A stretch of 42,464 nt of DNA from Streptomyces roseochromogenus subsp. oscitans DS 12.976 (GTDB taxonomy: Bacteria > Actinomycetota > Actinomycetes > Streptomycetales > Streptomycetaceae). A program made the translations under genes and the position numbers. Location: assembly GCF_000497445.1 (NCBI RefSeq), contig NZ_CM002285.1, positions 5,307,239 through 5,349,702 on the forward strand, in the 5' to 3' direction. Shown here piece after piece: positions 1-42,464 of the stretch; the first letter of the stretch is position 1, and the number at the start of each line of letters is the position of its first letter. The notes under the pieces are model-generated. The model made no database searches and was not told where the DNA came from. It saw only the letters and a list, made by a program, of their open reading frames with translations.

Positions 1-1158
1 GTCCCGCCCGCGCCTCCGGAGACGGCGAGCGGCTGGCGGCCCTGGCGGTTCCGCATGTCCAACGAGGTCTGGGGCACCCCGGCCGTCGACGGAGATCTGG
101 TCTACGTCACCTCGTTCGAGGTACACGCCCTGGACGTGGCCACCGGCCGGCGCCGCTTCAAGACGCGGGACGTCGCCTGGTCGATGGCGGTGGCGGACGG
201 CCGTATCCACGCCTCCGACGGCCCGACCCTGTTCGCTCTCGACGCCCGCGAGGGCACCGACCTGTGGCGGCTGTCCACGGACTCCTGGGTGTACTCCCTG
301 AAGGCCGACCACGGCACGCTCGTCACCGGCACCCGCGGCGGCGGCGTCCAGGCCTGGGAGGCCGCGAACGGGCAGAAGCTGTGGGAGATCGCCGGCTGCC
401 AGACCGACTTCGAGTCCCCCGAGGCCGGCCCCCTCGTCCACGACGGCACGGTCTACGTCTGGCAGGACGCCCGGCTGCGCGCCCTGGAGGCCCGTACCGG
501 TGAGGAGCGCTGGTCGTACCCGGTCGGCGACGCGGCCTCCTGCGGCGGCGTGCCCGTCCGGCTCGTCCCGGCCCCCGACGGCTATGTCTACGTCTCCGCC
601 GGCACCCGCGTCCTCGCCGTCGAGGCGGCGAGCGGAATGGTCCGCTGGCACTTCGAGGCACCGGCGGTCTTCCTGTCCCCGCCCGCCTTCACCCCGGGCC
701 CGGCGGTGACCGGCGGCGGTGTCTACCTGGCGGACTACCTCGGCACGGTCTACGCCCTCGACGCCACCGACGGCCGCGACCGCTGGCGCATCGCCACGGA
801 GGCCCGCTCCTCCATCGAGCCGGTGCTGGTGGCGGCCGGCCATGTGCACGTCGGCAGCGGCAAGGGCCTGTACACCCTGGACGCGGTCACCGGCACCCCC
901 AAGTGGCGCTTCCAGGCGGGCGGCGACGTAGTGGGCGCCCCGGCCGTGGCGGAGGGCCGCATCCACTTCGGCTCCACCGACCATCTGCTGTACACCCTGA
1001 AGGCCGACGACGGCCGCCTGCGCTGGAAGCTGGCGACCGGCGGCGAGATCACCGGTGCCCCGGTCGTCAAGGACGGCGTGGTGTACGCGTGCAGCAAGGA
1101 CCGGTGCGTGTACGCGCTGGACGCGGAGAAGGGGACGGGTACGGCCCGCACGGCGTGA
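1..1158 (+). CDS. afsK: AfsK-type Ser/Thr kinase, C-terminal PQQ-like beta-propeller (partial, 5' end outside window)
   Basis: The frame is open from the first base, so only the last ~385 residues are present. They consist of repeated blade units of the form Y-x-L-D-A-x-[TD]-G-x-x-x-W, for example YALDATDGRDRW, YTLDAVTGTPKW and YTLKADDGRLRW. This is a PQQ/quinoprotein-like beta-propeller with about seven blades. Streptomyces AfsK has a cytoplasmic N-terminal protein kinase followed by such a propeller and phosphorylates AfsR. No kinase residues are visible here, so the AfsK identity rests on the propeller and on the afsS-afsR pair 4-9 kb downstream on the opposite strand, the geometry I remember for S. 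coelicolor. An internal ATG at 55 is unlikely to be the start because the frame continues upstream. It converges on the crotonase gene across 115 bp with no strong terminator seen. It could be another propeller-bearing kinase or secreted propeller protein. Confidence 0.7.
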   Translation, partial: VPPAPPETASGWRPWRFRMSNEVWGTPAVDGDLVYVTSFEVHALDVATGRRRFKTRDVAWSMAVADGRIHASDGPTLFALDAREGTDLWRLSTDSWVYSLKADHGTLVTGTRGGGVQAWEAANGQKLWEIAGCQTDFESPEAGPLVHDGTVYVWQDARLRALEARTGEERWSYPVGDAASCGGVPVRLVPAPDGYVYVSAGTRVLAVEAASGMVRWHFEAPAVFLSPPAFTPGPAVTGGGVYLADYLGTVYALDATDGRDRWRIATEARSSIEPVLVAAGHVHVGSGKGLYTLDAVTGTPKWRFQAGGDVVGAPAVAEGRIHFGSTDHLLYTLKADDGRLRWKLATGGEITGAPVVKDGVVYACSKDRCVYALDAEKGTGTARTA

Positions 1159-1273
1159 GGGCGTGACGAAGTGTGCGACGGCCGTCGTACCGGTGTGTCA
1201 CGGAAGGGCTCCAGACGGCGGCCGTCCCAGGGCTGACGCTACCCCCGGTGCGCGTTCCTCGCCAGGCGGTCAC

Positions 1274-2050
1274 TCACCGTGTCCGCGGCTCGGTGCGGTC
1301 CCTGCCCCGGAACAACTCCGCCTGCCGCCCGGCCGGCAGGTTGCCGAGGGCGATGAGCGGCGGGGCCTGCGCGAACGCCTGGGCCCGGCCCGCCTCCTTG
1401 GCCGCCCACAGCGCCCGCACGGTCCCCTGCACACCCTCCGCCGGATACCCGGCGACGACGGTGGCACAGCGCACGGCGGCGGCCAACGCCCCGCCCTCCT
1501 CGGTGACTTCGGAGACGAGCCCGATCTCATGGGCCCGCCGCGCGGAGATCCGCTCGGCGGTGCCCATGAGCATCATCCGGGCCACCTCCCCGTACGGCAT
1601 CCGCGCCGCCATCAGCATGGACTCGTAGGCGCTGACCATGCCGTACGAGGTGTGCGGATCGAAGAAGACGGCCGTCGGATCGGCGACGACGAACTCACAC
1701 TCCCCCAGCAGATAGAAGGCACCCCCGCAGGCCATCCCGCGCACGGCGGCCACGACGGGCTTCCACAGGTCGTTCGCCTTCGGCCCGACGCTCAGCAGCG
1801 GATCGTCCAGCATGTACGGCGACGAGGGCTGCGGTACGACGACGTCCCGGTCGATCCCGGTGCAGAACGCCCGCTCCCCGCTCCCGGTGAGCACCACGGC
1901 TCGCACGGAGTCGTCGAACCGCAACGCCCGCCAGATCTCCGTGAGTTCGCGAGCCATGTCCATGTCGATGGCGTTGAGCCGGTGCGCCCGGTCGAGGGTG
2001 ACGACGGCGACCCCGCTGTCCTTGTCGGCCTCCAGCCGCACGGTGCTCAC
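1274..2050 (-). CDS. Enoyl-CoA hydratase/isomerase (crotonase) family protein
   Basis: A 258-aa crotonase-fold protein starting STVRLEADKDSGVAVVTLDR. The frame stays open upstream, but that extension lies inside the DUF35 gene; the GTG at 2050 overlaps the DUF35 stop codon (GTGA), which fixes the start and implies translational coupling. The oxyanion-hole region AAVRGMACGGAFYLLGECEF is clear, with a Glu in the position of the first catalytic Glu of hydratases. The second catalytic Glu (usually in a PE-x-x-LG context) seems replaced in the segment FFDPHTSYG, so simple water addition to a 2-enoyl-CoA is not assured; isomerase, hydrolase or ring-opening chemistry is possible. It is the last gene of a three-gene operon with DUF35 and Ltp-type thiolase, pointing to CoA-ester breakdown. 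Confidence 0.88.
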   Translation of the reverse strand: MSTVRLEADKDSGVAVVTLDRAHRLNAIDMDMARELTEIWRALRFDDSVRAVVLTGSGERAFCTGIDRDVVVPQPSSPYMLDDPLLSVGPKANDLWKPVVAAVRGMACGGAFYLLGECEFVVADPTAVFFDPHTSYGMVSAYESMLMAARMPYGEVARMMLMGTAERISARRAHEIGLVSEVTEEGGALAAAVRCATVVAGYPAEGVQGTVRALWAAKEAGRAQAFAQAPPLIALGNLPAGRQAELFRGRDRTEPRTR

Positions 2051-2457
2051 GCGAGCACCCACTGCGGCAACCCGCCCTCCCCGAAGACGACATGCACCCG
2101 TGCGCCGATCCGCAGGCGCCCCGGTTCGAGGGAGCCGAGGGATGCGCCGGCGTGACTGACCACATTGCCGACGAGCCGGATCCGCGGGGCGTCCTCCAGC
2201 TCCACCACGACCACGTTGTACGGCGCCTGTTCGGCGTACTCGGGCAGCAGCGGCGGATGCGGCACGACGTACGACCAGACGCGCCCGCGCCCCGACACCG
2301 GCCGCCACTCGTTCGCGAAGGACTGGCAGTGCGGGCAGCAGGGCCGGGGCGGGAACCGCGGCTCACCGCAGTCGCCGCAGGCCTGGACGCGCAGTTCACC
2401 ACGCGCGGCGTACTCCCAGAAGGGCGCGCCGTCGGTGTCGGTGACGGGGTTCAGCAT
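2047..2457 (-). CDS. DUF35 zinc-ribbon/OB-fold protein, partner of the Ltp thiolase
   Basis: A 136-aa protein with the classical DUF35 layout. An N-terminal helix and a rubredoxin-like zinc ribbon (Cys27-x2-Cys30 and Cys41-x2-Cys44) precede an OB-fold from about residue 50 (WRPVSGRGRVWSYVVPHPP) to the end. In steroid side-chain degradation a DUF35 domain of the ChsH2 hydratase subunit binds and activates the Ltp2 aldolase. A stand-alone DUF35 protein next to an SCP2-type thiolase is a common actinobacterial arrangement with the same presumed partner role. The start at ATG 2457 lies two bases after the Ltp stop codon and the stop overlaps the crotonase start, so all three are likely co-translated. 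Family and partnership are well supported; the substrate is unknown. Confidence 0.9.
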   Translation of the reverse strand: MLNPVTDTDGAPFWEYAARGELRVQACGDCGEPRFPPRPCCPHCQSFANEWRPVSGRGRVWSYVVPHPPLLPEYAEQAPYNVVVVELEDAPRIRLVGNVVSHAGASLGSLEPGRLRIGARVHVVFGEGGLPQWVLA

Positions 2458-2459
2458 GA

Positions 2460-3614
2460 TCAGCTCCTGAGCAGGAGAGCGGAGGTGGGCACGCCCTCGC
2501 CGGCCGTGACCAGGCAGGTGGCGGCGCCGGGGACCTGGGCGGTACTGGTCCCGCGCAGTTGCTTCACCCCTTCGTTGATGAGGTTGAAGCCGTGGACGTA
2601 CGCCTCGGAGAGCCCGCCCCCGCTGGTGTTGAGGGGCAGCCGCCCGCCGATCTCCAGCGCGCCTCCCTCGGTGAAGGCGCCGCCCTCCCCTCGCCCGCAG
2701 AAGCCGTACCCCTCCAGCGAGAGTGGGATGAGGGCGGTGAACGCGTCGTAGATCTGCGCGACGTCCACGTCATCCGGGGTGAAGTCGGCGTGCTTCCACA
2801 GGTGCCGGGCGGCGGTCCAGGCGGGGCCGGTGAGGGGGTCGTCGTTCCAGTAGTTGACCATGCCGTGGTGCTGGGCGGGCAGCCCCTGGGCGGCGGAGTG
2901 GACGTAGACGGGTCTACGGCGGCAGTCCCGGGCGCGTTCTTTGGACACGAGGACGCATGCGAGGGCCCCGTCCGTCTCCAGGCAGTTGTCGAAGAGGCAG
3001 AGAGGCTCGCTGATCCACCGGGAGGTCATGTACATCTCGCGGGTCAGGGGCCGTTCGTACATCACGGCGGCCGGGTTCTGGTTGGCCCGGTTGCGACAGG
3101 CGAGGGCGACGTTGAAGAGGTGGTCGCGGGTGGCGCCGTACTCGTGCATGTACCGTCGCGTGAGCATGGCGATTTCATCGGCGGGCCTGAGCAGCCCGAA
3201 GGGCCGGGTCCACTGGGCGGGAGTGGGGAGCTGCACCTTGGTGTCGGTCCACGGCCGTGGCCCGCTGCCCCGCTTGCGCGACCGCCAGGCGACGCCGACA
3301 CCGGCCTGCCCGGCGGCGATGGCGGCGGCGAGATGCGCGACGGTGGCACAGGACCCGCCCCCTCCGTACCCCACCTTGCTGAAGAAGGTCAGATCCCCGA
3401 ACCCGACGGCCTTGGCCAGCTCTACCTCGTCGGTCTCCTCCATGGTGTAGGAGGCGAGGCCGTCGACCTCGCTGGGAGCGATCCCCGCGTCGTCGAGGGC
3501 AGCGATCACGGCCCGGCAGGCTAGCGCGTTCTCATCCTCCGGAAGCTGCTTGGCGAACGAGGTCTGACCGATCCCGACGATGGCGGTGGCGTCCTTCAGC
3601 CCGGTACCTGCCAT
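2460..3614 (-). CDS. Lipid-transfer protein/SCP2-type thiolase (Ltp2-like aldolase candidate)
   Basis: A 384-aa thiolase-fold protein beginning MAGTGLKDATAIVGIGQTSF, typical of the Ltp/SCP2 thiolase family, with VGYGGGGSCATVAHLAAAIA (Cys89 near the thiolase nucleophile region) and QIYDAFTALIPLSLEGYGFC in the C-terminal half. Members paired with a DUF35 protein include Ltp2 of cholesterol degradation, which carries out retro-aldol cleavage of a beta-hydroxyacyl-CoA rather than true thiolysis. The adjacent DUF35 gene favours that reaction here, but the residues cannot decide it by eye. It is the first gene of the operon, with its promoter in the 3615-3711 divergent region that holds two palindromic operators. 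The likely substrate is a branched or cyclic acyl-CoA made by the divergent ligase. Confidence 0.9.
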   Translation of the reverse strand: MAGTGLKDATAIVGIGQTSFAKQLPEDENALACRAVIAALDDAGIAPSEVDGLASYTMEETDEVELAKAVGFGDLTFFSKVGYGGGGSCATVAHLAAAIAAGQAGVGVAWRSRKRGSGPRPWTDTKVQLPTPAQWTRPFGLLRPADEIAMLTRRYMHEYGATRDHLFNVALACRNRANQNPAAVMYERPLTREMYMTSRWISEPLCLFDNCLETDGALACVLVSKERARDCRRRPVYVHSAAQGLPAQHHGMVNYWNDDPLTGPAWTAARHLWKHADFTPDDVDVAQIYDAFTALIPLSLEGYGFCGRGEGGAFTEGGALEIGGRLPLNTSGGGLSEAYVHGFNLINEGVKQLRGTSTAQVPGAATCLVTAGEGVPTSALLLRS

Positions 3615-3628
3615 GGCATCCCCCTCTC

Positions 3629-3670
3629 CTGACAGTACGTCAGATTACAGCTAATCTGACGACCAGTCAG
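3629..3670. promoter_or_regulatory. Paired palindromic operators with overlapping divergent promoters
   Basis: Two 15-bp palindromes, CTGACAGTACGTCAG (3629-3643) and CTGACGACCAGTCAG (3656-3670), have centres 27 bp apart. Rightward, CTGACA (3629-3634), 17 bp and TAATCT (3652-3657) form a good sigma-70-type promoter for the acyl-CoA synthetase. Leftward, CTGACT (3670-3665), 17 bp and TAATCT (3647-3642) form the mirror-image promoter for the thiolase operon. Each -35 lies in one operator and each -10 touches the other, and the inner segment is a perfect 9-bp inverted repeat (3639-3660). A single repressor occupying both sites would silence both operons. The sequence facts are direct; the regulator type (TetR-like is likely for a 15-bp dyad at CoA-metabolism genes) is inference. 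Confidence 0.75.
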
Positions 3671-3711
3671 CTGTGAGTGTTCTCGCTGTTCGCTGTTTCG
3701 GGAGGTCTGCT

Positions 3712-5319
3712 GTGGGCGAGTGGAACACCGTCCCGGAGCTGGTGCGGTGGTCGGCCGAGCGGTACGCGGACACCGAGGCCGTGGTCGAGGGCCGTACGAG
3801 GATCACGTACGCCGAACTGGGTGCGCGGGTGGAACGAGCGGCGGCGGCCTGCCTGGCGAGCGGGGTGGAGGCGGGTGACCGGGTCGCGGTCTGGGCCCCC
3901 AACTCCCTCGACTGGATCGTGTCGGCTCTGGGTGCGGTGACGGCCGGCGCGGTCCTCGTCCCGCTCAACACCCGCTTCAAGGGGGCGGAGGCGGCGGACG
4001 TGCTGCGCCGTAGCGGAGCCCGGCTGCTCTTCGTCACCGGCACCTTCCTGGGCACGTCGTACGTGGCGAGCTTGCGCCGTGCGGCGGGGGAGGCGGAGTC
4101 AGGGTCCCCGGACGGCCGGGGCCCGCTGCCGGCGCTGCCGGACCTTGAGCAGGTGGTGGTCCTGTCGGAGGACGCGCCCCCGGACTTCCGTACCTGGAAG
4201 GACTTCCTGGCGGGAGGGGAGGGGGTAGCGGAGCTGGAAGTGCAGGACAGGGCCGATGAGTTGGAAGGCCGGTCGGTCTCGGACATCATCTACACGTCGG
4301 GTACGACGGGCCGCCCGAAGGGCGCGGTGATCACACACGAGCAGACGCTGCGGGCGTACGAGATCTGGGCAGAACTGGCAGGTCTGCGCACGACGGACCG
4401 CTACCTGATCATCAACCCCTTCTTCCACACCTTCGGCTACAAGGCAGGGGTGATCGCCTGTCTGATGCGCGGGGCGACGATGATCCCGCAGCCGGTGTTC
4501 AACGTGGACACGGCACTGGCGAACATCGCGGCGGAACGGGTGTCGGTCCTACCGGGCCCACCGACCCTCCACCAGTCCCTGCTCGACCATCCGTCCCGGG
4601 ATACGCATGACCTCTCGGCGCTGCGGCTGGTGGTGACGGGAGCGGCGGTGGTGCCGTTGCGGCTGGTGGAACGGCTGCGAGGCGAACTCGGCGTCGACAC
4701 CGTCCTGACGGCCTACGGCCTCTCGGAGGCGAGCGGCATCGTCACGATGTGCCGACGCGGCGACGACCCGACCGTGATCGCGTCGACGTCGGGCCGGCCG
4801 ATCCCCGGCACGGAGGTGCGCCTGACCGACGCGTCCGGCGCCCCGGTGCCCACCGGCACCCCGGGCGAGGTGCTGGTGCGCGGCTTCAACGTCATGCGGG
4901 GCTACTACGACGACGCAGCGGCCACGTCCGAGGTGCTCTCCCCGGACGGCTGGCTGAGCACGGGCGACGTGGGTGTCCTGGACGAGGCGGGCAATCTTCG
5001 GATAACGGACCGTATCAAGGACATGTTCATAGTCGGCGGCTTCAACGCGTATCCGGCGGAGATAGAGCAACTGCTCGGCGTACACCCGGATGTGGCCGAC
5101 GTGGCCGTGATCGGCGTACCGGACCCCCGCCTCGGCGAGGTCGCCAAGGCGTTCGTGGTGCGCGGGCCGGGCTCGACACTGACATCGGACGACCTGATCG
5201 CCTGGTCCCGCCGTGAGATGGCGAACTACAAGGTGCCGAGGTCGGTGGAGTTCGTGGGGGAACTGCCCCGGAATGCAAGCGGGAAGGTGGTGAAGGGGGT
5301 TTTGCGGGGGAGGGGGTGA
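3712..5319 (+). CDS. Acyl-CoA synthetase (FadD3-like, AMP-forming)
   Basis: A 535-aa ANL-superfamily ligase that activates a carboxylic acid to its CoA thioester through an acyl-adenylate. The phosphate-binding loop is at about residues 191-204 (DIIYTSGTTGRPKG). Further landmarks are an A5-like motif (TAYGLSEASG), the A8 hinge region (ITDRIKDMFIVGG) and the C-terminal catalytic lysine in NASGK (Lys525). The start is the GTG at 3712, preceded by GGGAGG at 3700-3705; the in-frame GTG at 3673 has no ribosome-binding site. It is transcribed divergently from the Ltp/DUF35/crotonase operon through a shared double operator, so it probably supplies the first CoA ester of that pathway. Similarity in style to FadD3 (steroid C/D-ring propionate ligase) suggests a bulky substrate, but that is not proven. 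Confidence 0.92.
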   Translation: MGEWNTVPELVRWSAERYADTEAVVEGRTRITYAELGARVERAAAACLASGVEAGDRVAVWAPNSLDWIVSALGAVTAGAVLVPLNTRFKGAEAADVLRRSGARLLFVTGTFLGTSYVASLRRAAGEAESGSPDGRGPLPALPDLEQVVVLSEDAPPDFRTWKDFLAGGEGVAELEVQDRADELEGRSVSDIIYTSGTTGRPKGAVITHEQTLRAYEIWAELAGLRTTDRYLIINPFFHTFGYKAGVIACLMRGATMIPQPVFNVDTALANIAAERVSVLPGPPTLHQSLLDHPSRDTHDLSALRLVVTGAAVVPLRLVERLRGELGVDTVLTAYGLSEASGIVTMCRRGDDPTVIASTSGRPIPGTEVRLTDASGAPVPTGTPGEVLVRGFNVMRGYYDDAAATSEVLSPDGWLSTGDVGVLDEAGNLRITDRIKDMFIVGGFNAYPAEIEQLLGVHPDVADVAVIGVPDPRLGEVAKAFVVRGPGSTLTSDDLIAWSRREMANYKVPRSVEFVGELPRNASGKVVKGVLRGRG

Positions 5320-5380
5320 GGCGTGGGGGATGGAGGGAGCCCGGACCCCTGCCCCCAGACTCGGCCCCCGGACACACGTC

Positions 5381-5415
5381 GGCCGCGACGGCTCCCCCTC
5401 GGTGCCGTCGCGGCC
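5381..5415. terminator. Bidirectional hairpin between the acyl-CoA synthetase and afsS
   Basis: A perfect 12-bp inverted repeat, GGCCGCGACGGC (5381-5392) and GCCGTCGCGGCC (5404-5415), with an 11-nt loop, lies between two convergent genes. It has no U tract, as is usual for Streptomyces terminators, and its symmetry would serve both transcripts. Confidence 0.75.
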
Positions 5416-5437
5416 GGTTCCCCCGTCGGTCTTCGGG

Positions 5438-5662
5438 TCAGGTGCGGTCGGACGTGATGTGGGTGTTGTCCGGGGTGACCGTGCCGTCGGCGGCCGCTGC
5501 CGGGGCGTCGGTGATGTGGGTGTTGAGCGGCGTGACGCCGGAGTCGGCCTTGGCGTCGGTGATGTGGGTGTTGAGCGGCGTGACCTCGGTGCCGGCCTCG
5601 GCGTCGGTGATGTGCGTGTTGTCCGGCTTGACGACCGGCTGGTCCTTGGTGATGTCGCTCAT
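5438..5662 (-). CDS. afsS: AfsS-like small repeat regulator (four NTHIT repeats)
   Basis: A 74-aa protein starting MSDITKDQPVVKPDNTHITD, with the pentapeptide Asn-Thr-His-Ile-Thr at residues 15-19, 31-35, 47-51 and 66-70; the first three copies are spaced by exactly 16 residues. There are no hydrophobic segments, no Cys and little predicted structure between repeats. The ATG at 5662 follows AAGGGGAG; an upstream in-frame ATG at 5707 lacks a good site. In S. coelicolor, AfsS is a small repeat-containing protein (often annotated sigma-like) encoded just downstream of afsR and transcriptionally activated by AfsR to switch on antibiotic production. The same position and strand here, and AfsR-type direct repeats upstream, support that identity. 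It was considered as a RiPP precursor, but no modifying enzyme is adjacent. Confidence 0.8.
   Translation of the reverse strand: MSDITKDQPVVKPDNTHITDAEAGTEVTPLNTHITDAKADSGVTPLNTHITDAPAAAADGTVTPDNTHITSDRT
5504..5584. repeat. 33-bp direct repeat inside afsS
   Basis: An identical 33-bp unit occurs at 5504-5536 and 5552-5584 (period 48 bp, i.e. 16 codons), encoding two of the NTHIT protein repeats. Identity at the DNA level, not only in the protein, suggests recent duplication or gene conversion and allows copy number to vary by recombination. Confidence 0.8.
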
Positions 5663-5839
5663 CAGGTGCTCCCCTTGGAGATTGCGTTGCAGCTGTGGTG
5701 GGCCCATCCGGACACTCCCCCGAGTGCGGGCCCGGATGGGCCACTTGAGCCGCCCACTCTAGATCGCGAGTGCTGCGGCCTCACCGGCTGGTCCGTCTGC
5801 CCCCCGACACGACGGCCCGGTATCCATGAGCGTGCCGCA

Positions 5840-5909
5840 GGGCGATAAACGATCGATGAACGGGTCGATGAACGGGACGACGGATGGGTCCATGAAGGTC
5901 TGTGAACGT
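5840..5909 (-). promoter_or_regulatory. Direct repeats upstream of afsS (AfsR/PhoP-type binding region)
   Basis: Two adjacent exact 12-bp repeats TCGATGAACGGG lie at 5853-5864 and 5865-5876. Read on the afsS strand they give GTTCATCGACCC-type units, flanked by the related GTTCACAG (near 5900-5909) and GTTTATCG (near 5843-5850), with roughly 11-12 bp periodicity. SARP regulators bind direct repeats with about one helical turn spacing, and PhoP of Streptomyces binds GTTCACC-like repeats; both are reported to compete at the afsS promoter in S. coelicolor. The repeats end about 180 bp before the afsS start codon. The exact -10 was not identified. Confidence 0.6.
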
Positions 5910-5925
5910 CGGGACGGCGGCCCGC

Positions 5926-8892
5926 TCAGGCCGCCGCGGCCGGTGCCAGGAGTGTCTGGACCTCGGCGGCCTCCGGGGAGTTCAGCCGCTCATAGATCAC
6001 CAGTGCCTCGCGCCAGCAGACCTGTGCTCTGCCGGTCTGGCCGATCCCGTTCAGCGCCTTGCCCAGTACGGTCAGCACGTTGCCCCGGCGCCACTCGCCG
6101 CCGATCTCCCTGAGAGGTGTCAGGGCCATCTCGGCGTTGGCGGCGGCCTGGGCCGGGCGCTGGGCGAGCAGGTCCACCTCGGCGAGACGGAAGAGGGTCA
6201 TCCCTTCCCACAGGCGCTGCCGGCTGGCGCGGAACACGTGCAGGGCCTGGCCCAGATGAGCCCCGGCATCGGCCAGCCGTCCGCTCTTGCCGAGGGCGAG
6301 TCCGAGCGCGTAATGGCCGTTGGCCGCCTTCAGGGAGTGTCCCAGCTCCTCGTACATCTCGGTGCCCTGACGTGCGAGATGCACCGCGCTGTCGGCCCGG
6401 TCCGTCTGCAGATGCAGACGCGACAGGTTGCACAGCGCCGCTGCCGCGCCGGAGAGATCGCCGCAGGCGCGGAAGTCCGCGATGGCACGCTCCAGGAATT
6501 CCTCGCCCTCGGCGTAGCGGCTCTGGTAATACGCGAAGACTCCGAGGATGTTCGCGGCCCAGCAGCAGGGGAGGGGATCGCGGGCGGCCTCGGACAGGGC
6601 AAGGGCCTGTCGTGCTTCCTCGTATGCCTGGGCGAACTGGCCTGACCAGTGCCGCGCGTTGGCCAGTACCAGGATGGCCCGGCCCTCGGCCCGGGTGTCG
6701 GACGCGGCGTGCGAGGCGTCGCGCAGGGCTGTGCCGGCCGCCTCGTACTCTCTGAAGTTCGCTCCTGACTCCGCGAGGTCGACCGCCGCCCACAGCAGGT
6801 CGACGGCTCGGCGCAGTGTCGCGCCACGCGATGACTGCCGTACGCAGGCCAGCAGCGGTACGGCCTCGGAGTAGAGCCAGTCCCGGGCGGCGCGGCGGTC
6901 GGCGAAGACCAGCCCGGGGACAGCGGTCTTCTCCAGGTGATCCACCAGCCGGTCCCCGGGCCGCTCGATCGCGTACACCTGGGCCGCCGTGGCCAGATAG
7001 AAGTCCAGCAGCCGCGACAGCGCGGCCTCCCGCTCGCTCGGCGGTTGTTCGTCCCGTTCCGCGCACGCGCGTGCGTAGAGGCGGACCAGGTCGTGGAAGC
7101 GGTAGCGGCCGGGTGCCGCGGACTCCAGCAACGACGTGTCCACCAGGGACTCCAGGAGGTCCTCCGTGTCCTCCAGGGGGAGGTCCAGGACCGCCGCCGC
7201 GGCCGCCAGGGAGATGTCCGGGCCGTCGGCCAGGCCCAGCAGACGGAACGCCCTGGCCTGTGCCGGCTCCAGCTGGCCGTAGCCCAGCTCGAAGGTCGCC
7301 TTCACAGCCAGGTCCCCGGCCTGCAGCTCGTCGAGCCGACGGCGCTCGTCCGCCAGCTTCGCCGCCAGGACCGAGACCGTCCAGGTGCGGCGGGCGGCGA
7401 GGCGGGAGGCCGCGATGCGGATCGCCAGCGGCAGGAAGCCGCAGGCCGCGACCACGTCCAGGGCCGACTCGCGTTCCGACGCCACTCGCTCCGCGCCCAC
7501 TATCCTCGTGAAGAGAGCCAGGGCCTCCTCCGGGGACATCACGTCCAGGTCGACCAGGTGCGCGCCGGCCAGGTCGACCATGCGGACGCGGGAGGTCACG
7601 AGGGCCGCGCAGCCTCCGGTGCCGGGCAGCAGCGGGCGTATCTGGGCCGCGTCCTTCGCGTTGTCCAGCAGGAGCAGGACCCGGCGGCCGTCCAGGACGG
7701 AGCGGTAGAGGGCCGCCCGTTCGTCCAGGGAGTCGGGGATCGCGGAGTCCGCCGTGCCCAGCGCCCGCAGGAAGGAACCCAGTACCGTCTCCGGCTCCGC
7801 CGGGCGGGGGCCCGCTCCCTGGAGGTCGACGTACAGCTGGCCGTCCGGGAAGGCACCGCGCGCCCGGTGGGCCACATGCACCGCCAGGGTCGTCTTGCCC
7901 ACGCCGCCGATGCCGGCCAGGGCCGAGACGGCCATGACCCGGCCCGCCGCCTCCGACGCCGACGCCAGTACCTCGCTCAGCTCTTCCACGAAGGCCGAGC
8001 GGCCCGTGAAGTCCGGGACCGACGCCGGGAGCTGGGCCGGGCGGACAGCCACCACGGGAGACTCCGTCGCCGGAGACGACGGTTCCGCCAGTGCCGGGTC
8101 CGCCTGGAGGATGCGCCGCTGCAGCTCGCGCAGGCCGGGGCGGGGGTCCACGCCCAGTTCCTCGGCCAGCAGGCGTCGGGTGTCGGCGTAGACGGCGAGG
8201 GCCTCCGCCTGGCGGCCGCTGCGGTACAGCGCCAGCATCAGCAGCTCGCGCAGGCGTTCACGCAGGGGGTGTGCCGCCGTCAGGGCCGTCAGTTCGGAGA
8301 CCGACTCCGCGTGGCAGCCCTGCTCCAGGTCCATGTCCAGGCGGGACTCCAGCAGGCCGAGGCGCCATTCCTCCAGGCGGACCCGCTGGGTCTCGGCGTA
8401 CGGGCCGGGGACTCCGGCCAGCGCCTCGCCCTCCCACAGGGTCAGGGCCTGGTTCAGCAGCGTGCGGGCCCGGCACAGGTCGCCGGCGGCCCGTGCCTTC
8501 TCCGCCTGTGCCGCGAGGTCCTGGGCGGCGGCCAGGTCCAGGGCGCCCTCGCGCAGGCCCCGGATCGCATAGCCGCCGGACTCGCTGACCAGGACGCCGG
8601 CGTCCAGGATCTTGCGGAGGCGGGAGGCGTAGGTGCGCACCGCCGCCAGCGCCTGCGACGGGGGCTCGGCGCCCCACAGGGCGTCGATCAGCTCCGCCGC
8701 CGTCGCCGTACGGCCCGCGCGCAGCAGCAGGGCGGCCAGGAGGGCGCGCTGCTGGGGGGAGCCCGTGCTGAGCTGCACCTCGCCGCGCCAGGCCCGCACC
8801 GGACCGAGCACGCCGAACCGCAGCGCCTCCGGTTCCGTGACGGTCACGGAACCGGGACGCCGCTGCTCAGGCACTCGCGGCCCACCGTCCAT
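5926..8892 (-). CDS. afsR: AfsR, global SARP-family regulator with NB-ARC and TPR domains
   Basis: A 988-aa protein starting MDGGPRVPEQRRPGSVTVTE, which I recognise as AfsR (993 aa in S. coelicolor). Residues ~25-120 are the winged-helix DNA-binding domain (RFGVLGPVRAWRGEVQLS). Residues ~120-270 are the bacterial transcriptional activation domain with LDMDLEQGCHAE and GRQAEALAVYADTRRLLAEE. An NB-ARC ATPase follows, with Walker A GIGGVGKTT ending at Lys333-Thr334-Thr335 and Walker B RRVLLLLDN. TPR-like repeats run from ~620 to the end. AfsR is phosphorylated by AfsK and other kinases, binds the afsS promoter as a SARP and recruits RNA polymerase, integrating nutrient signals with secondary metabolism. 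It lies 263 bp upstream of afsS on the same strand. The opposite strand has a 711-codon open frame that is only a high-GC shadow. Confidence 0.95.
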   Translation of the reverse strand: MDGGPRVPEQRRPGSVTVTEPEALRFGVLGPVRAWRGEVQLSTGSPQQRALLAALLLRAGRTATAAELIDALWGAEPPSQALAAVRTYASRLRKILDAGVLVSESGGYAIRGLREGALDLAAAQDLAAQAEKARAAGDLCRARTLLNQALTLWEGEALAGVPGPYAETQRVRLEEWRLGLLESRLDMDLEQGCHAESVSELTALTAAHPLRERLRELLMLALYRSGRQAEALAVYADTRRLLAEELGVDPRPGLRELQRRILQADPALAEPSSPATESPVVAVRPAQLPASVPDFTGRSAFVEELSEVLASASEAAGRVMAVSALAGIGGVGKTTLAVHVAHRARGAFPDGQLYVDLQGAGPRPAEPETVLGSFLRALGTADSAIPDSLDERAALYRSVLDGRRVLLLLDNAKDAAQIRPLLPGTGGCAALVTSRVRMVDLAGAHLVDLDVMSPEEALALFTRIVGAERVASERESALDVVAACGFLPLAIRIAASRLAARRTWTVSVLAAKLADERRRLDELQAGDLAVKATFELGYGQLEPAQARAFRLLGLADGPDISLAAAAAVLDLPLEDTEDLLESLVDTSLLESAAPGRYRFHDLVRLYARACAERDEQPPSEREAALSRLLDFYLATAAQVYAIERPGDRLVDHLEKTAVPGLVFADRRAARDWLYSEAVPLLACVRQSSRGATLRRAVDLLWAAVDLAESGANFREYEAAGTALRDASHAASDTRAEGRAILVLANARHWSGQFAQAYEEARQALALSEAARDPLPCCWAANILGVFAYYQSRYAEGEEFLERAIADFRACGDLSGAAAALCNLSRLHLQTDRADSAVHLARQGTEMYEELGHSLKAANGHYALGLALGKSGRLADAGAHLGQALHVFRASRQRLWEGMTLFRLAEVDLLAQRPAQAAANAEMALTPLREIGGEWRRGNVLTVLGKALNGIGQTGRAQVCWREALVIYERLNSPEAAEVQTLLAPAAAA

Positions 8893-9068
8893 GCGTTCGT
8901 CCCCCTCGCCTCAACGAACAACCCCGTCAGTTTGCCTTGTTCCGGCCGGTTCCGTCAGCCGTGGGAGACGCCGATCACAGGGAGGCGCATTTCAGTACAC
9001 AAAGCCCTCACACCTCGATCCGCAAATCCCTCACACCTCTTCGCATGCGGTCGTCCGATACGCAGTAG

Positions 9069-9097
9069 CTGACGGACCGTCAGATCGGCGCTACCGT
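9069..9097 (+). promoter_or_regulatory. Palindromic operator overlapping the -35 of the amidohydrolase operon
   Basis: The palindrome CTGACGGACCGTCAG is at 9069-9083. Its left arm CTGACG (9069-9074), 17 bp and TACCGT (9092-9097) make a plausible promoter whose +1 falls at or next to the ATG at 9105, so the transcript may be leaderless. A bound repressor would cover the -35. Confidence 0.65.
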
Positions 9098-9104
9098 GAG
9101 GGCC

Positions 9105-10337
9105 ATGGAGACCACACAGTTCCCGCTGATCATCTCCGTCGACGACCACACCGTGGAGCCCGCCACCGTCTGGCGGGACCGGCTGCCGAGGAAGTACCTG
9201 GACGTCGGGCCCCGGATCGTGCGCGCCCCCGTCAAGGAGATGACCTTCCTGGGCGGGCGTTTCCGGCCCGTCATGGGCGAACCCGGCAGCACCGACGGCC
9301 CCGTCGGCGACTGGTGGGTCTACGGAGACCTCCGGCGCCCCCTCACCCGGCTCGACACCGCCGTCGGGTACGCCCGGGACGAGGTCAAGCTCGAGGTCAT
9401 CACGTACGAGCAGATGCGCCCCGGGTCGTACGACGTGTCCGCCCGGCTCGCCGACATGGACGTCAACCACGTCCAGTCCGCTGTCTGCTTCCCCACCTTC
9501 CCCCGGTTCTGCGGCCAGACCTTCGCCGAGGCCGCCGACAAGGAACTCGCTCTGCTGTGCGTGCGCGCCTACAACGACTGGATGGTGGAGGAGTGGTGCG
9601 GGCCCAAGGCGCGGGGCCGGCTGATACCGCTCCCGCTCATACCCCTGTGGGACGCCGAACTGGCCGCCGCGGAGGTACGGCGCAACGCCGCGCGGGGCGC
9701 GCGGGCCGTCGCCTTCTCCGAGATACCCCCGCACCTCGGCCTGCCGTCCGTCCACGGTGACGAGTGGGACCCGTTCCTCGCGGCCTGCGACGAGACCGGC
9801 ACGGTCGTCGCCATGCACATCGGCTCCAGCAGCAGAATGCCGTCCACCTCCGCCGATGCCCCGCCCGCCGTCGGCTCCACCATCACCTTCGCCAACTGCT
9901 GCTTCTCGATGGTCGACTGGCTGATGAGCGGCAAGTTCGAGCGTTTCCCGAACCTCAAGGTCATGTACGCGGAGGGCCAGATCGGCTGGATCCCGTACAT
10001 CCTGGAGCGCGCCGACGTCGTCTGGGAGGAGAACCGGGGCTGGGGCGGGGTCGCGGACAAGGTCACCCGGCCGCCGTCCGAGCTGTTCGCCGAGCACGTC
10101 TACGGCTGCTTCTTCGACGACGCCTTCGGCCTCAGGAGCCTCGACTCCATCGGTGTCGGCAACGTCCTGTACGAGACGGACTACCCGCACTCCGACTCCA
10201 CCTGGCCGAAGTCCCGTGAGGTCGGCGAGCGGCAGATGGGGCATCTGCCGGCGGACGTGGTCGAGCGGATCGTCCGCGGCAACGCCATCGAGCTGCTGGG
10301 GCTGACCAAGGACGGCCTGTGGAGGGGGGCGGAGTGA
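9105..10337 (+). CDS. Amidohydrolase family 2 (ACMSD-like) metal-dependent hydrolase/decarboxylase
   Basis: A 410-aa TIM-barrel amidohydrolase of the type frequent in actinobacterial lipid and aromatic catabolic clusters. The N-terminus (PLIISVDDHTVEP) carries the D-x-H variant of the usual metal-binding H-x-H. MHIGSSSRMPST and YETDYPHSDSTWP carry later conserved His and Asp positions, and the C-terminus has the family-typical VERIVRGNAIELLGL. The start is placed at ATG 9105, the likely transcription start; an in-frame GTG at 9096 is possible. It overlaps the downstream oxidoreductase by four bases (GTGA). Relatives hydrolyse C-N or C-C bonds or decarboxylate; the substrate cannot be read from sequence. 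It is the first gene of an operon under a palindromic operator. Confidence 0.85.
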   Translation: METTQFPLIISVDDHTVEPATVWRDRLPRKYLDVGPRIVRAPVKEMTFLGGRFRPVMGEPGSTDGPVGDWWVYGDLRRPLTRLDTAVGYARDEVKLEVITYEQMRPGSYDVSARLADMDVNHVQSAVCFPTFPRFCGQTFAEAADKELALLCVRAYNDWMVEEWCGPKARGRLIPLPLIPLWDAELAAAEVRRNAARGARAVAFSEIPPHLGLPSVHGDEWDPFLAACDETGTVVAMHIGSSSRMPSTSADAPPAVGSTITFANCCFSMVDWLMSGKFERFPNLKVMYAEGQIGWIPYILERADVVWEENRGWGGVADKVTRPPSELFAEHVYGCFFDDAFGLRSLDSIGVGNVLYETDYPHSDSTWPKSREVGERQMGHLPADVVERIVRGNAIELLGLTKDGLWRGAE

Positions 10338-11257
10338 GCCTCGCGTACGGCATCCAGCTGCCCGTCCAGGCGCAGAGTGCCCTGTTCGCGGAAGGCTGGG
10401 AGGCGGGCGCCGGGCCGGCGGACCTGGTGGCGCTCGCGCGGGCCGTGGACGGCGCCGGGTTCGACTACCTCGCCGCATGCGACCACGTGGCGATCCCGCG
10501 GCGGCTCGCGCCGGCGATGAGCACGGTCTGGTACGACCCGGTCGCCACCCTCGCCCACCTCGCCGCCGTCACCGAGCGCGTCCGCCTGCTCAGCCATGTG
10601 GCCGTCGTGGGGCTGCGGCATCCGCTGCTCACCGCCAAGCAGTACGCCACCGTCGACCACCTCTCCGGCGGCCGGCTGATCCTCGGGGTCGGGGCCGGGC
10701 ACGTACGGGAGGAGTTCGAGGTGCTCGGGGCCGACTTCGAGCGGCGGGGAGCGGTGCTGGACGAGACGATCGACGCGCTCCGGGCCGCCCTCGGATCCGA
10801 GGAGTTCCCCGAACACCGCGGCAAGTTCTACGACTTCGGCGGGCTGGGCCAGCGGCCGCGGCCCGCGCAGCCGGAGGTCCCGCTGTGGGTCGGCGGCTCC
10901 TCGCCCGCCGCCGTACGCCGGGCCGCGCTGAAGGGCGACGGCTGGCTGCCCCAGGGGGATCCGCGGGAGCGGCTGCCCGCACAGATCGCCCGGCTGCGGC
11001 GGCTGCGGGAAGAGGCCGGCGCCGAGGGGCCGTTCACGGTCGGCGCGATCGCCGAGCCGCTGTACGTCGGACGGGCCGGCTGGGAGGTCGGGCGGCGGAC
11101 CCTCACCGGGGCACCGGAGGAGATCGCCGAGTCGCTGCGGGCCTACCGGGCGATGGGCGTGGACCAGATCCAGGTGCGGTTCCGCAGCCGGAGCCGGGCC
11201 GAACTCATCGAGCAGATCGGACTGTTCGGGGCTCAGGTCGCACCCCGGCTGGACTGA
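10334..11257 (+). CDS. Luciferase-like (LLM) F420/flavin-dependent oxidoreductase
   Basis: A 307-aa protein of the bacterial luciferase-like fold. Landmarks are GFDYLAACDHVAIPRR, the strand TERVRLLSHVAVVGLRHPLL, the family signature VDHLSGGRLILGVGAGH (about residues 105-122) and PEVPLWVGGSSPAAVRRA. This pattern is common in F420-dependent oxidoreductases, but FMN-dependent members share it. The start is GTG 10334, preceded by GGAGGGG at 10321-10327 and overlapping the amidohydrolase stop. It is the second gene of the amidohydrolase-LLM-SDR operon, where it probably oxidises or reduces a pathway intermediate. The presence of fbiC about 10 kb away makes F420 use plausible. Confidence 0.87.
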   Translation: MSLAYGIQLPVQAQSALFAEGWEAGAGPADLVALARAVDGAGFDYLAACDHVAIPRRLAPAMSTVWYDPVATLAHLAAVTERVRLLSHVAVVGLRHPLLTAKQYATVDHLSGGRLILGVGAGHVREEFEVLGADFERRGAVLDETIDALRAALGSEEFPEHRGKFYDFGGLGQRPRPAQPEVPLWVGGSSPAAVRRAALKGDGWLPQGDPRERLPAQIARLRRLREEAGAEGPFTVGAIAEPLYVGRAGWEVGRRTLTGAPEEIAESLRAYRAMGVDQIQVRFRSRSRAELIEQIGLFGAQVAPRLD

Positions 11258-11272
11258 GGAGGACAGGACTCC

Positions 11273-12043
11273 ATGGGCAAGCTGGAAGGGCGGGTCGTCA
11301 TCATCACCGGGGCGGCCCGCGGGCAGGGCGAGCAGGAGGCACGGCTCTTCCGGGCGGAGGGCGCCCGGGTGATCGTCGCCGATGTGCTGGACGACCAGGG
11401 GGAGACCCTGGCCAAGGAGATAGGCGCGCTGTACGTCCATCTCGACGTCGGCACCGAGGACGGCTGGCGGGAGGCGGTGGCGGCCGCCAAGGCGGCGTAC
11501 GGGCATCTCGACGGGCTCGTCAACAACGCGGGGATCCTGCGCTTCAACGCCCTCGTGGACACGCCGCTCGACGAGTTCATGCAGGTCGTGCAGGTCAACC
11601 AGGTCGGCTGCTTCCTGGGCATGAAGACGGTGGCGCCGGAGCTGGCCGACGGGGGCACGATCGTGAACACCGCCTCCTACACGGCGATGACCGGCATGGC
11701 GGCGGTGGGCACGTACGCCGCGACCAAGCACGCCGTGCTGGGGCTGACCCGGGTGGCCGCGCTGGAGCTGGCGGGCCGTGGCATCCGGGTCAACGCGATC
11801 TGTCCGGGCGCCATCGACACCGCGATGTCCAACCCGGCGCGCCTCGACCCGGACGCCGACCCGGAGGAGATGAGCCGGGCCCTGGAGGAGCTGTACCGGG
11901 GGCTCGTACCGCTCGGGCGGGTGGGGCAGCCGGAGGAGGTGGCGCGCCTCGCCCTCTTCCTCACCTCGCAGGACTCGTCGTACATCACCGGGCAGCCGTT
12001 CGTGATCGACGGCGGGTGGCTGGCGGGGGTCAGCATAATCTGA
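11273..12043 (+). CDS. Short-chain dehydrogenase (hydroxysteroid dehydrogenase-like)
   Basis: A 256-aa classical SDR: cofactor loop TGAARGQG near residues 12-19, an acidic residue after the second strand (VIVADVLD), indicating NAD rather than NADP, LVNNAG, the catalytic Ser in NTASYTA, Tyr-x3-Lys in TYAATK and the C-terminal VIDGGW. The style resembles Streptomyces 3-alpha/20-beta-hydroxysteroid dehydrogenase, but substrate cannot be assigned. The ATG follows GAGGAGG and lies 15 bp after the LLM stop, so it is in the same operon. Its TGA stop lies within the first operator of the next operon (12040-12054). Confidence 0.92.
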   Translation: MGKLEGRVVIITGAARGQGEQEARLFRAEGARVIVADVLDDQGETLAKEIGALYVHLDVGTEDGWREAVAAAKAAYGHLDGLVNNAGILRFNALVDTPLDEFMQVVQVNQVGCFLGMKTVAPELADGGTIVNTASYTAMTGMAAVGTYAATKHAVLGLTRVAALELAGRGIRVNAICPGAIDTAMSNPARLDPDADPEEMSRALEELYRGLVPLGRVGQPEEVARLALFLTSQDSSYITGQPFVIDGGWLAGVSII

Positions 12044-12081
12044 CAGGCCGTCAGCTATTGACGAATCTGACGCTACGTCAG
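12040..12081 (+). promoter_or_regulatory. Second paired operator (27-bp spacing) before the LLM-aminoacylase operon
   Basis: CTGACAGGCCGTCAG (12040-12054) and CTGACGCTACGTCAG (12067-12081) have centres 27 bp apart, identical to the pair at 3629-3670. The right site supplies CTGACG as a -35 that is 17 bp from TAGCAC (12090-12095), a plausible promoter for the gene at 12145. The left site overlaps the stop codon of the preceding SDR. Confidence 0.72.
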
Positions 12082-12085
12082 AAAG

Positions 12086-12111
12086 TTCGTAGCACTCGTT
12101 CGTAGCACTCG
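12086..12111. repeat. Tandem 13-bp direct repeat in a promoter region
   Basis: TTCGTAGCACTCG occurs twice without spacer (12086-12098 and 12099-12111). Each copy contains a TAGCAC -10-like hexamer; only the first is correctly spaced (17 bp) from the operator -35. It may be a slippage duplication or a second regulator site. Confidence 0.6.
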
Positions 12112-12144
12112 CAGGAAACACCTGGACCGGGAGGGTGAGCCGCC

Positions 12145-13263
12145 TTGGAATTCGGGCTCTTTGTACAGGGATACGTGGGCAAGCGCGCCGAGACCGACCC
12201 GCTCGCCGAGCACAAGGCGCTGATGGAGGAGACCGAGTACGTCATCCAGGCGGACAAGTCCGGCTTCAAGTACGCGTGGGCCTCCGAGCACCACTTCCTG
12301 GAGGAGTACTCGCACCTGTCGGCCAACGATGTGTTTCTGGGGTATCTGGCGCACGCGACCGAGCGCATCCACCTGGGCTCCGGGATCTTCAACCCGCTCG
12401 CCCAGGTCAACCACCCCGTGAAGGTCGCCGAGAAGGTCGCCATGCTGGACCACCTCAGCGAGGGCCGCTTCGAGTTCGGCAGCGGGCGGGGCGCCGGGTC
12501 GCACGAGATCCTCGGGTTCATACCGGGTGTGACCGATATGAACTACACCAAGGAGATCTGGGAGGAGACCATCGCCGAGTTCCCGAAGATGTGGCTCCAG
12601 GACGAGTACGCGGGCTTCCAGGGCAAGCACTGGCAGCTGCCGCCGCGCAAGGTCCTGCCGAAGCCGTACGGGAAGTCGCATCCGGCGATGTGGTACGCGG
12701 CCGGGTCGCCCCCGTCGTACGCCATGGCCGCGAAGAAGGGGCTCGGCGTGCTCGGCTTCAGCATCCAGAAGGTCTCCGACATGGAGTGGGTGCTGGAGCA
12801 GTACAAGACGGCGGTCGTGAACGCGGAGCCCGTCGGGGATTTCGTGAACGACAACGTGATGGTGACGACCACGGCGATCTGTGCGCCCACCCATGCCGAG
12901 GCGATCGACACCGCCGTGCACGGGGGGCTGCACTATCTGCCCTCGCTGGTGTTCCGGTACCACGACACGTTTCCCCGGCCGGAGGGCTTCCCGGTGTGGC
13001 CGGAGACCCTGCCCGAGTACACGCCGGAGTTCGTGGAGCTGCTCATCGAGGAGGAGCTGCTGATCTGCGGGGATCCGGACGAGGTGCTGCGGCAGTGCAA
13101 GCGGTGGGAGCAGGCCGGGGCGGATCAGCTGAGCTTCGGGTTGCCGGTGGGGGTGCCGAAGGCGGAGACATTGCGGACGATTCAGCTCATCGGGGAGCAC
13201 GTCATTCCGAAGATCGATACGGATCCCGTTCACCGGACGTCCCGGTTCCGTCAGGCTGTCTGA
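12145..13263 (+). CDS. Luciferase-like (LLM) flavin-dependent monooxygenase/oxidoreductase
   Basis: A 372-aa protein with the luciferase alpha-like layout. FGLFVQGYVGKRAE is followed by AWASEHHFLEEYSHLSANDV (the E-H-H region near the flavin site), TERIHLGSGIFNPL and AMLDHLSEGRFEFGSGRGAG. It starts with TTG at 12145, the only start near GGGAGGG (12129-12135). The longer E-H-H-type N-terminus is closer to FMN-dependent monooxygenases than the other two LLM proteins of this window, so oxygen insertion is possible. It heads an operon with an aminoacylase-like hydrolase, an aldehyde dehydrogenase and an alpha/beta hydrolase, downstream of a double operator. Confidence 0.85.
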   Translation: MEFGLFVQGYVGKRAETDPLAEHKALMEETEYVIQADKSGFKYAWASEHHFLEEYSHLSANDVFLGYLAHATERIHLGSGIFNPLAQVNHPVKVAEKVAMLDHLSEGRFEFGSGRGAGSHEILGFIPGVTDMNYTKEIWEETIAEFPKMWLQDEYAGFQGKHWQLPPRKVLPKPYGKSHPAMWYAAGSPPSYAMAAKKGLGVLGFSIQKVSDMEWVLEQYKTAVVNAEPVGDFVNDNVMVTTTAICAPTHAEAIDTAVHGGLHYLPSLVFRYHDTFPRPEGFPVWPETLPEYTPEFVELLIEEELLICGDPDEVLRQCKRWEQAGADQLSFGLPVGVPKAETLRTIQLIGEHVIPKIDTDPVHRTSRFRQAV

Positions 13264-13276
13264 GGAGGTTCCAGGC

Positions 13277-15007
13277 ATGTTGGATCACCTCATCAAGGGC
13301 GTCACCGTCGTTGACGGGACCGGGGCGCCCGCCTACATCGCCGATGTCGGTATACGCAACGGGCGGATTGCCGTCATCGGCACCGTCACCGAAGACGCCC
13401 ATACGACCGAGGACGCCGCCGGCCTCGTCCTCGCCCCCGGCTTCGTCGACCCCCACACCCACTACGACGCCCAGCTCTTCTGGGATCCGTATGCCACGCC
13501 CTCCCTCAATCACGGGGTGACGACGGTCGCCGGCGGGAACTGTGGGTTCACGCTCGCGCCTCTCAATCCCGCCCGCCCCGACGACGCCGACTACACCCGG
13601 CGGATGATGTCCAAGGTGGAGGGGATGTCCCTGGTGGCGCTGGAGGAGGGGGCGCCCTGGAGCTGGAACTCCTTCGGGGATTATCTGGACGCCCTTGACG
13701 GGCGCATCGCCGTCAACGCGGGCTTCATGGTGGGCCACTGTGCGCTGCGCCGGTATGTGATGGGGCCCGACGCCATCGGCGGGCAGCCCAGTGCGGAGCA
13801 ACTGACCGAGATCGTAAGGCTGTTGCACGAGGCGATGGATGCCGGGGCGTGGGGGCTGTCCACCACGCAGTCCCGTACGCACTCCGACGGGGACGGGCAG
13901 CCGGTCGCCTCCCGGCACGCGCTCCCCGCCGAACTGCTCGCCCTGTCCAGGGCGGTCGGGGAGCACGAGGGGACACAGATCGAGGCGATCGTCTCCGGGT
14001 GTCTGGACCAGTTCGGCGACGACGAGATCGATCTGCTGGTGGAGATGAGCGCGGTGGCCGGACGGCCGCTGAACTGGAACGTGCTCACCGTCGACGCGGC
14101 CGTTCCGGAGCGGGTGCCCCGGCAGCTGAGCGCGAGCGAGCGCGCCCGCAAGGCCGGCGGGCGGATCGTGGCGCTCACCATGCCGATCCTCACCCCGATG
14201 AACATGTCCCTGGGGACCTTCTGCGCCCTCAACCTCATTCCGGGCTGGGGGCCGATCCTCGGGCTGCCCGTGCCGGAGCGGATCGCCAGGCTCCGGGACC
14301 CGGCCGTCCGGGCGGAGATGCTGAGGCGGGCCCAGTCGAAGGAGGCCGGCGTCTTCCGGCGGCTCGCGAACTTCGGGCGGTATGTCATCGGGGACACCTA
14401 CAGCGAGGCCAACCGGGGCCTGACCGGCCGGGTGGTGCGGGACATCGCCGAGGAGCGGGGGCTTGACCCCTTCGCCTGCCTGGTGGAGATCTGCGCGGCC
14501 GACGAGCTGCGTACGGTGCTGTGGCCGATGCCGAGCGACAACGACCCGGCGTCCTGGGCGCTGCGCGCCGAGACCTGGCAGCACGAGGACGTGCTGCTGG
14601 GCGGGTCCGACGCCGGGGCGCATCTGGACCGGATGTGCGGGGCGCCGTACACGACACGGTTCCTCGGTGACTGTCTGCGCGGCCGGAAGCTGCTCGGTCT
14701 GGAGCGGGCGGTGAAGATGCTGACCGACGATCCGGCCCAGCTCTTCGGGCTGCGGGAGCGCGGGCAGGTGCGGGAGGGGTGGCATGCGGACCTCGTCCTG
14801 TTCGACCCGGAGCGGATCGACGCCGGGCAGGCCCGGCTGGTGCACGACCTGCCGGGTGACAGTCCGCGCCTGGACTCCGAGGCGATCGGGGTGCGCGCGG
14901 TGTGGGTCAACGGGGTCGAGGCGATCCGGGACGACGTGGTGACCGGGGCCGTACCGGGCAAGGTGCTGCGCTCGGGGGCCGACACCCGCACGGTGAGCAC
15001 GCGGTGA
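13277..15007 (+). CDS. N-acyl-D-amino-acid deacylase family amidohydrolase
   Basis: A 576-aa amidohydrolase-3 family protein. The metal-binding H-x-H is in GFVDPHTHYDAQ (His60, His62). NHGVTTVAGGNCGFTLAP, GWGLSTTQSRTHSDG-like and GGSDAGAHLDRMCGAPY segments are typical of D-aminoacylases and their relatives, and the C-terminus REGWHADLVLFDP closes the small beta domain. Characterised members remove acyl groups from N-acyl-D-amino acids, but many catabolic homologues have unknown amide substrates. The ATG follows AGGAGG 13 bp after the LLM stop, and the end overlaps the aldehyde dehydrogenase start (GTGA). Together these indicate amide or ester hydrolysis followed by aldehyde oxidation. Confidence 0.88.
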   Translation: MLDHLIKGVTVVDGTGAPAYIADVGIRNGRIAVIGTVTEDAHTTEDAAGLVLAPGFVDPHTHYDAQLFWDPYATPSLNHGVTTVAGGNCGFTLAPLNPARPDDADYTRRMMSKVEGMSLVALEEGAPWSWNSFGDYLDALDGRIAVNAGFMVGHCALRRYVMGPDAIGGQPSAEQLTEIVRLLHEAMDAGAWGLSTTQSRTHSDGDGQPVASRHALPAELLALSRAVGEHEGTQIEAIVSGCLDQFGDDEIDLLVEMSAVAGRPLNWNVLTVDAAVPERVPRQLSASERARKAGGRIVALTMPILTPMNMSLGTFCALNLIPGWGPILGLPVPERIARLRDPAVRAEMLRRAQSKEAGVFRRLANFGRYVIGDTYSEANRGLTGRVVRDIAEERGLDPFACLVEICAADELRTVLWPMPSDNDPASWALRAETWQHEDVLLGGSDAGAHLDRMCGAPYTTRFLGDCLRGRKLLGLERAVKMLTDDPAQLFGLRERGQVREGWHADLVLFDPERIDAGQARLVHDLPGDSPRLDSEAIGVRAVWVNGVEAIRDDVVTGAVPGKVLRSGADTRTVSTR

Positions 15008-16455
15008 GCGAGGGGCAGCGGCTGTTCGTCGGCGGCGCGTGGGTGGAACCGGACGGCGGGCACTACCCGGTGACCGACCCGGCCACCGAGGAGACCGTGG
15101 GCTGGGCGCCGGAGGCGTCGCCGGCGCAGGTGCGGGCGGCCTGCGCGGCGGCCCGGGAGGCGTTCACGGCGTGGTCGCGGACCCGGCCCCAGGAGCGGGC
15201 GGCGGTGCTGGGCCGGGCGGCGGAGATCATCCGGGCGCGGATGGAGCCGTACGCCGAGCTGGCCCGCGCGGAGACCGGCGCGACCACCGGGACCGCCCGC
15301 GCGATGCAGGTCGGAGTGGCCGCCGCCCGGTTCCGCCGGTACGCGAGCGTGGAGCCCGCCGAGTGGGCCGTCGCCCCGCAGATCAACGAGGCCGGGCCGA
15401 TGGGCAAGGCCGGGGTGATGGGCGCCTTGGCGATACGGCAGCCCGTCGGCGTCGTCACCTGCGTCACCTCCTACAACAACCCCTGGGCCAACCCGGCCGG
15501 CAAGGTCGCCCCGGCGCTGGCCATGGGCAACACGGTGGTCGTGAAGCCGGCCCCGCAGGACCCCCTCTGCGTCTACCGGATGGCGGAGGCGCTGGAGGCG
15601 GCCGGCGCGCCGCCGGGCGTGGTGAACGTCGTCTCCGGGCGGGATGTGGCCGTGGGCGAGGCGGCGGTGGCGTCCGACGACGTCGACATGGTCAGCTTCA
15701 CCGGCTCCACGGCCGTCGGCCGGCGGATCGCCGAGGTGTGCGGGCGGGACATGAAACGCCAGCTGATGGAGCTGGGCGGCAAAGGCGCGGCGCTCGTCTT
15801 CGACGACGCCGACCTCGCCTCGGCCGTCGCCGGCATCGGCACCACCTTCTCCTTCTACAGCGGGCAGATCTGCACCGCACCGACGCGGGTGCTGGCCCAG
15901 CGGGGCGTGTACGACCGTCTGGTCGGGCAACTTGCCGTATATGCGGATCGGTTGAAGGTCGGGGACCCACGGGAGCCGGACACCGTCGTCGGCCCGCTGA
16001 TCTCGGCGGAGCACCGGGCGCGGGTCGAGTCGTACGTGGAACTGGGCCGCAAAGAGGGAGCGTCGGTGGTCGCGGGCGGCGAACGCCCCCCGATGGAGAC
16101 GGGTTTCTACGCATCGCCCACCCTGCTGGCCGACTGCACCAACGACATGCGGGTGGCCCGGGAGGAGATCTTCGGGCCGGTGGTCGTGGTGGTTCCCTTC
16201 GACGGCGAGGAGGAGGCCGTGGCCCTCGCGAACGACTCCGACTACGGCCTCATCGACTACGTGTGGTCCGGCGACGTGGCCAGAGCCTTCCGGGTGGCCC
16301 GGCGGCTGCGGGCCGGTGGGGTCGGCATCAACACGGTGGGCCGGAACATGGAAGCGCCGTTCGGGGGATTCAAGAAGAGCGGTGTGGGCCGTGACGTGGG
16401 CTCCTATGCCCTGCACGCCTACAGCGAGGTGCAGGCCGTCGTGTGGCCGGGCTGA
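15004..16455 (+). CDS. NAD(P)-dependent aldehyde dehydrogenase
   Basis: A 483-aa aldehyde dehydrogenase. The general base Glu256 is in LMELGGKGA, the nucleophile Cys290 in YSGQICTAPTR, the cofactor loop in VSFTGSTAVGRR, and the C-terminal GGFKKSGVGRD motif is intact. It oxidises an aldehyde to the acid; with nearby acyl-CoA ligases the acid could then be activated to a CoA ester. The start is GTG 15004, which overlaps the deacylase stop; the open frame extends upstream only as a shadow of that gene. It is the third gene of the operon starting at 12145, and all key residues are present. Confidence 0.95.
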   Translation: MSEGQRLFVGGAWVEPDGGHYPVTDPATEETVGWAPEASPAQVRAACAAAREAFTAWSRTRPQERAAVLGRAAEIIRARMEPYAELARAETGATTGTARAMQVGVAAARFRRYASVEPAEWAVAPQINEAGPMGKAGVMGALAIRQPVGVVTCVTSYNNPWANPAGKVAPALAMGNTVVVKPAPQDPLCVYRMAEALEAAGAPPGVVNVVSGRDVAVGEAAVASDDVDMVSFTGSTAVGRRIAEVCGRDMKRQLMELGGKGAALVFDDADLASAVAGIGTTFSFYSGQICTAPTRVLAQRGVYDRLVGQLAVYADRLKVGDPREPDTVVGPLISAEHRARVESYVELGRKEGASVVAGGERPPMETGFYASPTLLADCTNDMRVAREEIFGPVVVVVPFDGEEEAVALANDSDYGLIDYVWSGDVARAFRVARRLRAGGVGINTVGRNMEAPFGGFKKSGVGRDVGSYALHAYSEVQAVVWPG

Positions 16456-16475
16456 GTTCTGGCACCGTGGGCTCC

Positions 16476-17252
16476 ATGGAGCAGACGGTGAAGGTCGAGG
16501 GCGGCGAGGTCTGGGCGGACGACTCGGGAGGTGAGGGGCTCCCCCTGGTGCTGCTGCACCCGGGGATCGCGGACTCGCGGGTGTGGGAGCCGGTGCTGCC
16601 CGGGCTGACCACGCGGTACCGGGTGATCCGGTACGACGCCCGGGGCTTCGGCAAGTCGCCGGCGCCGACAGGGCCGTACACGCAGACCGGGGACCTGCGG
16701 CGGGTCCTGGACCACTTCGGGCTGGACCGCGCGGTCCTGGTCGGCAGCAGCATGGGCGGCAAGTCCGTGATCGACTTCGCGCTGAGTGACCCGGAACGGG
16801 TGGCCGCCCTGGGGCTGCTGGTGCCGGGCGTCACCGGTTACCCGAAGCTGGAGTCCCCGGACCTGAGCGCGGAGATCGCCCGGTTGGCACAGGCGGGAGA
16901 CATGGACGGCCTGCTCGCCCTGTCCCTGCGCACCTTCGCGGCGGCGGGCAGCGCGCCGGACGCCCGGGCCGCCGAACTGGTCCGGGACTCGTTCCGGGGC
17001 TGGTTCTCCACCTATGGCCACGAGCAGGCGGAGCAACCAGCCTTCGATCGGCTGTCCGAACTTCGCATGCCCTGCGTGCTGTTGCTGGGCGAGCAGGACA
17101 CACCCCGGCTGGTCGCCTGCAACGAGGCGATGGCCGCCCGCATCCCCGGCTGCCGGCTCGTCCGCGTCCCGGAGAGCGACCACCTACCCACGCTGCGGGC
17201 TCCGGGGACGGTGGTGCGCGTGATCAACGGCCTGTTCGAGCGGGTCGGGTGA
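16476..17252 (+). CDS. Alpha/beta hydrolase
   Basis: A 258-aa alpha/beta-hydrolase-fold protein: HPGIADSRVWEP oxyanion region, IRYDARGFGKS, nucleophile elbow G-S-S-M-G with Ser92, catalytic acid probably in LLGEQDTPRL, and the His in PESDHLPTLRAPG. Acts on an ester, C-C bond or lactone; the substrate is unknown. The start is uncertain: ATG 16476 gives a normal-length protein, while the in-frame GTG at 16443 would overlap the aldehyde dehydrogenase; neither has a strong ribosome-binding site. It is the last gene of the operon and its stop is four bases from the stop of the convergent Ddn-like gene. Confidence 0.87.
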   Translation: MEQTVKVEGGEVWADDSGGEGLPLVLLHPGIADSRVWEPVLPGLTTRYRVIRYDARGFGKSPAPTGPYTQTGDLRRVLDHFGLDRAVLVGSSMGGKSVIDFALSDPERVAALGLLVPGVTGYPKLESPDLSAEIARLAQAGDMDGLLALSLRTFAAAGSAPDARAAELVRDSFRGWFSTYGHEQAEQPAFDRLSELRMPCVLLLGEQDTPRLVACNEAMAARIPGCRLVRVPESDHLPTLRAPGTVVRVINGLFERVG

Positions 17253-17256
17253 GTCG

Positions 17257-17643
17257 TCAATCCTCCAGGTCCACCCGGATCGTCAGCAGGTCCGTGCCGA
17301 AGGCGCGTACCGCCGTGCTGTTGAAGCGGGGCAGGGAGCGCAGGCGGGTGATCGGGTCGTCGTCGGGGAGGAGGTGGGCGGTGCCGTGGTGCCAGCGGCC
17401 GGCGATACGGACGCGGACCCTCGGGTCGGCCTGGATGTTGCGCACGTACTGCGACTTGTAGCCGAACTCCGAGACCAGCCAGAAGGATTCACCGGCTCTG
17501 CGCCCGCCGACCGGCGTCTGCCGGGGCAGTCCGGAGCTGCGGCCGGTGGTCTCCAGGAGGGTCTGGAAGGGCAGGCGCCGGTTGAGCGGGTTGGCGACGT
17601 GCCGCTGGAAGCGGGTGACGATGCGGTGCTTGAGCTCTGACAT
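17257..17643 (-). CDS. Ddn-like deazaflavin (F420)-dependent nitroreductase family protein
   Basis: A 128-aa split beta-barrel protein with the Ddn/quinone-reductase family pattern. PFQTLLETTGRSSGLPRQTPV is followed by FWLVSEFGYKSQYVRNIQADPRVRVRIAGRWH and a conserved Asp-rich segment near the end. Mycobacterial relatives use F420H2 to reduce quinones or nitro compounds and some bind the membrane through the N-terminus. The ATG follows AAGGAGAG. It stands alone between a convergent hydrolase and the PHP-type hydrolase, within 3 kb of fbiC. Assignment to the family is firm; the physiological substrate is not known. Confidence 0.88.
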   Translation of the reverse strand: MSELKHRIVTRFQRHVANPLNRRLPFQTLLETTGRSSGLPRQTPVGGRRAGESFWLVSEFGYKSQYVRNIQADPRVRVRIAGRWHHGTAHLLPDDDPITRLRSLPRFNSTAVRAFGTDLLTIRVDLED

Positions 17644-17700
17644 GTCTTGCTCTCCTTACCGGTGGCACTGGTCCCGCCGCCCCGCACGCTACCGCCCCGC

Positions 17701-19218
17701 TCAGGCATGCCCCAGGAAGATCGGATTCGTGAACGCCGCCAGCGCCCCCGGTACCGGTCCCGCCGCCGTCTCGTGCCGTACCTCCGCGCGTACGTATGCC
17801 GCGTAGGCGGGCGTCGTACGCCACTCGACCGTGCCCGTGCCCGACACCGGCAGTGGATCGCTGGTGAACAGCACGCCCTGGTCGGTGACGAACCGCACCG
17901 AGCAGCGCGGGGCGCCCGAGACCTCCAGCCGTACGGCCACCGGTGTGCCGGCGGCCAGCTCCAGCCGCTCCCCGATGCCCGCCTGCTGCCCGCGCCCGCC
18001 CGTCACGGTGAAGCCGAGGACGACGTTCTTCGACTCGGCCACGTACGAGCGTCCCGCGCGGATGCCCTCCTGGATCGCCTCCCGGGTCAGGTCGTCGGCG
18101 AGGACGACCGTCTGGGGGCTGCCGACCACGTCCGGGTCGCGGTGGGCGTCGCTGTTGCCCATCGCCGGGAGCCAGGCCCGCCCCTGCCGTACGGAGGCGA
18201 CCAGCTGGTTGTCCCAGTCGGCCAGCGTCACCTCGTCGTCCGGCGTGTACGGGCCGTTCCACACCTCCACGGCGTCCGCCTCGCCGAAGCCGAACTTCCA
18301 GCCGCAGCCGACGCAGGTGGCGTGCGGGTGGGCGGGGACGACCAGGCCGCCCGCGCCGCGGATCTCCCGCGCGAAGCGGGCCCAGCGGTTGTCCCGGGCG
18401 CGGTAGCGCCAGTCCACGAAGGTGCCGGGCTCGGTGCCGAGCGCGACCACATGGCCGTTGCGGGTGGTGATCTCCTCGCCGAGCATGATCAGCAGGTCGT
18501 CGCCCGCCTGGTCCGCCCAGTGGGGGTGGGCGGAGTGGGTGTTGTGGTCCGAGGAGTTGATGAAGTCCAGGCCCGCCGCCCGCGCCAGGGCCGCGATCTC
18601 GGCCGGGGTGCGGCGGCCGTCGGAGTACCAGGAGTGCAGATGGCAGTCGCCCCGGTACCAGTCCCGGCCCCGGCCCTTCGCCCGGGAGGGCGGATACACC
18701 GGCTGCGGGGTCTCGCCCCCCGCGCCATAGGTCAGCGTGATCGTCAGCGCGTACGTCAGACCCTGCGGCGCCACCGTGTAGGGGCCCAGCGCCACGTACC
18801 AGGTGCCCTCCCGCACCGGGCCGGGGATGTAGCCAGGCGTCGCGTCGTCGGCGCGGACGAAGAACTCCGTGCGGGCGCCGCCCGACCAGCCACGGAAGCC
18901 CCGGCCGCCCAGCTCGGTGCCGTGCTGGTCGAACAGGCCGATGTCGAGGGCGTTGCCCATGGTGCCGGCCGGGACCGCGGGCTTGTCGTAGGTGTAGGAG
19001 ACCTTGATCTCCTGGACACCGGCGGGGACTTCGACCGGTACGTACACGAAGTCGGGGGAGCCGGGCGGCAGGGTGCCGTTCACCGTCCGGGTCTCCTGAT
19101 GCAGGCCGTCCGCCGCTGCGAAGCTCACGCTTCCCAACGTAAGGGCAGCGGCGGCGCCCGTCACGAACAGCGCGCGTCTGCCGATTCCCTGGGCCTGACC
19201 GTGCGTGTCGTCACACAT
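17701..19218 (-). CDS. Exported CehA/McbA-type PHP-domain metallohydrolase
   Basis: A 505-aa protein with an N-terminal export signal (GIGRRALFVTGAAAALTLGS; twin Arg, so probably Tat). A beta-rich region of about 150 residues follows, resembling a pre-peptidase/carbohydrate-binding domain (VNGTLPPGSPDFVYVPVEVP). The PHP phosphoesterase-like metal site comes next: DCHLHSWYSDG, INSSDHNTHS, VPAHPH and MGNSDAHRD. These supply the His/Asp ligands of a trinuclear site. Family members include carbaryl-type ester hydrolases and phosphoesterases, so it could hydrolyse phospho- or carboxyl-esters outside the cytoplasm. No operon partner is evident. All metal motifs look intact. Confidence 0.87.
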   Translation of the reverse strand: MCDDTHGQAQGIGRRALFVTGAAAALTLGSVSFAAADGLHQETRTVNGTLPPGSPDFVYVPVEVPAGVQEIKVSYTYDKPAVPAGTMGNALDIGLFDQHGTELGGRGFRGWSGGARTEFFVRADDATPGYIPGPVREGTWYVALGPYTVAPQGLTYALTITLTYGAGGETPQPVYPPSRAKGRGRDWYRGDCHLHSWYSDGRRTPAEIAALARAAGLDFINSSDHNTHSAHPHWADQAGDDLLIMLGEEITTRNGHVVALGTEPGTFVDWRYRARDNRWARFAREIRGAGGLVVPAHPHATCVGCGWKFGFGEADAVEVWNGPYTPDDEVTLADWDNQLVASVRQGRAWLPAMGNSDAHRDPDVVGSPQTVVLADDLTREAIQEGIRAGRSYVAESKNVVLGFTVTGGRGQQAGIGERLELAAGTPVAVRLEVSGAPRCSVRFVTDQGVLFTSDPLPVSGTGTVEWRTTPAYAAYVRAEVRHETAAGPVPGALAAFTNPIFLGHA

Positions 19219-19352
19219 GGTGGTGATTCTCCCGTCTCGATGTGAACTCCCATGAAAGTCAACGGGATTGGGAAGCGGGAGTTGGTAAACGGCCGCATGT
19301 CATGCGCGCGACGCCACTGTCGGGAGAGCCGGCTGATGCCGACCAGTCGGTA

Positions 19353-19381
19353 TGGACAGCGGGGTTCCGGCCCGGTACAGA
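19353..19381 (+). promoter_or_regulatory. Promoter for a leaderless LLM transcript
   Basis: TGGACA (19353-19358), a 17-bp spacer and TACAGA (19376-19381) precede the ATG at 19388 by 6 bp, which would place +1 on the start codon. There is no Shine-Dalgarno sequence in front of that ATG, which agrees with leaderless translation. Confidence 0.55.
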
Positions 19382-19387
19382 TGGGAC

Positions 19388-20233
19388 ATGCGTATCGCCG
19401 TCACCATCTTCCTCACCGACGAGACCATCGCGCCGGTCCGGCTCGCCCGCGAACTGGAGCAGCGCGGCTACGCCGGCCTCTACCTGCCCGAACACACCCA
19501 CATCCCCGTCGAGCGGACCACCCCGTACCCGGCCGGCGGTGAGCTGCCGCGCGAGTACGGCCGCACCCTCGACCCGTTCGTCGCCCTGGGCCAGGCCGTG
19601 GCCGTCACCGAGCGGCTCGGCCTCGGCACCGGCATCACGCTGGTGGCCCAGCACGACCCCATCGCCCTCGCCAAGCAGATCGCCACCCTGGACCATCTGT
19701 CCGGCGGCCGCTTCACGCTCGGCCTCGGCTACGGCTGGAACGTGGAGGAGGCCGCCGACCACGGCGTCACCTGGCGCACCCGCCGGGAACTGGTCCGGGA
19801 CCGGGTGCGGCTGATGCAGGCCCTGTGGTCCGGGGAACCGACGCCCTACGACGGTGAGTTCGGCGGGGTCCGGGCCAGCGACGCGTACCCCAAGCCGGCG
19901 CAGAAGCCGCGCGGCCCGGTCACCGGTCCGCGCACGCTGGTCGGCGGAGCGGCCGGGCCGAAGCTGTTCGCGCACATCGCCGAGTACGCCGACGGCTGGC
20001 TGCCCATCGGCGGCCGCGGCCTCACCGAGTCCCTGCCGGTACTGCGCTCGGCCTGGACGGCCGCGGGCCGCGACCCGTCCGCCCTCCAGATCGTCCCGTA
20101 CGCGGTCCTGCCGGCCCCGGGCAAACTCGCGCACTACGCCGAGCTGGGCATCGAGGAGGTGGTGCTGCAACTGCCGCCGGCGGGGGAAGCCGAGGTGCTG
20201 CGGGTGCTGGACGAATACGCGAGCTTCCTGTAG
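19388..20233 (+). CDS. LLM-class F420-dependent oxidoreductase
   Basis: A 281-aa luciferase-like protein: RIAVTIFLTDETIAPVRLAR, GYAGLYLPEHTHIPV, TERLGLGTGITLVAQHDPI, TLDHLSGGRFTLGLGYGWN and TLVGGAAGPKLFAHIAEYADGW. The G-x-G-x-G-W-N-x-x-E arrangement is characteristic of actinobacterial F420-dependent LLM enzymes. The reading frame extends to 19352, but ATG 19388 is favoured by the promoter directly upstream and by typical family N-termini. It is 48 bp upstream of fbiC on the same strand, so the two may be co-expressed, although fbiC also has its own -10-like element. Substrate unknown. Confidence 0.88.
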   Translation: MRIAVTIFLTDETIAPVRLARELEQRGYAGLYLPEHTHIPVERTTPYPAGGELPREYGRTLDPFVALGQAVAVTERLGLGTGITLVAQHDPIALAKQIATLDHLSGGRFTLGLGYGWNVEEAADHGVTWRTRRELVRDRVRLMQALWSGEPTPYDGEFGGVRASDAYPKPAQKPRGPVTGPRTLVGGAAGPKLFAHIAEYADGWLPIGGRGLTESLPVLRSAWTAAGRDPSALQIVPYAVLPAPGKLAHYAELGIEEVVLQLPPAGEAEVLRVLDEYASFL

Positions 20234-20269
20234 GCCTGATGGAGCCGTAGGCCCTGATCACGCCGAACG

Positions 20270-20275
20270 TATGGT
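20270..20275 (+). promoter_or_regulatory. Possible -10 element for a leaderless fbiC transcript
   Basis: TATGGT ends 6 bp before the fbiC ATG at 20282, the spacing expected if transcription starts on the A of the ATG. The -35 region is poor (GTAGGC at about 17 bp), and GAGGG directly abuts the ATG, too close for a normal ribosome-binding site. Confidence 0.4.
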
Positions 20276-20281
20276 TGAGGG

Positions 20282-22867
20282 ATGACGACTTCCGCGACCT
20301 CCGGAACCGGCCCGACCGAGAACTCCATGCGTCGCGCCCTCAAACGTGCCCGGGACGGCGTCGCCCTCGACGTCGCCGAGGCGGCGGTGCTGCTCCAGGC
20401 TCGCGGCGAGGCCCTGGCCGACCTCGCCGCGTCCGCCGCCCGGGTGCGCGACGCGGGCCTCGAACAGGCGGGCCGGCCCGGTGTCATCACGTACTCGAAG
20501 AGCGTCTTCATCCCCCTCACCCGGCTGTGCCGGGACAAGTGCCACTACTGCACCTTCGTCACCGTCCCCGGCAAGCTGCGCCGGGCCGGGCACGGGATGT
20601 TCATGTCCCCGGACGAGGTGCTGGACATCGCCCGCAAGGGCGCCGCCCTCGGCTGCAAGGAAGCCCTGATCACCCTCGGGGACAAGCCGGAGGACCGCTG
20701 GCCCGAGGCGCGCGAGTGGCTCGACGCGCACGGCTACGACGACACCATCGCCTATGTCCGCGCCGTCTCCATCCGCATCCTGGAGGAGACGGGCCTGCTG
20801 CCCCACCTCAACCCGGGCGTGATGACCTGGACGGACTTCCAGCGACTCAAGCCCGTGGCCCCGTCCATGGGCATGATGCTGGAGACCACGGCCACCCGCC
20901 TCTGGTCCGAACCCGGCGGCCCCCACTACGGCTCCCCGGACAAGGAACCGGCCGTACGCCTGCGGGTGCTGGAGGACGCCGGCCGCTCCTCGGTGCCCTT
21001 CACCTCCGGCCTCCTCATCGGCATCGGCGAGACCTACGAGGAGCGGGCCGAGTCGCTCTTCGCGCTCCGCAAGGTCTCCCGGGCGTACCACGGCATCCAG
21101 GAACTGATCATCCAGAACTTCCGCGCCAAGCCGGACACGGCGATGCGCGGCATGCCGGACGCCGAACTGGACGAGCTGGTCGCCACGGTGGCTGTGGCCC
21201 GGCACATCATGGGGCCGTCCGCCTGCCTCCAGGCCCCGCCGAACCTGGTCGACTCCGAGTACGAGCGGCTGATCGGCGCCGGTATCGACGACTGGGGCGG
21301 GGTGTCGCCCCTGACCATCGACCACGTCAATCCCGAACGCCCCTGGCCGCAGATCGAGGAACTCACCGAACGCTCCCGGGCGGCCGGCTTCGAACTGCGT
21401 GAACGCCTCTGCGTCTACCCGGAGTTCGTGCGCCGCGGCGAGCCCTGGCTGGACCCACGGCTGCGCCCGCACGTCGCCGCGCTCGCCGACCCGGAGACGG
21501 GGCTCGCGCGCGAGGACGCGGTGGTCGAAGGCCACCCGTGGCAGGAGCCGGAGGAGGCCTTCGTACCCACCGGCCGCACGGACCTGCACCGCACCATCGA
21601 CACCGAGGGCCGTACGACCGACCGGCGTGACGACTTCGACGAGGTGTACGGCGACTGGGAGGCGCTGCGCGAGGCGGCCGCCCCCGGCATGGCCCCGGAG
21701 CGCATCGACACGGACGTCCGCCAGGCGCTGCGCACCGCCGCCGACGACCCGACGCGGCTGACCGACGCCGAGGCCCTCGCCCTGCTGCACGCGGACGGAC
21801 CGGCGCTGGACGCGCTGTGCCGGGTGGCCGACGACGTACGCAAGTCGGCGGTGGGCGACGACGTCACCTACATCGTCACCCGCAACATCAACTTCACCAA
21901 CGTCTGTTACACGGGCTGCCGCTTCTGCGCCTTCGCCCAGCGCAGAACCGACGCGGACGCGTACACCCTCTCCCTGGAGCAGGTCGCCGACCGCGCCCAG
22001 CAGGCCTGGGAGGTGGGCGCGGTCGAGGTGTGCATGCAGGGCGGCATCCACCCCGACCTGCCGGGGACGGCGTACTTCGACATCGCGAAGGCGGTGAAGG
22101 ACCGGGTCCCGGGCATGCATGTGCACGCCTTCTCGCCGATGGAGGTCGTCAACGGCGCGACCAGGACGGGGATGCCGATCCGCGAGTGGCTGTCCGCCGC
22201 CAAGGAGGCCGGCCTGGACTCCATCCCGGGGACGGCGGCGGAGATCCTCGACGACGAGGTCCGCTGGGTGCTGACCAAGGGCAAGCTGCCGACGGCCACC
22301 TGGATCGAGGTGATCACGACGGCCCACGAGGTGGGCATCCGCTCGTCCTCGACGATGATGTACGGCCATGTCGACCAGCCCCGCCACTGGCTCGGCCATC
22401 TGCGCACGCTGGCCCGGATCCAGCGCGAGACGGGCGGCTTCACCGAGTTCGTGACGCTGCCGTTCATCCACACGAACGCGCCGGTCTATCTGGCGGGCAT
22501 CTCCCGCCCGGGCCCGACGACACGGGACAACCGTGCGGTGACGGCCATGTCCCGTCTCCTCCTGCACCCCTGGATCCCCAATATCCAGACAAGCTGGGTC
22601 AAACTGGGTGCGGAAGGTGCGGCGGAGATGCTCCGTTCCGGTGCGAACGACCTGGGCGGGACGCTGATGGAGGAGACGATCTCCCGCATGGCGGGTTCCT
22701 CCTACGGCTCGTACAAGTCGATCCGCGACCTGGTGGCCGTGGCCGAGGCGGCCGGCCGTCCGGCGAAGCCGCGCACCACGCTCTACGGCGAGGTCTCCGC
22801 CGAGCGGCAGCGGGCGGCCGGGGCCTCCGACGGGCACCTGCCGGAATTGTTGCCGGTCCTCGACTGA
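20282..22867 (+). CDS. fbiC: FbiC, bifunctional Fo synthase (CofG-CofH fusion)
   Basis: An 861-aa protein with two radical-SAM domains in the actinobacterial fusion order. The CofG-like N-terminal half has C83-x3-C87-x2-C90 ([11 protein letters not shown]). The CofH-like C-terminal half has C542-x3-C546-x2-C549 ([13 protein letters not shown]). It joins tyrosine with 5-amino-6-ribitylaminouracil to give Fo (7,8-didemethyl-8-hydroxy-5-deazariboflavin), the chromophore precursor of coenzyme F420. Length matches the family. Both iron-sulfur motifs are intact. A preceding F420-type LLM gene, a Ddn-like gene and further LLM genes form an F420-rich neighbourhood; the other F420 genes (fbiA, fbiB, fbiD) are not in the window. 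Confidence 0.97.
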
Positions 22868-22935
22868 GTACGATGATCCGACCCCGGACCGAGAAGGGGC
22901 CCCAGAGCGCCCCCTAGCGGAGGAGATGCGTACCC

Positions 22936-23499
22936 GTGGCTGCCCGACTGCCCTCGTGGGCCTGGGTCACCGGTCTGACCGTGGGAGCGACCGCGGCCGT
23001 CGTCGCCCTCGCCGTCCAGGCGGACCACGGGCCGCATCCCACGGCCGCCGTGGCGAGCCCCAGCGCTTCGGCGTCCGCGGGCGCCCACGCGTCCACGCGC
23101 CCGAAGCCCCCGGCCCCGCCCGTGCTGCCGGCCGCGTCGGGCGTGGGCCGCCGGATCGTCTACTCGATCGGCGGGAAGCGGGTGTGGCTGGTCGACGCGA
23201 CGGGCAAGGCGACGCGTACGTTCACGGTGTGGCCGGGCACGGTGAACCCGCAGCCCGGCCGGTACTCGATCATCAAGCGCATCCAGTCCCTCAAGGGCTC
23301 GGACGGCGTGGAGATCGAGCACGTCATGTACTTCACCGTCGCGTCCGGCGTGAACATAGCCTTCTCCAACGCACTGGACGGCTCCTCGCCGCCGCCGGCG
23401 GACGGCAAGAAGCTGGGCGGCATCCGTATGGACAAGGAGGACGGCGCCGCCCTGTGGTCCTTCGGTGATCAGGGCACCGGCGTGGCGGTCGTCAACTAG
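22936..23499 (+). CDS. Membrane-anchored YkuD-like (L,D-transpeptidase-fold) protein lacking catalytic residues
   Basis: A 187-aa protein with an N-terminal signal anchor (WAWVTGLTVGATAAVVALAV), an Ala/Ser/Pro-rich linker to about residue 70, and a domain resembling the YkuD fold. Its last third reads KLGGIRMDKEDGAALWSFGD, which lines up with the L,D-transpeptidase motif [ST]-H-G-C-[IV]-R-M-x-x-E-D-A. Here His-Gly-Cys has become Leu-Gly-Gly, and the upstream His of the HGT segment also appears missing (VNIAFSNALDG). It would therefore be a non-catalytic, possibly peptidoglycan-binding relative. The GTG at 22936 follows GGAGGAG. It lies 68 bp after fbiC and overlaps the end of the convergent DUF2165 gene by 8 bp. 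The fold call is by motif resemblance only. Confidence 0.65.
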   Translation: MAARLPSWAWVTGLTVGATAAVVALAVQADHGPHPTAAVASPSASASAGAHASTRPKPPAPPVLPAASGVGRRIVYSIGGKRVWLVDATGKATRTFTVWPGTVNPQPGRYSIIKRIQSLKGSDGVEIEHVMYFTVASGVNIAFSNALDGSSPPPADGKKLGGIRMDKEDGAALWSFGDQGTGVAVVN

Positions 23500-24010
23500 C
23501 GTCCTGCCGGACCTCTCCCCGGCGGGAGGGAAGCTGGTTGACGATCAGGGCGACCCCGCTGAGGGTGAAGATCCGGGTCGCCGCTTCCAGCCCGTTCCAG
23601 GTCTTGGACTGCCACATCGAGAACCACTCACCGCCGATCCCGATGAACCCGGCACCGAAGAGCAGCAACAGCATCAGCAGGCCGTAGGTGGAGATGCGGC
23701 GGGCGAGGTCGTCTTTGCGCCATGCCCACAGCCAGGTCCCCCAGATCAGCACGAGGGCGGACGCGGTTTCCCACACGATGATGAGGACATACGCGGTGTC
23801 CTGAAGACCGGTGCTGGAGACGGCCCGCCACATCAGGTCGTGGTCCTTGAACGTCGTGTCCATCGCCAGCACATGCCGTACGAACTGCTGGTTCGTCCCG
23901 AAGTCGGTGATGTTCCCGAAGGCGACGAGGGCGATGTAGAGGGCGAGTATGCCGGTGAGCACACCGGCGGCTGGCCTGAGGCCGGAGTGACGTGTGGGGG
24001 TGGTGGTCAT
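23492..24010 (-). CDS. DUF2165 family small integral membrane protein
   Basis: A 172-aa protein with four predicted transmembrane helices: AAGVLTGILALYIALVAFGN, YVLIIVWETASALVLIWGTW, YGLLMLLLLFGAGFIGIGGE, and a C-terminal one around FTLSGVALIVNQ. The soluble loop NQQFVRHVLAMDTTF with W-R-A-V is typical of DUF2165. Function unknown. The ATG at 24010 is preferred; the open frame extends far upstream only as a shadow of the NTPase gene. It is divergent from the NTPase-TPR gene across 85 bp and convergent with the YkuD-like gene. Confidence 0.85.
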   Translation of the reverse strand: MTTTPTRHSGLRPAAGVLTGILALYIALVAFGNITDFGTNQQFVRHVLAMDTTFKDHDLMWRAVSSTGLQDTAYVLIIVWETASALVLIWGTWLWAWRKDDLARRISTYGLLMLLLLFGAGFIGIGGEWFSMWQSKTWNGLEAATRIFTLSGVALIVNQLPSRRGEVRQDAS

Positions 24011-24095
24011 GGCTGAATTCTCCCTCATCGCAAGCCAGGTCAGCGCGTGGCCATTGCGCCAGAATGAGAACGCGGGCTGCGGGAGGGGCGTACGG

Positions 24096-27000
24096 ATGGC
24101 GCAGGCACGGCCGTCGATGCAGGAGCTGATCGGGCGGCGAAGGCGGTCTGGTTTCGTCGGCCGCAGCGATGAACGAGCTGCGTTCCGCGAAAACCTCGAC
24201 CTCCCTCCTGAGGACGAACGCCACCGCTTCCTCTTCCACATCCACGGGAATGCGGGCGTCGGAAAGACCTTCCTGGTACGGGAGTTGGAGCAGATCGCGC
24301 GGGAGCGCGGGGCGCTGACGGTGTACGTGGACGAGGGCGTGGGGAGCGTGCCGGAGGCAATGGCGGTCGTCAGCCGCGAATGCGCCCGGCAGGGAACCGA
24401 GTTCAAGAAATTCGACCGCGCGCTGGCCTCGTACCGGGAGCGCCGCCACGAGGCCGAGGCGGTGGCCGCCGGGCTGGACTCGGCACAGGACGGTCCCTCG
24501 CCGGTGACGGCCACGGTGGCGAGGGCCGGACTGGCGGGCCTGGGACTGATACCCGGCGCGGGCCCGTTCGTGGGCGCGGTCGACGCGGCCCAACTCGCCC
24601 AGTACGCCGACCGATTGCGGCGCGGGCTCAGCGCGAGGTTCAGCAGCCAGGACGACGTACAGCTGGTGCTGTCGCCCGAGCGGGCACTGACGCCCAGGCT
24701 GCTGGACGAGCTGACGGACGTGGCGTCCGCCGTGCCGTGGATCATCCTGTTCTTCGACACGTACGAGCGGACCGGACCGTTCCTCGACGGCTGGCTGCAC
24801 GGGATGATGACCACCGACGACTACGGCGCCCTGCCCGCCAACGTGGTCGTGGTCACGGCGGGCCAGCACCCTTTCGACAGAGCCCGCTGGGGCGGCTTCG
24901 CGGACTTCATGACGGAGATACCGCTCGGGCCGTTCACAGAAGCGGAGGCGCGGGGGCTGCTGACCGAACGGGGAGTGGTGGCCGAGCCGGTCGTGACGGA
25001 GGTCCTGCGGCTCACCGGGGGACTGCCGCTGCTGGTGTCGACACTGGCCGAGCAGCAACCCGCCGACCTGGAGGACATCGGCGACCCCAGCGCGACGGCG
25101 GTGGAGCGGTTCCTGAAGTGGGAGCAGGATCCGGTGCGCCGGGCGGTGGCACTCGCGTGTGCGCTGCCCCGGGGGCTGGACATGGACGTGTTCCGGGCGG
25201 CCGTGGACAGCCCGGACGAGGAAGCGGACAGCCTCTTCGCCTGGCTGCGGGGGCTGCCGTTCGTGGACGACCGAGGTGACCGGCTGCGCTACCACGACCT
25301 GGTGCGGGAGACGATGCTGCGGCTGCTGCGCCGAAGGTCTCCACAGGGGTGGAAGGAACGCCACGAGAGGCTCGCAACGGTCTACGGCCGCTGGTGCGAG
25401 GAGGCCGCCGACGGCATCCGCCCTGCCTACACGTGGGAGCACGAGCGATGGCGCGAGCTGCGGCTGGAGCAGGCGTATCACCTCGTGTGCGCCCGTCCGC
25501 GTACGGAGGTGGCTCAGACGTTGATGAGTGTTGTCGAGGCCTGTTGGTGGGACCAGGTGGACGGCCGCCGCTGGGCGCGCATGCTGGAGGAGGCGGGCAC
25601 CGTGGCGGACGACGCGGATCTGCGGGACTGGGGCCGGCGGCTCCGGGACGCGCTCGCCGACGACCAGCACGGGGTGAGCCGGACCGTGGACCTGCTCCTG
25701 TCTCGCCCCGGGCTCGATGTCTCCGGGCGAGCGCTGGCCCACGGGTTGCGGGGAAGGCAGCTGAGGAGAGGCGGTGAGCACCGGCGGGCACTGGCCGAGT
25801 ACGACAGGGCAGTCGCACTCAGCGAGCGCGCTTCCCTCCCCGAGATGCACCTGGCCTCACTGTATTTCGGTCGTGGCGTCACCTGCCAGATGCTGGATGA
25901 CTTCCCGGCAGCGATGGCCGACCTGGACCGGGCGGATGCCCTGTGTCCCGACGACGCGGAGATCCTCTACGGGCGTGGGGAGACCCATCGGCTGGCCGGC
26001 CGGCTGGAGGAGGCCGTCACCGAGTTCGACCGCGCCCTTGCCGTGGACCCGGCCGACCCCGACTCGCTCTCGTCCAGAGCAGCTTGTCTGCATGCGCTTG
26101 GCCGCCTGGATGAGGCGCTCGCCGACTTCGACCGTGCGCTCGGTCTCGCGCAGGGGTTCCTGTGGGCACTGGTCCGCAGGGCACGGCTGCGTCGTGACCG
26201 TGGGGAGTGGGAGGAGGCGTTCGCGGATCTCGACAGGGCTGTAACCCTCGCGCCGGAGTCGGCCTGGGTGGCGTCCGAGCGAGGCGACGCCTACCGGCTG
26301 GCGGGCCGGTTCGAGGAGGCGGTCACTGAGCTGGGTCGCGCCCTCGAACTCAAACTGGACTACGCCTCGGCCCTGGCAGGCCGTGGTGTGGCCCTCCGTG
26401 AGCTGGGCCGGATCGAGGAGGCACTGGCCGACTTCGACCGCGCGGTCGAATTGATACCCGAGTACGCCTGGGCGCTGGGGCACCGCGCCATCTGCAAGCA
26501 ACAACTCCAGGACAGTGAAGGCGAGTTGACCGACCTGCGCCGGGCCGTCGCGGCGGATCCGGATCTCGGCTGGATCCACACCGCGCTGGGCGATGCGCAT
26601 TGGCGCGCCGACCAGTACCGGGAAGCACTGCCCTTTCTCCAGCGGGCACTGGAACTGGGTCCCGACGACGCCTGGGCCCTGGCCCTCCTCGGCGCCGCGT
26701 ACCGCGGTCTGGGGAACTACCCGGAAGCCTTCCGGTGCCTGGACCGGGCGGTGGCCCTGGACTCCGGGTACGGCTGGGCGCTGAGCCAGCGCGCGATGGC
26801 CGCCATGGCGGTCGGCCGCACGGAGCGGGCCCTGGCCGACCTGGACCGGTGCATCGCCCTGGAGACGCGCGTGGACTGGGCCCGGGAGCAGGCCGTGGAC
26901 CTGCTGATGCGGTGCGGTCGATGGCCGGAGGCCATGGAACGGCTGGCCGAGGCGGACCGCTTGGGGCTTCCCGAGGAAGCCCTGGAGGCGCAGCGCGCGG

Positions 27001-27422
27001 AAGCGTACCGGCACGCTCGCCAGTGGGCGGCGGCCAGACGGCAGGCCGAGCGGATACGAGTGCGGAGTCCGGCCGCGGGCATCTTCGAACTCGCCCTGAC
27101 CGTCGGCGGATCCGATGGTGCCAGTGCGGCGCGGTCACTATGGCGGGAGGCCGAACGATGGCTGCAGTCGGTCGACCTGGAGGCTTCGGACCGCGCCCTC
27201 ACCCGGTGCCTCGTGAGCTGTGCCCTGGGTGACTGGCGCATCGCCGACGCGACGCTCACCCACCTGCTGGCCGAGGAACAGGACTGGGACGACCTGGCGT
27301 TGCTTGCATCCGTACTCACCGAGCTGATGGCCGCCCCAGGAGCGGACCGAGCCCGCATGGCGCCCCGGCTGGCGGCGGTGGAGGCGGCCCGGGACGCCGT
27401 CCAGGCGCGCTATGCGGAGTGA
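24096..27422 (+). CDS. Large STAND-like NTPase with C-terminal TPR array
   Basis: A 1108-aa protein. Residues ~18-60 hold GFVGRSDERAAFREN and the P-loop HGNAGVGKTF (Lys57), and Walker B is PWIILFFDTYE (Asp221). An unusual glycine-rich hydrophobic stretch, AGLAGLGLIPGAGPFVGAVD, lies between them at roughly 143-162. A winged-helix-like region with DDRGDRLRYHDLVRETMLR follows. From about residue 545 there are ten or more TPR units (e.g. GRLEEAVTEFDRALAVDPAD, GRIEEALADFDRAVELIPEY). Such proteins act as signal-responsive switches or scaffolds. The start is ATG 24096, preceded by GGGAGGGG (24081-24088); upstream in-frame starts would overlap the divergent DUF2165 gene. No effector domain is visible, so a defence role is not claimed. 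Confidence 0.85.
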   Translation: MAQARPSMQELIGRRRRSGFVGRSDERAAFRENLDLPPEDERHRFLFHIHGNAGVGKTFLVRELEQIARERGALTVYVDEGVGSVPEAMAVVSRECARQGTEFKKFDRALASYRERRHEAEAVAAGLDSAQDGPSPVTATVARAGLAGLGLIPGAGPFVGAVDAAQLAQYADRLRRGLSARFSSQDDVQLVLSPERALTPRLLDELTDVASAVPWIILFFDTYERTGPFLDGWLHGMMTTDDYGALPANVVVVTAGQHPFDRARWGGFADFMTEIPLGPFTEAEARGLLTERGVVAEPVVTEVLRLTGGLPLLVSTLAEQQPADLEDIGDPSATAVERFLKWEQDPVRRAVALACALPRGLDMDVFRAAVDSPDEEADSLFAWLRGLPFVDDRGDRLRYHDLVRETMLRLLRRRSPQGWKERHERLATVYGRWCEEAADGIRPAYTWEHERWRELRLEQAYHLVCARPRTEVAQTLMSVVEACWWDQVDGRRWARMLEEAGTVADDADLRDWGRRLRDALADDQHGVSRTVDLLLSRPGLDVSGRALAHGLRGRQLRRGGEHRRALAEYDRAVALSERASLPEMHLASLYFGRGVTCQMLDDFPAAMADLDRADALCPDDAEILYGRGETHRLAGRLEEAVTEFDRALAVDPADPDSLSSRAACLHALGRLDEALADFDRALGLAQGFLWALVRRARLRRDRGEWEEAFADLDRAVTLAPESAWVASERGDAYRLAGRFEEAVTELGRALELKLDYASALAGRGVALRELGRIEEALADFDRAVELIPEYAWALGHRAICKQQLQDSEGELTDLRRAVAADPDLGWIHTALGDAHWRADQYREALPFLQRALELGPDDAWALALLGAAYRGLGNYPEAFRCLDRAVALDSGYGWALSQRAMAAMAVGRTERALADLDRCIALETRVDWAREQAVDLLMRCGRWPEAMERLAEADRLGLPEEALEAQRAEAYRHARQWAAARRQAERIRVRSPAAGIFELALTVGGSDGASAARSLWREAERWLQSVDLEASDRALTRCLVSCALGDWRIADATLTHLLAEEQDWDDLALLASVLTELMAAPGADRARMAPRLAAVEAARDAVQARYAE

Positions 27423-27488
27423 GCGGCGAAGCCGACGAACTCTGCAACGTCACGTGGTACGGCTGAAACAGGCCGCAGCTTGCCGGGC

Positions 27489-29324
27489 TCACCGTCCTCC
27501 TGCAGGTGGTGGGCGTAGCTCGCCCGGGCGGAGCATCTGGCTTGCCGCCAGTTCGCGGTAGAGGGCACTGCCGGTGAGCAGCTCCTCGTGGCGCCCGACG
27601 GCCGCGGTGCGGCCGTCCTGCAGCACCACGATGTGGTCCGCGTGCTGCACGGTGGACAGACGATGGGCGATGACGAGCAGGGCGCACTCCTGGGCGACGT
27701 CCTTCATGACGGTGGTGAGCGCCGCCTCGTTGATCGCGTCGAGGTGCGAGGTGGGTTCGTCCAGCAGGAGCAGTGCGGGGCGGGCCAGCAACGCGCGGGC
27801 GAGGGCGACGCGTTGGCGTTCGCCGCCGGAGAGCGTGCTGCCGCGTTCGCCGATGACGGCGGCCAGGCCGCCGGGCAGCCGGTCGACGACCTCTTCCAGC
27901 CGGACCAGTTCGACGACGCGCCGGATCTCCGCTTCTGGGGCGTCGGGCACGGCGTAGGTGATGTTGTCGCGCAGGGTGCCGTGGACGACATGGGTGTTCT
28001 GATCGACGACGGCGATGCCCCGTCGGCATGCGTCACGGGTGAGTTCGGCCGCGGGCCGTCCGTCGAAGAGCACGGTGCCCGCGTCGGGCTCGTAGAACCT
28101 CGCGACCAGGGCGAACACGGTGCTCTTGCCGGCTCCGGACCGGCCCACCAGGGCCACGTGCCGGCGCTGCGGGACGGTGAACGAGACGCCGCGGAGGACC
28201 GGCCGCCGCGGGTCGTAGCCGAAGTGGACGTCGTGCAGGGCGAGGGCGGGCCGTTCGCGGGTGGCGGGCGGTCGCGGCGCGGGGGCGTGGTCCGCCGGGA
28301 TCTGGGCTGTGGTGGGCTCCACCGGCAGGCGGAGTGCCTCCTCGACGCGCTGGTAGGCGCCCATCCCGCGCTGGACGAGGCCCACCGCACGGAAGACGGA
28401 GGACAGCGGCAGCACGAGGTACGAGGCGTACAGCAGGAAGGCGACGAGGTCGCCGAGGGATCCGGCGTGGCCGCTCACCCGCAGGCCGCCGACGACCAGG
28501 ACGATCAGGAAGGAGCCCTGGACGGCGAGTTCGACGGCGGAGCTCATGACGGCGGCGAGCTTCGCGGCACGTACGCCCGAACCGTAGGCCGCGTCGACAC
28601 GGGCGCCGATGCCGGCCGCCTCGCGCTGCTCGGCGCGGTGCACACGGACCATCGGCAGCGCTCCGAGGGCCCGTTCCAGATCGGCGGCGACGGCACCGAC
28701 CGCGGCCTGCATGTGCGCGGACGCGCCCCTGATACCCGTGAGCAGCGAGGCGACGACCACGGCTGCCGCTGCCACGGTGACGGCCACCAGGAGCAGCAGC
28801 AGGGGGTCGAGCCACGCCATGAGAATGATCGCCCCGGCGGAGACCATGCTGCCTGTCACCAGATCGACCAGGGCCTGGGACACGACCTCCCGGAGCACGG
28901 TGGTGTCGGCCGTCACCCGGGAGATGAGGTCGCCGCCCCGGTGGCGGTCGTACTCCCTCATCTCCAGCCGGAGCAGCCGTCCCACCAGCCCGTGACGGAG
29001 CTGCCGTACGACGCCTTCGCCCATCCGTTCCAGCAGGAAGCGTCCCGCGGCTCCCGCCGCCGCCTCGACGACGAAGAGCGCCCCCAGGAGTCCCAGCAGT
29101 GGCCAGATCACCTGTCCGCGGCCGCTCGCGTCCACGACGTCCTTGGCGACGAGCGGCTGGGCCAGGCCCAGGGCGGAGCCCACGAGGGTCAGTACGGTGG
29201 CGACGGCGATGGCGCCGCGGTGCCCGGCGGTGAGCCGGTACATCGTGTCCACCGCCGCCAGGGTCGACCCGTCACCCTCGGCGGCATCGGCCCGTTCGGC
29301 GTGCGGGGCCGTCGGGCCGGTCAT
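27489..29324 (-). CDS. Lasso peptide ABC transporter/permease (D protein)
   Basis: A 611-aa half-transporter. Residues ~30-320 form the exporter membrane domain (LTAGHRGAIAVATVLTLVGS and further helices). The nucleotide-binding domain has Walker A GRSGAGKST (Lys400), signature LSGGERQRVALARALL, Walker B LLLLDEPTSHLD and the H-loop VIAHRLST. A homodimer would export the mature lasso peptide and often gives self-immunity. The ATG at 29324 overlaps the B2 stop codon (ATGA), so it is translationally coupled to the maturation genes. It is the last gene of the lasso operon and converges on the NTPase-TPR gene across 66 bp. Confidence 0.93.
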   Translation of the reverse strand: MTGPTAPHAERADAAEGDGSTLAAVDTMYRLTAGHRGAIAVATVLTLVGSALGLAQPLVAKDVVDASGRGQVIWPLLGLLGALFVVEAAAGAAGRFLLERMGEGVVRQLRHGLVGRLLRLEMREYDRHRGGDLISRVTADTTVLREVVSQALVDLVTGSMVSAGAIILMAWLDPLLLLLVAVTVAAAAVVVASLLTGIRGASAHMQAAVGAVAADLERALGALPMVRVHRAEQREAAGIGARVDAAYGSGVRAAKLAAVMSSAVELAVQGSFLIVLVVGGLRVSGHAGSLGDLVAFLLYASYLVLPLSSVFRAVGLVQRGMGAYQRVEEALRLPVEPTTAQIPADHAPAPRPPATRERPALALHDVHFGYDPRRPVLRGVSFTVPQRRHVALVGRSGAGKSTVFALVARFYEPDAGTVLFDGRPAAELTRDACRRGIAVVDQNTHVVHGTLRDNITYAVPDAPEAEIRRVVELVRLEEVVDRLPGGLAAVIGERGSTLSGGERQRVALARALLARPALLLLDEPTSHLDAINEAALTTVMKDVAQECALLVIAHRLSTVQHADHIVVLQDGRTAAVGRHEELLTGSALYRELAASQMLRPGELRPPPAGGR

Positions 29325-29758
29325 CGGTCCGTCGCCCGGGGCAGCGGGCCGACCGCCACCAGCCGGGCGAAGTAGCCCTCCGGCGCACCCTCGCCGACGG
29401 GACCGCCCTCCGCCTCGATCCAGGCGTGCGCGGTGAAGGGCGGGACGATGCGTACCCCGGTGCACCAGGTCGGCCAGGTTCCGCCGAGCCGGCACAGCAG
29501 TGCGGCCCCCAGGGAGCGCGGCAGGCACCCCTTCGGTCCGGCGCAGCGCAGACTGGCGGCGCACATGGCGTCGCGCGCGTTCCGGGCCTCCGCGGCGGTG
29601 GCGGGTCTGGCGCCGCGCCGCAGGATGCCGAGTACGGCGCGGATACGGCGGGGCGGCAGCAGGGCGATGGCGAGGGCGGGGAGCAGGACGAGGCGGGCGG
29701 CCAGGCGGCGGGGCAGAGGCACACCGGTCGGCCGCTCCAGCGCGCTGGGCGTTGTCAT
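29321..29758 (-). CDS. Lasso peptide leader peptidase (B2, transglutaminase-like)
   Basis: A 145-aa protein with the lasso B2 cysteine-protease core: Cys in GPKGCLPRSLGAALL, His in PFTAHAWIEAEGG, and a C-terminal PEGYFARLVAVG segment. It removes the leader from the precursor bound to the B1 protein before ring closure. N-terminal residues 20-45 are hydrophobic (RRLAARLVLLPALAIALLPP), as in other split B2 proteins. Start ATG 29758 overlaps the B1 stop (ATGA), and its own stop overlaps the transporter start. The longer open frame upstream is a shadow of B1. Confidence 0.93.
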   Translation of the reverse strand: MTTPSALERPTGVPLPRRLAARLVLLPALAIALLPPRRIRAVLGILRRGARPATAAEARNARDAMCAASLRCAGPKGCLPRSLGAALLCRLGGTWPTWCTGVRIVPPFTAHAWIEAEGGPVGEGAPEGYFARLVAVGPLPRATDR

Positions 29759-30009
29759 GAGGCGAGCCCCGAGTCGCGCAGCTGCCGTACGAGTGCCTCG
29801 ACGTCCCGCAGGGCCTGCGCCTCGTCGATGTCGAACTCCTGGACCAGGGCGGCGGCCGCGTCCGCCTCCTCGCCGCCTTCGAACAGGGTCCGCACCACCA
29901 GGGTGGCTGTCGGATTCAACTCCCAGTAGGCGCCGCCCCGTTCGTCCAGCAGTACGGTGCCGTAGTCGGTCTGGGCCGTGGAGACGTTGTCGCCGAACCG
30001 CAGAGGCAT
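29755..30009 (-). CDS. Lasso peptide leader-binding protein (B1, PqqD/RRE family)
   Basis: An 84-aa PqqD-like RiPP recognition element: DYGTVLLDERGGAYWELNPT followed by a winged-helix-like C-terminus (LVQEFDIDEAQALRDVEALV). It binds the Y-x-x-P-x-L motif of the precursor leader and presents it to the B2 peptidase. It starts at ATG 30009, 29 bp after the cyclase stop, preceded by AAAGG, and overlaps the B2 start. Size, fold signature and position are all typical of a split B1/B2 lasso system of actinobacteria. Confidence 0.94.
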   Translation of the reverse strand: MPLRFGDNVSTAQTDYGTVLLDERGGAYWELNPTATLVVRTLFEGGEEADAAAALVQEFDIDEAQALRDVEALVRQLRDSGLAS

Positions 30010-30038
30010 GTGAGGGCCTTTCTGATGTGGGGATGCGG

Positions 30039-31889
30039 TCAGGGGTGTGCGGCACGGGTGCGGCTGCGGTCCAGTCCCCGCAGCCACACCTCGGCGGCGA
30101 TCGTGGAGTACAGGATGGCGTCGGACAGCCCCTTGGAGGCGGGCCGCTGGGCGAGGCGGCGCAGCTCGGCGCCGTCCACCAGGCCCAGCTCCGCCAGCCG
30201 TGAGTCCTCCCACAGGGCCAGCAGGTCGGCTCGGTGGTCGCGCAGTCCGTTGGCGGCGTCCATGGCGGCCGTCGCCTTGTTGGCCCGCCGCAGACAGTCC
30301 TCGGGCACGACCCCGCGCATCGCGGCGGTCAGGACGGGCTTGTACCTCCAGGGTGTGACGCGCTCGCTCGGACGAACGGCGAGACACGCCTCGATGACCC
30401 GGTCGTCGAGGAAGGGCGAGGCCATCGGCAGGCCCGCGAGCGCCGCCATCCGGTCCCACTGCCGGATGATGCGGGTGCACGAGCGGATCTGCTCCAGGTC
30501 GGTGTGGAGGCCGCGGTCCGGATGCAGCGGCGCGGCCGTCGCCGCTGCGGCGAGCAGCGCCCGGCGGGCCATCCGCTCGGTCTCGGGAGTCACCCAGTCG
30601 AACAGGCGCGGGGTCATGCCCCAGCCGAGACTCGTCGTGACGGACGGGGGCAACGGGCCACGCAGCCGGCCGGCGGCGTCGGCGAGCCACTTCCCGTACG
30701 GCCGGGAGTCGGCGAGAGCCCGGGCCGTGCCGCCGAGCGGCCAGTGCCACAGCGCCCGGTACCCGCGCAACTGGCGCAGGGCGAACAGCGGACGGGTGCG
30801 CAGCAGCCGGTGGTAGTACGCGTCGGAGCACCACGCCACGTGGTCGCCGCCGATGCCGGTCAGGTGCAGCCGGCTGCCGCGTGCGGTGAGGCCGGGCAGG
30901 TGGTGCAGGACCCGGGAGCGGTCCATGACGCCGATGGTGGGTTCGTCGAGGAGGTCGTCGATGCCGAGCAGGTCCTCGTAGACCAGCGGCGAGGCGTCGG
31001 CGTCCCAGACCACGTGCTCGACGTCCGGGAGGTGCCCCATGGCTCGCTCGGCCCAGTGCAGGTCGGTGTCCGCCGGATCGCGTCCCGGCCAGGTACTGGC
31101 CACCACGTGGGCGGGGGAGCGGTCGGCCAGGAAACAGACGGAGGTCGAGTCCAGGCCGCCGGACAGGTCGCAGCTCACCACGCCGCCCTGCCGGGTACGC
31201 GCGCCGACGGCCTCCTCCAGCGCCGTCCGGATCTGGGGCGCCGCCTCGGCGAGCGGCCGCACGGGCTCCGGCGGCGTCCACCACCGGGTGTGCCGTACGG
31301 TGCGGCCGTCCGCGGCGACGACCACGGCGTCCTGCGGGGCGACGGCGGTGACGGACCGCCACATCGACGTCTCGAACAGCGGATACGGAGCGGGCCACAG
31401 CAGTCGTACGGCCAGTTCCTCGATGTCGGGGTCGAGGCCCAGGGCGGCGGCGAGCGTGTCGGCGCGGGTGGCGGCCACTTGCACTCCGTCGATCTCCGCG
31501 TGGAAGACGAGGCGCAGTCCGGAGGCGGTGCCCTGCACCCTGATCCGTCCGTCGAGGGCGCCGACGAGGTGGAAACTGCCGGGGAGGGATCGGGCCAGGG
31601 CGTCGAGCTCCGCGAGATCACGCAGCCGCGCGGTACGGCGTCGTAGTTCGTCGGCGTCGGCCGGGCAGCAGCCGACGACGGCGACGCAGGCGCCGCCGGC
31701 GCCTGCCGTGACGACCTCGTCGTCGTGCCAGTGGCCGACCAGCCAGGGCCGGCCCGACGCGTGCGCGAGGGTCCGGCTACCGGGGCGGGCGAAGGAGCGG
31801 GCCACGGCGGCCGCGTCCGCACGGTCCGGGAAGACCGCGAAGTGCGCGTCGCCGGGGCCCGTCCCCGCACTTGCGTGCAGTTCAGTCAT
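30039..31889 (-). CDS. Lasso cyclase (C protein, asparagine synthetase-like)
   Basis: A 616-aa asparagine synthetase homologue. The N-terminal glutaminase-like domain (residues ~1-190) lacks the Cys2 nucleophile needed for glutamine hydrolysis, as expected for lasso cyclases. The synthetase domain contains the ATP-pyrophosphatase loop DLSGGLDSTS and IGGDHVAWC, and conserved PFLDDRVIEACLAV near the C-terminus. It adenylates the Asp side chain of the core and forms the isopeptide bond to the new N-terminus. ATG 31889 lies 26 bp after the precursor stop; no strong ribosome-binding site is visible, so it may be coupled to the precursor message. Confidence 0.95.
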   Translation of the reverse strand: MTELHASAGTGPGDAHFAVFPDRADAAAVARSFARPGSRTLAHASGRPWLVGHWHDDEVVTAGAGGACVAVVGCCPADADELRRRTARLRDLAELDALARSLPGSFHLVGALDGRIRVQGTASGLRLVFHAEIDGVQVAATRADTLAAALGLDPDIEELAVRLLWPAPYPLFETSMWRSVTAVAPQDAVVVAADGRTVRHTRWWTPPEPVRPLAEAAPQIRTALEEAVGARTRQGGVVSCDLSGGLDSTSVCFLADRSPAHVVASTWPGRDPADTDLHWAERAMGHLPDVEHVVWDADASPLVYEDLLGIDDLLDEPTIGVMDRSRVLHHLPGLTARGSRLHLTGIGGDHVAWCSDAYYHRLLRTRPLFALRQLRGYRALWHWPLGGTARALADSRPYGKWLADAAGRLRGPLPPSVTTSLGWGMTPRLFDWVTPETERMARRALLAAAATAAPLHPDRGLHTDLEQIRSCTRIIRQWDRMAALAGLPMASPFLDDRVIEACLAVRPSERVTPWRYKPVLTAAMRGVVPEDCLRRANKATAAMDAANGLRDHRADLLALWEDSRLAELGLVDGAELRRLAQRPASKGLSDAILYSTIAAEVWLRGLDRSRTRAAHP

Positions 31890-31915
31890 GGCGTCAGGTC
31901 AAGGACCGTCGGTCG

Positions 31916-32026
31916 TCAGTTCTTGCTGAAGATCAGCCGGTCGTTTCCGGAGCGCTGAAGCAGCCCCGTCTCCTTGCGGAACGTACCGAGCCGGACGAGC
32001 GTCGGCGCCTCATAAGCCTTCTTCAT
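31916..32026 (-). CDS. Citrulassin-like lasso peptide precursor (A protein)
   Basis: A 36-aa precursor: leader of 21 residues with Y5-x2-P8-x-L10-x3-G14, the B1 recognition motif, and Thr20 at the -2 position, then predicted core LLQRSGNDRLIFSKN. Leu1 would bond to Asp8, giving an 8-residue ring and a 7-residue tail. From memory, citrulassin A is LLGLAGNDRLVLSKN, so this core differs only at four positions (Q3, R4, S5/A5 and I11/F12 region) and keeps GNDRL and SKN. In citrulassins Arg9 can be deiminated to citrulline by an enzyme not encoded in the cluster; none is seen here. ATG follows GGGAGGAG with a 7-nt spacer. The gene is too short for ordinary gene callers but is followed by C, B1, B2 and D on the same strand. 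Confidence 0.95.
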   Translation of the reverse strand: MKKAYEAPTLVRLGTFRKETGLLQRSGNDRLIFSKN

Positions 32027-32116
32027 GACTACTCCTCCCATGCGGGTTTCCGACCACTCCCCCTGAGCGCGGGCCCGGGCTCGTCGGGAGCCGGGGCCAG
32101 GAAGCGGCCGCAGCAC

Positions 32117-32147
32117 ATAGCTAGCTGCAGAGCGTGAGGCGAAGGCA
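32117..32147 (-). promoter_or_regulatory. Weak candidate promoter of the lasso operon
   Basis: On the minus strand TTGCCT (32147-32142) is followed after 19 bp by TAGCTA (32122-32117), about 90 bp before the precursor ATG. The hexamers are reasonable but the spacing is long, so this is only a candidate. Confidence 0.3.
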
Positions 32148-32280
32148 AGAGCCTCGGTGAAGGTCGGATAATAGGCACAATCCGTACGCCTCGGGTTGTG
32201 CGCCCCGCTCGTTCTGGCTGTCGTCAGCGCGGCGTTGGCATGCGGCCTCGGTATGCGCATCCTCAAATAAACGTTTTGAG

Positions 32281-32314
32281 ATGCCGTCCGGCAGTTGTTG
32301 ACGGCATCTGCCGG
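32281..32314. promoter_or_regulatory. Two overlapping, mutually exclusive inverted repeats
   Basis: ATGCCGTC (32281-32288) pairs with GACGGCAT (32300-32307), and CCGGCAG (32288-32294) pairs with CTGCCGG (32308-32314). The two stems interleave, so only one can form at a time. They lie between the divergent lasso operon and ARH-like gene and could be an operator pair or an RNA switch; no function is established. Confidence 0.45.
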
Positions 32315-32548
32315 AGGCACCTGACGGCAGTCGCGGACAGGCGCCGCCGGGCGCACTCCAGGCCGGGGCTCACCTCTTGGCGGCCGGGACGAGGCCCGGG
32401 GCGAACTGGTAGGAGATCGACTCCAGCAGCGGCTTGCGGGTCGCCGGGAATGACCGGCAACGGGTGATTTGGCCCCGTGAACGCGCCGTTCGCTGTCGAT
32501 TACAGTGCTGGATGTCGTACGGACGGACGGTGCCGTGAGGAGGTCTGC

Positions 32549-33664
32549 GTGGGTGCGACATCCGGCGCCGTCTGGGGCCGTGCCGAACAACAGGACTTCC
32601 GCAGCAGGGTGCGCGGCACCCTGCTCGGGGCCGCCGTGGGCGATGCGCTCGGCGGGCCCGCCGACCCGCTCTCCCTGGAGGAGATCCGGGCGACGTACGG
32701 CCCCGAGGGGCTGCTCGACCTGGCCTTCGGGCACGGCCGGCGCGGCACGGTCACCCACCACACCCAGCTCACCCTCTTCACGCTGGACGGGCTGATACGC
32801 GCCCAGGTGCGCCGCGACACCGGCGCCTGGCATCCGCCGACCGATCTGCACCGGGCGTACCGGCGCTGGGCGGCCACCCAGCGGGACTGGGGGCCCGACG
32901 AGCGCCGCAAGGACGACGGCTGGCTCGCCCGCGAAGAGTGGCTCTACGCCCGCCGCGAGCCGACCCGGGCCCTGCTCGTCGGCTTCGGAGACGACACGCT
33001 CGGCACCCTGGAGTCACCGAAGAACCCCGGCGAGCTGGGCCCGGAGGCCGTGGCCCGCTCCGCGCCGTTCGGGCTGCTGGTCGGCTGGGAGCCGCAGCTC
33101 GTCGCACAGCTGGCGGTGGAGTGTGCGACGCAGAGCCATGGGCACCCGATCGCCTACCTCTCGGCGGGCGCGTACGCCGTGATCGTGCACGCGCTGGCCC
33201 GGGGCGAGAGCCTGGACGGCGCCGTGCAGCGGGCCCTCGCCCTGCTCGCCGCCCGCCCCGGCCACCAGCCCGTCTCGGACGCCCTGCAGCATGCCCTCGG
33301 CGCGGTGCGGCAGGGAATACCCAGCCCGACCCGGGTGGAGGAGCTGGCCGGGGACGGTACGGCGGACGGGTTGCTGGCGGCGTCCGTGTACTGCGCGCTG
33401 GTGGGGGAGGACGTACGGCACGGGCTGTGCCTGGCGGTGAACCAGGGCGGGCCGTCGGCGGCGGCGGGCGCGTTGACAGGCGGGCTGCTCGGCGCGCTCC
33501 ACGGCGAGACGGCCCTCCCGCCAGGGTGGCTGACAGAGCTGGAGGGCCGGGCGACGATGCTGGAACTCGCGGATGATTTCGCCATGGAGATGACTCAGGG
33601 TCCCGCGTTGCACGGTCCTGCGGGGTCCGCACCGGGCTGGCTGGCGCGGTACCCGCGGGCCTGA
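32549..33664 (+). CDS. ADP-ribosylglycohydrolase-fold protein with degenerate metal site
   Basis: A 371-aa all-helical DraG/ARH-family protein: RGTLLGAAVGDALGGPADPL at the N-terminus, TLFTLDGLIRAQ, and GALTGGLLGALHGETALPP near the C-terminus. The family binds two Mg ions through an N-terminal [ST]-D-D-T and a C-terminal G-D-x-D-[ST]-x-[GA] motif. Here the first is T-H-H-T (His70, His71) and the second is GGPSAAAGA (residues ~300-308), so the acidic ligands are gone from both. The protein may bind ADP-ribose or a protein partner without hydrolysis. The start is GTG 32549, preceded by GAGGAGG. It is divergent from the lasso operon, from which it is probably independent. Confidence 0.85.
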   Translation: MGATSGAVWGRAEQQDFRSRVRGTLLGAAVGDALGGPADPLSLEEIRATYGPEGLLDLAFGHGRRGTVTHHTQLTLFTLDGLIRAQVRRDTGAWHPPTDLHRAYRRWAATQRDWGPDERRKDDGWLAREEWLYARREPTRALLVGFGDDTLGTLESPKNPGELGPEAVARSAPFGLLVGWEPQLVAQLAVECATQSHGHPIAYLSAGAYAVIVHALARGESLDGAVQRALALLAARPGHQPVSDALQHALGAVRQGIPSPTRVEELAGDGTADGLLAASVYCALVGEDVRHGLCLAVNQGGPSAAAGALTGGLLGALHGETALPPGWLTELEGRATMLELADDFAMEMTQGPALHGPAGSAPGWLARYPRA

Positions 33665-33713
33665 GGGAGCGAACGGCCACGACGGACCCGCAGCCGGCAA
33701 CGGATCCGCACCC

Positions 33714-35279
33714 CTACGGCGCTCCCACCACGTCCCCCGCCGGGACCGCCACCCCATCCCCGTCCGTATTGACCTTCTCGATGATCGCCAGCCTCTCCGG
33801 CGTATCCTCCGGCTTCACATAGCCGATGACGATGTACAGGGCCAGGGACACCGCCAGCGGCACCGAGACCTGGTACTGCAGGGCCACTCCGCCGGAGACG
33901 TTCCAGCTGACGGGGTAGTTCACCAGCCAGAACGCCAGCAACCCCGCCGCCCAGCTGGTCAGCGCCGCCGTGGGACCGGAGCGGCGGAACGGCCGGAGCA
34001 GACCCAGCATCATCGGGATCGCGATCGGACCCATCAGACCGGCCACCCACTTGATGACGACGGTGATGATGTCCTTGAACGTGGGCGAGTTGACCTGGGT
34101 GGCGACAGCCATCGACAGGCCCAGGAAGAGGACCGTCGTCACGCGCGCCGCGATCAGACCCGAGCGCGCACTCCAGGCCCGCGCGCGAGCGGACAGCACC
34201 GGCGCCACGTCCCGCGTGAACACCGCCGAGATCGCGTTCGCGTCGGAGGAGCACATGGCCATCGTGTGGGAGAAGAAGCCGACGATCACCAGGCCCAACA
34301 GCCCGTGCGGCAGCAGCTGTTCGGTCATCAGGCCGTAGGAGTCGGAGCCGTCCGGCTTCTGCGCGTGGACCAGGAGCGGGGACATCCACATCGGGAAGAA
34401 CAACACCACCGGCCAGACCAGCCACAGGATCGCTGACAGCCGGGCGGAGCGCTCGGCCTCGTGCGCGCTGCCCGTCGCCATGTACCGCTGCGCCTGGTTG
34501 AGCATGCCGCCGTTGTATTCGAAGAGCTTGATGAACAGAAACGCGAAGAGGAAGACAGTGCCGTAAGGGCCCACCAGCGGTTTGCCGTGGCCGTGCAGGG
34601 CCGGCTGGCTCCAGGCGTCGAAGAAGCCGATGTGCTTGTCGTTCAGTTTCAGTACGACTGCGACGAACATCGAGACACCGGCGAGCAACTGGATGACGAA
34701 CTGGCCGAGTTCGGTCAGCGCGTCCGCCCACAGGCCGCCGATCGTGCAGTACACGGCGGTGATCGCGCCGGTGATGAGGATGCCCTGGTTCAACGACACA
34801 CCCGTGAACACCGACAACAGGGTGGCGATGGCGGCCCACTTGGCGCCCACGTCCACGATCTTCAGCAGCATGCCGGACCAGGCGAGTGCCTGCTGGGTGG
34901 ACAGGTTGTAACGGTTCTTCAGGTACTCCAGCGGGGAGGCCACATGGAGTCGGGAACGGAGTCGGTTGATCCGGGGCGCGAACAGCCTCGACCCGATGGC
35001 GATGCCGAGCGCGATGGGAAAGGACCAGGTCACAAATGAAGTAACGCCATACGTATAGGCGATGCCCGCGTACCCCGTGAACATCACCGCGCTGTAGCCC
35101 GACATGTGGTGCGAGATGCCGGACAGCCACCAGGGCATCTTGCCGCCGGCCGTGAAGAAGTCGGAGACGTTGTCCACGCGTTTGTGCGACCAGACGCCGA
35201 TCGCCACCATCACACCGAAGTAGCCGATGAGTACGGCCCAGTCGAGACTGTTCATGTGCTCGATCGTGGGTGCGGTCAC
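33714..35279 (-). CDS. Sodium:solute symporter (SSS family)
   Basis: A 521-aa membrane protein with about 13 transmembrane helices and the SSS hallmarks: LIGYFGVMVAIGVWSHKR, DFFTAGGKMPWWLSGISHHM in the first helices, GGLWADALTELGQFVIQLL in the middle, and the FFSHTMAMCSSDANAISAVF region near the sodium site. It would import a small organic solute (sugar, carboxylate or similar) with Na+. The GTG at 35279 and the ATG at 35255 are both possible starts; the hydrophobic part begins after the ATG. An inverted repeat lies just upstream (35310-35333). No partner sensor or catabolic gene is adjacent, so the solute is unknown. Confidence 0.9.
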   Translation of the reverse strand: MTAPTIEHMNSLDWAVLIGYFGVMVAIGVWSHKRVDNVSDFFTAGGKMPWWLSGISHHMSGYSAVMFTGYAGIAYTYGVTSFVTWSFPIALGIAIGSRLFAPRINRLRSRLHVASPLEYLKNRYNLSTQQALAWSGMLLKIVDVGAKWAAIATLLSVFTGVSLNQGILITGAITAVYCTIGGLWADALTELGQFVIQLLAGVSMFVAVVLKLNDKHIGFFDAWSQPALHGHGKPLVGPYGTVFLFAFLFIKLFEYNGGMLNQAQRYMATGSAHEAERSARLSAILWLVWPVVLFFPMWMSPLLVHAQKPDGSDSYGLMTEQLLPHGLLGLVIVGFFSHTMAMCSSDANAISAVFTRDVAPVLSARARAWSARSGLIAARVTTVLFLGLSMAVATQVNSPTFKDIITVVIKWVAGLMGPIAIPMMLGLLRPFRRSGPTAALTSWAAGLLAFWLVNYPVSWNVSGGVALQYQVSVPLAVSLALYIVIGYVKPEDTPERLAIIEKVNTDGDGVAVPAGDVVGAP

Positions 35280-35309
35280 GTGAACGCGACAAGCGAGGGT
35301 AGGGTCAAG

Positions 35310-35333
35310 TCAAAGCAAAGATGTTCGCTTTGA
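35310..35333. promoter_or_regulatory. Inverted repeat upstream of the symporter gene
   Basis: TCAAAGC (35310-35316) and GCTTTGA (35327-35333) flank a 10-bp spacer in an A/T-rich island, 31 bp before the GTG start of the symporter. It looks like an operator for a dimeric regulator. CTGAACG-type direct repeats lie just beyond it (about 35353-35368). Confidence 0.5.
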
Positions 35334-35392
35334 TGATTTATGTTCACGCACCTGAACGCAGCTGAACGTATGGACGGCGGCGCGGGGCGGGG

Positions 35393-36181
35393 TCACCGCA
35401 TCAGTTCCCCCGCGTTGACCAGCAGCGACTGCCCCGTGATGGCCCGCGCCCGATCCGAGGACAGGAACACCACCGCGTCCGCCACGTCCCCGTCCGTCGC
35501 CAGCTCCGGCAGCGCCATCCGCTCCGTCAGCCGCCCCAGCACCTCCGCCTCCGGCACCCCTTCCGTCTGTGCGGTGAACTGCACGTACGCCTGCACCGGC
35601 GGCCCCCACATCCAGCCCGGCAGCACGGTGTTGACCCGGATCCGGTGTGGCCCGAGTTCCCGGGCCAGCGAGTACATCGCGCTGGTCAGCGCCCCCTTCG
35701 ACGCGGCGTACGCGGCCTGCTTCACCTGTGAGGGTGCCGCGACGGCCGACTGTGTCCCGATGAAGACCACGCAGCCGCCCCCGCCCGCCTTCAGTGACGG
35801 CAGGCACGCCCGGGTCATCCGCAGGGTGCCCAGCAGGTTCACGTCGATGACCGACTGCCAGGTCGCGAAGTCCGCGTCCTGAAGCCCGCCGAAGTGGGAG
35901 TCCCAGGCCGCGACATGGACCACCGCGTCGATGCCGCCGAACCGCTCCCGCGCCAGCTCCGCCAGCGCCGCGCACTGCCCCTCGTCGGTGATGTCCGTCG
36001 CCCGGTACGCCGTACACGTGCCGTCCGGGTCGATCTCGGCCGCGCTCTTGGCGAGGTTCGCCTCGGTGCGTGCCCCGAGCACCGCGTTCCCGCCGTCCCG
36101 TACGACGGCCGCGGCGACCTGATGGCCGAGCCCGGCCCCGACTCCCGAGACGACCACGGTCTTGCCGGTGAGCAGTGGCAT
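35393..36181 (-). CDS. Short-chain dehydrogenase/reductase
   Basis: A 262-aa SDR: TVVVSGVGAGLGHQVAAAVV at the N-terminus with the G-x3-G-x-G loop, Arg after the second strand (VLGARTEAN) suggesting NADP(H), VHVAAWDS where most family members have N-N-A-G, the Ser in FIGTQSAVAAPS, and Y-A-A-S-K as catalytic Tyr/Lys. The substitution of NNAG by VAA is seen in some catabolic SDRs. The ATG at 36181 follows GGGAGGGG. It is divergent from the gene at 36274, with one CTGAC-N5-GTCAG operator between them, which ties it to the catabolic regulon of the left half of the window. Confidence 0.9.
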   Translation of the reverse strand: MPLLTGKTVVVSGVGAGLGHQVAAAVVRDGGNAVLGARTEANLAKSAAEIDPDGTCTAYRATDITDEGQCAALAELARERFGGIDAVVHVAAWDSHFGGLQDADFATWQSVIDVNLLGTLRMTRACLPSLKAGGGGCVVFIGTQSAVAAPSQVKQAAYAASKGALTSAMYSLARELGPHRIRVNTVLPGWMWGPPVQAYVQFTAQTEGVPEAEVLGRLTERMALPELATDGDVADAVVFLSSDRARAITGQSLLVNAGELMR

Positions 36182-36210
36182 GAGGACCCCTCCCGGACCC
36201 TGGCGCTTTA

Positions 36211-36227
36211 TCTGACGGAGCGTCAGA
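36211..36227. promoter_or_regulatory. Palindromic operator between divergent SDR and two-domain protein genes
   Basis: TCTGACGGAGCGTCAGA (core CTGACGGAGCGTCAG, 36212-36226) is the sixth copy of the palindrome. On the SDR strand TTCCGT, 17 bp and TACTCT (ending at 36225) form a possible promoter, which would place the operator over and just downstream of its -10. Confidence 0.68.
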
Positions 36228-36273
36228 GTATGGGCGACCGCAGGAGGACGGAAGGGGACGGAAGGGGAAACCC

Positions 36274-37125
36274 ATGAGCGAGGACATGAGTGAGGACACC
36301 CGCAGCGAGACGTACGGCGAACTGGCCGCCGTGGGCCCGTACGGCGTCCGCCCGGGCCACGCCCTGATCACCATGGTCGAGCCGCACCCCGGCCACGAGC
36401 ACGCCTACAACCGCTGGTACGAGGACGACCACTACTACGCCGGCGCGATGGCCATGCCCTGGATGTACGCGGGCCGCCGCTGGGTGGCGACCCGGGATCT
36501 GCAGCTCCTGCGGTCTCCCGAGAAGTCGGCCGTCGCCCAGCCGGTCACGGCCGGCTGCTACCTCTCCACCTACTGGATCACCGACGGCCGCTACGACCAC
36601 CACATGAAGTGGACCGTCGCCATCAACAAGCGCCTCAACCGCGACGCCCGTGTCTACCACGACCGTACCCACGTCTTCACGTCCTTCCAGGACCACGAGA
36701 CGACCGTGTACCGGGACGGCGCGGCGGGCCCCAGGGACTTCCACGCCCTCGACCACCCGTACGCCGGGCTGGTGCTGGAGGTGATCGACAGCGAGTCGGC
36801 CGGGCAGCGGGCGGAGCTGCTGCGGTGGCTGCGCGGCCGGCACCTGCCCAAGCGCCTGGCCGGCTCCCCGGCCGCGCTGGTGACCGTGTTCCGGCCCACT
36901 CCGCTGCCCGGCGACCGCATGTCCTATGTCAAGCAGGTCGAGGGCACGGACACCCGGCTGACCCTGCTGTGGTTCCTGGAGCGGGACCCACGGGAGTGCT
37001 GGGAGGAGCACTTCACCGGGCTCGATGCGGACGTCTCGGACTCCGGGCTGGGCAGGGTGGAGCTGGTGGCGCCGTTCATCCCGACGATTCCGGGCACCGA
37101 CACCTATGTGGACCGGCTCCGCTGA
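36274..37125 (+). CDS. Uncharacterised protein with two ferredoxin-like (dimeric alpha/beta-barrel type) halves
   Basis: A 283-aa soluble protein. The N-terminal half has HALITMVEPHPGHEHAYNRW with Trp48-x4-His53, and the C-terminal half repeats the pattern with YAGLVLEVIDSE and Trp185-x4-His190 (LRWLRGRHLP). Each half looks like the strand-helix start of a dimeric alpha/beta-barrel domain of the EthD/DABB type, so the protein may be an internal duplication. Such domains act as monooxygenases, lyases or isomerases, or have no known activity. The ATG follows GGAAGGGG. It shares an operator region with the divergent SDR. I do not recognise a named family. Confidence 0.75.
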   Translation: MSEDMSEDTRSETYGELAAVGPYGVRPGHALITMVEPHPGHEHAYNRWYEDDHYYAGAMAMPWMYAGRRWVATRDLQLLRSPEKSAVAQPVTAGCYLSTYWITDGRYDHHMKWTVAINKRLNRDARVYHDRTHVFTSFQDHETTVYRDGAAGPRDFHALDHPYAGLVLEVIDSESAGQRAELLRWLRGRHLPKRLAGSPAALVTVFRPTPLPGDRMSYVKQVEGTDTRLTLLWFLERDPRECWEEHFTGLDADVSDSGLGRVELVAPFIPTIPGTDTYVDRLR

Positions 37126-37157
37126 GGCTCAGGGCTTCGACTGAGGCTCAGGGCCTC
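37122..37157. repeat. Tandem 14-bp repeat with hairpin between convergent genes
   Basis: CTGAGGCTCAGGGC occurs at 37122-37135 and 37141-37154. The second copy forms GAGGC-5-GCCTC (37143-37157), a weak hairpin that may help terminate both convergent transcripts. The repeat covers the stop codon of the left gene and touches that of the right gene. Confidence 0.5.
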
Positions 37158-39099
37158 AGCGCGTCTTGAACACGTCCGGGCAGGGTGTGCCCCGGGGAAG
37201 CTGGTACGGGGCCGCCAGCCGGTAGGTGCCCGGCTTCGGCGCCACCAGCATCGTCCACTTGTCGCCCTTGGCGTCCTGAGGCGTCTCCATCAGACACCCG
37301 TTGGTGTTGACGTATGTCTTCGCCGTCGTCTGCTGCGGAGCCTTCAGGCTCTTGCCGTGCTCGTCGACGATGCTCAGCCACGGCGAGTACGGGATCCTGA
37401 TCAGGATCCGCCCGGCCTTGCGCACCTGAAGCGTCATCTCGCCCTGCCCGGCGTGATCCACCACCGCGTCGGGCTCGGCGAGCGGCGTCGCATCGGTGAC
37501 CTGGAACAGCTGCCAGTTGGCGTCGCCCCAGACCTGCTTCAGATACGGCATCCCGCGCCGCAGCAGCTGCCGCTCGCGCTCGCCGCCGTCGCCGTCCGGG
37601 TTGTCCTTCGGCAGGACGACGAAGTGGACGGCCCAGCGCTGGAGCCACTCGTGGTAGTTCGCCGAGTTGAGGGTGTCGTCGTAGAAGAGCGGGTTGCGCT
37701 CCATGTCGGCCTGCCGGTTCCAGCCGCGCGCCAGGTTGACGTACGGCGCGAGCGCGGACGCCTCCCGGTGCGAGCGCGCCGGGACGACCTCGACCCGGCC
37801 CTTCTCGGCACCGGCCTTCTGCAGCTGGTGGACGAGCGGGGCGAGTTCACGGGCCCAGGACGCGGCCGGGGTCGTGTGCACGATGTCGTCCACCGACTTG
37901 AAGCCGATCCAGCCGGCGAAGCCGAGCAGCGCCAGCACGGTCACGTACCACCTGCGCGACTTCCGCACCGTGAACGGCAGCGCGGCCACCAGCGTCGCAC
38001 CCGCGAACAGCATCGGCAGCCGGGAGATGTTCGAGCCGATCTGCGAGTTGACCAGCCAGACCAGGACCACACCCAGGCTGTACACGGCGGCCGTCAGCCG
38101 GACCGTCACCCACTCCCTGGGGACCAGGAACAGGCACAGCAGGCCGTAGGCCAGGGGCAGGATCACCGAGCCGATGGTCATCGGCTGGGTACCGGAGAAC
38201 GGGAACAGGAAGTACGAGGCGGCGACCACCACCGTCGGGGCGAGCCCCAGCGCCCAGGCGCCGGGCCGCCGTTTCTGCAGGAACAGCGCGACCGCGACCA
38301 GCCCGACGAACAGCCCGGAGACCGGCGAGGCCATGGTGGACAGACCGGCCAGCGGGGCGGCCACCGCCGCCTTGGCCCAGCGTTTGTGCCGCCAGCGGTA
38401 CGGCCAGCAGAAGACGGCCGCGACGGCGCCGAGCGCGAACATCGTGCCGAGCCCGAAGGTCACCCGGCCCGAGATCGCGTTGCACAACAGCGCGACGACC
38501 CCGGCGAGCGACGCCCACAGCGGGTTGCGTACCGCCCGGCTGCGGATCAGGACCAGCGTCAGCAGGCCCGCCGAGACCGTCCCGGCGATCATCATCGTCG
38601 TACGGACGCCGAGGACGGCCATCAGATATGGCGACACCACGCTGTACGACACCGGGTGCATACCGCCGTACCAGGCGAGGTTGTACGCCGAGTCCGGGTG
38701 CCGGCCGACGAACTCCGCCCAGGCGTCCTGCGCCGCGAGATCGCCACCACTATTCGCGAACGTGAAGAACCAGAGGATGTGCAGGACCCCCGCGAGGGCC
38801 GTTATGGACAGCACGGGGTGCCGCAGCAGCCGCGGGCGCAGGGGCTCGGCGGCGGTGAGCAGGCGCGCGAGCCCGCCCGGGCGCACACCGGGGCCGTCGG
38901 GCGGTCCGGGACGGTCACGGTCGGTAGGGCCGTCCGGGGGGCCGGTGTGATCCGTGTGCCCCTCCGGGCCGGCTTCGGACGCGCGTATTCGCGGGCCGGA
39001 TCCCGGGCCCGGATCGGCGTCGTCAGCGCGTGTCGGCTCCGCTGTGGCCACCTGAAGGCACTCCCCGTGTCCCGTCTTCTGTTCTCGGTCGTGTTCCAT
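37156..39099 (-). CDS. Polytopic membrane protein with extracytoplasmic C-terminal domain (GT-C-like)
   Basis: A 647-aa protein. Residues 1-90 are cytoplasmic and rich in Gly, Pro and Asp. About ten transmembrane helices follow between ~95 and ~430 (e.g. SITALAGVLHILWFFTFANS, ALGAVAAVFCWPY, LPLAYGLLCLFLVP). The last ~210 residues form a soluble domain with VEVVPARSHREASALAPYVN and two Cys near the end (NGCLMET and GTPCPDVF) that could form a disulfide outside the cell. The first loop has an acidic pair after a helix (SGGDLAAQDAW), reminiscent of GT-C glycosyltransferases that use polyprenyl-phosphate sugars, but this is only suggestive. It is upstream of, and on the same strand as, no clear partner; the carboxypeptidase gene lies 151 bp upstream on the same strand. 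Confidence 0.75.
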   Translation of the reverse strand: MEHDREQKTGHGECLQVATAEPTRADDADPGPGSGPRIRASEAGPEGHTDHTGPPDGPTDRDRPGPPDGPGVRPGGLARLLTAAEPLRPRLLRHPVLSITALAGVLHILWFFTFANSGGDLAAQDAWAEFVGRHPDSAYNLAWYGGMHPVSYSVVSPYLMAVLGVRTTMMIAGTVSAGLLTLVLIRSRAVRNPLWASLAGVVALLCNAISGRVTFGLGTMFALGAVAAVFCWPYRWRHKRWAKAAVAAPLAGLSTMASPVSGLFVGLVAVALFLQKRRPGAWALGLAPTVVVAASYFLFPFSGTQPMTIGSVILPLAYGLLCLFLVPREWVTVRLTAAVYSLGVVLVWLVNSQIGSNISRLPMLFAGATLVAALPFTVRKSRRWYVTVLALLGFAGWIGFKSVDDIVHTTPAASWARELAPLVHQLQKAGAEKGRVEVVPARSHREASALAPYVNLARGWNRQADMERNPLFYDDTLNSANYHEWLQRWAVHFVVLPKDNPDGDGGERERQLLRRGMPYLKQVWGDANWQLFQVTDATPLAEPDAVVDHAGQGEMTLQVRKAGRILIRIPYSPWLSIVDEHGKSLKAPQQTTAKTYVNTNGCLMETPQDAKGDKWTMLVAPKPGTYRLAAPYQLPRGTPCPDVFKTR

Positions 39100-39250
39100 G
39101 GTGTTCCCGGCCGCTTCCCGTCCAGTTCGCGGCCCTGTCCCGTGACCGGCGACCTGCCCCGATTCGTGACGCTAGCACGCACCCCGTCACGGGGCTCCCG
39201 GGTGGAGCCCCCGCCGACGGGGTGCGCGGGGCGGACCAGCAGTGGTGCGA

Positions 39251-41638
39251 TCAGCCCAGACGGGTCAGCTTGGCGCCGAAGCCGGGCTCGGCCAGATCCT
39301 TCTGCAGGGCCACCGGGACCTTCACCGCTGCGGCCGAACCGTCACCCACGGTGAGCGTGCCGACCTTGGTGCCGGCCTTCGCGGTGTGCGGCACGCCGCC
39401 CGGCGCGAAGGACAGCTTGACCTTCAGGCCCGCCCAGCCGACCGCGGTGACGTCCTTGGTGATCACGACCGGGGTGTGACCGCCGAGCTGGTCGTCCACA
39501 TAGCCGACCACATCGCCCTTCTTCAGGATCGTGGACGAGGTCAGCGCGTCCTGGGCGGCGAGCAGGGCGGTCTTGCTGACCGCGTTGACCGTGTCGAGGA
39601 TCGACGGCCCCTTGTGCTGGCCGAGGATCGCGCCGACGATCGTCACGGTCTGCCCGCCGACCGTCTTGCGGGAGGCGAAGAGCAGGTTGCCGCCGGCCGC
39701 GGTGGTGCTGCCGGTCTTGATGCCGATCGCGCCCATCTGGAACGGCAGCTTGTTCCAGTTGGGCCAGTTGTGGCCGGTGGGGTCGGTCCAGCTGGCCGCG
39801 CTGGTGATCGCGACCAGAGCCGGGTTCTTCACGACCATGCGGCCGAGCTTCACCTGGTCCTCGGCGGTCGAGACGGTGGTCTCCTTCAGGCCCGAGGGGT
39901 CGGTGTACGTCGTGCTGGTCATCCCCAGCTCCTTGGCGGTGTCGTTCATCTTCTTGACGAACGCCGCCTCCGAACCCGCGTCCCAGCGTGCCAGGAGCCG
40001 GGCGATGTTGTTGGCGGAGGGGATCATGACGGCCGACAGCGCCTGTTTCTCGGAGATGCGGTCACCGGCCTTGAGGGTGTTGACGGTGGACTCGCCGCTC
40101 TTGCTGTAGCCGCCCTCCTTCTCCGCCTGGGGGTCGACCGTGATCTTCGGTCCCTCCTGGCCCGGCTTCAGCGGGTGGTCGCGGAGGACGATGTACGAGG
40201 TCATGGTCTTGGCGACCGAGCCGATGGCCACGGGGGTCTGCTTGCCGAAGCGGCTCATCGTGCCGATGCCGTCGACGTCCATCCAGCCCTGCCCCTCGCC
40301 CGGCCAGGGCAGGTTCGCCCCGGCGCCGTCGAAGGTGTAGCTGTCCTTGGCGGTGAGCCCGAGGGCGGGGGCCGGCAGCGGGCGCACCGCCTGTACGACC
40401 GCGAAGATGACCGCCAGGAGCAGGACCAGGGGGGTCCAGATCTTGACCCGGCGCACGATCGTACGGACCGCGGTCTCCGGGGGCGGGGGCGTGTTCGTCA
40501 GCTCCGCCAGGAGGTCCAGCGGGGGCTTCGGAGGGAGGGGCTGCTGGGTGGTGCGCTCGGGGCCGACCTGGGGGACGGGGGTGGTGACGTCCGGTTTGGC
40601 GGCCGGCGGCTTGGTGGCCGGTGCCATGTCGTTCTTGAGCGCGACGAACTTGCTGGTGCGCTCGGATTCGGACTCCGGAGTCTTGGGGGTGTTCGTCCTG
40701 CCGCCCAGCTTGAGCATGGTCGTCGGCTGATCGACCTGCTTGGGCTTTACGGTCTTGAAGACGGCGGTGGGCTGATCAACAGCCGCCTTCGCCTGCGGCG
40801 CTTCGGCGTGGGGGGCGTCCGCCTCGGCTTCGCCGTCGGCGTCCGTGTTCCCACCCGCACCACCCGTGCGGCTCTCGTCGTCGGCTGCGGGTGGCCCCTG
40901 TGGGGCGTCCCCGCCGTTGGCGTCCTCCGGTCGGTCCTCGTTCTCCGACCCGCCTCGGGCCTTCGGCCCGTCCTTGGCTTCCTCCGCCTCGGCCTTCGGC
41001 TCTGCCCCGGAGCCTGCCTCGGCCTTCGCCTCGGCGTCACCGTCCGAACCGGCCTCAGCAACCGGGGCGGCCTCGGAGCCCGCCTCAGCCCTCGTCCTCG
41101 CCTCTGCGGCAGCGCCGGCGTCTGCCGTCTCGCCGTCGTCGCCGGCCTTCGGGGCCGCGTCAGCCTTCGCCCCTGCCTTCACGTCGGTGTCCGGCTTCGC
41201 CCCCGCAGACTCTGCCTCCGCGTACCCCTTCGCGTCCGCGTCCGCGTCCGTCGTCTCGGGCTTCCCCTCCTCGGCCGTACCGTTGCGCGCCCCGGCTGTC
41301 TCCGCCTCGGTCTCCGTGCCGGCGGTGGCCGACGGAGTCGTGGGCGGGGTGTTTGCAGGTGTGTCGGAGTTGTTTGCGGGGGCGGCGGTGCGGACCCAGG
41401 CGGAGACCGCCTGGCGGAGGGCCGCGTCCTCCGCCGGAGTTTCCTTGGTGTCCGGCTTCGGCGCGTCAGGTATCGAGAGGATCTTCGTCGCGGTGTCCGC
41501 GCTCGCCTGCGCGGAATCCTTTTCCCGGGCGACCGCGAGCCGCGGATCGCGCGTCTCGGGAACCGGACCCGCGCTCCCCGACGTCGGTTCCGCCGACGAC
41601 TCGCGCTGCTTCGACCTGTCGGGGGACTCGCCCGCCAC
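39251..41638 (-). CDS. D-alanyl-D-alanine carboxypeptidase (S11 family) with long acidic cytoplasmic tail
   Basis: A 795-aa protein. Residues 1 to ~400 are low complexity, rich in Ala, Glu, Asp, Gly and Lys, with no hydrophobic segment. One transmembrane helix follows at about 400-418 (WTPLVLLLAVIFAVVQAV), then the S11 penicillin-binding domain with Ser474-x2-Lys477 (GSVAKT), Ser541-x-Asn543 (SANNIA) and Lys641-Thr-Gly (IKTGST). It trims the terminal D-Ala from peptidoglycan stem peptides outside the membrane. The start is GTG 41638, five bases after GGAGGAGG; the upstream ATG at 41653 lies inside that ribosome-binding site. The 850-codon frame on the other strand is a shadow. S. coelicolor has a similar gene next to a GPP34 gene. 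Confidence 0.9.
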   Translation of the reverse strand: MAGESPDRSKQRESSAEPTSGSAGPVPETRDPRLAVAREKDSAQASADTATKILSIPDAPKPDTKETPAEDAALRQAVSAWVRTAAPANNSDTPANTPPTTPSATAGTETEAETAGARNGTAEEGKPETTDADADAKGYAEAESAGAKPDTDVKAGAKADAAPKAGDDGETADAGAAAEARTRAEAGSEAAPVAEAGSDGDAEAKAEAGSGAEPKAEAEEAKDGPKARGGSENEDRPEDANGGDAPQGPPAADDESRTGGAGGNTDADGEAEADAPHAEAPQAKAAVDQPTAVFKTVKPKQVDQPTTMLKLGGRTNTPKTPESESERTSKFVALKNDMAPATKPPAAKPDVTTPVPQVGPERTTQQPLPPKPPLDLLAELTNTPPPPETAVRTIVRRVKIWTPLVLLLAVIFAVVQAVRPLPAPALGLTAKDSYTFDGAGANLPWPGEGQGWMDVDGIGTMSRFGKQTPVAIGSVAKTMTSYIVLRDHPLKPGQEGPKITVDPQAEKEGGYSKSGESTVNTLKAGDRISEKQALSAVMIPSANNIARLLARWDAGSEAAFVKKMNDTAKELGMTSTTYTDPSGLKETTVSTAEDQVKLGRMVVKNPALVAITSAASWTDPTGHNWPNWNKLPFQMGAIGIKTGSTTAAGGNLLFASRKTVGGQTVTIVGAILGQHKGPSILDTVNAVSKTALLAAQDALTSSTILKKGDVVGYVDDQLGGHTPVVITKDVTAVGWAGLKVKLSFAPGGVPHTAKAGTKVGTLTVGDGSAAAVKVPVALQKDLAEPGFGAKLTRLG

Positions 41639-41834
41639 CGATGCCTCCTCCATGCGCCGCACGCCCACGCGCGCGCCCTGTCCGAACCATGTACCAGTGT
41701 CCTGTGTGAGGGCTTGGCCCCTGCGGTAGACGAGAACGACATACCTACCGGTTCCCTCACGAACCGGTCACGCACCCTCGACAGACCGATGTGAGAGGGG
41801 TCACCCTGTCATTCATCCACGCGGGGAGGCATGG

Positions 41835-42464
41835 ATGGGCAGGAGCCGCAGAACACTTCCGGAGGAGCTTCTGCTGCTGGCATTGGACCCGGCCACGGGT
41901 ACCACTGCGCAGCCGCAGTCGCTCGACCTCGGTCTGGCCGGTGCACAGCTAGTGGAGCTGGCGCTGGCCGGACGGATAGCCCCAGACGGGGATCGTATCG
42001 CCGTGGTGGTGCCACGGCCGACAGGAGATCCGACTCTGGACTGTGCGTTGGAGTTGCTGCGAAGGCGCGGCGCTCCGGTACGGGCCGTCCACTGGATCGG
42101 CGGGCCCCGGTTGGGGCTCAGGCAGATCTACCTCTCGCATCTGGAGCGGTGCGGCATGGTTGCCGCCGTACCGGGTCAGATGTGCGGGGTGCTGCCGACC
42201 ACGCGCTATCAGGCGACGGACACCGCCATCAGCCGGGAGATCCGCGGCCGGCTGGATTCCGCGATCCGCACCGGCGTACCGCCGGACCCGCGGACCGCGG
42301 CGCTCGCCGCCCTGGCGCACGCCGTCGGACTCGGCAAGCACCTGTACCCGGGGAACGAGGGACGGTCGTCCCGTTCCCGGTTGCGGGATCTCATCCGGCA
42401 CGACCCCATGGGCGGTCTTGTCGCGCATGCCGTGATGGACGTGCAGAACGGCGCGGTCGCGCAG
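41835..42464 (+). CDS. GPP34 family phosphoprotein (partial, 3' end outside window)
   Basis: The first 210 residues of a GPP34 (GOLPH3-like) protein, starting MGRSRRTLPEELLLLALDP, with GLAGAQLVELALAGRIAPDG and LGKHLYPGNEGRSSRSRLRD, which are typical. The frame runs off the right edge without a stop. The ATG at 41835 follows GGGGAGG (41823-41829); an ATG at 41831 is out of frame. Eukaryotic GOLPH3 binds phosphatidylinositol-4-phosphate; the role of the many Streptomyces copies is unknown. It is divergent from the carboxypeptidase gene. Confidence 0.87.
   Translation, partial: MGRSRRTLPEELLLLALDPATGTTAQPQSLDLGLAGAQLVELALAGRIAPDGDRIAVVVPRPTGDPTLDCALELLRRRGAPVRAVHWIGGPRLGLRQIYLSHLERCGMVAAVPGQMCGVLPTTRYQATDTAISREIRGRLDSAIRTGVPPDPRTAALAALAHAVGLGKHLYPGNEGRSSRSRLRDLIRHDPMGGLVAHAVMDVQNGAVAQ

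Follow-up and report, generated by a model that had tools for sequence, protein, structure and literature searches.

CTGAC-N5-GTCAG as the candidate operator of a TetR-family regulator of a predicted catabolic regulon in Streptomyces roseochromogenus

Our analysis indicates that the palindrome CTGAC-N5-GTCAG very probably serves as operator for a TetR-family regulator (gene at C1:5303314-5303949) that seems to control a catabolic regulon in Streptomyces roseochromogenus. Computation establishes the motif itself, where it sits at promoters, how it is conserved and that it is statistically tied to this TetR gene. This provides a sharp candidate operator and regulator for a large, widely kept and uncharacterised set of Streptomyces catabolic genes, and the candidate TetR is a direct handle on a pathway that resembles the mycobacterial steroid side-chain pathway. 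In the accessible text of the open-licence literature, searched by several spellings of the motif, by gene family and by steroid terms, we found neither the motif nor the regulon described.

A scan of the whole stretch of DNA analysed (42,464 nt; hereafter the window) returned six exact copies of the palindrome and no others, the same six that a sequence-only reading had listed. Only 0.02 copies were expected, and none of 100 dinucleotide shuffles reached at least six. All six fit the extended form CTGAC[AG]NNN[CA]GTCAG that had been called conserved; the fuller operator consensus is roughly AAT-CTGACR-NNN-YGTCAG-ATT. Matches with up to two mismatches were not above expectation (21 against 28.8), so the enrichment in the window is confined to the exact form, and we rejected the two-mismatch sites as extra members. 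By our own gene calls, five of the six sites are intergenic, whereas the one at 12040 runs into the end of a gene whose stop is at 12043. Within each of the window's two tandem pairs, the sites are 27 bp apart, start to start.

The candidate operators, which carry no strand, were scored with a weight matrix built from the 11 perfect sites of the cluster around the window, that is, from 3629..3643 and ten others. The first tandem pair, 3629..3643 (28.5 bits) and 3656..3670 (25.5 bits), has counterparts of both sites in a second species (G018) and separates two transcription units. On the minus strand lie genes for a thiolase-fold "lipid-transfer protein" (2460..3614; NF005892, 580.5 bits, cut-off 469; Pfam Thiolase_C_1), which we read as Ltp2-like, a ChsH2-type OB-fold/zinc-ribbon protein (DUF35; 2047..2457; PF01796, PF12172) and an enoyl-CoA hydratase/isomerase family protein (1274..2050; PF00378; no NCBIfam match at 1e-60). 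On the plus strand lies a FadD3-family acyl-CoA ligase gene (3712..5319; NF005801, 790 bits, cut-off 657). Site 9069..9083 (27.5 bits; kept in G018) is 36 bp from the start of a plus-strand operon encoding an Amidohydro_2 family protein (9105..10337; a Pfam assignment, with no NCBIfam family), an LLM-class F420-dependent oxidoreductase (10319..11257; TIGR03619, 242 bits, cut-off 166.9) and an SDR-family oxidoreductase (11273..12043; nearest NCBIfam family just missed, 212.6 of 215). The same site is upstream of a divergent BTAD/NB-ARC/TPR (AfsR/SARP-type) regulator gene too, at 222 bp from its called start. The earlier statement that no copy lies at afsR-like genes therefore needs a caveat.

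The second tandem pair, 12040..12054 (29.3 bits; overlapping the SDR stop codon) and 12067..12081 (29.1 bits), precedes a second LLM operon; the plus-strand genes downstream of the pair encode a luciferase-like (LLM) oxidoreductase (12175..13263; below the cut-off of all 25 NCBIfam families listed), an Amidohydro_3 family protein (13277..15007), an aldehyde dehydrogenase (15004..16455) and an alpha/beta hydrolase (16467..17252). The orthologous promoter in G018 has two sites, 60 bp apart. Finally, site 36212..36226 (31.4 bits), kept in G018 with an identical spacer, lies between a minus-strand operon and a plus-strand gene. The former encodes an SDR (35393..36181; NF005909, 339.5 bits, cut-off 258) and a sodium:solute symporter (SSF; 33714..35279; PF00474), a candidate importer of the substrate; the latter encodes an uncharacterised 283-aa protein (36274..37125) that matches neither a Pfam nor an NCBIfam family at E <= 0.001. 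The predicted link between the two halves of the window is supported by another family: at four loci of family f18, relatives of the 36274 gene (55-75% identical) and of the 10319 gene are divergent neighbours with one imperfect site in common between them. That the two halves serve one pathway, and that the regulator is a repressor, we infer.

The regulon extends beyond the window. In the 9.78-Mb genome there are 50 perfect copies against 4 of the reversed control, with a background share of about 12 expected, and 11 of them are packed into an 80-kb region around the window (0.4 expected; binomial p 3e-13). Over 112 kb the matrix added three one-mismatch sites to these 11, giving 14 sites of at least 20 bits, none of which is inside a gene. 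They fall into 10 promoter regions, which serve genes of the acyl-CoA, LLM, SDR and amidohydrolase types, and beyond these sites and the site of the TetR gene itself (16.7 bits) the scan found just two others above 9 bits (9.1 and 9.4). A genome-wide weight-matrix scan had been named as the test that could refute the regulon; in it, high-scoring copies clustered at acyl-CoA/LLM-type catabolic promoters and were also kept between species. The proposed catabolic regulon is therefore supported, although it is larger than first described, comprising the 80-kb cluster and distal loci. Among the latter, a distal EchA19-like gene has an upstream site in 20 of 20 species fetched, and three distal regions keep their site in G018; for 17 of the 20 distal sites of at least 18 bits, the stretches retrieved from that species contain no counterpart. 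Sixteen of the 39 distal palindromes are in called genes. Two distal palindromes (L022 and L027; 6.5 and 8.3 bits), reverse complements beside masked DNA, were not counted as members of the regulon.

In line with the sequence-only reading, no TetR gene was found in the window: none of the 124 TetR_N matches in the genome (150 of 327 first-look candidates scored) lies inside it. The regulator was accordingly expected elsewhere, and the likely candidate is the single TetR gene that the cluster yielded, on the minus strand at C1:5303314-5303949, 3.3 kb left of the window. Its product matches PF00440 TetR_N (27.1 bits, cut-off 24) and PF19352 TetR_C_38 (246 bits, cut-off 23.9). A TetR-family gene with the site in its own promoter had been suggested as the thing to look for; here such a site is present, 6 bp from the called start, in a one-mismatch form. 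In all 80 Streptomyces loci compared, the top-ranking 80 among 567 relatives and of shared ancestry, this site reads CTGAC-NNCAT-GACAG and is never a perfect copy. The same loci (1.358 Mb in total) contain 180 perfect sites against 0 reversed ones, and a 27-bp tandem pair occurs 5.0-8.1 kb from the TetR gene in 52 of the 56 that reach far enough, being absent in the other four. Moreover, all 15 cluster sites, including that of the TetR gene, are matched in the same order in G018, with the spacer changed at 10 and unchanged at five, and with two tandem pairs spaced differently.

The association persists among distant homologues. A site of at least 14.5 bits lies within 400 bp upstream of 17 of 19 TetR homologues with at least 39% identity, against 51 of 1380 background windows (3.7%); the threshold and the distance were set after the hits had been seen, and four of the 17 sites are 244-376 bp upstream. 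These loci come from four families (f12, f13, f14 and f18) and are mutually related, so the nominal p of 7e-23 overstates the case. No site was found upstream of the remaining two (L156 and L159), nor upstream of the weaker homologues L163 and L164. Across 197 genomes, motif density follows the TetR homologue, with a median of 4.29/Mb for the genus (16 genomes) and of 2.72/Mb in 14 others with a strong homologue, the five f13 genomes having been left out for the second density test, against 1.21/Mb in 150 genomes without one (p 1.9e-6). On plasmids, 38 records of TetR homologues were found, all below 60% identity.

It could be that the motif and the TetR gene are simply found close together and that no binding connects them. 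The sites might be operators of another protein, such as the Lrp/AsnC-type neighbour, the BTAD/NB-ARC/TPR gene product or an unlinked regulator, with TetR a mere target or neighbour. An AsnC-type gene does adjoin the TetR gene, the AfsR/SARP-type gene stands beside site 9069, and the TetR helix stretch is nearly identical in two homologues without a site. L159, which lacks a site, has the same recognition-helix stretch as the site-bearing L151 (TSAATFYQYF), and we dropped helix identity as proof of common binding for that reason. However, in a small sample of five loci, three (L122, L101 and L066) have no AsnC-type gene called beside the TetR gene while the sites remain, and the density of the motif tracks the TetR homologue over the 197 genomes; we consider another binding protein improbable. 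The palindromes might instead form hairpins in RNA, as terminators do, or be copies of a dispersed repeat. This reading draws on family f13, with 232-473 copies per genome, and, in the genome of the window, on four distal sites out of 39 that lie between convergent genes. In G012, the one f13 genome examined of five, called genes contain 22 of the 49 sites in the stretches studied, one site is at an edge and was set aside, and of the 26 intergenic sites that were classified 17 lie between convergent genes, often touching the stop codons of both; because of these positions we also rejected a giant regulon in f13. In the cluster, by contrast, eight of the 10 regions are between divergent genes, the distance from a site to the closest start is 6-135 bp, and the flanks of the sites share no sequence past a few AT-rich positions, which makes hairpins or repeats very unlikely.

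The operator could also be that of Sco4385, a published Streptomyces TetR, which likewise lies beside AMP-ligase (4-coumarate-CoA ligase) and enoyl-CoA hydratase genes (PMC12093943). That paper gives a 23-bp consensus which its authors could locate in the native genome only in two-mismatch form and within coding regions, and which they doubt to be the genuine site (PMC12093943). The ligase-hydratase-TetR order is absent at the TetR gene of the regulon and occurs about 71 kb away instead, at C1:5229618-5232563 (TetR of 199 aa), a trio recognised by its context and with no perfect motif copy listed. We therefore rejected Sco4385, which has next to no chance of being the regulator.

Under the preferred reading, control by the TetR at C1:5303314-5303949, we infer binding, substrate, ligand and sign of regulation as follows. 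One TetR dimer would bind each palindrome and two dimers each tandem pair. Bound TetR would overlap core promoters and repress the ten or so promoter regions in the 80-kb cluster and the distal ones, as well as its own gene, through a weaker operator containing the start codon. A pathway metabolite, perhaps a CoA thioester, would release it. The genes encode acyl-CoA ligases, acyl-CoA dehydrogenases, hydratases, an Ltp2/ChsH2-like pair, F420-type LLM oxidoreductases, a flavin reductase, SDRs and a transporter. Such a set would suit the import of an isoprenoid/steroid-like acid, polycyclic or branched, and its degradation by an acyl-CoA-type route. By family resemblance, the substrate class seems to be steroid- or terpenoid-like.

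This organisation resembles the KstR regulon of mycobacteria and rhodococci, which serves steroid side-chain and ring degradation, in the predicted TetR-type control of many acyl-CoA genes, among them ligases, dehydrogenases, hydratases and Ltp/ChsH2-type proteins. It also includes an F420_Rv3520c-family LLM gene, and PRK07799-type hydratase and PRK07798-type acyl-CoA synthetase genes that are divergent with a single site between them; mycobacterial echA19 and fadD19 are divergently arranged in like manner. In the regulon, NF005892, the FadD3 family, F420_Rv3520c, PRK07799 and PRK07798 score over cut-off; the EchA19 family is under it (375.6 of 400), and the scanned genes of the regulon gave no score above it for any family peculiar to steroid-ring degradation (HsaB, 197.3 of 230). 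The KstR operator presumably differs from CTGAC-N5-GTCAG, and no KstR-named entry is among the 24 solved structures that the TetR matches at E <= 0.01, several of which have generic names; the best match is EthR (6e-7). By these matches the TetR does not look like an orthologue of KstR. Tentatively, the TetR_C_38 regulator may be an old actinobacterial master regulator of F420-linked isoprenoid-/steroid-like catabolism, a counterpart of KstR with a different TetR and operator, and its regulon might, with no greater assurance, have been kept in Streptomyces and several other families. If so, most Streptomyces would carry an undescribed pathway of the steroid/terpenoid type.

The regulon also shares a FadD3-family ligase, acyl-CoA dehydrogenases, an SDR and a hydratase with the KstR2 regulon (HIP, the last two steroid rings). 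A better candidate for a KstR2-type region is C1:226000-266000, with its own FadD3-family gene, a CoA-transferase pair, a PRK07801 thiolase and a TetR gene. Scanned with the matrix, it has no strong operator; it contains a 16.4-bit imperfect site just before the left-edge gene and a 13.6-bit perfect palindrome inside a gene.

The window carries six copies of the palindrome CTGAC-N5-GTCAG (at 3629, 3656, 9069, 12040, 12067 and 36212), far above chance and where the sequence-only reading had placed them. Perfect copies number 50 genome-wide, against four of the pattern read backward, a control that is overly favourable to the motif. Roughly 12 of the 50 would be background, judging by genomes of the class that lack a match to the TetR regulator described below, whose median is 1.21 copies per Mb. 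Between positions 5263441 and 5343464 of C1, the contig of the window, there are 11 of the 50, against an expectation of 0.41 (binomial p 3e-13). The finding is real: a TetR regulon is a known kind of system, this one is large and well conserved, and it now has a named candidate regulator and a candidate operator. The reading of the six copies as one catabolic regulon with a repressor encoded elsewhere holds, with corrections.

We analysed 112 kb around the window, calling genes with a codon-usage script and building a weight matrix from the 11 cluster sites. Fourteen sites reached at least 20 bits: the 11 themselves, which score highly by construction, and three with one mismatch. None lies within a called gene, one overlapping a stop codon; below 20 bits come the site at the start of the TetR gene, with 16.7 bits, and just two others above 9 bits (9.1 and 9.4). 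Together, the 14 define 10 promoter regions, eight of them divergent; four regions hold tandem pairs (spacings 27, 27, 27 and 24 bp), and the distance from operator to nearest start is 6-135 bp. Pfam and NCBIfam assignments, made for part of the genes in the 112 kb, identify as targets, or as genes behind these, acyl-CoA ligases (one FadD3-family), an ADP-forming-type ligase, several acyl-CoA dehydrogenases, enoyl-CoA hydratases, a thiolase-fold lipid-transfer protein with a ChsH2-type partner, a second thiolase-like protein, a flavin reductase, LLM oxidoreductases, an F420H2-dependent quinone-reductase-like protein, SDRs, amidohydrolases, a cyclase, a DoxX protein, an aldehyde dehydrogenase and an SSF transporter. 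The operator at 9069 also lies in the region upstream of an AfsR/SARP-type regulator gene (BTAD, NB-ARC, TPR; window 5926-8847, minus strand), a possible regulon member; the orthologue of this gene in G018, a second Streptomyces species, likewise has a site upstream, at 190 bp.

This gene content resembles that of mycobacterial steroid regulons. Scores exceeded the cut-offs for the FadD3-family ligase (790 bits, cut-off 657), the NF005892 lipid-transfer family (580, 469), F420_Rv3520c (436, 335), the PRK07799 hydratase (422, 316) and the PRK07798 synthetase (688, 543); HsaB (197 vs 230) and EchA19 (376 vs 400) stayed below theirs. A separate KstR2/HIP-type steroid locus lies at C1:226000-266000, with a FadD3-family ligase, a CoA-transferase pair, a PRK07801 thiolase, a PRK07831 SDR, acyl-CoA dehydrogenase relatives, a TetR gene and a FabK-like protein below its cut-off. 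No strong operator of the present regulon was found in that interval; a single 16.4-bit site sits on its left border. Given this HIP-type locus, steroids could well be among the compounds that the strain degrades, but the widely conserved cluster does not have to act on them. PMC5380842 cites a paper whose title concerns Streptomyces rubescens metabolising HIP acid.

Four f18-family loci (L145, L147, L150 and L151) support the proposal that the two halves of the window belong together. There, the 10319 LLM gene has a relative at 59-60% identity that is the divergent neighbour of a relative of the 36274 gene (55-75% identity; one-way best hits in both cases). A single site lies between the two, with one mismatch in all but one of the loci, where it has two. 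This constitutes independent support, since the two genes lie 25 kb apart in the window.

TetR_N matches number 124 in the genome (150 of 327 candidates scored), and one of them, at C1:5303776, lies in the cluster. It belongs to a gene at C1:5303314-5303949 on the minus strand, 3.3 kb left of the window, with 211 codons as first called and TetR_N and TetR_C_38 domains. Among the best 80 of 567 relatives (91-97% identical, all Streptomyces by title), every locus has a site at the TetR start, always CTGAC-NNCAT-GACAG, with one mismatch to the motif, and an in-frame ATG 12 nt ahead of the first-called start. The start codon thus lies within the gene's own operator (C1:5303935-5303975; orthologues L046-L125, 80/80), which suggests that the gene is transcribed leaderless or nearly so. 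The same 80 loci, 1.358 Mb in all, hold 180 perfect palindromes and none of the reversed control. At several distant TetR loci the site seemingly falls in the first codons past the likely start; therefore, the operator would be partly coding. By its gene context, Sco4385 (PMC12093943) is a different TetR. A literature search covering mainly open-licence papers returned no description of the motif, and one may exist elsewhere.

With palindromic sites close to gene starts and a candidate regulator beside them, we infer that TetR dimers would occupy these operators and block transcription, probably cooperatively at the tandem pairs, and would be released by a pathway metabolite, perhaps a CoA thioester.

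The TetR has a match at E <= 1e-10 in 47 of 197 genomes of the class, the window's own counted. Median motif density per Mb was 4.29 for the genus (16 genomes), 5.0 for 19 genomes outside it whose homologue is strong (at least 120 bits), 1.74 for the 12 whose homologue is weak and 1.21 for the 150 without one. Five genomes of family f13 (G012, G035, G053, G069 and G085) carry the palindrome 232-473 times each. Among the 26 intergenic copies classified in stretches L126-L144 of G012, 17 sit in spacers between convergent genes, frequently abutting both stop codons; judged from G012, the f13 copies look like a shared bidirectional terminator or another convergent-gene element unrelated to the TetR. 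Because f13 inflates the strong-homologue figure, we repeated the comparison without it: the remaining 14 genomes have a median of 2.72 against the 150 without a homologue (p 1.9e-6, which overstates independence, the genomes being akin to one another). A link between motif and TetR also appears at single loci, where a site of at least 14.5 bits lies within 400 bp upstream of the homologue in 17 of 21 (families f12, f13, f14 and f18), or 17 of 19 when counting only homologues at least 39% identical; among background windows the figure is 51 of 1380. Threshold and window size were chosen after an earlier listing of matches. TetR loci with the site share the stretch TS(P/A/S)ATFYQYF, which, from general knowledge of TetR proteins, we take to be the recognition helix. 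It does not discriminate, because the two of 19 loci lacking a site carry TSAATFYQYF and TSTATFYQYF.

Within the genus, we compared the genome with G018 by reciprocal best hits in the stretches around sites. Each of the 10 cluster promoter regions is matched in G018 by a site at the orthologous gene, and all 15 sites, including the TetR's own, have counterparts in the same order; the spacer is changed in 10 and identical in five, and two tandem pairs are spaced differently (88 and 60 bp in G018). Among distal sites of at least 18 bits, three of 20 are kept, at two LLM genes and at a divergent EchA19-like/acyl-CoA-synthetase pair; the other 17 had no site-bearing orthologue among these G018 stretches. 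The EchA19-like gene is present at E <= 1e-100 in 45 of 61 genomes of the genus, and 20 of 20 genomes picked down the ranking from these 45 have a perfect site, with varied spacers, in the roughly 500 bp upstream. A 29.3-bit site at L040:2997 (C1:8691596) lies upstream of a gene of the nitronate monooxygenase family, after which comes one for an acyl-CoA ligase; the site has no counterpart in the G018 stretches and is a possible strain-specific regulon member. At L020:2995 (C1:3547694), a 25.8-bit site directly precedes a glyoxalase-family gene and then another TetR gene (TetR_C_23), possibly linking two regulators.
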